Position numbers and translations under genes: made by a program. A stretch of 64,000 nt of DNA from Crambe crambe (taxonomy: Eukaryota; Porifera; Demospongiae; Poecilosclerida; Crambeidae), in assembly GCA_963924555.1 (NCBI GenBank), contig OZ004590.1, positions 806,001 to 870,000 of the forward strand, in the 5' to 3' direction. The notes below the pieces were generated by a model. That model made no database searches. It saw nothing but the letters and a program-made list of their open reading frames with translations, and was not told where the DNA came from. The first letter of the stretch is position 1, and each line of letters opens with the position of its first letter. Shown here piece by piece: positions 1 to 64,000 of this stretch.

Positions 1-2334
1 ATCACGGTAGAAGTACTGATGCACATGTGTGTGGCAGGATCTGGACTCCAGTGACCTTCTGCAGTGCAGTCAGTTCTGATGATGGTAGTTGGGCAAGTGA
101 AGTTGAAGGAAGAACCTTCAAATGTGCCAGCGAAGTTATCCACCACCACCACACCATCAGGTAACCCACACTCTCCTGCAATACAATGATGTTATAAGAT
201 GGCAATAGTACCTACATACATGTACCTCTGCACATGAATCCATCAATGTCTGGACTCCATACACCTCCAACACATGTGGCATTGTCCACACCAACCAACA
301 CTTGATTTACACTAATACATGAGAATGAGATGACAGTGCCCTCAGGGGCTGATGCCACACCCACCACATTAGGTACCAGTCTCACACGAGGACTGATGGA
401 AGGGAAGACACAGCGAGCTACAAAAAACATAGAAAGAAACTGAACAAAAACAAAAGTAAACAACAAAAATAAAACAACAAACAAACGAACAAAACAAAAA
501 ACATTGCATAGTGTTGTAGTTACAACTCTATTAGTCTCTCATAAATCACTTACTGTAGTTTAGTGAGGTGGATGCAGTGTAGTTGCCACCACAACGGTTG
601 ATGGCCCCTACAGTGATGTTGTACTGGGTGTTGAAGGGGACATTTGGGTATGGTTATGCTAGTCCTTGAAGCATTGTTATATGGAATAGGTGGACTGAAG
701 GCAATGACATAGTTGACACCATCCTGAGGTGTCCAGGATACATTGATAGCTGTGACACTAGTCCTCCCAAACTCCGGATCTGAAGTGTCAGGAAGTGTCA
801 GACTAAATGAAGTAGGAATATCTGCAGAGAGTAATGATCGTAACATCTATACCATCAGTAATAAACCTATAATTACATAAGAAGTATTTACAGTGTTAAG
901 CTTAAAGCCTATAGTCATTATTTTAAGCATGTGGTATGACAAGGAATGGATAATGAATTTGTATTCACTGAGGATGACAACTGAAACAAATAGCAAAAAA
1001 ATACAAATTCAAATATGTACACTGTCTGAAGTGATTAAGGGGAAAACTACAGAACCACAACCGGCAACCTAATGCTTTGGGCATGTATTTATTTTCTCCT
1101 GTTCTGCACCAATCTGACTAGGCAGTAGATTACACCTTTTATTCATATTCACTGCAAGCTATCTCATGGTTGTGTTTCATTGCATGCTCTGCTACTGCCA
1201 AGTTTGCACCAGCTGTCCCCTGAAGTTGATCCTGTGGCTCATTGTTCTACCTGTTTGGTGTCATTGCATGTGCTGCAAGATATTTGGTACACTGCTCCTG
1301 TCTGCTCGACCAAATGTAGTTATTGTCTTTATAAGCCAAGTATGTAGCATTGAGACAATATTTTAGCAACTTACTGACCGTCAGTGTTGTGTGCTCCTCC
1401 AAAGAATCATCTGCTGAGAGTCTATTTTTATGGCTCTATTAACTGGTGAAAGGTAAAGTCCCCAGGGAAAATAACGTGCTTTTATATTATCTCTACTCTT
1501 TATCTAGTAGGCAAGTTAAATATCAAGGAACAAACACACACACAAACAAGCATACAAACAAACATACAAATAAACAGCTGAATTTGTTCCAATGTGCCTA
1601 GCAACACAGGACTTTATTCCTAGGATAGTATGCTTTCAATATACAAATAGAATCCATATTTTAAAATAATACAAGTGCACAACTACACATTTTCAAGAGC
1701 CTTGAGTTGAAAGCAAATGCTTTGTGTTGGGTACTTGACACAATTACTGAAATACCTACCCACAGTTCATATTTTACTGTGTACTGAGCATGCTCACAAA
1801 CACTTAGAAATGGCTGGAGTCTTGACTGAAATTCTGACTGTCTCTTCATGGGATTCATCTTAGAAGTATCAAGCATAGAACAAACCATTACGCTCGTTGT
1901 GGAATAAGGTGAGATATTTCATACTTCTAATGTGCTCTAGACTATCTTCTTGTCAAAATCCAAGTTGCCTAATCTACTTGGGACAGTATTATCAACATTA
2001 CGTCTAAAAGTAATATTTGCAGTCCCACTCCTTCCTCCTCCTCCTCCTTCACACTGCACTACAGTTCCATCAAGACTCCTAGTAGCTGTTGTAGTGAGAG
2101 TGGACACTAGTTCCATAGGAGAAGTAGTATAGGAAGTTGATGCAGATGAGAATACTCCATCTGGTGTGATCAATGGCCTCATCCCGACTAATGCAGTGGA
2201 TGCAGCTAGAGGGTCATAATTCCTGGTAGGAGTGGTCATCCTCCACACCAATACTCCTTCATTAACAATGCAAGTGAACACTACTAGTTCTCCATCACAA
2301 GCAGCAACAGAGGAAGGAGATAAGGTCAATGCAT
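1..2334 (-). pseudogene. Receptor copy A (Ig-FN3-CCP-CCP), frameshifted, cut by window edge
   Basis: Minus-strand exons: Ig 2334-2002, FN3 821-554, CCP1 417-226, CCP2 175-1 (continues off the window). All borders are AG/GT and phase 1; the Ig donor reads C|GTAATG. The Ig exon is open (111 codons): first Cys in VVFTC, Trp in VLVWRMTT, second Cys in VVQCEGG followed by five Gly. CCP1 is open with its four Cys and the GGVW Trp. CCP2 is open but lacks three residues (VFA) found after GECGLP elsewhere. The FN3 exon has one extra T in the tract near 645, which shifts the frame after SITIP and removes the rest of the domain, so this copy cannot make the normal receptor. Its FN3-CCP1 intron (136 bp) is unlike the ~55 bp intron of most copies. 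The Ig-FN3 intron carries Penelope-like debris. The partner on the other side of the head-to-head spacer is copy B. Confidence 0.8.
1081..1300 (-). mobile_element. Penelope-like element remnant (GIY-YIG end)
   Basis: Read on the minus strand this matches the better preserved element at 33240-33540, where the frame reads CNDTYIGQTGRTMSHR, the core of a GIY-YIG endonuclease as carried at the C-terminus of Penelope-like retroelements. Here it lies in the Ig-FN3 intron of copy A but in the opposite orientation to the elements in copies D and F. It is a short decayed piece with no long open frame. The rest of 850-1660 holds only further fragments of the same element. Confidence 0.55.
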
Positions 2335-4009
2335 CTAACGTGAACAAAAAAGATGTGATTACTGAATCAGGAAATGGTGAGTGAGGGAAACCCTCTCTGA
2401 TCATAATATTCTTCACAAGAAAAGGAAATACAATCATAATAAACACACAATAACCTATTCACTATGCATATCTGTCACTGAAAACTCTTATTATCATGCA
2501 CATGATGATGCTGATGATAAAATAGTGGAACCTCCAATAAAGGACACTACAAAAGAGGAAAAATCCCCCAATCTAAAAAGTACCTTTATACACTCTATAC
2601 AAAGAGGACAATCTCTACAAAAGGTTGGGTCTCAAGTGTGTCCATTATCCAGAGGTGGTTCTACTGTACACTAAAAACATTGCCTAAGGGCAGCAGGTGC
2701 TCTACATTTTAAAAGGAATGACACCACATATTAAAGACACTATGCAACATAAGGCCTTACACGAGATAACATAACAATGTCCCCAGAGTCTAAGTCTGAG
2801 ATATGGGTAGCACTAGCAAAGAGATGGTAAGGATGACATGAGATATTTTTTTTTGTATGTGTTTTGTTTGTTTGTTTGTTTATTTGTCTATGCAGGTGCA
2901 GCAGACCCGATAACTGTAGACTTTAATTAGACCACTAACATGAACTGAACTTCATTATGTTTAACTGCAAAAACAATCTTCTTAGGTAGATTAGATCCTA
3001 GGAGATAACTGGCTAAGGGAATACTCATTGCTCACTCTGCTATGTGCTCATAAATCATCTGCTGTCTGATTGAACTTTGACCCTGCCATCCAAATGATAT
3101 AAAAATAGCCTTGTCCCCAGGCCCTCTTTTTTTAATTATGATTGTGAAGGGGCTGGTATAGAAACCATAGAGTGGGTGTGTCCAGGAAATGTATTCCCAT
3201 CACATGACGAATCAGTGTTGCTACACTTTGCTAGCCTAGCAGCAGATAGTATTGGAGCTGCTCATTGTTAGCTAGTAAACTATCAAGTAGTCTAGATTTT
3301 GTTCATCATTTAGGCTTAGCTGGATCATAGATAGATCAGCCTCAGAATTCTTTACAAGTATTAGTAAGTCCTTGGTTATAGCCATAGCGAATTGGTCATT
3401 TTGTTATATTGGGCAGGGTCATAATGCTCTCGTGCACTACTATGCCCTCCACAATCATAACTAAAAAGACTGCCTGGGCTAATATATAAGTGCAACTTTT
3501 AACTGCACATGTTCATATACAAAAAAATCATGTATAAAATGGACAATGATACAATTTTTCCTCCACTAACATGCATGATTAGTATGTGGGTTCACTTCAT
3601 TAACCCAATTACTTACTACACACATGCTAGTTTCCTTCCTCATAAATATCATTAATGCAAAACACATGTAGACGACATTTTACCCGATATTCAGGCTAGT
3701 CTGACGTCACAGCGACATTGTAGAAACCCAAGGGTCTGGTGATCCAGGACTTCCTTGAATTGTTAAGATATATTTGCTAGGATAGTGGAGAAGACCTACA
3801 CACTGCAACCTAGCCACCTCTTCTCCACCCCTCCTACTGGACATAACCACTGACTCACTGTCTATATGAACATACTGTTACATATTGTGTGTGCTCATCA
3901 AGACATGATAGTCTTGTATGGACTAACAATCAGCACATAAGACTTTGGGTGGGGCATATCTGCTTTTTTTCATACAACTTTAATATCTAGAAACTATAGC
4001 ACCTTCATA

Positions 4010-4080
4010 TACTTGCTACTGATTGATATCCATGGTATTAGTAGACAAATGGTATAAAGTCTGCTTTTCTCTGCCATTAT
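4010..4080. promoter_or_regulatory. Spacer block conserved upstream of every minus-strand receptor
   Basis: The core GATATCCATGGTATTAGTAG, followed by ACAAATGGTATAAAGTCTG, recurs near 12005, 12970 (diverged), 26735, 36655, 47965 and 58830. In five cases it lies about 1.1-1.8 kb upstream of a minus-strand Ig exon (A, D, F, H, J); the copies at 12005 and 12970 have no receptor beside them. The conservation may only reflect duplication of the whole spacer, so a regulatory role is a guess. Confidence 0.3.
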
Positions 4081-4238
4081 GACTCTTCACCCACCAGAGC
4101 AGCTTAGATGCATGCACTTTGACCTTTGATGCAGAATAATTTATTCAGACTGCTTGAGGTCAGTGATGTTGCAAAAAAACAGTGATCTTATCTGTTTAGC
4201 TACTAATCGGCTGCATCTCAACTTGCAGTAAGTCTGTA

Positions 4239-4263
4239 ACTGTATGCTAAATTAGCATACAGT
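4239..4263. repeat. Perfect 12-bp-arm palindrome
   Basis: ACTGTATGCTAA and its reverse complement flank a single A. The same palindrome is kept in the duplicate spacer near 48180-48205. It could be a binding site or cruciform-prone sequence; nothing else identifies it. Confidence 0.5.
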
Positions 4264-4869
4264 AATAGCTGCTGTCAGTCAATATTGTTTGCTGCATGAT
4301 TTAACTATTAGCTAGCTATAAGCTAACCTCAGCAATTCACATTATTGTGGAGATTGAAATTGGTACTTCATGCATGGGAAAGAGCTAGCAAGTCTTGCCA
4401 CTTGCAATTCTAGTGAGGGAGTATTAGCCCCCATTTACCATGCAACTTCTGTCAATTTAGAGATCTTGACTACTGCTCATGTGACTAATGCACTATAGCT
4501 AGTCACCTTATAATGCATGGTGGTGGACTATTTTTGTTTATCATTTATATCTAAAAAATAAACAATGCCATATTAGGAGACTTTGAAGTGTTTGCTTTCC
4601 TAGCTACAGATCCTTCTGCAATTGATATACGTACTATAGAGTGTGCTTTTGTATCTCACTTTGTAAGGTGTGTGGAACACATGGTCGTGAAAGTTTGATA
4701 CATATAGCTATCATTAAACTGAAGTTATGCAATTGAATAATTCCTAGAATAGCACTTCTTCTCCAGTGGACCATTTCCTGTAAGGAAGTTTTCACTTCAA
4801 ATAAATCCTCTCCCCTCCTTAGTGCTGGTCACATGACTTGTGACCAATCAGATCGTGCTTTAAATCTCA

Positions 4870-4925
4870 TAAAGCACACTTTTATGTGCACTACATGTTT
4901 AGGTGCACTACATGTTTAGTGCATA
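4870..4925. repeat. Tandem 17-mer (GTGCACTACATGTTTAG) x2
   Basis: Two adjacent copies of GTGCACTACATGTTTAG followed by a partial third. The same pair occurs near 48826-48862 in the duplicate spacer. No function evident. Confidence 0.6.
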
Positions 4926-6278
4926 CTCAAGGAACTGTGCTGAAGGTACATAGGAGCCTAGTGGAAGATCCATGACCTGCCAACCTCAGTGCCTAGTGCT
5001 TACAGTAAGCAGGTATCTTATAGCAAGTTTCCTCACTTTTGCCACTGCTAGGGCTACAGCCTTTAGACCAAGCACTCTGTGCTCAAATTAAGAAATCACC
5101 CAGGTTCATGTACACTGTGACTCAGTAGAACAAAAGGTTTGTATCAACTGTGGTTTTAAGACCTCTGGCTTTGCAAGGCAAAAGTGAGGAAACTTGCTGT
5201 AATGTCTTCTTTTATAGACTAGCATTTTACTTGTGGGTTTCAAACAGGAAAACCTCAGGAATTTACCTCATTTATTTTTTTAAAATTAGATCAATAATTG
5301 CATTCTTACTGAACCTAAAGTGTGTCAGAGCTTGCTAGATACTAGGGCTCTGTAAGGACCAACTGGAATTTGATTGGATCCAAGTCATGTGATCAGCACT
5401 AAAATGTTTACTCTGATCTAGCTCCATGTGTTTTAATGCATGGTGCACTATAATGCTCATGCAGGCACATTAAAACACTTAGAGCTAGATAAGAGTGAAC
5501 TAAATATTACTTAGACAACTGTCTTGAAAGATGCCTACTGGTACATGTGTGTGTGCATAATAGAGGATGCTACAGATCACATGCTCATGAAGTAAAAGTA
5601 AAAGATGTGGCCATTGCTATTTTGTGTAAAAAAAGCAGTGTGCAACTCAGGCAGACCTGTGAACTATGCCACAGTCCATAGGCAAAGGAAAGTAGGGGGA
5701 TAAAATTATGAAATTGTGTGGGGGTTCATGACTTGGTGTTTCATTGGCTGTAGAACTGGGGCAACAACTCACTCACTGCATTTACTCACTGAATTATTTT
5801 AAAGTGAGGGGCTTGCTTCCTTGCTATCAAACTTCATAGTAGGAAGTTGTAATGCTTACCAGTGAAAGTCCGCTACCTTCACTTGCTGCATAAAGAGGGA
5901 TTATTGAGCTGAGCTCATAAATTTGCCTCCAGAATCGTGGTTGAATTATTGGGGGTGAGCTTGTGTGAACAGATTTTCTAATTAGCTATCATGCATTCTA
6001 AAGTCGTATTTTTTTTGTGTGATGACTATTGGATGATTGCATACTAGCAAGAAAGATTTATGGAGATAGGGTCAGATACCACAATCATAAATGTTGTAAC
6101 ATAAAATTATGGCTACTGTTTGTATTCTAAATTGCATGTATAACCATACTGTTTGAACACCTCAAAGTCATCAAGCTGGGAAATGTGGTAGGCCACTAAG
6201 AATTCCTGTTGAGTGAGGAGGAAGTTGTGGGAGTCTCCACCTCCACAATTCACTCTAACTATGATTCTGTTATCACAG

Positions 6279-9200
6279 ATGCATGACCCTGTCTCCTTCT
6301 TCTGTCGTTGCTTGTGATGGAGAACAAGTAGTGTTTACTTGCAATGCCTAACCAAACCTTTGTGCAATGGACTGTTTCCACTCCCACATTCAACTACTCA
6401 CTGAGAGAAATAGACAATAATGATATGGAGCTGAGGACAGATGATGGTGTGTCACTCATATCAGGAGTTGCAAGGAGGAAACTTCAGTGCTGACACTTGT
6501 AGGTGGAACTAGTAATTAGTGTGGACAAGTGAGTCGGATCCTCTGAATGTAATTACTTGATACTATATAGTGCACCATACAGTGGGGTAGTATTGAAAAA
6601 TTAATACACTATGGTTCATATTTCAAGTTTTTAAAAATATTATACGATCAATTTTACTTTTAGTCAATTCAACAGGTGAAATCTTACAAAATAAACTAAA
6701 TATTGGCAAAAAAACCTATTTCGGGCTCCAGTTTAGCTACTTCAAGGGATATTATTCCAGCAGAATTCAGACCTTTCGATCATCTGGCTACAGCATCCCA
6801 GAGTTTCAGCTCCTGATTCACTACAGTTCATTCAGACTGGCTGCATGTTAGAAAACAGCTCCTAAATCAGTTTGGCTCAAATGTATTACACCTATGGGGG
6901 ATACTTGTGGAGGAAAAGTAGAAGAAGAAAATGTTTCCCATAGGCATAATAGATCAAGCGAAAAAATCATCACAGCATTAATATGCAGGCACTCAGTTTC
7001 CTTCATAATAGATATGTATGCTTGCAGCATATTAGTAGGTGAGTGAAGCTTTTTTACCAAGGCCTGGTGTTTCATGAATGGAGATGCTACTGTAATGAAT
7101 GCAAAAAATTTCTTCGAAATAAAAATGTGAAGTAGGGATGCTATTATAACTGCAGCTTCATTATGAAAACCAAGTACTGCAGCATCGAAGCAGTATGGCC
7201 CAAAAATCTAGCTGGAATATGTATTATAACTGCATGCAAGAGAGTGAACTTAGTGAAGTGACCCTTACCCATCATCAAGTACGAGATACTATTCCTACTT
7301 CACTCCCTTGGCCCTTGATCATGGGAGTGAAGTAGGAATAGTATCTCGTACTTGATGATGGGTAAGGGTCACTTCACTAAGTTCACTCTCTTGCATGCAG
7401 TTATAATACATATTCCAGCTAGATTTTTGGGCCATACTGCTTCGATGCTGCAGTACTTGGTTTTCATAATGAAGCTGCAGTTATAATAGCATCCCTACTT
7501 CACATTTTTATTTCGAAGAAATTTTTTGCATTCACTTGTTTGCATTCTTTTTCTTTGTGATTATGAAAATTGATAGACACTAAAGGCTTCCTTGATTGAA
7601 CTAAATTTATTTAATGATCAGTATTTCATTCTGTTCAGGGAGGAGAGTTTGAAGGATGATCATCTGCAGTGTAATGGAGTACTGAAAGGAGTGAACATTT
7701 TAAAAAGTGAACAGCATTAGCTAATTGTTACATATGTGATCACTGAAATAATTATTGAGATGGTACGTATGTCTTGCTTGAGGGAGGAGTATGGGGAGTT
7801 TATGCATTTGGTGTAGTGATCATAATAGTGGATGCCATCAAAAGGCCACATCCTGTGCAGGTGTTATATGAGGAGAACTGCTATTAATTGCCCCACCCCT
7901 TTTATGAGGTAATATCGCGAAGATTTTTTTCATACGAGGCTGCAGCACATTATAGATAGCCCAGCTAGATTTTAGGCTATCCCTACTTAACCTTTTTTCC
8001 ATGCAAATTTCTTTTGATTGCAGTAATAATTAGCTAATAATATAACTATGTGTGTGTGTGTCATCCTCTGCAGATATTCCTACATCATTTAGTCTGACAC
8101 TTCCTGACACTTCAGAGCTGGAGCTTGGGAGGACTAGTATCACAGCCATTAATGTATCCTGGACACCACAGGATGGTGTCGACTATGTCATTGCCATCAG
8201 TCCACATATTCCATATAACAATGCTTCAAGGACTAGCATAACCATACCCAATGTCCCCTTCAACACCCAGTACAACATCACTGTAGGGGCCATCAACCGT
8301 TGTGGCAACTACACTGCATCCACCTCACTAAACTACAGTAAGTCATTGTAGCAAATGTTGGCTGAATGAGTAGTCATTAACTTTCATGTAGCTCGCTGTG
8401 TCTTCCCTTCCATCTGGGACCCTTGTGTGAGACTGGTACCTAATGTGGCGGGAGTGGCATCAGCTCCTGAGGGCACTGTCATCTCGTTCTCATGTTATGA
8501 CTCAAACCAAGCACTGGTTGGTGAGGTGTATGAATACCAGATGTCAATGGAGCCATGTGCAGAAGTATGTATACTTTTATTGATCCTTATAATACCACTA
8601 AGAAAATACATTGTGGGGTGAGCATATAGCTAGTGATTCATAGTACATGCTTAACTTACCCTCATGGGGGAGTGTCTCTTCAGACTGCAGTAAAGATAGT
8701 CATAGCTACCATGTTTTTTTTCCTGTATTGCAGGAGAGTGTTGGTTACCTGTGTTTGTGCTGAGGGTGTGGTGGTGGTACATTTGAAGTTTCTTCCTTCA
8801 ACTTCACTTATACTGATGGTTTGAGTCCCACTACCATCATCAGAACTGACTGTACTGCAGAAGGTCACTGGAGTCCAGATCCTGCCACACACATGTGCAT
8901 CAATGCCAATGCTACCACAACTGCTGCTGATCTGACAACTAATGCTACTGATAGAGAAGGTATACATACTGAACTCTGTCTAGTGAAGGAGCACACAACC
9001 ATTTACATTGTTTTCTATACTAGTTACAGCACATGCTTCTGAACCAGTGAGCTCTACCACTGTGGTGGGTGTGGTCTGCAGCATTGTGTTCTTCATTGTT
9101 GGAGTGGTGGGTGGGTTTGCTGGTGGTGTTCTAATTGTGTATTGCTGTGGCAAGTGGCAGTTGGTTTACCAGAGGAATCACAACCTCCAACCCAGCCAGC

Positions 9201-9304
9201 CTCCACCTGCTCCACTTTATGAGGATGTCATTGTGACCACTGTTGTCAAAGATAAAGATGAGCTGGAACTAAAAGACAATGTAGCATATGGACATCTCAG
9301 GTAG
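6279..9304 (+). pseudogene. Receptor copy B, multiply broken
   Basis: Exon remnants: Ig 6279-6502, FN3 8074-8337, CCP1 8392-8564, CCP2 8734-8959, stalk-TM-tail 9024-9304. The Ig remnant (type III, like copy G) has a one-base deletion at its start, a one-base insertion creating TAA after the first Cys, and has lost about 110 bp of its middle. FN3 is open. CCP1 has lost about 22 bp including the third Cys, giving a frameshift. CCP2 has a 2-bp insertion and a 16-bp deletion, then an in-frame TGA. The last exon is fully open: Gly-rich membrane helix, PPPAPLYEDV and terminal VAYGHLR. The same CCP lesions occur in copy I. The Ig-FN3 intron holds the foldback element 7096-7534. Confidence 0.85.
7096..7534. 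mobile_element. Foldback MITE with ~212-bp near-perfect arms
   Basis: Positions 7096-7307 are the reverse complement of 7323-7534 with essentially no mismatches by eye, around a 15-bp loop. The centre (CTATTCCTACTTCACTCCC) is shared with the smaller foldbacks at 24119-24300 and 34204-34348, so they form one family. The duplicate block at 52140 lacks it, showing that it inserted after, or was lost since, the duplication. It has no coding capacity. Confidence 0.9.
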
Positions 9305-10452
9305 CTGCCAAGCAACATAACTTCCTTGTGTGTTTTTCCTCATGTAAAGAATCTGATGTGATGCAGCTAGTGAAAATTTAATTACTATAGTGGAAGATCA
9401 CTTTAATTATTTAACTCTTCATTATAATTCTCATCATAGCGGTTATATGGTTTTGGTAGCTAAGCAGATATGAAGTGTCAAACTAAAATGATTGCAGAGG
9501 AGGATTGCTATCATGTTTATTTTAAAGCATATAGCAACTACCTCTATAGCTAGGTCTCGACGCCATAGGCAGATTTTTCCATCACAGAAGCATAATTGAC
9601 TTTCCTCTATGAGATACTGGAATAATGCATGCAGCCATCTCTCTAATGCAAACACTCTCTATGGTGTTAGAAGTGGCTGCATGATCACACAGATTCCACC
9701 CATCACCATCACCAATATGGAATGAAAGGGCTAAATTATAAGTTTCCCACTCTTAATGAATCTCAAATACTTCCCCATGGCCAGTCTCATGAGTTTTGAT
9801 TAGCCAAGCAGTCTGTGCTTCCTCATATTTCAATACTTCAATGATTTCCTACAATGCTGTCAACTATTCTATTCAACTATGAAAGTGAATCCTAAAGATG
9901 TCAATATTTAAGCAGTGGTAGGGAAACAGGTGATTCAAACAATATGTGCACTGCTGTTGTTGGGGCAACACAGTCAATAGCTCAATAGCTAGATGAAAAA
10001 AGGAAATGTATCAATCGCTGAAAGGGGCACAGTTTTGTCGCACTGTAGTAGCCTGATTCATGTAATATCTGGCTAACATAATATGCAGTGTTGTGGAGTT
10101 GGGCTGTTATCTCTTAGTAACATGCATGGCTTCATCCTTGTATAATATAGACAACTAACCAAACATGTTTTTCCTTTGCTTGAAGGATTGGGTAGCTATC
10201 TACAGTAGCTTGAATACTAGCTATTCTATGTATGTTACTGAAAGTCAAAGAATGACAGCTGGTTACAAGATGTGTAGCTGGTATTTTTAGCGAGTAGCTA
10301 CTAATTTTAGTGGTTTCAAAATCAAAGGATTTGGCAGGTAGCTACTAATTAACATGTAGTTCACTTTTTAATAGTAGACTTAGCTACATCTTGTATATTA
10401 AACCTTAATATATAGCAAAGTTACAGATCTATATGAGTCATGCATGTGGTGA
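9305..10452. other. Downstream spacer of copy B
   Basis: No gene recognised. It is colinear with 53583-55262, which carries an extra 566-bp insertion after the position matching 9747. The short open frame on the minus strand at 9443-9655 shows no recognisable domain. Confidence 0.5.
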
Positions 10453-10724
10453 AATTTAGCTGCATTCCTATCACTCCTAATTTCAATAACTACACCTTCA
10501 CTACTTTACTCCCCCTTCAGCAACAGTAACCCCTTACCTGCATCCATCACCAAACTCAAGAACCACAGCAATATTACAAAACTACTATTCCTACTTCATT
10601 CCTAGGCCTCATACGGTAAATGGGTGTGGTTATTGAAATTAGGAGGCCTAGGAGTGAAGTAGGAATAGTTGCTGTGGTTCTTGAGTTTTGTGATGGGGGG
10701 TTACTTGACCCACTTGTTGCTGAA

Positions 10725-10757
<33 letters not shown>

Positions 10758-10838
10758 GAAGTAGGGGTTTAAGTTGGGTGATATAGGTGTGGTTATTGAA
10801 ATTAGGAGGGCTAGGAGTGATAGGAATGCAGTTAAATA
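10453..10838. mobile_element. Composite foldback element
   Basis: The outer arms (GCATTCCTATCACTCCTAAT near 10462 and its inverse near 10811-10830) and the inner arms (CTATTCCTACTTCA near 10583 and its inverse near 10651) form nested inverted repeats. The core word is shared with the other foldbacks of the window. The right part contains a run of 32 G. Only the left arm is present in the duplicate block, at about 55260-55380. Confidence 0.7.
10725..10756 (+). repeat. Homopolymer run of 32 G
   Basis: An uninterrupted G tract lies inside the foldback element. Such a tract is prone to G-quadruplex formation and to length error; its true length may differ from what is written. Confidence 0.85.
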
Positions 10839-13800
10839 TTATGGTTATCCCTATTTATCATACTCATGATAAAAGAATATTCCCCAAGGCGAGCAGGTGC
10901 TCTACAACACCAGAATGAAATAGTAACAATGTCCACACAAAATAATTACACTAAGACAACAGACAAAAGATGAATGAACACTTCCTGTTTATATTTCTAC
11001 ATAAAAAATTTGTATTGCACATGTAGTGCACATGTAGATCATAAGAATTACTCTGCTTATAAAATTCTAAATAAAAACGTCTGCTGTTTCCTTATTTCCA
11101 CTATACTTCACAAGCACCTGTAACATGCCTTCGATGCATGCAGTTAAATTTAGAGCATTTCAAGATCACCCAAACTGGGTAGACTAAAGATGAAGTCATA
11201 TGAGCAAAGTGCTGGCTGGACATGAAATTTTTTGCTTGTTGGTTTGTTTTTGTTCACTCATTCTCCTCACATGTCCACTGTCTATGATTGAACCTTGACC
11301 CTGGTAACCAAGCAATATAGAGGAGTGCTACGTTTTTAACTACGCACAGTGATACACAATCATGACATGGCAGTACTTATTCTTCTACTAACATGCATGG
11401 TTAATGTGTGGGGTCACTTCACTCATAACTACAAATGCTATATTCCTTCCTTATGATAATGCACAACACATGTAGATGACCCTTTTCCTAGCCAATAGTA
11501 TCATGTGAGTCTGGCATTGCAGTAGCACTATACTAACTCAAGGACATTAGCATCTATGACTTACAGTATAATGGAAGACCAAGAAACTATATAATAGACA
11601 GAGCTGACTGTAGTAGTCACTGCATGCTATCTTGAATTGCATGCTAGCAATAAGAAAGAGATGAAACTCTAACTCCACTAACCAATGTCTACAGATATTA
11701 TTAGCTAACATGAACTACATTAACAGCTGAATTAATATAGCTAAAAAAGCAAAGATTATGAAAATGCTCAGGCTATGACCTCCATGAGAGAGAGAGAGTG
11801 GTGCTATTGCTTCCATAATTATGACTTTAGTTATATCACCTTTTATTTCTCATCATTTCCTATCCATCTCTTCCCCATCTCTTCTCCTGGACATAGCTAA
11901 CTGTCTATAGCTAGCTCGTATATCACAGATAAGAATAAGTCTATAAGACTGGGGCATATCTGCTTGTTACAAAAACTATATGAACAGCTCTATAATTATA
12001 CTTACTACTGATTGATATCCATGGTATTAGTAGACAAATGGTGTTTTTCTCTGCCATTATGACTTCACCACTCCCCAGAGCTAGATGCATGCACTTTGAC
12101 CCCTGTGCAGCAATGTTAAATTCATACTCAATGACTAAATGATGTTGCAAAAGAACAGTCATCTTATCTATTTACTAATCTGCTGTATCTCGACCAGTAA
12201 GTCTGTGATAATTATTAACTAGCAGCTGTAGCTAATTTGGAGGTTCCACTGTATACTAAAAAGGACAGCAGGTGCTCCATATGGGATGATAAAACATCAG
12301 TGCAATACATAATAATGTCCTCATAAAGTAACAAAGTCTATACATCTGAAATAATATTATGGGTAGCACAAGCAAAGAGATGGCCGCATGAACATGTTTG
12401 TTTTTTGTTGTTTTTTATGTAGGTGGTATGTTTATTTGTTTATGCAGGTGCAGAAGACCGACCCTAGGTTCAAGGTTTTGGCTAACTAATTACATACATT
12501 GAACTTCATTCCACATCCAAACAATATAGAAGTGCAACTTTTAACTGCATGTGTTCACATACATGCATAAAATGGGTTAATTTTTCTTCTACTAACATGC
12601 ATGATTAGTCACTTCACTCACCCAATTTCTTACTACACTAATGTCATAAACGCACAGCACATGTAGACGACTAGTCTGACATCATAGCAACACTGAGGAT
12701 CTCAAGGATCTGAATGAACCCAAAGATCTGAATGAACCCATGGATTGTGGAAATGCTCCAACCTATGACCTCAGGTGGTGCATCTATTTCAGCCCTTGTC
12801 TCTGTACTATTGAGTGCTCTTATCAGTAGACCCCTACATTATCATACAACCTAGCCACGTACCTTTTCTCTAAGGCACACACTCTCGACACATAGCTAAA
12901 CTATTGGGGGTGGGGCATCTCTGCTTTTTCATACGACTTATCTAGAGAGTAGAGAAGCTTTATATACTGACTGAAATCCATGCTATTAGTAGATAAATGG
13001 TATAAAGTCTGTTTTGCTCTGCCATTGCTTTACCAATCCAGAGATGCATGCACTTTGACAAGGTTCTTGATTCTATGATGGTGCAGAAGAACAGTCATCT
13101 TATCTGTTTACTAATCTGCTGCATCTCAACTAGCACTGCAGTAAGTCTGTAATACTAAGCTAGCAGCTATGAGCTATCATAATAAAGTTAATGGTGTCAG
13201 TCAAGTTGATGTAGCTAGCTAATCCACAGGAAAGATCTTTGCCACTTGCAGTTCTAGTGAGGATAGCATTATTAACCCAAACCTGATCTCTGATCTCTTC
13301 CCATGCAACTTCTGTCAGATTGACTACTCATGTGACTACTGCACTATAGTGCATGGTGTTGGACCGCCTTATTATTTATTAACCAAACACTCCACTTAAA
13401 CAATGCCATATGAGGAATTAATTGCTTGCATAGCTACATGAACAATTAATCACCAACGCACCCAGAAATCATTACATGTAATACAAATCCTTCTACTAAA
13501 ATACTATTAACAAGATGCGTGGAAATTTGCATATACAAATGGCACACATGGTAATGAACTTTTGATACATGGTTAGTTAATCTAACCAAAGTTATGTGAT
13601 TCCTAGAATAGCACTTCTTCTCCAGTGGGCCATTTCATGTAAGGAAGTTTTTGCTTTAAACCATAGGTATGAGTGATAGACCAAAGCCCATTTAGACAAC
13701 TGTAGCAGACTATCTACACTTTCTAGCGCCATGCAAAGAATCGTTAAATACAGAAGATTCACATAAAATGACCCTGCTTATGTAGTAAAATTAATACATT

Positions 13801-14748
13801 TTTTATCCTCTCCCCATAATAGAAGATGGCAAATAAATCATATGTGAAGGTTCTTTTAAAAGACTAGGAATCCCTTGACACGACTTCAGTGCAACCTTTA
13901 TTATTATTAAACTTACTAAATAATGTACATTGAGCAACATGGCTTATTGTAGTAAGGTTAGTAGTATTCACACAGCTAGTATTCTTATTCAATGCTTTCA
14001 AACTGCCATTTATTCTCACGCATAGCTTGATTGAAGTATGTGTACTAGATTCTCTCATTATTTGTAAACCTCAAAGTCTTAGTTCTGAGATTCCACTCTT
14101 AAACGATAGTTCGTGTACACTACAATCTCTGTTGTTTTTGTTCATTGCTGTCTTTTAGTCAGTTCTCTGCATGTCGTAATGGACTGGCAAAGACGGCCAA
14201 GAAGCATCAGCACTCTCTTCACGGTGAAATTACTGCATAGAGACTGCGAGCCTGAGCCTGAGTCTGTCCTTAGTACTATAGTAGACCTTGTATTGTGTTG
14301 GCTAGCTAGTTCTAGAGCTAATAATGCACGTGCTCAATACACATCATATTACCCTGACTTCCCTTACTGCTTCAACCTGAGTAGATTCAACCTAAGTAGA
14401 TTCATGGGAAAGAGCTAGCAAGTCTTTGCCACTTCAATCCTAGTGAGGGAGCTTTCTCTTCCCATACCATACAACCTCTGTCAGTATTAATGGGGTCTAG
14501 ACTATTGCTCATGTGACTACTGCACTATAGGCACCAATACAGCATGGTGGTGTATTGTTTATGAAGCAAGCACTCTATTAAATAAACAATACCATATTAG
14601 GAGACTTTGAAGAGTTTGCTATCATCACCAAATCCAACCTCATGTGTAATATAAATCATTCTGCATTGAAATTTATTCCTTTATGTGGCACACACTTTTT
14701 ATTTAACAAAAAAGTTATGATTCCCAGAATAGCACTTCTTCTCCAGTG
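10839..14748. other. Receptor-free tract of spacer modules
   Basis: It holds two spacer modules in tandem, about 10860-12237 (matches 57905-59050) and 12238-13690 (matches parts of 46490-48720), then a third partial module at 14400-14748. Each carries the conserved GATATCCATGGTATTAGTAG-type block or the word AGAATAGCACTTCTTCTCC, but no Ig exon lies next to them. The stretch 13700-14400 is not seen elsewhere in the window; it holds a 101-codon frame (14113-14418) with a hydrophobic start that I could not tie to any gene. Confidence 0.55.
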
Positions 14749-14881
14749 GGAGGAATCACAACCTCCAACCCAGCCAGCCTACACCTGCTCCACTTCATGA
14801 GGATGTCGCTGTGACCACTGTTGTCAAAGATAAAGATGAGCTGGAACTAAAGGACAATGTAGCATGTGGACATCTCAGGTA
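14749..14881 (+). pseudogene. Stray receptor tail remnant
   Basis: A fragment of the last receptor exon, from RNHNLQPSQ to the stop. It begins abruptly inside the spacer word CTTCTTCTCCAGTGG, so it arose by a recombination junction, not splicing. Both tail tyrosines are changed: APLYEDV reads APLHEDV and VAYGHLR reads VACGHLR. No membrane helix or extracellular exon precedes it. Confidence 0.8.
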
Positions 14882-15955
14882 GCTGCCAAGCAAGTTAACT
14901 CCTCTTATGTACATTATAACAGCAAAAGTGGGTGTTCTCTCAATAAACTTTATGTAGTTCAAATACAAAGTGATGGGTCACCTGCAGAGTACATGTTTGT
15001 TTCCACTCAAGTTTGTAAATAACTATATAGGTCTCAATGCTATAGACATTTTTCCATCGGAGCTACATCAAGCCTATCTCATTGAGGAATTCCTTAACAC
15101 GTGTATAGATACAGCCATCTCTCTAATGCAAACACTTTCTCTAATGGCTGTGTGATCACACAGGTTCCACTATGCATGATGCATACCCATTACAATCACC
15201 AATTTTTTTTGGGTTGAAAGGGCTAAATTATACATAAGTTCCCCACTCTCTAATGAAATACATCCCCAGTCATGAGTTTTAAACAGTCTGTGATTCCCTA
15301 TTCTACACTAGTCCATATTTCAACACTTCGATGATTTCCTATGAATGCTGCATGTATTCTATTCAGCTTTGAAAGTGAATGCCAGTCGATATTTAAGCAA
15401 TGGTAAGGCAACTGGGTGCATGTGTGCATTGCTGTTGTTGGGGCAACACAGTCAATAGCTAGGTGAATAGCTAAATAACTGATATAACTCTAAATGAACA
15501 GTAGAAAAGGGAAGGCACTGTAATAGCTGTGATTCAAAAATGTTTATCTGCATTGCTAACATAATATCATGCAGTGTTGTGAAGTTGGGCTGTAGTCAGC
15601 TAGTTAATCATCTCTTAGTAGCTAACATTCATTTGGTTTCATCCTTGCATAATAATTTCATCCATATAACCAGTTTAACATGTTTTTCCTATGTTTGTAG
15701 TATCAGGTAGCTTTTATATAGCTAGCTGCATGTTAAGTTATACATAGTATTCTGAATATTAACTTCATTGTTACATGAAGAATCGTCTGGGATCTGATAT
15801 GTATACAATGGAACCTTGTTATGGGAAAGGGGCCTAAAAGAGAGTCCCTCTTGGGAGGTGGTCCTTTCCTTGGATCCCCTATCAAGTGGTCTCTTTGCCA
15901 GTTAGCTACCACTAGTCAAAGGATGTGTCTTCATGATGTAATCCAATCTCTTCGA
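14882..15955. other. Spacer between two tail remnants
   Basis: No gene recognised. Parts match the downstream flanks of other copies (for example the TTGTTGGGGCAACACAGTC word near 15436, also near 9960, 19408, 30514 and 43260). Confidence 0.45.
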
Positions 15956-16300
15956 TTAATAATGGCCATGCAGAAAAGTATTCACTTGAGATGTCCATAA
16001 TAATGCTACATTGTCCTTTAGTTCCAGCTCATCTTTATCTTTGACAACAGTGGTCACAGTGACATCCTCATAAAGTGGAGCAGGTGGAGGCTGGCTGAGT
16101 TGGAGGTTGTGATTCCTCTGGTGAACCAACTGCCACTTGCCACAGCAATACACAACTAGAACACCACCAGCAAACCCACCAACTATGAAGAACACAATGC
16201 TACAGACCACAGTCACCACAGTCACTGCACATACAATAGTTAGTATTATAAAGAGGATTGTGCAGTGAAGTTATCAGGTAACCCACACTCTCCTGCAATA
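15956..16300 (-). pseudogene. Stray receptor TM-tail exon with CCP2 vestige
   Basis: The minus-strand frame 16225-15956 reads from TVVTVVCSIVFFIVG through the membrane segment and PPPAPLYEDV, lacks three residues (GVV) of the helix, and runs out of frame at the end so that VAYGHLR becomes VALLWTSQ with an extended tail. About 16250-16300 preserves only the first bases of a CCP2 exon (its GGAGAGTGTGGGTTACCTG start) with most of the exon deleted. Copy C begins barely 100 bp further on, on the other strand, so this is the truncated partner of C. Confidence 0.8.
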
Positions 16301-16415
16301 CAGTAGAAAAATACTCTTTTCACTAAGAATTTGACTTCCTTGACAGCCATCCAAATATGAACAGTGGAGATAATCTTACCTCTGCACATAATGTCTGTTC
16401 ATTATCTTCTTCAAG

Positions 16416-18492
16416 GTACAGTGACCTTACTACTCCCTCCATCTTATGCTGCCTGCAATGGAGAGTCAGTGATATTCACATGCAGTGCTACTCAAACCTC
16501 CATTCGATGGACTATCACTTCTACTATGATGAATTACCGACCCCTTGACTTGACTCAGCTGGATGTGGGGATAATGCCACTTCCCACTAGAGGTGATTTC
16601 ACATTTAATGTAACATCTTATACACCCTCCGCTATGAAACTGGAGACCACTGTGACTGTGACTGCCAGTGAGGACCTCAATGGAACTATGTTGGAGTGTG
16701 CTACAATCATATCAGGAGATGTAATAAGGAGAACTGCAGTTATGACAGTTATAGGTAACTTTACCTTCCATACTTACCTCATGGATGTATAAATGAAGCA
16801 TACACTCAGTTTACCCAAGGGTTGAACCTAGACTAGCTAATCATGCGTAGCTTGACTGATCACAATGTATGCTGTATTGATATGAGAAGCTCTTTATATT
16901 TACTCACCAGAGAACTAATCTGAATTACTAGGGTATCATTGTTGTTTGAAGTTGGTACCATAACTAGCAGCTGACTAGATTCTATACCTGAATTATTTAC
17001 CTGTCATAAAAAGGCTATAATTGTGTAAGTGTGTTCTGTACAATACTCATGAATCACTACTATACTTATCGCATATCTAAAATAATCATGGCCTTATCAG
17101 TTATAGTCCTGCCCATCTATTATATATGTGTATGTGTTGTGCAGTTCTTAAAGGAGCCTTAATCTTCAAAAGCTTTTAGCACAATTAAGTGAGCGCCAGT
17201 ATTTGCCAAATATCTGTGCAGTCAATAATTGTAGTGAGTTCAGAAGAAATCACTCCTATAAGCCTCTTATTTAGCAAGCAAGGGATGGTTATTATTCAGG
17301 TTCTTTTCTATGCAGATGACCCTACATCATTTAGTCTGATACTTCCTGACACTTCAGATCTTGAGTTTGGGAGGACTAATATCACAGCCATTAATGTATC
17401 CTGGACACCACAGGATGGTGTCAACTATGTCATTGCCATCAGTCCACCTATTCCATATAACAATGCTTCAAGGACTAGCATAACCATACCCAATGTCCCC
17501 TTCAACACCCAGTACAACATCACTGTAGGGGCCATCAACCGTTGTGGTGCCAGCTACACTGCATCCACCTCACTAAACTACAGTAAGTCATTGTAGCAAA
17601 TGTTGGCTGAATGAGTAGTCATTTAACTTTCATGTAGCTCGCTGTGTCTTCCCTTCCATCAGTCCTCGTGTGAGACTGGTTCCTAATGTGGTGGGTGTGG
17701 CATCAGCCCCTGAGGGCACTGTCATCTCATTGTCCTATATTAGTGTGAATCAAGTGTTGGTTGGTGTGGACAATGCCACATGTGTTGGAGGTGTATGGAG
17801 CCCAGACATTGATGGAGTCATGTGCAGAGGTACATCTGTTTCCATGACCACCATCACTTTCATGGTTTATTTTTATTGCAGGAGAGTGTGGGTTACCTGT
17901 GTTTGCTGAGGGTGTGGTGGTGGTTGATACCTTCACTGCTACATTTGAAGGTTCTTCCTTCAACTTCACTTGTGCTGATGGTTTGAGTCCCACTACCATC
18001 ATCAGAACTGACTGCACTGCAGAAGTTCACTGGAGTCCAGATCCTGCCACACACATGTGCATCAATGCCAGTGCTACCATAACAACTGCTGCTGATATGA
18101 TAACTGAATCAGATGCTACTGAATCAGATGCTACTGATAGAGAAGGTGACCTCTGTCCAATGACAGTTATTAATAGTGAAGGATCACATAACAAATTGCA
18201 TTTCTTTTCTATACTAGCTACAAGACATGCTTCTGTACCAGTGAGTTCTACCACTGTGGTAACTGTGGTCTGCAGCATTGTGTTCTTCATTGTTGGAGTG
18301 GTAGGTGGATTTGCTGCTGGTGTTCTAGTTGTTTTTTGCTGTGACAAGTTGGTTCACCAGAGGAATCACAACCTCCAACCCAGCCAGCCTCCACCTGCTC
18401 CACTTTATGAGGATGTCATTGTGACCACTGTTGTCAAAGATAAAGATGAGCTGGAACTAAAAGACAATGTAGCATATGGACATCTCAGGTAG
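16416..18492 (+). CDS. Receptor copy C (Ig-FN3-CCP-CCP-TM), open
   Basis: Exons: Ig 16416-16754, FN3 17316-17582, CCP1 17638-17829, CCP2 17882-18145, stalk-TM-tail 18218-18492. The sum gives an uninterrupted frame of about 445 residues from the Ig domain to the stop. The Ig (type II) has Cys in VIFTC, Trp in SIRWTIT and the second Cys in LECATII. FN3 has the VSWTPQDG strand and QYNITV. CCP2 has all four Cys; CCP1 reads SLSYIS where other copies have a Cys, so one disulphide is lost. The CCP2 exon end repeats ESDAT twice, lengthening the stalk. The tail has PPPAPLYEDV and VAYGHLR. The helix is followed by CCDKLVHQ, shorter than the usual CCGKWQLVHQ. The upstream side is cut by a receptor remnant only ~100 bp away, so a promoter and leader are doubtful. 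The CCP2-TM intron stays open if unspliced. Confidence 0.8.
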
Positions 18493-19812
18493 CTAACTAC
18501 CTAATTAATTTTCTTATGACAATAATTTTTTCTCGATGAGGGAAGGTCACCATTATTTTAGACATACATTAATTCAATGAAACAACTTGTTTGGTCAACC
18601 TAATTAGGTCAATTGAATATGTGTCAATTGCTGATTCACTTTATAAAATAACAGTAGGAAGGGAATTGATAGTGTGATACATGCTGGTTCTACAGAAGGG
18701 AAAGCATGATCACTTTTAACTGAAGCATGAGAATCGCCCATTCAGCTATGATTGGACTATATGCAGTAAAATCATGCAGTGATGTGAAGTTGTCAGCTAG
18801 CATACACAAGTGACAAGGAAACTACAGAACATTAGAGATGACTTGCTATTCTATTTAGCTCTAGGTCTTTGAATATTAATTTTTAATTATGTTTTGAGGA
18901 GTAAGAGCTTTAGCTAGCTAGCTCTTTGCCGGTCACCATAAGTAGTTACGAGATGTGCATGCAGTTGCTCAAAGATGACTTTTTGATTATAGCTATACAG
19001 CACACAACTGCAAATAAGATTAATTTTTTACATGCTTTAGGTAATTAAAATGGAGGCTCACCTGCAGATAGCTAATATCTCAACCACTTATAGCTATAGG
19101 TGCTTTTTTTCTACATCAAGCCTATAGTAGACTTTCCTCCATGAGATGATTGCACCCATGAATTCCATTGAATTCCTTTACACATGGAAAGTAAATGATT
19201 ACTAACATATCTCACTTTCTCTAGTGTTAGAGGTGGTTGTATGATCACACAGGTTCAACTATGCATGAACACCAAGTACTGTATTAATGGATATGTACTG
19301 CCAACTGTTCTATTTCAACTTTGAAAGTGGATACCATTTACTATAAAGGATTAAACACTGACTATCTGGTATGGGAAGACAGTAATTGAAGATGCAGGTG
19401 CATGTGTTGTTGGGCAACACAGTTAGCTACACGGAAGAGGGAAATGTTCATTATATGAATAGCAGTAGGAAAGGAAGTAAAGAAAGGGAGCAGAATTTTA
19501 TCGTGCTGCAAGATTCAAATATGTGTCTGTCATTCTGCCTGTCTGATCAGCTGTAGTTATAGCTAGCTATCTGACTGGCATAAATCATGCAGTGTTGTGG
19601 AGTTGGGCTGTAGTCATCTAGCTAGTTATCTCTTAGTAACATGCATGGCTTCGTCCTTACATATTATATACTATTAACCCAACCTGTTCTTTTGCTTGTA
19701 GTATCAGGTAACTAGCTGTTAACATGCAGCTATCAGCTTATGATGTAATCCACATAAAAATTGATTTTAAAAGAATTGAAATTGAAAATTGAAATATTGA
19801 CCAGAAAAGTAT
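18493..19812. other. Tail-to-tail spacer C/D
   Basis: No gene recognised. It is colinear with 30151-30956 (spacer E/F), and about 19440-19740 also matches 43305-43605 in inverted orientation. Polyadenylation signals of C and D should lie here, but I could not single them out. Confidence 0.5.
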
Positions 19813-21798
19813 TTATTTGAGATGTCCATATGCTACATTGTCCTTTAGTTCCAGCTCATCTTTATCTTTGACAACAGTGGTCACAATGACATCCTCATAA
19901 AGTGGAGCAGGTGGAGGCTGGCTGGGTTGGAGGTTGTGATTCCTCTGGTGAACCAACTGCCACTTGCCACAGCAATACACAACTAGAACACCACCAGCAA
20001 ACCCACCCACCACTCCAATAAGCTGGGAAAGGGCCGGCTTTATTGTGTCTACATCAACAAGGGATGCATGGTACGCAGCCCAAGTCACAGCATCACTACA
20101 TTCAAGCTGATACTTATTCAGCAGCCTTACTGCATGTTGTAACCAAGCAATCTCTTTTGACTTTGCTTCTTCTAAGTACCCATTGACTGCTGTAACGCTA
20201 TTGCAATTATTGGGAACAGACACACATTCCTTTTTGAGGACAACAGCTGGTACAGTAGTATACTCCTCAGGAAGATAGCAATTTTTTATTTCAGCAGATG
20301 AAGATAGTTCTATGCTCTGGAGTTGCCCAACATTAGATTCAGTACAAAACTGAAATAAACTAATACCAGTGCCATGAAAAGAATCTTTTGCTGTTGTGCT
20401 AGAAGGATTGTGGTCCAGGTTGTCTAGAGCACCGACAGTAAAAAGTCCGTGCCGCAGCTGAGAGGGACACACTAGGCCAATCTCTTTTGCATGCAGACAA
20501 ACTGAATTAGCTAGTTGGTTTTCTAGCTGCAGAATTCGGTCATAGCTAACACTAAGGCCCAGCTCATTCATTTCCATGACTAGCTTCTTCGATCTTGTTT
20601 GAGTGTGGATCTTCATACCCACATACAAGGGCAAAGGTGGCTCAAAATTTAGATTATGCCGGCTCTTATCTGTAACTGATGGCCGTTTTTTGCAGTTGAA
20701 AAGGATCATTTGAGCAATAGTGAGTGAACTCTGTGATTCTACTGAATCTTGATCCTTAATGTTGGGCCCGTTTAGAAGCATAGATACTAGGTATTTGAGA
20801 TTTGTTGGGAGAGAGTTTTGTTGGCATCCAGATGGTAAAGAGCCACTAAATTTGAATAAACCTTGGAAGTTGAATATGTCATCACGGATGATTTTGGCAG
20901 CTTTAGATAGTATGAGTGCATCATTTTCTACTCTTTGCTGAAAGGCTTGCTTTAGCATCTTCTGCATTTCTTGCTTGAAAATAAGCAAGATGTTCTTGCC
21001 ATCATTTTGTGCTTGAGCATCAGGGAAATGAGACAAGAGTAGCTCCTTGAATCGAACTTTGTTAATTTCCTTAGAAATGCCAAAGTTATTTAATCGGCTT
21101 TGATAGAGAAACCTTAGCTCTGATAGTTTGAAACAAAGCATCCCTTCTTCAACAGAAGTTTCAACATAGCTAAGGAGCTCAGTCAGTGCTCTTACTTCTA
21201 TCTTCTTTTCTTCGATATTACAGGAAGCAATCTCTTGTTCTTCCCTTTTAAGAGATCGATGGCTGTTTCTGAGCTTTGTCAAGCAAGCCATATGGTACTT
21301 AGCTTCTAAAGCATGAAGGTCTCCACCTCCAATTTTGGCTAGCAAAGCGGTATCTTGGAGGTCAGTTGCCATGTTTCTGACATTAGTGTCTGCATCCATC
21401 GTCACAAACTCATGAAGAATGCCGCTGCGCTCTTCACAGAAAAGACAAGCATTGTTGTCAAGTGATTTGCGAGTAGAACGAACCCTTTTCATTTCACCAT
21501 AAGGAACCTCAGAGTGTGTTGCTGCCCTTTTTCTAGCCCTTTCAATCTTATCATTGCTAAATTTGCCATAACAAGACTTATGCCAACTAGCTCTATTAGC
21601 AACTAGATCATGTAGAACAATATTTCCGTCTAAATGATCCAAGGGAAGTGGTAGGCTACTGAGCTCTCTAAACATTTTGACTCTGTCAAGAAATGACCTA
21701 TATGGGACTGACTTATCTCCTGAACCATGGACCTTCAGGGGGCACTTCAGGTCTTCATTAAAAGTCTTCTGACAAATGAGACATAGTTGCCAATCCAT
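19813..21798 (-). CDS. Chimeric ORF: amplified non-receptor protein fused to a receptor tail
   Basis: A single uninterrupted 661-codon frame. Residues 1 to about 594 are unrelated to the receptors. There is a repeated C-x2-C ... H-x2/3-C arrangement (C6, C9, H73, C76, then C118, C121, H169, C172) that suggests two zinc-binding modules, a Lys/Glu-rich middle, and a late block with LRHGLFTVGALDNLDHNPSS and SFHGTGISLFQF. I recall this block from a large, uncharacterised, repeatedly amplified protein family in cnidarians, sponges and fish, possibly transposon-linked; that recollection is untested. Residues 595-661 are exactly the receptor last exon from GVVGGFAGG onward, including PPPAPLYEDV and terminal VAYGHLK. 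The switch is near 20016-20020, in the middle of the receptor membrane helix. The frame is kept across the join. No splice sites are needed. Whether the fusion is expressed, or is an insertion that happened to stay open, cannot be told here. Confidence 0.75.
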   Translation of the reverse strand: MDWQLCLICQKTFNEDLKCPLKVHGSGDKSVPYRSFLDRVKMFRELSSLPLPLDHLDGNIVLHDLVANRASWHKSCYGKFSNDKIERARKRAATHSEVPYGEMKRVRSTRKSLDNNACLFCEERSGILHEFVTMDADTNVRNMATDLQDTALLAKIGGGDLHALEAKYHMACLTKLRNSHRSLKREEQEIASCNIEEKKIEVRALTELLSYVETSVEEGMLCFKLSELRFLYQSRLNNFGISKEINKVRFKELLLSHFPDAQAQNDGKNILLIFKQEMQKMLKQAFQQRVENDALILSKAAKIIRDDIFNFQGLFKFSGSLPSGCQQNSLPTNLKYLVSMLLNGPNIKDQDSVESQSSLTIAQMILFNCKKRPSVTDKSRHNLNFEPPLPLYVGMKIHTQTRSKKLVMEMNELGLSVSYDRILQLENQLANSVCLHAKEIGLVCPSQLRHGLFTVGALDNLDHNPSSTTAKDSFHGTGISLFQFCTESNVGQLQSIELSSSAEIKNCYLPEEYTTVPAVVLKKECVSVPNNCNSVTAVNGYLEEAKSKEIAWLQHAVRLLNKYQLECSDAVTWAAYHASLVDVDTIKPALSQLIGVVGGFAGGVLVVYCCGKWQLVHQRNHNLQPSQPPPAPLYEDVIVTTVVKDKDELELKDNVAYGHLK

Positions 21799-22297
21799 GA
21801 TCAGTGTCTAAGTAGTCAGTACGGAACAATGAATACCTAAAAGATGATGACACTCATTGACTTACGTTAAAAGTTGTGTTATCACAGAAAAAGAAATGAA
21901 AGCAGAGAGAAAGCAAGCAAAAAGTGAGCAGCAGCAGGCAAATGCAAGTACATGTAGCAACAAGCAGCAGCTGGAAAATGCAAGCACCAGCATGCAGAAT
22001 ACAAGCATAATGATGTCACTTTAACATCCTGAAATGTGTTCCAACTACTTATTTTTGCGTTTTTAAATTTCGCAATACATTCTCTATGTGGTGCGAAAAT
22101 TTAAATTTTCGCGCTTATCGCATTTTAGTTTTTGAAGATAGAAAGTCACAAAACATGTGGATTTTGGAATTCTATGATTGGATCCTATCATAAAATTAAA
22201 GTTAAATGTATAAAGATTTCATAGGAAAAAATGGCACTTTTGTCCACTCTGTCCCCATTTCATGAAATTTTGTTGTTAAGCCACCTGACTACAACAG
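21799..22297. other. 5' flank of the chimeric ORF
   Basis: AT-rich sequence with no match seen elsewhere in the window and no recognised gene. It joins the ORF above to the broken FN3 exon of copy D, so the insertion plus this flank replaces the CCP1, CCP2 and stalk exons of D. Confidence 0.4.
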
Positions 22298-22358
22298 TTG
22301 ATGGCCCCTACAGTGATGCTGTACTGAGTCAGTACAGCATCACTGTAGGGGCCATCAA
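22298..22358. repeat. 30-bp-arm palindrome made from FN3 coding sequence
   Basis: 22298-22327 is the reverse complement of 22329-22358 around one G. Both arms are the FN3 stretch encoding TQYNITVGAIN, once sense and once inverted. This is a local inverted duplication at the break of the FN3 exon, as expected from template switching or a foldback repair event. Confidence 0.85.
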
Positions 22359-22659
22359 GTGAGTGTTGTTGAAGGGGACATTGAGTATGGTTATGCTAGT
22401 CCTTGAAGCATTGTTATATGGAATAGGTGGAATGATGGCAATGACATAGTTGACACCATCCTGTGGTGTCCAGGATACATTAATGGCTGTGATATTAGTC
22501 CGCCCAAACTTCAGATCTGAAGTGTCAGGAAGTGTCAGACTAAATGATGTAGGAATATCTGCAGAGGATGATACACACACACAGTTTAATTATTACTGCA
22601 ATCAAAAGAAATTTGAGGTTGATGGTAAGGTCAAAGTCCATGTGCTCACTGAATGACAA

Positions 22660-23930
22660 TTGACAACTATGTATCTAACAACATGCACCACATTAATTCC
22701 AGTTGAAAGAGATGTGAATAAACTATCTAGACTTGTGGAAAGAGAAACTGTGTGTGATGTCCCCCATCACACTCCTCCCTATTATAATCCAGAGTGAGGT
22801 TTAATTCATAGTGGCCCCTCAAGATCATTATAGCCAAATTTGTTTGTTTGTTTGTCTGTGTATGTTAGTTTGTTTAATTTGTTTGTTTGTGTGTTTGTTT
22901 GTTTGTTTGTTTGTTTGTTTGTTTGTTTGTTATATTCAACTTGCCTCTGGGGATTTTACCTTTGACCCAATAACATACAATGATATCCCCTTTTCACTTC
23001 AATAATAGAGCCATAAAAATAGAGTGATTCTTTGGAGGAGCACACAACACTGACAGTCAGCTAGAATTCTCTCTCAATGCTACATACTTGGCTTATAGAG
23101 GCAACAAATATCAGGAGACATTCGGTACAGCAATGGGGTCTCCTGTATCAGTGACAGTGGCTATCCTTGTTATGGAAGATATAGAGGAGAAGGCAGTTTC
23201 AGAATTCACCCCAGCCGATTTTCTGGAAAAGATCATGCGGATGACATATGCACAGATTCCATTCCTCGATTCTTTGATAACTTGAACTCTCCAATCAAAT
23301 TCACAGTGGAAATAGAAATGGATAACATGTTGGCATTTATGAACACAGAAATAACACATCATAAGGGTTCATTGACCACTTCAGTTTATATAAAAAGACA
23401 CACACACAATTAGTCTTTAAGTCACACCATCCACTAGCACACAAATTAGGAGTTGTATCATGCATATATAGCTCTGAACAGGAATCGAAAGAAGAAAAGG
23501 CACACATTTCTGAGGCTTTCAAAGCAAATGAATATCCTAACAGTATAATAAGAAGAGATGAGGTAACAGAAAATCATGCTCAGACTGATAAAGAAAGCCT
23601 GAAGTTACAATAATCTTACCATTAGACATACATATATAAGGCACAGTTGAACATCAGAACTTGTTTTAAACCATAATTATGTAACATTGAGGAGACTATC
23701 ACTACATCCTAAGACAGGAGGAATGTACCAAATATCTTGCAGTACATGCAATGACACTTACATTGGATAAACAGGTAGAACAATGAGCCACAGGATTAAG
23801 GAACAAAAGAGCACTTACTCTTCAGGGAACAGCTGATGCAAACTATTTAGGCAGTAGCAGAACACGCAATGAAACACAACCATGAGATAGCTTGGAAGAG
23901 TGCAAAGGTAACATGAAAATATGAATATGA
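22660..23930 (+). mobile_element. Penelope-like retroelement, decayed (in intron of D)
   Basis: Plus-strand frames show reverse-transcriptase motif GTAMGSPVSVTVAILVMED (23121-23177), then FTVEIEMDNMLAFMNTEITH and, in other frames, SHHPLAHKLGVV (near 23424), the usual order in Penelope-like elements. A GIY-YIG core lies near 23740-23800 but with a TAA between its Ile-Gly and Thr-Gly. The region of the catalytic YxDD motif (near 23234-23250) is altered and out of frame. Several stops and shifts make it inactive. It lies antisense to the receptor gene in the Ig-FN3 intron, as in copy F. Confidence 0.75.
22838..22932. repeat. GTTT/TTTG microsatellite
   Basis: Long run of TTTG units with a few interruptions, within the 5' part of the Penelope-like element; a shorter version lies at 32410-32465 and another at 45137-45200. 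Confidence 0.85.
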
Positions 23931-24118
23931 ACCAAAGGTGTAATTGGGTTCATGACCATTCTTCACGTTACACAAAAGTCATTAGGGGGTTTGATTAGGG
24001 GGTTAATATTTTAAACTTTGGTATTGTGGGTCAAAGGTCAGTCCAGTCCACTCTTTACAAATAAAGGAAAAAGATTTACCATATTCTAAGAAAAAGTACA
24101 GCTGGCTGTATGCAGTTC

Positions 24119-24300
24119 AGAGTGAACTTCAGTCAAGTAGCCCCTTACCCATCACCAATATTACCAAACTACGAGCTAACTATTCCTACTTCACTCCCAT
24201 AACAGGCCAAGATGAGATATAAAGGGAGTGAAGTAGGAATAGTTAGCTCGTAGTTTGGTAATACTGGTGATGGGTAAGGTTACTTGACTGAAGTTCTCTC
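24119..24300. mobile_element. Foldback MITE
   Basis: Arms 24119-24197 and 24224-24300 are near-perfect inverted repeats around a ~26-bp loop; the core CTATTCCTACTTCACTCCC is shared with 7096-7534. It lies in the Ig-FN3 intron of copy D; copy F has the matching element at 34204-34348. Confidence 0.85.
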
Positions 24301-24439
24301 AAGTTCTAGTAAATTGTTTCTTAAAGTGCTTTGATGAATGTGCTCTACTCTAGACTATCTTCTCATCAAAATCCAAGTGGCCAAATTTACAGTATTATCA
24401 GGTTCTCCCAGTGAAACTGATCAGAGCAGTGCTTGAATG

Positions 24440-27400
24440 CCACATCAAAGGATTTTGATATTCTTGTGGTTATTAAAATACATTGTTTTAACCACATGAA
24501 AGAAAAATGGGCCCATCAGACACCTCTCTAACACCTTTTGGAGAGAACCCTGATTATTATCAACATTACGTATAAGAGTAATATTTGCAGTCACTCCTAC
24601 TCCTCCTCTTCCTCCTCCTCCTTCACACTGCACTACAGTTCCATCAAGACTCCTAGTAGCTGTTGTAGTGAGAGTGGACACTAGTTCCATAGGAGAAGTG
24701 GTATAGGAAGTTGCTCCATATTTAAACACTCCATCTGATGAGCTGAATGGCATCATACCCACATCTGAAACAACTAAAACTTGAATGGGGTAGTTCCTTG
24801 TAGGAGTGGTGATCATCCAAAAAATTCCTCTTTCATTAACAGTGCAAGTGAACACTACTAGTTCTCCATCACAAGCAGCAACAGAGGAAGGAGATAAGGT
24901 CAGTGCATCTAACATGAATAGAAAAGATGTGATTACTTATGTCCTCGTAGTAGTAGAGAGGTTGACCTCTTTGGTAGAGTATTTTGTACATTCATCATGC
25001 AGTACACTGTCTCAAAACTCTTATTATCATGCACATGATGATGCAACCTCACACTTCAAAAGTGGGGAAATCTCCCAATCTACCTTTATAGCTACACTCT
25101 ATACGAAATAATCTACAAAAGAGGTCAACTTCTCTACTACGAGGACATAAGGCTTGGGTCCAAGTGTGTCTAGAATATTGCCGAAGAGTGGCAGGTGCTC
25201 TAATTTTAGAAGGGATAACACAACACCAGAAAGACACAGTGCAACATAATAATGGTCTTACATGAGATAATGTAAAGTCCAAGTGTCTGAGATATGGTAG
25301 CACAAGCAAAGAGATGGCATGGACATGAGATTTTGTTGTTGTTGTTGTGATACGTATATTTTTTGATGTTTATTTGCTTACACAGGTGCAGCAGACCCAA
25401 TTAACTCTAGGTTCAAGCTAATTAGACCTGTAGGATAAGAAACTGCATAATATTAACCCTTTTAATCCTTGTCCTCCCATGTGTGCCTGTGAACTGCACG
25501 GTAAAAAGCGGTTACAATGTCTCCAATTGTACAATAAAATAGATTTTATAATAATAATAAAATAATAATAAAATAAAATAAAATAATAAAATAGATCTTA
25601 AATAGATGCTTTTAGTTAGTGTGCTAACTGTTACACTTCCACTTACTGTAAAGCTGAGTGAACTCTATAACGGAAAAGGTACTCTTTATATTGCAATCTT
25701 TGTCATGCATCTAGACAGTACGAAACATTTTTTCTTCATGAAGTATTGTCAGCCTTAGTTGCAAAATGTACTCTTTGACAAAAAATGATAATTGTACACA
25801 GCATAGGCAAAGACTGAGCTAGTTTAGATGCTTGCTAGAGCAACACTTTAGTTCTACACATATTCTCCATCAGTCCCACGAAACTGAAAAAGTTCTTTCT
25901 AACAGATCAGAGCAGGAGGACATGAATGTCAGTACATGCACATAAGCATGCAGTTTCCTATCCCATGTACGTAGTTTATTGTATCTTAGATTCAATTTCT
26001 ATGAAAAAACTCATCAGTCTGCTATGTGCTCAAAAGTCGTCTGCTGTCTGATTGAACTTTGACAAAACAATATAGAAGTGCAACATTTAACTACACATCT
26101 TATAATCATAACATATCAGCATTTTGTGTGTGGGCTCACTTCACTCACCCAATTATGGGGTTAAGTGATCAGTCGTGGTGTCCACATATTTATATGCCCC
26201 CAAGTTTTTTTTCATGCTCACAGAGTACTCACTGTTGCGGGTCTTCTACAGCCCTTTGGCTTCCGAAGGGCTAAAGTTCTTATGTAATCCGTCCCATACC
26301 AACATACAGCATAATTCAATAATCATGTGCATGGTATGAAATCTCCAATTGCTCTTGTTGTACATAGAAAGAGACGGAACTCCACTAACCAATGTCTGCA
26401 TGAAGCCTATAACTGCCATGGACTCACTATGGATTATGAAATAGTCTACTTATGACCTCAGTGAGTGAGTGAGTGAGTGAGTGAGTGGTGCTATACCGGA
26501 TTCTATACAGCCCTTGTCTCTGTACTATTGAGTGCAGTCATCTCTACATCACCTCTTTCTCATTAAGCAGTATAGACCTACACCATTATTATCATGCAAC
26601 CTAGCCACCTCTTTCCTGACCTCTTCTCCTGGACATAACCACTGACACTGTGTGGACATCAAGATCATTATGGACTTTGCCTTGGCTTTGGGGTTGGGAC
26701 ATATCTGCTTTTTATCAATACTTACTACTGATTGATATCCATGGTATTAGTAGACAAATGGTATAAAGTCTGTTTCTGTCTGCCATTGTGACTGTCACTA
26801 TTCATGCACTTTGACCTCTGCTGCAGCATAATCATAATTATCCATTCAATGATGTTGCAAAACAACAGTCATCTCATCTGTTTGCTAATCTGCTGCATCT
26901 CAACTAGCAGTAAGTCTGTAATACTAAGCTAGCAGCTATTAGCTATCCTAATAGCTGCTGTCACTCAGTCAAAATAGTTTGTTGCATGATTATAAGCTAA
27001 CCACATTAGCTAACCTGAGGAGTTGAATTGTACTTCATGCATGGGAAAGAGCTAGCTAGCAAGTCTTTGAGAGAGTATTAGCCCCAAACCTGGTCTCTTC
27101 CCATGTAATTAATGGGGTCTAGACTACTACTCATGTGACTACTGCTCACCTTATAATGCATGGTGGTGGACTGTTTTTGTTTAGCAACTACTCAATTAAA
27201 TAAATAATGCCATATTAGGAGACTTGCTTACATAGCTACAAATGCAAAGTACCCAGAAGTTGTTACATGTAAAACAAATCCTTCTGCCCAATCAATGTAG
27301 TGTCCACATACTGTTAAAAGAGTTTATTATCTCTATAATTACTTCAGCAAGATGCGTGGAAATTTGCATACAAAATACTCATTATATGGCACACATTGTG

Positions 27401-27440
27401 GTGAAAGTTTGATACATGTATCATTAACTGAAGTTATGCA
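24440..27440. repeat. Segmental duplication SD2, left copy
   Basis: From the Ig exon of copy D outward through its upstream spacer, this block is colinear with about 34450-37340 (Ig exon and spacer of copy F), with small indels such as a shorter GAGT repeat there. Confidence 0.8.
26459..26487 (+). repeat. GAGT tetranucleotide repeat
   Basis: About seven units of GAGT; the duplicate at 36379-36401 has fewer units, so it is length-variable between copies. Confidence 0.85.
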
Positions 27441-27827
27441 GTTAAATGATTCCTAGAATACCACTTCTTCTCCAGTGGACCATTTTCTGAAACTATAGAA
27501 GTGCATGTCAAAGATAAATGTCTACACTATAAATAATACTACCGTATATGAGTTAATGTTGGTGGGAGTTTTATTTGGCATTTGTACCATGGAAGATTTT
27601 TGGCAGACATTATTATTGGCGGTGGCATGTCATCGCACACATTCTTATACCACGTGCATGTGTGCATGCCATCTGTCGAGCACCAAACAAGCCAGGATAG
27701 GAGCATAGCTGGTCCTGACTCACTGATTGAGCTGGCCAGGAGAACTTGCTATACATACTCAAGAAACTTCTTTCATCTGTCCCTGCAGACGTAAAGAAGA
27801 ATGAACTAGCTTCAGATATCAGTGTAC

Positions 27828-27960
27828 GTATGATGTAGGGATTATTGGCTGGATATACAGAGAACGAAAATTGGCCCCCTTCATCCCTACCCTTGTTTGC
27901 TTACTTTTTTGAGCAATAGTCATCCCAGAAATGTTTTCCCCTAAGCCTGAGGCCAGTATT
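27828..27960. mobile_element. Half of a foldback element
   Basis: Contains ATTGGCTGGATATACAGA and CTTACTTTTTTGAGCAATAG, which match the right arm of the complete foldback at 59943-60243; the other arm is missing here. Confidence 0.6.
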
Positions 27961-28108
27961 AGCAGGAACTCCCATAGTCTGAAACTGATGCTTTAAGCAT
28001 GCATTACTTAATAGTTGATACGTTATACTATAATAAAAGAACAGAAATGCAATTACACAACATAACTTCTACTTATTTATCTTCCTGTCATTCATTATTT
28101 TCTTCAAG

Positions 28109-30150
28109 GTGCAGTGACCTTACTCCCTCCATCTTATGCTGCCTGCAATAGAGAGTCAGTGATGTTCACATGCAGTGCTACTACTCAAACCTCCATTCGA
28201 TGGACTATCACTTCTCCCATGATGAATTACCAACCCCTTGACTTGACTCAGCTGGATGTGGGGATAATGCCACTTCCCACTAGAGGTGATTTTTCATTTA
28301 ATGTAACATCTTACACACCCTCCACTATGGAATTGGAGACCACTGTGACTGTGACTGCTAGTGAGGACCTCAATGGAACTATGTTGGAGTGTGCTACAAT
28401 CATATCAGGAGATGTAATAAGGAGAACTGCAGTTATGACAGTTATAGGTAACTTTACCTTCCATAATATGCGTTTACCCGAGGGTTGAATCTAGACTATC
28501 ATGCATAACTTTACTGCATCACAATGTATGCTGTATTGAAAGCTCTTTATATCTACTCACCCGAGAACTACTAGGGGATCATTGAAGTTGGTACCATAAC
28601 TAGTAGCTGACTAGATTCTATACCTGAATTATTTTTAAAGCTTGTGTGTATCTCTTAGCTGTAGTAATCAATGAAAGTTTCCATCATAAAAAAGCTGCTC
28701 ATACTCATGAATGTTTTCATTTCACTACTACCTATCATATCGTGAACCATATCCATAATATATATATGTATGACTTTGTGCAGTTCTCAAAGGAGCCTTA
28801 ATTAAGTGAGCGCAAGTATTTGCTATAATATCTGTATAGTCAATAATTGTAGTGAGTTCTAGCAGAAATCACTCCTATAAGCCTCTTATTTAGCAAGCAA
28901 GGGATGGTTATGATTCAGGTTCTTTTCTATGCAGATGACCCTACATCATTTAGTCTGATAATTCCTAACACTTCAGATCTGGAGTTTGGGAGAACTAGTA
29001 TCACAGCCATTGATGTATCCTGGACACCACAGGATGGTGTCAACTATGTCATTGCCATCAGTCCACCTATTCCGTATAACAATGCTTCAAGGACTAGCAT
29101 AACCATACCCAATGTCCCCTTCAACACCCAGTACAACATCACTGTAGGGGCCATCAACCGTTGTGGCAACTACACTGCATCCACCTCACTAAACTACAGT
29201 AAGTCATTGTAGCAAATGTTGGCTGAATGAGTAGTCATTTAACTTTCATGTAGCTCGCTGTGTCTTCCCTTCCATCAGTCCTCGTGTGAGACTGGTCCCT
29301 AATGTGGTGGGTGTGGCATCAGCCCCTGAGGGCACTGTCATCTCATTCTCATGTATTAGTGTGGATCAAGTGTTGGTTGGTGTGGACAATGCCACATGTG
29401 TTGGAGGTGTATGGAGTCCAGACATTGATGGAGTCATCTGCAGAGGTAAAATTATCTCCATTGGTCTTATCATGGAGCATAAGTTTAGTTTTATGTGATG
29501 TAGTGATTGGGAGTCCCAATTTGTTTCTTATCATATTGCAGGACAGTGTGGGTTACCAGTGTTTGCTGAGGGTGTGGTGGTGGTTGATAACTTCACTGCT
29601 ACTTTTGAAGGTTCTTCCTTCGATTTCACTTGTGCTGATGGTTTGAGTCCCACTACCATCATCAGAACTGACTGCACTGCAGAAGGTCACTGGAGTCCAG
29701 ATCCTGCCACATACATGTGCATCAATGCCAGTGCTACCACAACTGCTGCTGATGTGACAACTGAATCAGATGCTACTGATAAAGAAGGTATAGCTACTGA
29801 CCTTAGTCTGATGACAGTTATTAATAGTGAAGGATCACACAACCAATTACATTTCTTTTTCTATACTAGCTACAGCATGTGCTTCTGAACCAGTGAGCTC
29901 TACCACTGTGGTGACTGTGGTCTGCAGCATTGTGTTCTTCATTGTTGGAGTGGTGGGTGGGTTTGCTGGTGGTATTCTAGTTGTGTATTGCTGTGGCAAG
30001 TGGCAGTTGGTTCACCAGAGGAATCACAACCTCCAACCCAGCCAGCCTCCACCTGCTCCACTTTATGAGGATGTCATTGTGACCACTGTTGTCAAAGATA
30101 GAGATGAGCTGGAACTAAAGGACAATGTAGCATATGGACATCTCAGGTAG
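28109..30150 (+). CDS. Receptor copy E (Ig-FN3-CCP-CCP-TM), open
   Basis: Exons: Ig 28109-28447, FN3 28935-29198, CCP1 29254-29445, CCP2 29542-29787, stalk-TM-tail 29870-30150; together an open frame of about 440 residues plus stop. The Ig is type II, close to copy C, but differs around the first loop (SATTQTSIRW against SATQTSIRW) and at NYQPLD. FN3, CCP1 (Cys at TRC, FSC, ATC, VIC) and CCP2 (QC, FTC, TDC, MC) keep their canonical residues. A Thr/Ser-rich stalk leads to a helix with GGFAGG small-residue spacing and the basic-aromatic stop CCGKWQLVHQRN. The cytoplasmic tail has PPPAPLYEDV and terminal VAYGHLR. This is one of the best candidates for a working gene; only the 5' leader is not located. 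Its tail faces copy F across 0.8 kb. Confidence 0.85.
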
Positions 30151-30956
30151 CTAACTACCTAGTTAATTTTCTTATGACAATAATATTTTTCTTGATGAAG
30201 GGAGGTCACCATTATTTTCGACATGCATTCATTTAGTGATTAGAAAACAACCTATTGAATATGTGTGAATTGCTGATTCACTTTATAAAAGAACAGTAGG
30301 AAAGGAATTGATAGTGTGGATGCATGCTGGTTCTACAGAAGAAGAAGAAAAGGAAACAGTTCTGATCACTTTTAACTGAAGCATGAATCATGTAATGATG
30401 TGGAGTTGTGAGCTAGGCATAGACTACATCATTCAAGATGATTTGCTATTCCATTAAGCTCTAGGTCTCTGAATATTAATTGAAGATACAGGTGCATGTA
30501 TGCATTGCTGTTGTTGGGGCAACACAGTCAATAGTCAATAGCTACATGGAAGAGGGAAATGTTCAAACTCTATTATTATTATGAATAACAGTAGGAAAGG
30601 GAGTAAAGAAAGGGAGCAAAGTTTTATCGTGCTGCAATATTCAGCCATGATTCAAATATGTATAGTCTGTCGTTCTGCCTATCTGATCAGCTGTAGTTAT
30701 AGCTAGCTATCTGACTAGCATAAAATCATGCAGTGTTGTGGAGTTGGGTTGTAGTCAGCCAGATAGTTATCTCTTAGTAACATGCATGGCTTCATCCTTA
30801 CATAATTTCATCCATATAGACAATTAACCCAACCTGTTCTTTTGCTTGTAGTATCAGATAACTAGCTATTAGCTAGCTTGTGATGTAATCCACATAAAAA
30901 TTGAAAATACATTTATTTATAAAATTTAAAAATTGAAATATTGACAAGAAAAGTAT
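30151..30956. other. Tail-to-tail spacer E/F
   Basis: No gene recognised. It is a shortened version of 18493-19812. Both flanking last exons end here. Confidence 0.5.
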
Positions 30957-33900
30957 TTATTTGAGATGTCCATATGCTACATTGTCCTTTAGTTCCAGCT
31001 CATCTTTATTTTTGACAACAGTGGTCACAATCACATCCTCATAAAGTGGAGCAGGTGGAAGCTGGCTGGGTTGAAGGTTGTGATTCTTCTGGTGAACCAA
31101 CTGCCACTTGCCACAGCAATACACAACTAGAACACCACCAGCAAACCCACCCACCACTCCAACAATGAAGAACACAATGCTGCAGACCACACCCACCACA
31201 GTGGTGGAGCTCACTGGTACAGAAGCACGTACTGTGACTGATACTGAAAAAGAAAAGTATATAAACGATCATGTGATGCTTCACTGAATACAAGTAGCTA
31301 TACCTTCTTGATCAGTAGCACTCGTCATAGTATTGTCAGCAGTTGTGGTAGCACTGGCATTGATGCACATGTGTGTGGCAGGATCTGGACTCCAGTGACC
31401 TTCTGCAGTGCAGTCAGTTCTGATGATGGTACTGGGACAAGTGAAGTTGAAGGAAGAACCTTCAAATGTAGCAGTGAAATTATCAACCACCACCACACCA
31501 TCAGCAAACACAGGTAACCCACACTCTCCTACAATAAAAATAAAGTAATGGTGATCATGGAAATAGATGTACCTCTGCACATGACTCCATCGATGTCTGG
31601 TCTCCATACACCTCCAACACAAGTGGCATTGTTCACACCAACCAACACTTGATTCACACTAATACATGAGAATGAGATGACAGTGCCCTCGGGGGCTGAT
31701 GCCACACCCACCACATTAGGGACCAGTCTCACACGAGGACTGATGGAAGGGAAGATACAGCGAGCTACATGAAAGTTAAATGACTACTCATTCAGCCAAC
31801 ATTTGCTACAATGACTTACTGTAGTTTAGTGAGGTGGATGCAGCGTAGCTGGCACCACAACGGTTGATGGCCCCTACAGTGATGTTGTACTGGGTGTTGA
31901 AGGGGACATTGGGTATGGTTATGCTAGTCCTTGAAGCATTGTTATATGGAATAGGTGGACTGATGGCAATGACATAGTTGACATCATCCTGTGGTGTCCA
32001 GGATACATTAATGGCTGTGATACTAGTCCTCCCAAACTCCAGATCTGAAGCGTCAGGAAGTGTCAGACTAAATGATGTAGGACTATCTGCAGAGGATGAC
32101 ACACACACATAGTTATATTATTAGCTAATTATTACTGCAATCAAAAGAAATTTGAGGTTGATGGTAAGGTCAAAGTCCATATGCTCACTGAATGACAATT
32201 GACATCTAGCAACATGCACCACATTAATTTCAGTTGAAAGAGGTGTGAATAAACTATCTAGACTTGTGGAAAGAGAAACTGTGTATGATGTCCCCCATCC
32301 TACCCTTGACACTCCTCCCTATTATAATCCAGAGGGTTTAGCTAATTACAATCTTAATCAAGAACTCATAGCTAGTGGCCCCTCAAGATCATTATGTTTG
32401 TGTATGTTAGTTCGTTTTGTTTGTTTGTTTTTTTTGTTTATTGTGTGTTTGTTGGTTTGTTGGTTTCTTTATATTTAACTTGCCTCTGGGGACTTTACCT
32501 TTGACCCAACAACATTCCCTTTTCACTTCAATACCAGTTAATAGAGCCACAAAAATAGAGTCTCAGCAGATGATTCTTTGGAGGAGCACACAACACTGAC
32601 GGTCAGTAAGTTACCAGAATTTTCTGTCAATGCTACATACTTGGCTTATAGAGGCAACAGCTATCAGGAGACATTCAGTACAGCAATGGGGTCTCCTGTA
32701 TCAGTGACAGTGGCTATCCTTGTTATGGAAGATATAGAGGAGAAGGCAGTTTCAGGATTCACCTCAGCTGATTTTCTGGAAACGATCATGTGGATGACAT
32801 ATGCACAGCCTTAACCAGATTCCATTCCAGTGGAAATAGAAATGGATAACAGGTTGGCATTTATGGACACAGAAATAACACATCATAAGGGTTCATTGAC
32901 CACTTCAGTTTATAGAAAGAAGACACATACAATGATAATTATTAGTCTTTTGAGTCACACCACTCAATAGCACACAAGTTAGCAGTTGTATCATGCATAT
33001 ATAGCTCTGAACAGGAATCGAAAGAAGAAAAGGCACACATTTCTGAGGCTTTCAAAGCGAATGAGTATAATAAGAAGAGATGAGGTAACAGAAAATCATG
33101 CTCAGACTGATAAAGAAAATCATGAAAGCTTGAAGCTATAATAAAACTTACCATTAGACATACATAAGGCACAGTTGAACATCAGAACTTATTTTAAACC
33201 ATATGTAACATTGAGGAGACTATTAGTGCATCTAGTGTACTAAATATCTTGCAGCACATGCAATGACACTTACATTGGACAAACAGGTAGAACAATGAGC
33301 CACAGGATTAAGGAACAAAAAAGAGCACTTACTTCAGGGGACAGCTGATGCAAACTATTTTGGCAGTAGCATAACATGCAATGAAACACAACATGAGATA
33401 GCTTGGAAGAGTGCAAAGGTAACATGAAAACATGAATATGAACCAAAGGAGTCAGACTCGAAAATGAACAGGATGGCATACTACTTTCTGACTACTATTG
33501 CCTTGTATGGTGCAGAACAGGAGAAAAGAAATACATGCCCAAAGCATTTTAGGTTGCCTAGGTTGTGTTTATTTTCTGTAATTTTCCCTTAGGATCATTC
33601 AGATTTTTGAATTTGTATTTACTGAAGATGACAGCTGAATAGCTGTTGAAATGTTTGAATTATTGAAAGCTAGTGGCAATTGAATAATGGTTACAATGAA
33701 TGTGCCTAGCAACATATTCCTAGGATAGCATACTTATTCCATATTTAATTATGTAGTAAACAATACAAGTGCACAACTACACATTTTCAAGAGCCTTGAG
33801 TTGGAAACAAATGCTTTGTGTTGGGGTAATAAGCAACTTTGTATGTCATCAAACTACCAGGAGACCATGGCCATTGAGGTTTGCATGGTAATAGATATTG

Positions 33901-34931
33901 GATTCAGGTAGGACGCTGGTAAGGTGTATGAACACCTTGGGCATGTGCGTGGGCGTATGCATGGGGTCATGCGTTGGTGTATGCATGATGGGTTCATCAT
34001 GTTGTACACAAAAGTCATTAGGGGGTTTGGCTTGTTTGTCGAACCTGTTCCGATCGTCATATTAATATTTTAAACTTTGGTGTTGTGGGTCAAAGGTCAG
34101 TCCAGTCCACTCTTTACAAGTAAAGGAAAAAGATTTACCATATTCTAAATAAAAAAGAAAAGTAAGAATGGCTGTGTGCAGTTCAAAAAAGTTCTAGCAA
34201 CAAGAGAGTGAACTCCAAGCTACGAGCTACTTCACTCCCATGACAGGCCAAGATAAGATATAAAGGGAGTGAAGTAGGAATAGTTAGCTCGTAGTTTGGT
34301 AATAATTATTGGTGATGGGTAAGGGGTTACTTGACTGAAGTTCACTCAAGTTCTATTATATTCTCATCAAAATCTAAGTGGCCAAATTTACAGTTCTCCC
34401 CAGTGAAACTGATCAGAGCATAGCCTCATCCCCAGGCTCTCGCGCGCGCACGGAGCAGTGCTTGAATACCACATTAAAGGATTTTGATATTCTTGTGGCT
34501 ATTAAAATACATTGTTTTAACCACATGAAAGAAAAATGGGCCCCATCAGACACCTCTCTAACACCCTTTGGGAGAACCATGATTATTATCAACATTACGT
34601 ATAAGAGTAATATTTGCAGTCACACTCCCTCCTCCTCCTCCTCCTTCACACTGCACTGCAGTTCCATCAAGACTCCTATTAACTGTTGTAGTGAGAGTGG
34701 ACACTAGTTCCATAGGAGAAGTGGTATAGGAAGTTGATGCAGATGAGAACACTCCGTCTGGTGTCATCAATGGCCTCATCCTGACTAATGCAGCGGATGC
34801 AGCTAGAGGGGTATAGTTCGTGGTAGGAGTGGTGATCCTCCATAGAATTGTTGTTTGATTAACAGTGCAAGTGAACACTACGAGTTCTCCATCACAAGCA
34901 GCAACAGAGGAAGGAGATAAGGTCAGTGCAT
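30957..34931 (-). CDS. Receptor copy F (Ig-FN3-CCP-CCP-TM), open
   Basis: Minus-strand exons: Ig 34931-34599, FN3 32086-31820, CCP1 31764-31573, CCP2 31528-31304, stalk-TM-tail 31243-30957; the sum gives about 434 residues with no stop. The Ig (type I) has NQTTILWRITT between the first Cys and Trp, NYTPLAASAALV after the C' strand, and six Gly after the second Cys. CCP2 is shorter, reading FTCPSTIIRTDC where others have FTCADGLSPTTIIRTDC, but keeps four Cys. The tail ends PPPAPLYEDV ... VAYGHLK. FN3 carries DDVNY where others have DGVNY. The 2.5-kb Ig-FN3 intron holds a Penelope-like element antisense to the gene and a foldback MITE. The head-to-head neighbour is pseudogene G. Confidence 0.85.
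32150..33540 (+). mobile_element. Penelope-like retroelement, decayed (in intron of F)
   Basis: Same element as in copy D. The RT motif here reads STAMGSPVSVTVAILVMED near 32680; the D element has GTAMGSP. The YxDD region near 32785-32800 is displaced into another frame. The GIY-YIG core near 33262-33310 reads CNDTYIGQTGRTMSHR without the stop seen in D. Several frameshifts separate the parts. Its antisense position in the same intron as in D shows it was already there before the receptor copies split. Confidence 0.75.
34204..34348. mobile_element. Foldback MITE, left arm eroded
   Basis: The right arm (34265-34348) equals that of 24224-24300; the left arm has lost about 40 bp in its middle, leaving CTACGAGCTACTTCACTCCC. 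It lies in the Ig-FN3 intron of F at the place matching copy D. Confidence 0.75.
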
Positions 34932-37340
34932 CTAACATGAATAGAAAAGATGTGATTACTGAATCAGCCTTATGTCTTCGTAGTAGAGAGTTGACCTCTT
35001 TTGTAGATTATGTATATTCACCATGCAGTACACTATCTCAAAACTCTTATTATCATGCACGAGATGATGCTGAAGATAAAATACACTAACTGCAGTGGAA
35101 CCTCACACTTTAAAAGTGGGAAAATCTCCCAATCTACCTTTATACACTCTATACAAAATAATCTACAAAAGAGGTCAACTTCTCTACTACGAGGACATAA
35201 GGCTTGGGTCCAAGTGTGTCCAGAATATTGCCAAACAGTGGCAGGTGCTCTATACTTTAGAAGGGATAACACAACACCAGAAAGACACAGTGCAACATAA
35301 TAATGAGATAACATAACAATGTAAAGTCCAAGTGTCTGAGATATGGTAGCACAAGCAAAGAGATGGCATGGACATGAGGTTTTTTGTTGTTGTTGTTGTG
35401 ATATGTATATTTGTTTGATGTTTATCTGTTTACACAGTTGCAGCAGACCCAATTAACTCTAGGTTCAAGCTAATTAGACCATAGATACTGTAGGATAAGA
35501 AACTGCATAATATTAACCCTTTTAATCCTTGTCCTCCCATGTGTCCCTGTGAACTGCGCGGTAAAAAGTGGTTACAATGTCTCCAATACAAATTGTAGTT
35601 GCTATTTTGGAGTTTATAGCTGTTACATGCTTAAATAGATGCTTGGAGTTAGTGTGCTAACTGTTACACTTCCACTTACCGTAAAGCTAAGTGAACTCTA
35701 TAACGGAAAAAGGTACTCTTTATATTGTAATTTATGGCTCATCTGTGAACTTATTGCCTTCTTTGTCATGCATCTACAAAAAGTCTTTCTGTCACTTGAA
35801 GATCAGAGCAGGAGGACATGAATGTCAGTACGTGCACATGAGCATGTGGTTTCCTATCCTGTGTATGTAGTTTATTGGATTAGAATACTGAACTTCATTA
35901 TGTTTAACAATGCTTTGAGGTAGATTTGAAAAAACTCAGTCTGCTATGTGCTCACAAGTCGTCCGCTGTCTGATTGAACTTTGACCAAACAGTGCAACGT
36001 TTAACTACACATCTTATAATCATAACATATCAGCATTTTGTGTGTGGGCTCACTTCACTCACCCAATTATGGGGTTAAGTGATCAGTCGTGGTGTCCATA
36101 TATAAGCTTATATGCCCCAAAAAATTTTATGCTCACAAAGTACTCAATCTTGCGGGTCTTCTACCTTCCAAAGGGCTAAAGTTCTTATTAAATGTACGTA
36201 ATGCGTCCCATACCAACATACAATATGCAGCATGCATAATTCAATAATATAAAAATCCCGTGTCCAGGGTATGAAATCTCTGATTGCTCTCGTTGTAGAA
36301 AGAGACGGAACAATGTCTGCATGAAGCCTATAACTGCCATGGATTATGGATTATGAAATGGTCTACCTATGACCTCAGTGAGTGAGTGAGTGAGTGAGTG
36401 GTGTTATACCGGAAGTTGTGCATTCTATACAGCCCTTGTCTCTGTACTATTGAGTGTAGTCATCTCTACATCATCTCTTTCTCATTAAGCAGTAGGCCTA
36501 CACCATTATTGTCATGCAACCTAGCCACCTCTTTCCCAACCTCTTCTCCTGGACATAACCACTGACACACTGTGTGGACATCAAGATCATATGAACTTTG
36601 CCTTTGGGGTGGGGCACATCTGCTTTTCATCTAGAAACTATAATACTTACTACTGATTGATATCCATGGTATTAGTAGACAAATGGTATAAAGTCTATTT
36701 CTGTCTGCCATTGTGACTGTCACTATTCATGCACTTTGACCTCTGCTGCAGCATAATCCATAATTATCCATTCAATGATGTTGCAAAACAACAGTCATCT
36801 TATCTGTTTACTAATCTGCTGCATCTCAACTTGCAGTAGTAAGTCTGTAATACTAAGCTAGCAGCTATTAGCTGTCATAATATGACACCTAATAGCTGCT
36901 GTCAGTCAAAATAGTTTGCTGCATGATTATAAGCTAACCTTAACAATTCACATTAGCTAACCTTAGGAGATGAATTATACTTCATGCATGGGAAAGAGCT
37001 AGCAAGTCTTTGCCACTTGCTGAGAGAGTATTAGCCCCAAACCTGATCTCTTCCCATGTAATTAATGGGGTCTAGACACTCATGTGACTACTGCTCACCT
37101 TATAATGTGGAGGTGGACCGTTGTTTATGAACCAAACACTCTATTTATAAACATGCCATATTAGAAAGTACCCAAAAGTTGTTACATGTAAAACAAATCC
37201 TTCTGCAATATCAATGTAGTGTTAAAAGAGTTTATTATCTCTATAATTAAGATGCGTGGAAATTTGCATACAAAATACTCATTATATGGCACACATGGTG
37301 GTGAAAGTTTGATACATGTATCATTAACTGAAGTTATTTA
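34450..37340. repeat. Segmental duplication SD2, right copy
   Basis: Colinear with about 24440-27440. Just before its start, about 37 bp with a CGCGCGCGC core (near 34415-34452) are absent from the D copy and look like a small separate insertion or deletion bounded by GAGCA. Confidence 0.75.
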
Positions 37341-40300
37341 ACTCGTATACAGTAAAAGTAATCACTGGTAGAAGTGCATATCATCCTGTCACTTGTCTTG
37401 CACAAAAAATCTTAAGGCCATGGGTATGTTTGCTAGTTGGAAATTTTTAGTGAACCTCTCTCGTTCTCTCCATCCCCAATGGAGAGAAGTAAGGAAAGCT
37501 TCCCTACTGATCAAAAAGGTACTGCTTGCCAGCGCAAGTTTTTTCACTGCTGAAAGAACAGCAATAGTGTTCATTAGAAGATTACATAGAGACTGCATTA
37601 AGATGTAGAATAACTGTTCTATTAGCTATGCTTGTGTTATGCTCAAATGCTTCTGGCTTCTATTATGCTCTAAATAATGCTGGCAGAATCCACCAAGGCC
37701 CATTTTTGTGCAAGACAACAAGTGTCATTCAGAGGTATGCAGGATGATATGCATAGTTTAGCTACCAATTACTAACTTAGCTAGTTTCCCACAGTGTAGA
37801 CTTTTTTCTTTCTTTCTAGGATCTCTCTTTCACTCAACTTGCCATCTCTTATGCGCTACATGCAGATAGTTCACTTTAGTCATCAAAATCATTCTAGGTT
37901 TGTAGCTACCAATAATTACTGCTATTCTCCAGTAGTCCAGTCCAATGAATTCAGACACCCATTCTGCTTCGCATGTTCAGATTGACCCTGCTTTTAGCAC
38001 TATGCAGTAAAAATAAACACCCTCTCCCCCTCCTTAGACAACTGTCTTGACAGATGCCTACATGTGTGTGTGTAATAGAAGATGGCATATAAATCACATG
38101 CTCACAAAGTGCAAGATAAAAAATGTGGCCCTTACTGTTTTGTGTAAAAAAAGGAAGAAGTGTACACATTTGGAAGTTCCAAAGCTCATTAATTTGTGAC
38201 ATGGAACAGCTTTCTTTAATTAAGTGGAAGTGTGCTACCATATGCGTAGCCAGACCCAATTCTTTCTTTTTATATTGGGCGGGAGAAAGAAAATAGAGCA
38301 CCCAAATTCCAGTGTGCGCTAATCGACCATAGCGGTAAGGCGATAACCACCATGGCTACTATGAATCTCTGAGCCCAGCTTAATAAAGATGCAATTGCTA
38401 CAAAGATTAGTTCGCTAGCTCTCTGCAACATAATTTCTTACCTGTCTGGCTACACGAGACTAACCATAACACAATTCTCTGTAAAGAAAAGGATTAGTTT
38501 TGAACTTAGCAGAACAATTCTAGCTGCTCGATGTTATAATATTACTGACATAATTATTATGACATAAAAAACAACCCATATATTTCCAAGCAACCTACAG
38601 CAGCTATGAACAAACATTTAACCTTTTAGATCCATAAAACTGATTGATACATCAACCTAATATACCAGTGCAAATCTTACCACCTCAAGTAGACATGGAA
38701 TAAAGTGTTAACATGATAAAATTTGGACAGTGTAAAATATACAAGTGAAAGAATGCTAAATAAAAAGGCCGGTTTCTGTGAACAAACATCAAAATTATTC
38801 CGCCTTCAATAATAATCCCTACATCACTGCCTCCCACCAAGCTGCTTTAATTGTTCATGTCAGTGCAAAAGTTCTGCTTGGTTTAGGCAGTGATGTAGGG
38901 ATTATTATTGAAGGCAGCATAATTTTGATGTTTGTTCACATAAACTGCTATAGGTAAAAGTACAGACTAACCCTACATGGCCTTTTTAATTTTTTTCCTT
39001 TCACATGTTTGTTTACTCTTTATATGACCTCATTTTTTATTTAGAGAGGCTAGCTAGGTACTGGTTGGCATGTGCGTACATGCATGTGATCATGACAGAC
39101 GCTCATGCAACGTCATTAATTTCAAAATGGCTGACATAATATCGTTTGTAATGAAAAGTCATTCGATATGACTGATTATTTTGGAGGAAACTGTGGATAA
39201 CGATGGTAAAAGCACATTGTGTGATTATAATTGCACAAGTTGATATGAATTTGATTGTCATATGTGAAGGGATCATGGAGTTATAGCCGTCAAAGAAGAT
39301 GAATCTGATGATGATGAACGAATCATAAAAATTTTAGATTTAGACAGTGGCTGGTGCCGATTGTTGGCGCTGTTCTGGAGGAGTTTGAGTGGACATATCA
39401 TCATCTTCTGCATTGATGTAAGAAGTTTAGTTCAGCCTGTAGCAAGAATAGAAGAAATACAGAGAGTCCAGTTTGTATTGTTCTAATGGGAGAAGCCACG
39501 CCCTTGAGACTATCCTGAATGGCACATTATTTTGAATGCAGCTGCATAAAAGAACTAGCTAGTGAGCTGTGCAAATCCAGCTCTATTGCCTTTGCTGATT
39601 AGAGAAACAAAATCTTTGTTAGTTGCTACTTTATTAGTTGGCAACTTGCTACTCTCTTATTCATTTTGAAGTTATTGCATATGGTATATGTAACTACTGC
39701 GTTGCTATAGATACAACATCAGTGGCTTCATTATAGTACAATTCACTTTAGCCAACATTGATATATTTGTACGGGTTGTAAAGACCAGTAACAGACATAA
39801 ACTCCTGTCCAAAACGTCTTTTCCCACTACCAGATGAAGGACCGGTGATTTTAGAAGTTGCTGTAAAGTGAGCATTATTTTGTAGCAGTAATAATAATTT
39901 ACAAACTATCTGGCTGTGACCATTATACCTAATGATACGTGGTCGGCCTCTACTGCTAATAAAACGTGGTCTTCTACTACTATAGTCTTTCTGCAACTAA
40001 TGTTAGAAGTAGTGCAGTGATCAGACTGAGTGCAACTCAGGCAGACCTGTGAACTAGAGGAAGCAAAATTTAAGTAGGGGGACTGATGACTTGGTGTTTA
40101 GGTAGGGAAACAACTCACTCACTGCTCACTGAATTAATTTAAAGTGATTATATAGAGGGGCTTGCTTGCTTGCTATTAAACTTCATAGTGGGAAGTTATA
40201 ATGTTTACCAGTTAAACAATCCTCAAAGTCCACTCCCTTCACTTGCTGCATAAAGAGGAATTATTGAGCTGAGCTCATAAATTTGCTTCCAGAATCATGG

Positions 40301-40538
40301 TTGAATTATTGGGGGTGAGCTTGAGTGAACAGATTTTATAATTAGCTATCATGCATTCTAAGGTCGTATATGTGATGACTATTGGTACTAGAATTTACAT
40401 GAAAACTGCTTAGTTACAACAGGCCTATATACATGCAATTTGGAATACAGACAGTAGCCATAATTTTACAGATAATTATGTTATAACTAACATTTATGAT
40501 TGTGGTATCTGACCTTAACTATGATTCTGTTATCACAG
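34932..40538. other. Head-to-head spacer between F and G
   Basis: After the SD2 block (to ~37340) comes ~700 bp with no match in the window, then ~38030-38155 matching 5515-5640, then a ~1.87-kb stretch (38156-40026) absent from the A/B spacer, then 40027-40538 matching 5641-6278. The inserted stretch has a foldback at 38772-38947 and an unassigned frame rich in Asp/Glu near 39287-39486. No gene could be named. Confidence 0.5.
38772..38947. mobile_element. Foldback MITE of a second family
   Basis: Inverted arms of ~70 bp, with words such as AATAATAATCCCTACATCAC on the left and the inverse on the right, around a ~35-bp loop. The word CCCTACATC also occurs in the foldback at 59943-60243, but the arms otherwise differ. 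Confidence 0.8.
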
Positions 40539-41870
40539 ATGCACTGACCCTATCTCCTTCTTCTGTTGTTGCCTGTGATGGAGAACAAGTAGTACTTACT
40601 TGCACTGCTAATCAAACCTTTGTGCAATGGACTATTTCCACTCCCACTATGAACTACACAACAATAGAAACTGACAATAATGATATAGAGCAGAGGACAG
40701 ATGATGGTGTATTTATATTCAGACTCGCTTCTTACACACCTTCACCTCTGGAACTAGTGGCCACTGTGACTGTGAGTGCCAGTCAGAACTTCAATGGAAC
40801 ATTGGTAGAATGTGCATCACTCATATCAGGAGTTGCAAGGAGGGAAACTTCAGTGCTAACACTTGCAGGTAAATTTTTGTGGAATAGTAATTAGTGTAGA
40901 CACATGACCTGCAGTGAGTTGGATGCTCTGAATATGATTACTTGATATAGTGCACAGTGTATACTATAGAGTGGGGGTAAATTATCATGAATTTAGTGAT
41001 TTTGAAAAACTAATACACTATGGTTCAATTCATATTCCAAATTTAATGTTATATGATCTATTTTACATTTTAGTCAATTCAAAAGGTGAAATCTTACAAA
41101 ATAAACTCAAATTTTGGCCAAAAAAACCTTATTTCAAACAAGCATGGGCTTCAATTTAGGATAAAAGTTAGAATTCATCATCTGGATACAGCATCCCAGA
41201 GTTTCAGCTCCTGATTCACTAGAGTTCATTCAGACTGGCTGCAGTGCATGTTAGAAACAGCTAAATTGGTTTGGCTCAAATGTATTAAGGACACATGTGG
41301 AGGAAATGTAGAAGTAGAAATAGGCATAATAGATTGAGCAAAGAAATAGCATCACCTCAATCATCACAGCATTAATAATGCAGGCACTCAGTTTCCTTCA
41401 TAATAAAAATGTATGCTTGCAGCATTAGTATTAGTATTAGTGTATTAGTAGGCGAGTGAAGCTTTTTTGTGTTTCATGGAAATACTACTGTACTGAACTG
41501 CTCTCTGTCAAAATCTAGTTCCTTATTCTCTTTTGTACAGATGGCCCTACATCATTTAGTCTGACACTTCCTAACACTTCAGATCTGGAGTTTGGGAGGA
41601 CTAGTATCACAGCCATTAATGTATCCTGGACAGCACAGGATGGTGTCAACTATGTCATTGCCATCAGTCCACCTATTCCATATAACAATGCTTCAAGGAC
41701 TAGCATAACCATACCCAATGTCCCAGTACAACATCACTGTAGGGGCCATCAACCATTGTGGCAACTACACTGCATCCACCTCACTAAACTACAGTAAGTC
41801 ATGGTAGCAAATGTTGGCTGAATGAGTAGTCATTTAACTTTCATGTAGCTCGCTGTGTCTTCCCTTCCAG
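40539..41870 (+). pseudogene. Receptor copy G, truncated
   Basis: The Ig exon 40539-40868 is open (110 codons, type III): VVLTC, FVQWTIST, VECASLISG. It is the only intact type III Ig here; B and I carry broken versions. The FN3 exon 41541-41793 has an 11-bp deletion between NVP and QYNITV that shifts the frame. CCP1 starts at 41849 but stops matching after about 20 bp (CTTCCCTTCCAG), where unrelated sequence begins. CCP2 and the tail are missing. FN3 also has TAQDG where other copies have TPQDG. Confidence 0.8.
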
Positions 41871-42740
41871 ACCTAAGACCCACTATAATTGGATACTCAG
41901 GAATGTACATTATCAGCAACCACAAAACAAACCACCCGTGACGGTATGACGTTTCATAACATTCACGTGAACAACTATTACAACTTTAAATTCTGTCGCT
42001 AAAATTATCTGCCACACCTACCAATGACGTTTCTAGGCAATATTTTGGGAGGAGATGAGCCAGAATACCAATTTTGGACAGGTAGGAGTTACTACGGTAG
42101 TATAATACTATAGTATTGAGGTCAGGGATGATGTTATCCAAAAATGAAGTGGCACTGACCTTTTGCTGCACGTTGCACAGTCTACTGAAAATAATGGGAA
42201 AATGGACGGAGAAGAAGAAGGCCGTGTAGCAAGGACGTTATAAGCCTAAAGCCATTAATCATAGAGGACCTATAATATGCAGTGATACTAGTGGGTCTAA
42301 TCTAGACTGCTGTGGAGCTATAAAAGATTTGAAGTTAGTTTTGAGTATGCCAGTTCGTGGTTAAAAAGTGGTGTTTTTGTCACTATTTGTGACCGTGTAT
42401 CTCGAAGCACGAAGTAGGATACTGAAAGGCTTCAAAGGTATGTTGAAATATGAAGCATGGACTACCTCTCAGCAAAGAGTCAAGATCAGGAAAGCGTTTG
42501 CTGCAACTTGCACAATCAACCCGAGTAAATTCACCTCTAGAACTGCCTCGTTTTTCGATGGAATATTCAAGTAAAACGCCATTTAAGCGGCATAGGTTAT
42601 AGATCAACTATTATTTTTGTTGTTATTGAAATAAGAAACGATAAAATATGATAGAATGAAAGTTATGAATATTAAAAATATAGAGAAATATTGAATGAGC
42701 AAAACGAGCCTTTTTCCCGCGAGTTGTAACCTTTGTACCT
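41871..42740. other. Unique sequence replacing the 3' half of copy G
   Basis: About 870 bp with no match elsewhere in the window, beginning inside CCP1 of G and ending where sequence like the downstream flank of copy C (about 18950) resumes. A 68-codon frame at 42368-42574 has no recognisable domain. No clear terminal repeats were seen. Confidence 0.45.
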
Positions 42741-43695
42741 TGTTCTTAGCGTAGACTGTTATAAGATGTGCAGTTGCTCAAGAATAACTTTTCAATTATT
42801 ATAAGGTACACATCTAGATTATAAAAATTGAAAAACTGCAAATAAGTTTAATTTTTTACATGCTTTATAGGTAATTAAAATGGTGGCTTACCTGCAGATA
42901 GCCAATATCTCAACCACTTATATCTATAGGTCTTAATGCTAGGCAGGTTTTTCCATCATAACTATATACATCAACCTATAGTAGACTTTCCTCCATGAGA
43001 TATTGCACCCATGAATTCCATTGAATTCCTTTATAGCTATATGGAAAGTAAAATAATTACTGAATAATGGAAACATATCTCACTTTCTCTAGTGTTAGAG
43101 GTGGTTGCATGATCACACAGGTCATGAGCACCAAGTATTCTATTAATGGATATGTACTGCCAACTGTTCTATTTCAACTTTGAAAGTGGATACCATTTAC
43201 TATAAAGGATTAAGGGAAAACGGTAATTGAAGATACAGGTGCATGTATGCATTGCAGTTGTTGGGGCAACACAGTCAATAGTCAATAGTTACATGGAAGC
43301 TAGTTACCTGATACTACAAGCAAAGAACAAGTTGGGTCAATAGTCTATATGGATGAAATTATGTAAGGATGAAGCCATGCATGTTACTAAGAGATAACGA
43401 CTACAGCCCAGCTCCACAACACTGCATGATTTTTTTAGTCAGATAGCTAGCTATAACTACAACTGATCAGACAGGCAGAATGACAGACTATACATATTTG
43501 AATCATGGCTGAATATTGCAGCACGATAAAACTCTGCTCCCTTTCTTTGCTCCCTTTCCTACTGTTATTTATATAATAATAGAGTTTGAACATTTCCCTC
43601 TGCAGCTATCGGCTATTAGCTTATGATGTAATCCACATAAAAATTGAAAATCAAAAATTGACATTAAAAAATTGAAAAATTGACAAGAAAAGTAT
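42741..43695. other. Tail-side spacer G/H with an inverted block
   Basis: 42741-43300 is like the flank of copy C at 18940-19440. Then 43305-43605 matches 30545-30880 and 19440-19740 but in the opposite orientation, so a spacer segment of about 300 bp has been inverted. No gene recognised. Confidence 0.6.
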
Positions 43696-46144
43696 TTATT
43701 TGAAATGTCCATATGCTACATTGTCCTTTAGTTCAAGCTCATCTTTATCTTTGACAACAGTGGTCACAATGATATCCTCATAAAGTGGAGCAGGTGGAGG
43801 CTGGCTGGGTTGGAGGTCGTGATTCCTCTGGTGAACCAACTGCCACTTGCCACAGCAATACACAACTAGAACACCACCAGCAAACCCACCCACCACTCCA
43901 ACAATGAAGAACACAATGCTGCAGACCACACCCACCACAGTGGTAGAGCTCACTGGTTCAGAAGGACATACTGTGACTGATACTGAAAAAGAAAAGTAAA
44001 TGGTCCTGTGAATAACTATACAAGTATATCTACTTTCTTGATCAGTAGCACTCGTCATAGTATTGTCAGCAGTTGTGGTGGCACTGACATTAATGCACAT
44101 GTGTGTGGCAGGATCTGGACTCCAGTGACCTTCTGCAGCACAGTCAGTTCTGATGATGGTAGTGGGACTCAAACCATCAGCACAAGTGAAGTTGAAGGAA
44201 GAGCCTTCAAATGTAGCAGTGAAGTTATCAACCACCACCACACCATCAGCAAACACAGGTAACCCACACTCTCCTGCAATACAAATAAATGATGTTTTAT
44301 GTGATTATGGAAACAGGCATACCTCTGCACATGACTCCATCAATATCTGGACTCCATACACCTCCAACACATGTGGCACTGTCCACACCAACCAACACTT
44401 GATTCACACTAATACATGAGAATGAGATGACAGTGCCCTCAGGGGCTGATGCCACACCCACCACATTAGGTACCAGTCTCACACGAGGACTGATGGAAGG
44501 GAAGACACAGCGAGCTACATGAAAGTTAAATGACTACTCGTTCAGCCAACATTTGCTACAATGACTTACTGTAGTTTAGTGAGGTGGATGCAGTGTAGTT
44601 GCCACAACGGTTGATGGCCCCTACAGTGATGTTGTACTGGGTGTTGAAGGGGACATTGGGTATGGTTATGCTAGTCCTTGAAGCATCATTATATGGAATA
44701 GGTGGACTGATGGCAATGACATAGTTGACACCATCCTGTGGTGTCCAGGATACATTAATGGCTGTGATATTAGTCCTCCCAAACTCCAGATCTGAAGTGT
44801 CAGGAAGTGTCAGACTAAATGACGTAGGAATATCTGCAGAGGATGACACACACACATAGTTAGCTAATTATCACTGCAATCAAAAAAAAATTTAAAGATT
44901 GATGGTAAGGTCAAAGTCCATGTGCTCGCTGAATGACAATTGACAACTATGTATCTCACCACATTAACTTCAGTTGAAAGAGGTGTTGTGAATAAACTAT
45001 CTACGTAGACTTGTGGAAAGAGAAACTGTGTATGATGTCCCCCTTGACACTCCTCCCTATTATAATCCAGAGGGAGGTTTAATTAAAATCTTAATCAAGA
45101 ACTCATAGTGGCCCCTCTAGATCATCATAGCCAGATTTGTTTTTTTGTTTGTGTATGTTAGTTTGTTTAGTTTGTTTGTATGCTTGTTCGTGTGTGTGTT
45201 TGTTCCTTGATTTTTAACTTGCCTACTAGATAAAGAGTAGAGATAATGTAAAAGCACATTATTTTCCCTGGGGACTTTACCTTTCACCAGTTAATAGAGC
45301 CATAAAAATAGAGTCTCAGCAGATGATTCTTTGGAGGAGCACACAACACTGACGGTCAGTAAGTTGCTAAAATATTGTCTCAATAGCTGTTGAGTTATTG
45401 AAAGCTAGTGACAATTGAACAATGGTTACAACGAATGTGCCTAGCAACACAGGACTTTATCATGCTTTCAATATACAAATAGAATCCATGGTGCACAACT
45501 ACACATTTTCAAGAGCCTTGAGTTGGAAACAAATGCTCTGTGTTGGGTACTTGACACAATTACTGAAATACCTACCCACAGTTCATATTTTACTGTGTAC
45601 TAAGCATGCTCACAAACACTTAGAAATGGCTGAAGTCTTGACTGAAATTCTTCATGGGATTCATCTTAGAAGTATCAAGCATAGAACAAACATTACGCTC
45701 GTTGTGGAATAAGGTAGATATTTCTTACTTCTAATGTGCTCTAGACTATCTTCTCATCAAAATCCAAGTTGCCTAATCTACTTGGGACAGTATTATTATC
45801 AACATTACGTCTAAAAGTAATATTTGCAGTCCCACTCCTTCCTCCTCCTCCTCCTCCTTCACACTGCACTACAGTTCCATCAAGACTCCTAGTAGCTGTT
45901 GTAGTGAGAGTGGACACTAGTTCCACAGGAGAAGTGGTATAGGAAGTTGATGCAGATGAGAACACTCCATCTGGTGTCATCAATGGCCTCATCCTGACTA
46001 ATGCAGCGGATGCAGCTAGAGGGTCATAGTTCCTTGTAGGAGTGTTGATCCTCCACACCAATGCTCCTTCATTAACAGTGCAAGTGAACACTACAAGTTC
46101 TCCATCACAAGCAGTAACAGAGGAAGGAGATAAGGTCAGTGCAT
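43696..46144 (-). CDS. Receptor copy H (Ig-FN3-CCP-CCP-TM), open
   Basis: Minus-strand exons: Ig 46144-45809, FN3 44833-44570, CCP1 44514-44323, CCP2 44273-44034, stalk-TM-tail 43982-43696; the frame is open for about 439 residues. The Ig (type I) has NEGALVWRINT, NYDPLAASAALV and six Gly after the second Cys. All CCP Cys are present. The CCP2 donor has become GAAA|GTAGAT where relatives have GAAG|GTATAG, and the intron to the last exon stays open if retained. The tail has PPPAPLYED then IIVTT, and ends VAYGHFK, so the hydrophobic +3 residue of the ITIM-like motif is Phe, which does not fit the consensus. The Ig exon and spacer are the duplicate of those of copy A, but here the FN3 frameshift of A is absent. 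A Penelope-like remnant lies in the Ig-FN3 intron. Confidence 0.85.
44890..45370 (+). mobile_element. Penelope-like element remnant (5' part, in intron of H)
   Basis: Matches 32150-32620 of the element in copy F, including ACTTGTGGAAAGAGAAACTG and the GTTT run, and ends near CACACAACACTGACGGTCAG; the RT and endonuclease parts are deleted. Confidence 0.65.
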
Positions 46145-49100
46145 CTAACATGAACAAAAAAGATGTGATTACTGAATCTGGAAATGGTGAGTGAGGGAAA
46201 CCCTCTCTGATCATAATATTCTTCACAAGAAAAGGAAATACAATCATAATAAACACACAATGCATAATAACCTATTCACTATGCATATCTGTCACTGAAA
46301 ACTCTTATTATCATGCACATGATGATGCTGATGATAAAATAGTGGAACCTTCAATAAAGGACACTACAAAAGAGGTAAAATCCCCCAATCTAAAAAGTAC
46401 CTTTATACACTCTATACAAAATAATCTACAAAGAGGACAATCTCTACAAAAGGTTGGGTCCCAAGTGTGTCCATTATTCAGAGGTGGTTCCACTGTACAC
46501 TAAGAACATTGCCTAAGGGCAGCAGGTGCTCTTCATTTTAAAAGGGATATGACACCACATATTAAAGACACTATGCAACATAAGGCCTTACACGAGATAA
46601 CATAACAATGTCCCCAGAGTCTAAATCTGAGATATGGGTAGCACTAGCAAAGAGATGGTAAGGATGACATGAGATGGTATGTGTTTGTTTGTTTGTTTGT
46701 TTATTTGTCTATGCAGGTGCAGCAGACCTGATAACTGTAGATTTTAATTAGACCACTAACATGAACTGAACTTCATTATGTTTAACTGCAAAAACAATCT
46801 TCTTGGGTCGATTAGATCACTGGCTAAGAGAATACTCATTGCATCACTCTGCTATGTGCTCATAAATCATCTGCTGTCTGATTGAACTTTGACCCTGTCA
46901 TCCAAATGATATAAAAATAGCCTCGTCCCCAGGCCCTCTTTTTTAAATTATGATTGTGGAGGGGCTGGTATAGAAACCATAGAAACCCATAGAGTGGGTG
47001 TGTCCAAGAAACGCATTCCCATCACATACGTCACCATGACGAATCAGTGTTGCTACGCTTTGCTAGCCTAGCAGCAGATAGTATTGGAGCTGCTTATTGT
47101 TAGCTAGTAAACTATCAAGTAGTCTTCATCATTTAGGATCATAGATAGATCAGCCTCAGAATTCTTTACAAGTGTTAGTAAGTCCTTGGTTATATGGTCA
47201 TAGCGAATTGGTCATTTTGTTATAGCAAAACAGCAGAAGTTCTTCTGAACACCTGGTGCCTTTAGGTTGATCCTGTAGTTGCTCCAGTCCATAGCCAAAG
47301 TGCGTGGGCAGGGTCATAATGCTCTCGTGCACTACCCATCCCCAATTAGACCCATGACTTCGCGTACTATGCCCTCCACAATCATAACTGAAAAGACTGC
47401 CTGGGCTAATATATAAGTGCAACTTTTAACTGCACATGTTCACATACAAAAAAATCATGTATAAAATGGACAACAATACAATTTTTCCTCCACTAACATG
47501 CATAATTAGTGTGTGGGTTCACTTCATTAACCCAATTACTTACTACACATATGCTAATTTCCTTCCTCATAAATATCATTAATGCAAAACACATGTAGAC
47601 GACATTTTACCCGATATTCAGGCTAGTCTGACGTCACAGTGACATTGTAGAAACCCAAGGGTCTGGTGACATCAATTTAGCATCCAGGACTTCCTTGAAT
47701 TGTTAAGATATATTTGCTAGGATAGTGGAGAAGACCTACACTGCAACCTAGCCACCTCTTCTCCACCCCTCCTACTGGACATAACCACTGACTCACTGTC
47801 TATATGAATACACTGTTACATATTGCGTGTGCTCATCAAGACATGATAGTCTTGTATGGACTAACAATCAGCACATAAGACTTAGGGTGGGGCATATCTG
47901 CTTTTTTTTCATACAACTTTAATATCTAGAAACTATAGCACCTTCATATACTTACTACTGATTGATATCCATGGTATTAGTAGACAAATGGTATAAAGTC
48001 TGCTTTTCTCTGCCATTATGACTCTTCACCCACCAGAGCAGCTTAGATGCATGCACTTTGACCTTTGATGCAGAATAATTTATTCAGACTGCTTGAGATC
48101 AGTGATGTTGCAAAACAACAGTGATATCTTATCTGTTTAGCTACTAATCTGCTGCATCTCAACTTGCAGTAAGTCTGTAACTGTATGCTAAATTAGCATA
48201 CAGTAATAGCTGCTGTCAGTCAATATTGTTTGCTGCATGATTTAACTATTAGCTAGCTATAAGCTAACCTCAGCAATTCACATTATTGTGGAGATTGAGA
48301 TTGGTACTTCATGCATGGGAAAGAGCTAGCAAGTCTTTGCCACTTGCAATTCTAGTGAGGGAGTACATTAGCCCCCATTTACCATGCAACTTCTGTCAAT
48401 TTAGAGGTCTTGACTACTGCTCACGTGACTAATGCACTATAGCTAGTCACCTAATAATGCATGGTGGACTATTTTTGTTTATCGTTTATATCTAAAAAAT
48501 AAGCAATGCCATATTAGGAGACTTTGAAGTGTTTGCTTACATAGCTACAGATCCTTCTGCAAGTGATATACGTACTATAGAGTGTGTTTTTGTGTCTCAC
48601 TTTGCAAGGTGTGTGGAACACATGGTCGTGAAAGTTTGATACATATAGCTCTCATTAAACTGAAGTTATGCAATTGAATAATTCCTAGAATAGCACTTCT
48701 TCTCCAGTGGACCATTTCCTGTAAGGAAGTTTTCACCTCAAATAAATCCTCTCCCCTCCTTAGTGCTGGTCACATGACTTGTGACCAATCAGATCGTGCT
48801 TTAAATCTCATAAAGCACACTTTTATGTGCACTACATGTTTAGGTGCACTACATGTTTAGTGCACACTCAAGGAACTGTGCTGAAGGTACATAGGAGCCT
48901 AGTGGAAGATCCATGACCTTCCAACCTCAGTCCCTAGTGCTTACAGTAAGCAGGTATCTTACAGCAAGTTTTCATCACTTTTGCCACTGCTAGGGCTACA
49001 GCCTTTAGACCAAGCACTCTGTGCTCAAAGAAGTCACCCAGGTTCATGTACACTGTGACTCAGTAGAACAAAAGGTTTGTATCAACTGTGGTTTTAAGAC

Positions 49101-51344
49101 CTCTGGCTTTGCAAGGCAAAGGTGAGGAAACTTGCTGTAATGTCTTCTTTTATAGACTAGCATTTCACTTGTTACATTGGGTTTCAAACAGGAAAACCTC
49201 AGGAATTTACCTCATTTATTTTTGAATATTATTAAATTAGATCAATAATTGCATTCTTACTGAACCCAAAGTGTGTCAGAGCTTGCTAGGTACTAGGGCT
49301 GCTAGGGTTCCGTAAAGACCAACTGAAGTCATGTGATCAGCACTAAAATGTTTAGATCACTCTGATCTAGCTCTATGTATTTTAATGCATGGTGCGCTAT
49401 AATGCTCATGCAGGCGCATTAAAACACTTAGAGCTAGATAAGAGTGAACTAAACATTACTTAGACAACTGTCTTGAAAGATGCCTACTGGTACATGTGTG
49501 TGTGTGCATAATAGAGGATGCTACAGATCACATGCTCATGAAGTGAAAGTAAAAGATGTGGCCATTGCTATTTTTGTGTAAAAAAAAAAAAGCAGTGTGC
49601 AACCATAGATATAAGAGGTTTTACGGGATTGGAAACGCCCAATGAACTGCACAACCGTGGCGCGTTGACAGATGCGCACGCGCATGCAGCATTAGCTAAT
49701 TATATTAATCGTTGTGAAAAGAGATCAATATTCACTCCTTTCAAGGCAGTTAAAGTGATATTCTGCCCCTACAGCTCACAGAATAGTACAAGTAAGCTAA
49801 GGGGAAGGTATTGAAGAAGTGAAGAGTCAGAGAGTTGAAGTTGGAGAGTCTGAGGAAGGAAGTTATTAATTATTCATAACTTTTTTCCTTGTAATTATAA
49901 CTATGAGTACCTATCATTGCTCATTATACATTAATTTTATGTGATTGATTTGAAAGAAAGGCCAGAATGACTCTTGGTATTAAAGTTAGACATAAATTCA
50001 TTATTATTATAGCTAGATAATTTTGCCCCAAAGTTATCCGCCAGTTCTGCTCAGTTCTCCCTCATCAACATTATTGCAATACTTCCAGCTTTTGGCTGTT
50101 GGGTTTTGACACCATCCACCTCAAGAATTCGGTTCAGTCAGCTGTCCTGTGGACCCTATGGATATTAGGGGGGAAATATAGTAAGCTTGCCATCTCCATA
50201 GGATGACTATTGTATAGAAAACGAATGCACCAATTCCATTTACTGTTCTATCCTTTCCCTGAAATAACTAATACAGTTTCAATATTGTTAATCTATTTCT
50301 TGGGAGAGGGATTACAGTTTTAACACCACTTGCAAATGCTAGAGACAATATATGTCAGCTAATACAAAAACCAACATTACTATTCCATGTAGCTAAAGTT
50401 TACATGCCTTTTGATCAGAAAATGGGCAACAGCAATTGATTCCATCAAGCGTGAGAGGGATTACAGTCCCATTAACCACTACAGTAGTATTTGTAGGAAT
50501 AAAACTTGAAAATCTGAGCTGAAATTTATTTCATACAGTAAATCTATGCCCTAGTGTATTATAGTATCATTGGCATAAGTCTTACCTCACGGATCTTGTC
50601 AGAACAGCAACTTTGACAAAAGTGCTATGTCATTCAGCTGTCAACGCGCCTCGGTTGTTAGTTGCTAACGAGAGCACGTGATCCGTTTCCAATCCCGTAA
50701 ACATCTTATATCTATGGTGCAACTCAGGCAGACCTGTGAACTATGCCACAGTCCATAGGCAAAGGAAAGTAGTGAAATTGTACGGGGGTTCATGACTTGG
50801 TATTTCATTGGCTGTAGAACAGGGGCAACAACTCACTCACTGCATTTGCTCACTGAATTATTTTAAAGTGAGGGGCTTGCTTGCTTGCTATCAAACTTCA
50901 TAGTAGGAAGTTGTAATGCTTACCAGTGAAAGTCCGCTACCTTCACTTGCTGCATAAAGAGGGATTATTGAGCTGAGCTCATAAATTTGCCTCCAGAATT
51001 ATGGTTGAATTATTGGGGGTGAGCTTGTGTGAACAGATTTTCTAATTAGCTATCATGCATTCTAAAGTCGTTTTTTTTTTATGTGTGATGGCTATTGGAT
51101 GATTGCATACTAGCAAGAAAGATTTATGGAGATAGGGTCAGATACCACAATCATAAATGTTGTAACATAAAATTATGGCTACTGTTTGTATTCCAAATTG
51201 CATGTGTAACCATACTGTTTGAACACCTCTAAGTCATCAAGCTGGGAAATGTGGTAGGCCACTAAGAATTCCTGTAGAGTGAGGAGGAAGTTGTGGGAGT
51301 CTCCACCTCCACAATTCACTCTAACTATGATTCCGTTATTACAG
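46145..51344. other. Head-to-head spacer between H and I
   Basis: No receptor exon. It matches the A/B spacer, with a 1113-bp DNA transposon inserted at 49604. It contains the conserved block near 47965, the palindrome near 48180 and the 17-mer pair near 48826. Confidence 0.55.
49604..50716. mobile_element. Non-autonomous DNA transposon with TIRs and 7-bp target duplication
   Basis: Ends are CATAGATATAAGA...TTTACGGGATTGGAAAC and its inverse, about 32 bp of terminal inverted repeat with few mismatches. It is flanked on both sides by GTGCAAC (49597-49603 and 50717-50723). The matching point in the duplicate block, 5640-5646, has GTGCAAC once and no insert, so both the boundaries and the target duplication are seen directly. 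No transposase is recognisable; the one 61-codon frame inside (49629-49814) has no known domain. A 7-bp duplication does not settle the superfamily. Confidence 0.9.
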
Positions 51345-53582
51345 ATGCACTGACCCTATCTCCTTCTTCTATTGTTGTAGTGTTTACTTGCACTGCCTAA
51401 CCAAACCTTTGTGCAATGGACTGTTTCCACTTGGACTGTTTCCACTCCCACATTCAACTACTCACTGAGAGAAATAGACAGTAATGATATGGAGCTGAAG
51501 ACAGATGATGGTGTGTGCATCACTCATATCAGGAGTTGCAAGGAGGAAACTTCAGTGCTGACACTTGTAGGTAAATTTTGGTGGAACTAGTAATTAGTGT
51601 GGACTAGTGAGTTGGATCCTCTGAATGTAATTACTTGATACTATATAGTGCACCATACAGTGGGGATAAATTGAGTAGTTTTGAAAAATTAATACACTAT
51701 GGTCAATTTTTTTTAAATAAAATAAAAAGTTATATGATCAATTTTAGTTTTAGTCAATTCAACAGGTGAAATCTTACAAAATAAACTGGAATATTGGCCA
51801 AAAAAAACCTATTTCGGGCTCCAGTTTAGTTACTTCAAGGGATATTATTCCAGCAGAATTCAGACCTTTTGATCATCAGGTTACAGCATCCCAGAGTTTC
51901 AGCTCCTGATTCACTACAGTTCATTCAGACTGGCTGCATGTTAGAAAACAGCTGCTAAATCGGTTTGGCTTAAATGTATGGGGGGACACATGTGGAGGAA
52001 AAGTAGAGGCATAATAGATCAAGCAAAAAAATCATCACAGCATTGATATGCAGGCACTCAGTTTCCTTCATGTATGCTTGCAGCATATCAGTAGGTGAGT
52101 GAAGCTCTCTTACCAAGGCCTGGTGTTTCATGAATGGAGATGCTACTGTAATACTGAACTGCTCTTTGTCAAAGTCTATCTAGCTATTCATTCATTAACT
52201 TACTGGCTGGAGAAATTCTGCAGTGAATGTAACCTATTGAACTGTGCGTTCCATGCGATATGCATGTACATACAACCAACAACTACCTGATGCATCATAT
52301 GACATGGCAGTACTTTTTTTCCATGCACTAGTGCGTGGGTGAGTGAATTGTACATGACTGATCTCTTTAGTGCAGGTGACCCTACATCATTTGGTCTGAC
52401 ACTTCCTGATACTTCAGATCTGGAGTTTGGGAGGACTAGTATCACAGCCATTAATGTATCCTGGACACCACAGGATGGTGTCAACTATGTCATTGCCATC
52501 AGTCCACCTATTCCATATAACAATGCTTCAAGGACTAGCATAACCATACCCAATGTCCCCTTCAACACCCAGTACAACATCACTGTAGGAGCCATCAACT
52601 GTTGTGGTGCCAGCTACACTGCATCCACTTCACTAAACTACAGTAAGTCATTGTAGCAAATGTTGGCTGAATGAGTAGTCATTTAACTTTCATGTAGCTC
52701 GTTGTGTCTTCCCTTCCATCTGTCCTTGTGTGAGACTGGTACCTAATGTGGTGGGTGTGGCATCAGCTCCTGAGAGCACCACTCATGTTATGACTCAAAC
52801 CAGTCACTGGTTGGTGAGGTGTATGAATACCAGATGTCAATGGAGCCATGTGCAGAAGTAGCTATGTATAGTTTTATTGATCCCTAAGAAAATACATTGT
52901 GGGGTGAGCATATTAACTAGTGATTCATAGTATATGCTTAACTTACCCTCATGGGGGAGTGTCTCTTCAGACTGCAGTAAAGATAGTCATACCATGTTTT
53001 TTTTCCTGTATTGCAGGAGAGTGTGGGTTACCTGTGTTTGTGCTGAGGGTGTGGTTGTGGTACATTTGACGTTTCTTCCTTCGACTTCACTTATACTGAT
53101 GGTTTGAGTCCCATTACCATCATCAGAACTGACTGCACTGCAGAAGGTCACTGGAGTCCAGATCCTGCCACACACATGTGCATCAATGCCAGTGCTAGCT
53201 ACCACAAGTGCTGCTGATCTGACAACTGATGCTACTGATAGAGAAGGTATACATACTGAACTCTGTCTAGTGAAGAAGCACACAACCATTTATGTTATTT
53301 TCTATACTAACTACAGCATGTGATTCTAAACCAGTGAGCTCTACTACTGTGGTGGGTGTGGTCTGCAGCATTGTGTTCTTCATTGTTGGAGTGGTGGGTG
53401 GGTTTGCTGGTGGTGTGTATTGCTGTGGCAAGTGGCAGTTGGTTCACCAGAGGAATTACAACCTCCAACCAAGCCAGCCTCCACCTGCTCCACTTTATGA
53501 GGATGTAATTGTGACCACTGTCGTCAAAGATAAAGATGAACTAGAACTAAAGGACAATGTAGCATATGGACATCTCAGGTAG
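51345..53582 (+). pseudogene. Receptor copy I, multiply broken
   Basis: Remnants: Ig 51345-51570, FN3 52376-52642, CCP1 52698-52857, CCP2 53016-53246, last exon about 53311-53582. The Ig has lost the stretch before the first Cys, has a stop (TAA) just after it, an internal 17-bp-scale duplication and the same ~110-bp loss as B. FN3 is open, with NCCG where others have NRCG. CCP1 has lost its second and third Cys by deletions. CCP2 has the same insertion and deletion as B. The acceptor before the last exon reads TACTAA where others have TACTAG. The membrane helix lacks three residues (LVV). The tail itself is intact: PPPAPLYEDV, VAYGHLR. Confidence 0.85.
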
Positions 53583-55514
53583 CTGCCAAGCAACATAACT
53601 TTCTTATGTGTTTTCCTCATGTAAAGAATCTGATGTGATGCAGCTAAATTACTATAGTGGAAGATCACTTTAATTATTTAAACTCTTCTCATCATAGCGG
53701 TTATATGGTTTTGGTAGCAGATATGAAGTGTCTAACTAAAATGATGCAGAGGAGGATTGCTATTATGTCTATTTTAAAGCATATAACAACTACCTCTATT
53801 TTGTAAATAGCTAGGTCTCAATGCCATGGGCAGATTTTTCCATCACAGAAGCATTAAGCCTATAATTGACTTCCTCTATGAGATACTGGAATAATCTCTC
53901 TAATACAAACACTCTATGGTAGAGGTGGCTGCATGATCACACAGATTCCACCCATCACCATTACCAATAATTATGGAGTGAAAGGGCTAAATTATAAGTT
54001 TCCCAGGCACATAGTAACCAAGGCATGCGCACTAATTAACCACAAACACTACCGCGCTAAAATAACAGATAGTAAACACAATAGCAGCTGCTGCTTTGGC
54101 ACATATAAAATCCATGCTAGCATGAATAATGAACAAGTAAGTCATTGCAACTCAGGAACTATGGATGGGAATGAGCCCATATGGCAACTACTTGATAAGG
54201 TCTAAAAAGTTACATTTTGCTTTAGTTTATAGCTAGTACAGAATGTGCAGGACACTAGATCCTATATGGATAAATTAAAAAGTAGAATGTGAATTGACAA
54301 AAACTAAATGTAATTTTTATGGCAATAGGTATAAGAAGCTGTATATCAAAAATCAGCCATTGATTCCAAGTGGTCATTGAGATGTAACGCAGTTTACCTT
54401 GAGAATGGAATCAGTCATAACATCAGTCATTTTGATTGATCCTCCTTCATTTTTTGTGTATGTAGTACTATTCTGATACTTAATAATGTGGTGCAAGTTA
54501 GAAATTTCTATCATGAATAGTTTTTAAGTTAATTTTCCCTAGCAACCATGCGTGGGCGGAGTGTGCCTGCACCCTTAATGAATCTCAAATACTTCCCCAT
54601 GGCCAGTCTCATGAGTTTGATTAGCCAAGCAAGTCTGTGCTTCCTTATATTTCAATCCTTCAATGATTTCCTACAATGCTGTCAACTATGAAAGTGAATA
54701 TTTAGGGAAACAGGTGATTCAAACAATATGTACAGTGCTGTTGTGGGACAGTCAATAGCTCAATAGCTAGATGGAAAAAGAAAATGTGTCAATCGCTGAA
54801 AGGGACACAGTTTTGTTGCACTGTAGTAGCCATGATTCAACTATGTAATGAAATATATATATGGCTAACATAATATCATACAGTGTTGTGGAGTAGGGCT
54901 GTAGTTAGCTAGCTAGTTATCTCTTAGTAACATGCATGGCTTCATCCTTGTATAATATAGACAATTAACCAAACATATTTTTCCTTTGCTTGAAGGATCG
55001 GGTAGCTATCTAAAGTAGCTTGAATACTAGCTATTCATTGGGCTCTATGTATGTTTCTGAAAAGTCAGATGTGTAGCTGGTATTTTTAGTGAGTAGCTAG
55101 CTACTAATTTTAGCGGTTTCTAAATCAAAGGATTTGGCAGGTAGCTACTGATTAACATGTAGTTCACTTTTTAATAGTAGACTTAGCTACATCTTGTATA
55201 TTAAACCTTAATAGCAAAGTGACAGATCTATATGAATCATGCATATTGTGAAATTTAGCTGCATTCCTATCACTCCTAATTTCGATAACCACACCTATAT
55301 CACCCAACTTGAATCACTACTTCACTCCCCCTTCAGCAACAGTAACCCCTTACCCACATCCATCACCAAACTTTAGAAGAAATGTTCTGCGCTCACTTGT
55401 TAGGAATTACGTAGTCTTTAGTCACAAAAATGAGAATACCAGCCTTAAGGTAGTGTATATACATGCACTATAAAATTGAAAGTGATTATTCATAAAGAAT
55501 TGAAATTGAATATT
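53583..55514. other. Tail-to-tail spacer I/J
   Basis: No gene recognised. It matches 9305-10470 apart from the insertion at 54004-54569, and ends in one arm of the foldback seen whole at 10453-10838. Confidence 0.5.
54004..54569. mobile_element. 566-bp insertion with short TIRs, no target duplication
   Basis: Begins CAGGCACATAGTAACCA and ends in GCGGAGTGTGCCTG, so about 8 bp of perfect inverted repeat (CAGGCACA) with looser similarity beyond. The empty site at 9741-9755 in the duplicate block reads straight across; no repeat of flanking bases is visible. No coding region. Confidence 0.75.
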
Positions 55515-55595
55515 TCACTTTAGATGTCCATATGCTACATTGTCCTTTAGTTCCAGCTCATCTTTATTATTAACAACGGTGGTCACAATGACATC

Positions 55596-57761
55596 CTAAT
55601 AAAGTGGAGCAGGTGGAGGCTGACTGGCTTGATTCTTCTGGTGTACTGACTGGCACTTACTGTTGCAATACATGCCACCAGCAAACCCACCCACCACTCC
55701 AACAATGAAGAACACAATGCTGCAAACCACAGTCACCACAGTGGTAGACACCATCATCTTACCTTCATAAGGGGATATTGTACTTACATAAACTGCCTCC
55801 TACAGGAAGTACATACCTTCAGTAGTTGTGGTAACACTGATATTGATGCACACGTGTGTTGCAGGATCTGGTCTCCAGTGACCTTCTGCAGTGCAGTCAG
55901 TTCTGATAATGGCAGTGGGACTCAAACCATCAGTACAAGTGAAGTTGAAGGAAGAACCTTCAAATGTAGCAGTGAAGTTATCAATCACCACCAAACCATC
56001 AGCTAATACAGGTAACCCACACACTCCTACAATAATACATGCAATGTCAGCTATGAAATAAAGTGGAGATAGCCACCTCTGCATATGACTCCATCAATGT
56101 CTGGACTCCATATATTTCCAATACATGTGGCACTCTCCACACCAACCAACACTTGATTCACACTAATACATGACAATGAGATGACAGTACCCTCAGGGGC
56201 TGATGCCACACCCACCACATTAGGTACCAGTCTTACACGAGGACTGATGGAAGGTAAGACACAGTGAGCTACACGAATGACAGTGAAAATAAAATTTGAT
56301 ATTGACACAAAATGACTTACTGTAGTTTAGTGAGGTGGATGCAGTGTAGTTCCCACAACGGTTGATGGCCCCTACAGTGATGTTGTACTGGGTGTTGATG
56401 GGGACATTGGGTATGGTTATGCTAGTCCTTGAAGCATTGTTATATTGGATAGGTGGACTGATGACAACGACATAGTTGACACCATCCTGTGGTGTCCAGG
56501 ATACATTAATGGCTGAGATACTAGTCCTCCTAAACTCCAGGTTTGAGGTGTGGGGAAGTGTCAGATTAAACGATGTAGGGTCACCTACAGAGGATGATAC
56601 ACACAGTTGTATATGACAAAAAAATTCTCTTCATTCTCCCTTATAGCTAACTGCATTCAAGGTTGATGGTAAGGGAGGGCCAATGCTTGCTGAATTGTTG
56701 AATAATAATTCGATAATTAGTTATGTTTCAGTTCAAGGAGGTATGTATCAGCTATATCTAGACTTTGACCCAACTCTACCAGATTCCAAGAATAGCATGC
56801 TTCAAATTATTAATAAAATGATTTCCTTTTTTTACATATTATAATTCAATGTAGTGTAACAGCAAACAAGATCAACTCAAGTCTTGTGCTGAATACTATC
56901 ACGAGTACCTCTAGAAAAACACACCAATGCTCTGTGCTGGGATAAAAAGTGACTTTGAATACAGTTAAGGTTTGCATTCAGGTAATTGGGACATGTATGC
57001 CCAGTCATCAGGGGTTGCTATTCCAACTGCCATGATAACTTTTAGGTACTGATGAATCGGGACTGTCCAGCATTCTAGTCCACTGTTTAGTGGTTCATCC
57101 TATGAATTCCATGAGGAGACAATCAGAATTTCAGTTTCTAATAATTAGACTGAATTGCAGTAAAAAAGGATAGTCAACAAAAGCAAATGGCTAATTTAAT
57201 TGATTTACTTTATGGGTTGCTACTTCACAAAAGTGTCAAGTATGCTGTACAGAATAAAACATAGGAAGCATAGATCTCGCCACAGACTCAATACGATATT
57301 TAGTACTCACAAATGTTCTTAAGGCATGTTAAGTAACAGTCCAAGGAAGAGTCTTGACAAGTGGCCAAAAATAGACATATCTACTTGGGACAGTATCATA
57401 ATATTATCCACATTACGTATAAAAGTAATATTTGCAGTCACACTTCTTCCTCCTCCTCCTCCTTCACACTGCACTACAGTTCCATCAAGACTCCTAGTAG
57501 CTGTTGTAGTGAGAGTGGACACTAGTTCCACAGGTACTGTAGAAGAATTAATAAAGGAAGTTGCTCCATATTTAAACACTCCATCTCGTGTTGTGAATGG
57601 CATCGTCCTCCCCACATCTGAAGGGACTGCAGCTAGAGGGCCATAGTTCCTTGTAGGAGTGGTGATACTCCACACAATTACTCTTACATTAACAGTGCAA
57701 GTGAACACTACTAGTTCTCCATCACAAGCAGCAACAGAGGAAGGAGATAAGGTCAGTGCAT
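55596..57761 (-). CDS. Receptor copy J (Ig-FN3-CCP-CCP-TM), tail cut by a stop
   Basis: Minus-strand exons: Ig 57761-57417 (115 codons, the longest), FN3 56584-56321, CCP1 56268-56077, CCP2 56026-55817, last exon from about 55762. The frame is open through the membrane helix to PPPAPLY, where TAG (55596-55598) replaces the conserved Glu codon; the old reading frame then continues to a stop at 55515-55517, still ending VAYGHLK. The product, about 392 residues, would keep the extracellular domains and anchor but lose both tyrosine contexts except the Tyr at the very end. The last-exon acceptor is weak (TTATGAAG|GTAAG), and the juxtamembrane region reads MYCNSKCQ where others have VVYCCGKWQ. The Ig has RVIVWSITT and an insertion (INSSTVP) in its E strand. 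It could be a decoy form or an early pseudogene. Confidence 0.7.
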
Positions 57762-59942
57762 CTAACATGAACAAAAAAGATGAGAGTGATGACATTTTTC
57801 CTTCCTAGTAAATCAGGAGGGAAACCCATTCCAGTCATGGTTAAACAAAGTTCAATAACGTGGTAAATACAAGAGAAAAGATATCACCATGCACCACATT
57901 ATCATACACATGATAAAAGAATATTCCCCAAGGCGAGTAGGTGCTCTACAACACCAGAATGAAATAGTAACAATGTCCATACAAAATAATTACACTAAGA
58001 TAACAGACAAAGATGAATGAACACTTCCTGTTTATATTTCTACATAAAAAATTTGCATTGCACATGTAGATCATAAGAATTACTCTGCTTATAAAATTCT
58101 AAATAAAAACGTCTGCTATTTCCTTATTTCTACTATACTTCACAAACCTTGACCCTAAGGGTCTGGTAACCAAGCAATATAGAGGAGTGCTACGTTTTTA
58201 ACTACGCACAGTGATACACAATCATGACATGGCAGTATTTATTCTTCTACTAACATGCATGGTTCATGTGTGGGGTCACTTCACTCATAACTACAAATAC
58301 TATATTCCTTCCTCATGATAATGCACAACACATGCAGATGACCCTTTTCCTAGCCAATATTTGGGCTAGTATCGTGTGAGTCTGGCGTTGCAGTGACCCT
58401 GTACTAACTCAAGGACATTGGCATCTAGGACTTACACAGTGTAATGGAAGACCAAGAAACTATATAATGGACAGAGCTGACTGTAGTAGTCACTGCATGC
58501 TATCTTGAATTGCATGCTAGCGATAAAACTCTAACTCCACTAACCAATGTCTACAGATATTATTAGCTAACATGAACTACATGAACAGCTGGATTAATAT
58601 AGCTAAAAGCAAAGATTATGGAAATGCTCTGGCTATGACCTCCATGAGAGAGAGAGTGATATCACCTTCTTTATTGTCTATTTCCCACCCATCTCTTCCC
58701 TACCTCTTCTCCTGGACATAACTCACTGTCTATAGCTATAACACACAGATAAGAACTAGTCTATAAGACTGGGGCATATCTACTTGTTATAATAGCTATA
58801 AACAGCTCTATAATTATACTTACTACTGGTTGATATCCATGGTATTAGTAGACAAATGGTATAAAGTCTGTTTTTCTCTGCCATTATGACTTCACCACTC
58901 CCCAGGGCTAGATGCATGCACTTTGACCCCTGTGTAGCAATGTTAAATTCATACTCAGTGACTAAATGATGTTCCAAAAGAACAGTCGTCTTATCTATTT
59001 ACTAATCTGCTGTATCTCGACCAGTAAGTCTGTAGTAATTATTAACTAGCAGCTGTAGCTAATACAGTAATTTATAGTGCTGTAGTTGCTTGCTGCATGA
59101 TTTAGCTAAACTAGTATCAATCACATTGCTTGCTGCTTTAACCTATAAATAGCTAGCTATAGTATTTTATGGGAAAGAGCTAGAAAGTCTTTGCTGCTTG
59201 TAACAGCCACTAACCTGTCAGTATACCAGTAATGTCTTCCCATGCAACCTCTTTCAGGATTTATGGGGTGCATTATAGTCAGCAATATAGCATGGTGGTG
59301 GACTGCTTTTGTTTACCAAACACTCAATTTAAAATAAATAATGCCATATTAGGAGACTTTGAAGTGTTTGCTTACATTGCTACATGCATGGCTTTTTACT
59401 CCACACTGCACACACAGCATACAATCATGATCTTATTCATGCAAGTAACTCTATTCTAATGTTCATCCATGATTCATCTGTATCCTGTGAAATGCAGATA
59501 TTATAGGTATAATTACTTAATTAAGGGAATGATAGTCAATAAGGAGTTCTGATGAGACCATGGTGTGGCTTCAAATCCTTTCCCACTTTTTTGGCATGAG
59601 GAGGGAAAGGGTCTGGCCCAGTGACATTAGGCATTTTGTTCTGGTAGGATGTAGGGTGGGGGTGGTAGTTGATGAACCACTTAGTCAGCACTTTTTGTGT
59701 GTGTGCGAATTTCAGCTAGCTAGCTAGCTAAAAATGTTCACACACACATGCACTTAATAAGAATAATAACTGACAATTAACTGCATGAGAAATAGTGCAC
59801 GTTGATGCTTGCATGAAGTACAAGTGCAAATCTTAACCACCTGAAGTAGACATAAAATAAAGTGTTATTACTAATATTGGACAGTGCAAAATAAATAATT
59901 TACATGTGATAAACCCGTATTGAAGGATATTACTAATAGATA

Positions 59943-60243
59943 CAAGTAAGGGAAAAAGCATTTCGTGAAATGAAAAAAGATGTAGGGATGCAAAAAAAGT
60001 AAGGAAACAAGAAGGATGCAAATGGGATCAATCTTTGTTCTGTATATCCAGCCAACAATCCCTACATATACATCGGGTAGCTTCAGATTATAGTGTAGTA
60101 ATGTACGTATATGTAAGGATTGTTGGCTGGATATACAGAACAAAGATTGATCCCATTTCCATCCTTCTTGTTTCCTTACTTTTTTGAGCAGTGGTCATCC
60201 CTACATCTTTTTTCATTTCACGAAATGCTTTTTCCCTTACTTG
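59943..60243. mobile_element. Foldback MITE, ~130-bp arms
   Basis: CAAGTAAGGGAAAAAGCATT at the left is inverted at the right end; arms cover most of the 301 bp around a short AT-rich centre, with one ~20-bp segment (TTTTTTGAGCAGTGGTCATC) present only in the right arm. Half of the same element is at 27828-27960. Confidence 0.85.
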
Positions 60244-60490
60244 TTCCTGGTCTTTTTTCCTCTCTTTTATGGTTTTAGCTATGTATAGAGTTCATTCTTC
60301 TATGTGTATGCAGGGACAGATGAAAGAAGAATAGTTCTCCAATAGTTCTTACCAGCCCAATCATTCTCAACAAGTCAAGGTGTTGTGTTATTGTTGAGCT
60401 ATACTTGGGGGTCAAAGGAAGATGCTGAAATAGAGTCTACCCCCGTGAATCTAAATCCCCGAGTCGATACAGTAGTCTATCATCATTATC

Positions 60491-61097
60491 TAGAGCTAGT
60501 CTCGCAAGCCAGCCGTATTTTTCACGCGCGAAAAGGGGGAGGGGGAGGAAGAAAAATACGTCTGGTCAGACTGGCCAGGTTTTTGTGAACTCCACCAGAA
60601 TCTTGGTGGAGCCAATCAGATCAAAGTAGTCATGTGATGTTCAATAAATCATGTGACATGATGACGTATTGCTACTTTTTCTAGCTCGCGCGTGAAAATG
60701 AACCGAAGCAGAAGAGAACCCACTAGTGAAGAGGAGGTAGGCGCAGCTATGGACGAGGCAACCAAAAGGCTTGGGTAGTCTAGCTTTAGAGAAAACCAAA
60801 GGCACATCATAGCCAGTTTTTGCAAGTGGCCGAAGTGATGTCTTCGCTAGCATGCCTACTGGCAGTGGCAAATCACTTTTAGTAACTGCATTTTGCCAAC
60901 TTTATTTGACTAACAGACGCCTCCATTGCCATAATATAGCTATATCTATGTGCCAAATTCAAATTAGTCATGTGATTTTAATGCGACTTGACTGCGCGAC
61001 TGAAATTAATTGCATTCCTTTTGTTCACAAAATCCTGGCGAGTCTGACCAGACTGTACATATGGAATATCAGGCTGGCTCGCGAGACTAATCTAGAG
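60491..61097. mobile_element. TIR element carrying a broken RecQ-like helicase fragment
   Basis: The ends are inverted repeats: TAGTCTCGCAAGCCAGCC at the left, and at the right the inverse with G for A; a second inverted block (TCTGGTCAGACTGGCCAGG type) lies inside each end. TCTAGAGCTA occurs on both outer sides and may be the target duplication. Inside, plus-strand frames read MNRSRREPTSEEEVG, a stop, FRENQRHIIASF, a frameshift, and GRSDVFASMPTGSGKSLL (about 60830-60890), which is the Walker A region of a RecQ-type helicase. Nothing follows of the other helicase motifs, so it is a captured, inactive fragment. Confidence 0.65.
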
Positions 61098-61335
61098 CTA
61101 GCTAGAGACAGCTGAGTAATATAATAATTGGATATCAAATACATGCGCATGTGTATTATAGAAAAGATGGCTTCCTAATTGAATTAGTTGAGTGCTGTGC
61201 TCCGTAGTGTCTCCTTTTTCATCGACTCTTTCAAGGATCAATGAGTAGAAAAGATCATAGTTCGTAGAATTTGGAGTGGATTTATCCAGAAATCATAGCT
61301 GTAGCTTGAGTGGTTCGAGAGATATGGTTGTCTAA

Positions 61336-61336
<1 letters not shown>

Positions 61337-61390
<54 letters not shown>
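61337..61390 (+). repeat. (AAT)18 microsatellite
   Basis: Eighteen uninterrupted AAT units. The open frames across it on either strand (poly-Asn and poly-Leu) are by-products of the repeat. Confidence 0.95.
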
Positions 61391-61391
<1 letters not shown>

Positions 61392-62348
61392 GAGAAGAAG
61401 AAGAATCCAGCGATTTACCTGCTTGCCGTATTTCTGAAACGGTAAGCTCCCTGGTCCTGAAACTTGGTCTGCACATTGTAGTAGGCTCTAGTAGGCTGGA
61501 TAATCATACACAGTAGCTTTTGTTAGGTCTAAGTGGGGGAACTAGAATATCACTTTTGTATTAGTCTATAGGCGGCGCACGTGGCCGTCCGAATCATCCC
61601 TACATAGAGAGTGCTACCGCACTCTCTGATTCTGTGTCTAGCTAGCTAAGTGTGAGAGTTTCAAAGAAAGAAGGCAATTGTCTTTGTTGTGCATGAAATC
61701 CCATGAGCTATGATGAGTTTGAAGATTATACACTGCTTCATAAAACTCTCATGAATCTACACAAGCACTCTGGTGTATTATATTTCACTGTAATAGGATC
61801 AAATGATTGCAAACATTGGGCAAGTATATCTGACCCTTTCCTTGATACAATAGCTAAGTGACATCTGGTGCAGGAAGCTTTTGAATGGCCAAGGTAAACA
61901 GTAGCTACTTGCTTTTATTATTGTCAAGACATACACATACCAATGTCTGTAACTCCTAACATGGAATTAGTGTGCTGTTGCATCTTCCCTTCTTTTTTTT
62001 TTTGGAAGTCATCATAATTATGAAATATTCTGATGTACTAGCTATGCTGGGGAGCTGGCCAGAACAGGTCTCAATTACTGGAATGGAACTAATTTTCCCA
62101 TTCCACCTGCATGTGTCAGTGATCAGAAAATTTGATTAAGAGACCTGCCCATGCATAACACATCCCATTGCACTAAATAGTGTTCATTGATGGATGAGCA
62201 TTAAATCTCTTTGCCATCCAAGTAGCGTAGTAGGGTTATAGTAACTTTAATCTAAAGCCAGAGACCATGCAGTTAAAGGTATTATAAATATGAACTCTAA
62301 ACATGTTTTAAGCATGCATCTTTTCCGACTTATAGCTAGTTAATATAA

Positions 62349-62450
62349 GTTGACCAAGGGATCTACGGTATTTAAAAACCCAAGAGCCCTGGCTAGTACA
62401 GCGAGGGCACTGCTTAGGGCTCGAGGGTTTCTAAATGACATTGGTCAAGG
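62349..62450. repeat. Short imperfect hairpin, possible MITE
   Basis: TTGACCAAGGGATCT and AAACCCAAGAGCCCT at the left pair with AGGGCTCGAGGGTTT and ACATTGGTCAA at the right, giving about 45-bp imperfect arms around a short loop. No copies noticed elsewhere in the window. Confidence 0.5.
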
Positions 62451-63034
62451 TATCTAAGTTATTTAGTCTATAGCATAGCTATATGCAATCAGAGTAAGGG
62501 CTTCAAATGATTAGCTAGTCAGCCAAAGAAAGCTTCATACACAGAGATTGAAGCCAATTTTACTTCATGCAGCACTATACACTTGAAAATATACACTTAC
62601 TAAGTCATCTGCACTATTTGCTAATATTTCATGTTAAAAATAATTCATGTGATAAATATTCATGTTAAATTAATTTTGTAATAAGCTCTAATAATTAATT
62701 TTTGTTATAAAGCATTTTCATACATGTACTGTACAAGTGTATGAAAATATTTTAACAATGAAAAATTACGGTACCTTCAGGTATCTTGTTACTCTTCTTT
62801 TAGCTTCTGTTGGAGCTTCTTAGTGCAGAAAACTAAAATCTCTAACTTATATTTGAAACTCTGTCCACCGTCTTTGCCATGCATGCAATATTCATGAGTA
62901 TGCGCAGTGGATTTAGATACTTGGCAATAATGGAGTGCCCTAATAGGAGGTCTATATTAGAATACCCTAAGAGGAGCTTTTCTGTTTATATGAGATTTAG
63001 GAGCGTTGGCGGTTATTGATCTATTAGGGCAATT

Positions 63035-63065
63035 CCTGTGCAATTGCGAAATGCAATTGCACAGG
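63035..63065. repeat. 13-bp-arm palindrome upstream of K
   Basis: CCTGTGCAATTGC and its inverse separated by GAAAT, about 60 bp before the Ig exon of copy K. It may be a structural or binding site; there is no direct evidence for either. Confidence 0.6.
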
Positions 63066-63126
63066 GAAAGTTTCATGTTCTACTTGTTTACCATATATAA
63101 TTTTATCTTCCTTCATTTCGTCAAAG

Positions 63127-63465
63127 ATGCAGTGACCTTACTCTCTCCATCTTTTGCTGCCTGCAGTCAAGAAAATGTGATGTTCACATGCAATGCTACT
63201 ATTCAAGTTGGAATTCTATGGACTATCACTTCTCCCATGATGAACTACTCATTCCGTATTTTGAATCAGCGGGATGTGGGGATAATGCCACTTCCCACTA
63301 CAAATGATGGTCGTTTCACATTCAATGTAACATCTTACACACCCTCCACTATGGAACTGGAGACCACTGTGACTATGACTGCCAGTGAGGACTTCAATGG
63401 AACTGTGTTGGAGTGTGGTACAGTTGTATCAGGAAACCGAGACACTGCAGTTATGACAGTTATAG
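63127..63465 (+). CDS. Receptor copy K, Ig exon (gene continues off window)
   Basis: One phase-1 exon of 113 codons, acceptor GTCAAAG|AT and donor ATAG|GTAATT. Type II Ig: VMFTC, GILWTITS, LECGTVVSG. It differs from C and E mainly in the first loop (NATIQVGILW), after NY (SFRILNQRDV), in one extra residue before the F strand (TTNDGRF), and after the second Cys (GTVVSGNRDT). The frame upstream of the acceptor is also open and hydrophobic (MFYLFTIYNFIF), which may be a pyrimidine tract read as protein and not a real leader. FN3 is not reached by 64000. Confidence 0.7.
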
Positions 63466-64000
63466 GTAATTTATTTCAGTACGAGATCATATTTTTTAAG
63501 CTCCTCATGGATGTGTAATTGAAGCATACACTCAGTTTACAAACTAGACTACTAATCATACAATAGCTTGCATGAATTAGGCTGCATCAATGTATGCTGT
63601 ATTTATATGGGAATCTGAATTGCTAGATGATCATTGTTACTTGGAATTAAATTACATGTTGGAAGCATAACTAGAGATTCTACCTAATTTATTTTTAAAG
63701 CTCCTTTCGTATCTCCTAGGTTTTACCTACTATGTCCATCATAAAAAAGCTGTTTTGTGTGTTGTGCATACTCATAAACACTTTCATTTCACTACTACTG
63801 ATCGTGTTGTGAACCATCTCTGCTTTTTATTATGGCCTTTTCCATAATGGTCCTGCCCATCTATTATATGTATGTACATAGCAGGCAGACTCTGTGCTAG
63901 TTCTCAAGGAGCCATAAAGAATAACGTGATTAGTGAGCATTCAGTATTTGCCAAGCATTTGTATTCAATTGTTATTGAGTAACCCAAAGCTAATCTGTTT
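63466..64000. other. Ig-FN3 intron of copy K
   Basis: Resembles the intron after the Ig exon in C and E (for example GTGAGC...CAGTATTTGCC near 63934-63951, as near 17189-17210). No exon seen before the window ends. Confidence 0.55.

Follow-up and report, generated by a model that had tools for sequence, protein, structure and literature searches.

Paired receptor genes with variable Ig tips in a sponge array, a candidate recognition locus

Receptor copies and their exons

The window, a stretch of 64,000 nucleotides from the sponge Crambe crambe, contained eleven receptor copies (A to K) and was part of a larger array, with 29 Ig-bearing copies on a single 7.57-Mb chromosome. All six exons were open in 15 of the 29 copies (C, E, F, H, and K of the eleven in the window), and the other 14, about half, were broken, bearing out the pseudogenes that an earlier note on this DNA had reported. 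tblastn with the exon types placed copies A to K on the strands given in that note, and recovered the five head-to-head pairs (A/B, D/E, F/G, H/I, and J/K) and the alternation of strands from copy C onward. Since the FN3 matches in the window were 90-98% identical to the query, chance was of no concern for copy detection. The family had also expanded beyond the array: a relative with identical exon order was found on C3, and the tail of the array receptors also terminated proteins with different ectodomains on C14, C17, and C21.

The gene order was leader, Ig, FN3, CCP-like (CCP1), CCP (CCP2), and TM-tail, with phase-1 junctions in the modelled copies; the splice models of C, E, F, H, and J had GT-AG introns and phase-1 exons. 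The five-exon structure described previously was incomplete, in that a sixth, 5’-most leader exon, separated from the downstream Ig exon by 1.1-5.4 kb, had been missed. The leader exons probably encode signal peptides, and finding them revealed the paired design of the array. A single domain order, previously claimed for all copies, applied to the better-preserved ones only, because copy D had no detectable CCP1 or CCP2 and copy G no detectable CCP or TM exon.

Copy A (1-4077, minus strand) ran off the start of the window and was broken by a frameshift in FN3 and a changed leader donor (leader 4018-4077, Ig 2002-2334, FN3 549-825, CCP1 226-417, CCP2 from 172 on). Its partner B (6283-9304, plus) had broken Ig and CCP1 exons and a decayed Lp leader, with Ig type c fragments at 6283-6451, FN3 at 8074-8337, CCP1 from 8392, CCP2 from 8779, and TM-tail to 9304. 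The leader cassette of C (12007-12196) comprised an Lm leader at 12007-12057 (minus) and the Lp leader exon of C at 12139-12196 (plus). Within the leader intron of C lay a second, decayed leader cassette (12966-13134) and the two stray tail exons noticed earlier, both confirmed by tblastn, namely a fragment at 14751-14879 (plus) and an exon at 16004-16234 (minus) that had lost its YGHL end. The body of C (16422-18492, plus) was open, with Ig type b at 16422-16754, FN3 at 17316-17582, CCP1 at 17638-17829, CCP2 at 17882-18145, and TM-tail to 18492. Copy C passed the automatic six-exon check once the leader was read, although one CCP1 cysteine was replaced by tyrosine.

Copy D (19813-26786, minus) was broken, with leader 26727-26786, Ig type a 24570-24908, an FN3 fragment 22359-22562, and tail exon 19816-20022, the last in frame with a mobile-element-like ORF of 664 aa (19813-21807). 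Copies E, F, and H, which had been read as open, passed the six-exon check and were intact. E (26849-30150, plus) consisted of leader from 26849, Ig type b 28115-28447, FN3 28935-29198, CCP1 29254-29445, CCP2 29542-29787, and TM-tail to 30150. F (30957-36711, minus) consisted of leader 36652-36711, Ig type a 34599-34931, FN3 31820-32086, CCP1 31573-31764, CCP2 31304-31528, and TM-tail 31243 to 30957. H (43696-48016, minus) consisted of leader 47957-48016, Ig type a 45809-46144, FN3 44570-44833, CCP1 44323-44514, CCP2 44034-44273, and TM-tail 43982 to 43696. Two plus-strand partners were broken: G (36775-41801; leader from 36775, Ig type c 40539-40868, FN3 with a frameshift to 41801) and I (48102-53582; FN3 52376-52642, TM-tail to 53582), the latter with a stop in the leader, a broken Ig, and a truncated CCP1. 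Copy J (55518-58884, minus) was open up to a tail stop, as had been noted, and this stop fell right behind the first tail tyrosine (leader 58825-58884, Ig type a 57417-57761, FN3 56321-56584, CCP1 56077-56268, CCP2 55817-56026, followed by TM). Copy K (58966-64000, plus; leader from 58966, Ig type b 63133-63465), previously open as far as seen, was intact and complete, with most of the gene beyond the window end.

A profile of the nine Ig exons in the window gave 1299 matches to PDB sequences at E up to 10; the best 60 of these were named as antibody chains, with a lowest E of 2.3e-4, and spanned mostly the first 30-50 positions. Pfam Ig_3 matched four of the nine Ig members under its cut-off (best E 0.0023), so the assignment was taken mainly from the PDB profile search, by which the predicted domain resembles the immunoglobulin superfamily. 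The AlphaFold model of the Ig exon was poor (mean pLDDT 56.9), and Foldseek with this model against PDB gave no match at E <= 0.001 and no Ig among the 50 matches listed. FN3 scored above the Pfam fn3 cut-off (26.2 versus 25 bits). CCP2 fell just under that of Sushi (20.1 versus 20.7 bits, E 0.00087) and kept the four cysteines and the tryptophan of Sushi/CCP domains. The CCP1 exon had no Pfam Sushi match, its hhalign alignment to CCP2 was weak (probability 2.5%, E 0.019), and it was therefore termed CCP-like, by its four-cysteine pattern alone; its AlphaFold model was also poor (pLDDT 52.7).

The description of the tail as signalling-type agreed with two tyrosine motifs, YED[VI] and [VI]AYGH[LF], which were kept next to a proline-rich stretch and were each present in 26 of 27 full-length tail exons. 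The ITIM consensus is [SIVL]xYxx[IVL]. It fitted the VAYGHL (22) and IAYGHL (2) variants of the second motif, or 24/27 full-length tail exons, but not VAYGHF (2). The first motif, PLYED[VI], had the YxxV/I core only.

Divergent pairs and exchange of exons

The starts of paired genes were 49-101 bp apart, on cassettes with two leader types (Lm and Lp). In the window, the gaps were located at 4078-4162 (A/B, 85 bp up to a GTGATG word), 12058-12138 (cassette of C, 81 bp), 26787-26848 (D/E, 62 bp between start codons), 36712-36774 (F/G, 63 bp), 48017-48101 (H/I, 85 bp up to a GTGATG word), and 58885-58965 (J/K, 81 bp), each with the core ACTTTGAC. A genome-wide search with the F/G cassette (36652-36834) as query found 15 cassettes, all inside the array or its neighbour cluster, and the core was in the gap of all 15. 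We infer that the gap, that between D and E included, is a candidate bidirectional promoter shared by two membrane-protein genes. Ig type a was carried by 11 of 12 m-side copies, and type b, c, or d by 14 of 15 p-side copies; the exceptions were an Ig a on the p side in one pair and an Ig c on the m side in another. Both genes were intact in 2 of 14 pairs, one in 11, and none in 1. An obligate arrangement in intact pairs was ruled out by the 11 pairs with a single intact gene.

The Ig types differed strongly from each other (dS 0.71), whereas FN3 had a dS of 0.073 in pairs that differed in Ig type, and the FN3, CCP, and tail exons were alike across strands and across Ig types. A strand-side signal was present in Ig, the intron before FN3, and the 3’UTR, and absent from FN3, CCP1, CCP2, and TM. 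The array was thus recombining, as had been proposed, with exons exchanged between strands and alike where the adjacent introns were unrelated. Conversion tracts running through introns were dismissed as the general explanation, since many introns were unrelated where exons were alike. Exon dS was higher in 5 of 6 comparisons where introns were unrelated, indicating that conversion was incomplete. Codon constraint is an alternative to conversion for the likeness of the exons.

Based on Nei-Gojobori counts, dN/dS was 0.55 for FN3, 0.61 for CCP2, and 0.44 for TM (codon-bootstrap P 0.009, 0.004, and 0.001). In Ig a, codons 41-60 had a dN of 0.415 and a dS of 0.202 (dN/dS about 2; codon bootstrap 0.018), in a block picked post hoc from the profile and in a copy-to-copy comparison, which does not separate diversifying selection from relaxed constraint. 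The Ig a framework had a dN of 0.067 and a dS of 0.097; over the whole domain dN/dS was 1.30, which was not significant (0.084), and Ig b, c, and d were below 1 (0.76, 0.68, and 0.81). Public sequences yielded 29 Ig proteins with the Ig alignment as query (the spliced whole protein gave two), and 14 of the 29 had no reference Ig at >= 98% identity (80-97%), a difference between contigs, not known individuals.

A candidate recognition locus and its parallels

We consider, at a probability of roughly 0.55 judged from sequence, that the locus encodes type I membrane receptors of a family evolving by birth and death, which serve self/non-self recognition in the sponge and are directed at other individuals or microbes. 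The short gap would drive both sides in the same cells as a bidirectional promoter, and the Ig tip would bind variable ligands, which may be other allotypes, microbes, or members of the family itself. On contact, tyrosines in the common tail may become phosphorylated and set off SH2-type signalling, and with one common signalling tail many different tips would feed one pathway. This output would be kept the same by gene conversion restricted to exons, even as the tips go on diverging. The roles would be cleanly divided between a variable tip, a uniform stalk and tail, and a common start region. Counting against this explanation, about half of the copies were broken and neither Ig nor CCP1 gave a good fold model.

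The reading of the array as an allorecognition or immune locus was strengthened by the array itself, its pseudogenes, the exchange of exons between strands, the relatives, the tail motifs, the hypervariable Ig segment, and the additional public Ig sequences; an allorecognition role is plausible, and a part in fusion or rejection stays a candidate. A more specific proposal, which we hold only tentatively, is a sponge allodeterminant locus made of modular pairs, in which each 49-101-bp promoter would launch two receptors of different Ig classes with a common tail, Ig exons would diversify and occasionally switch sides, exon-restricted conversion would keep stalk and tail uniform, and haplotypes would differ in their tips. 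Among animals, such an array would be the equivalent of TgrB1/TgrC1 as regards layout, and of fester/FcoR as regards its parts.

By analogy, the closest parallels appear to be TgrB1/TgrC1, fester/FcoR, and Alr. Dictyostelium tgrB1 and tgrC1 are described as encoding transmembrane proteins that are polymorphic and have Ig-like (TIG/IPT) ectodomains; there are several pairs per genome, many of them decayed, and recombination diversifies them (preprint PMC12324515). The likeness is one of description, in that their domains are TIG/E-set rather than Ig-FN3-CCP-CCP; allorecognition is proven there, whereas the sponge array is a candidate, and Dictyostelium usually has only one functional tgr pair per genome. 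In Botryllus, as described in PMC12065747, fester and FcoR combine Ig and sushi ectodomains, FF and FcoR genes lie side by side in pairs, their content varies between haplotypes, and FcoR tails carry an ITIM, a hemITAM, or a YxxI/L/V core motif. Fester, however, spans the membrane with three TM segments and lacks a signalling tail, and the domains of FcoR are Ig-sushi-Ig-Ig; FN3 is unmentioned for either in the account given there. FF and FcoR are, moreover, distinct proteins, whereas the sides of a sponge pair have stalk and tail in common. Hydractinia Alr genes resemble the array as clustered single-pass Ig-superfamily receptors with many pseudogenes and divergent alleles, in accounts that leave FN3, CCP, and a paired promoter layout unmentioned (PMC11999971, PMC11067881); ITAM/ITIM motifs are reported for candidate genes (PMC12065747). 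The domain orders described for Alr and for fester/FcoR differ from that of the sponge family. Tetrahymena MTA/MTB also form tandem head-to-head pairs for non-self recognition, with a specific segment and a common TM exon per gene (PMC3608545), but these are ciliate proteins unrelated to the sponge receptors, and their germline pairs are incomplete, one being assembled in the soma, while 15 sponge genes are open as they stand.

Grafted sponges distinguish self from non-self predictably (PMC5450542). The sponge cell-recognition molecules covered in a review (PMC11999971) are the aggregation factor and glyconectins, which are proteoglycan-like, and a Geodia adhesion molecule with an Ig-like domain; a clustered Ig-FN3-CCP-CCP-TM family is unmentioned in its treatment of these molecules. 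The main text of the Amphimedon grafting paper (PMC5450542) does not contain the terms immunoglobulin, receptor, sushi, fibronectin, or domain, and among the papers listed in searches of an open-access library we recognised none that describes a clustered, variable receptor family of such kind in sponges. The locus supplies exons, a candidate promoter element, and a chromosome position, testable in a living species. Confirmation would mean that sponges, besides cnidarians and tunicates, have paired, Ig-tipped, tyrosine-tailed recognition receptors.

Other readings of the array

The receptors could instead be innate, with an Ig tip that tracks bacterial ligands of microbes or symbionts and has no part in meeting other sponges. 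The large multigene array, the hypervariable tip, the sushi-like domains, a copy number in one genome that fits a repertoire, and the occurrence of the signalling-type tail on other ectodomains all agree with this possible, if somewhat unlikely, reading. Against it, divergent pairing is not known to be characteristic of animal receptors for microbes.

The self/non-self explanation could also be narrowed, so that one gene of each pair would code for a receptor and the other for its ligand or co-receptor, as in TgrB1/TgrC1 or fester/FcoR, and sponges would fuse only if pairs match. The different Ig types on the two sides of the divergent pairs, the short gap common to both genes, and the variable public Ig sequences agree with such partners. 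We consider this version unlikely, in that only 2 of 14 pairs had both genes intact and two pairs broke the side rule of Ig types; with one gene intact in most pairs, matched partners in cis were unnecessary there.

Ig-FN3 stalks are common among adhesion proteins, and the array could be a tandem amplification of adhesion, developmental, or gamete-recognition proteins, its pairing a by-product of duplicating one divergent pair. The cassettes were mutually related, so the paired layout need not represent 15 separate events, and the C3 relative had the same exon order. Adhesion is nevertheless quite doubtful, as the tip was the most divergent part, the stalk and tail were not, and Ig sequences differed among public contigs. 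Least probable is a largely decaying cluster of little present function, in which relaxed constraint would explain the high dN of the Ig tip and the many broken copies. The mobile-element-like insertion in copy D agrees with decay. Evidence against it comes from the 15 open six-exon genes, by dN/dS below 1 in FN3, CCP2, TM, and the Ig framework, and by the core kept in every cassette gap.

Extent of the array and exon structure

The assembly holding the window comprised 143.1 Mb in 119 contigs, and the contig itself, C13, was 7,568,904 bases long. The genome note lists for Crambe crambe odCraCram1.1 a total of 143.20 Mb in 124 scaffolds (PMC12166358). C13 is presumably chromosome 10 of this species. 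A genome search returned at least 47 matches to the FN3 exon, only on C13 and C3, and at least 71 to the tail exon, on C13, C17, C3, C21, C14, and C5. Of the other contigs with receptor or tail relatives, C3 measured 9.68 Mb, C14 7.33 Mb, C17 6.80 Mb, and C21 5.67 Mb. Exon annotation on C13 covered 310-350, 700-720, and 760-960 kb and yielded 42 exon groups, 29 of which had an Ig exon. An automatic six-exon check was passed by 12 of these 29 copies; g5, g10, and copy C also passed once the leader was read, giving 15 open copies of 29. The eleven copies and two stray tail exons described in the earlier note were all present in the window, where 5 of the 11 (C, E, F, H, and K) were open.

Exon boundaries were GT-AG and phase 1 in the modelled copies. 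The FN3 exon exceeded the Pfam cut-off, CCP2 fell narrowly below it, the Ig exon was weak, and CCP1 was not recognised by Pfam. When the Ig exon profile was compared with PDB sequences, antibody chains made up the best 60 of 1299 matches (E up to 10), with a top E of 2.3e-4. In copy C, 2.3 tandem copies of a 15-bp unit (window 18103-18137) make the stalk longer at the linker between CCP2 and TM. One relative read on C3 kept the order Ig-FN3-CCP-CCP-TM, and its Pfam matches to fn3 and Sushi were sub-threshold. A sister group at C3:4.67-5.13 Mb (L038) consisted of about nine Ig-FN3 copies, spread out and mostly on one strand, at which a genome search with the F/G cassette DNA found no leader cassette of the C13 type. 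An Ig a query gave weak Ig-like matches at C9:6938659-6956174 and C17:6299858-6563930 (E 1e-5 to 6e-4), and judging by sequence these are possibly further receptor families. Judged by titles and abstract openings, no description of the C13 family was recognised in the mostly open-access literature.

Leader cassettes and the sides of the array

Exon 1 was sought as a phase-1 leader exon conserved between copies. Two leader types, MMLQNNSHLICLLICCISTS (p) and MADRNRLYTICLLIPWISIS (m), both putative signal peptides, were arranged head to head, and the F/G cassette used as a DNA query matched 15 places in the genome, all on C13. In 14 cassettes, the inverted one at 886 kb being left out, 49-101 bp separated the start codon of the m leader from the p leader's ATGATG or GTGATG word; in 3 of the 14 the word began with GTG, and the ATG therefore lay 3 bp further. 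The core A[CT]TT[TC]GAC was found inside the gap in 15/15 cassettes and was the sole gap block kept across all of them, although these are mutually related and thus do not represent 15 independent events. The gap is a candidate promoter. Within the leader intron of copy C (window 12966-16234) lay both stray tail exons together with another leader cassette, now decayed; we read these as the remains of a lost pair.

A side was given to 27 copies through their leader or cassette, with g24 and g38 placed by strand alone and g7 and g9 left without a side. Ig type a was carried by 11/12 m copies (10/11 without g24 and g38), and type b, c, or d by 14/15 p copies (13/14 without them). The exceptions were at 913 and 918 kb, where leader p precedes Ig a and leader m precedes Ig c, so Ig exons are able to change sides.

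Divergence of the tip, stalk, and tail

Synonymous divergence between Ig types was 0.71, and that of FN3 was 0.073 in pairs with different Ig types and 0.067 in pairs with the same type. By permutation, a side signal was found in the Ig exon (reached by 0 of 2000 shuffles), the 100-bp stretch preceding FN3 (3), and the 3'UTR (1), and weakly in the CCP2-TM intron (38). FN3, CCP1, CCP2, TM, and the first two stalk introns were without side signal, with 215 to 1243 of 2000 shuffles reaching the observed value. In pairs whose stalk introns were unrelated (mean identity 0.24-0.29; n=31, 134, and 125 for the three introns), the flanking exons still had a dS of 0.05-0.21, and alike introns went with lower exon dS in 5 of 6 comparisons. 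We read this likeness of the exons, from their sequences, as the probable result of conversion restricted to exons and incomplete. The alternative is that codon constraint, instead of conversion, accounts for exon likeness across unrelated introns.

Codons 41-60 of Ig a had dN 0.415 and dS 0.202 (bootstrap 0.018), a hypervariable block picked only after the profile was seen; the Ig a framework had dN 0.067 and dS 0.097. The whole-domain ratio of Ig a was 1.30 and not significant (0.084), with b, c, and d at 0.76, 0.68, and 0.81 respectively. Stalk and tail ratios were 0.55 (FN3), 0.74 (CCP1), 0.61 (CCP2), and 0.44 (TM). The pairs of copies compared are non-independent.

A profile search of public proteins retrieved 29 Ig proteins. 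Compared with 27 near-full-length C13 Ig exons, 15/29 matched at 98.9% or higher and 14/29 at 80-97%, some being fragments of 59-96 residues. Two variant sequences had no closer copy in the genome (best 87% and 98%). Among the per-contig proteins, which are representatives of 90% clusters, 9/9 listed for contig 178782 were identical to reference copies, 0/7 for contig 379984, one of the seven retrieved with a spliced whole-protein query, reached 98%, and contig 1075418 had five identical and five not reaching 98%. The variant proteins may be alleles, because second-haplotype contigs were deposited according to the genome note (PMC12166358).

Pair integrity, function, and the shared tail

Of 14 pairs, both genes were intact in 2, one in 11, and none in 1, a tally made without the decayed nested cassette (binomial P 0.027; 0.059 with it included). 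This is evidence against obligate partners in cis, since 11/14 pairs have one intact gene only. Loosely and post hoc, the tally would suit one gene being kept per promoter. A tip that varies, a stalk and tail that stay uniform, a start region common to both genes, and a content that differs are consistent with recognition receptors, and the present data do not separate allorecognition from recognition of microbes. Parallels to the C13 array, drawn from published descriptions and not from homology, are TgrB1/TgrC1 (PMC12324515), fester/FcoR (PMC12065747), Alr (PMC11999971, PMC11067881), and MTA/MTB (PMC3608545).

Tail motifs were counted in 27 full-length, stop-free tail exons. The first, LYED[VI], was present in 26/27, with one FYEDI; the second read VAYGHL in 22, IAYGHL in 2, and VAYGHF in 2, and was lost in one. 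In 24/27 the second motif matches the ITIM consensus. GGFA[GA]G occurred in the TM segment of all 27. Copy J (window 55518-55757, minus strand) stops directly after the first tail tyrosine, and the predicted receptor is therefore nearly tail-less. At L037 (C17), L039 (C14), and L040 (C21), a similar tail closes proteins whose ectodomains are of other kinds and mostly lack Pfam matches; the tail is common to several receptor families. The tail exon of copy D shared its reading frame with a 664-aa ORF (window 19813-21807, minus strand). From this ORF, a 280-residue piece had 101 matches across the genome and no Pfam match; the ORF is mobile-element-like and apparently captured a receptor tail. 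A short repeat with VGWIYRTKI in its translation lay near receptor genes on C13 (window 59871-60194), C17, and C3, including neighbours of L037, L038, and L040.
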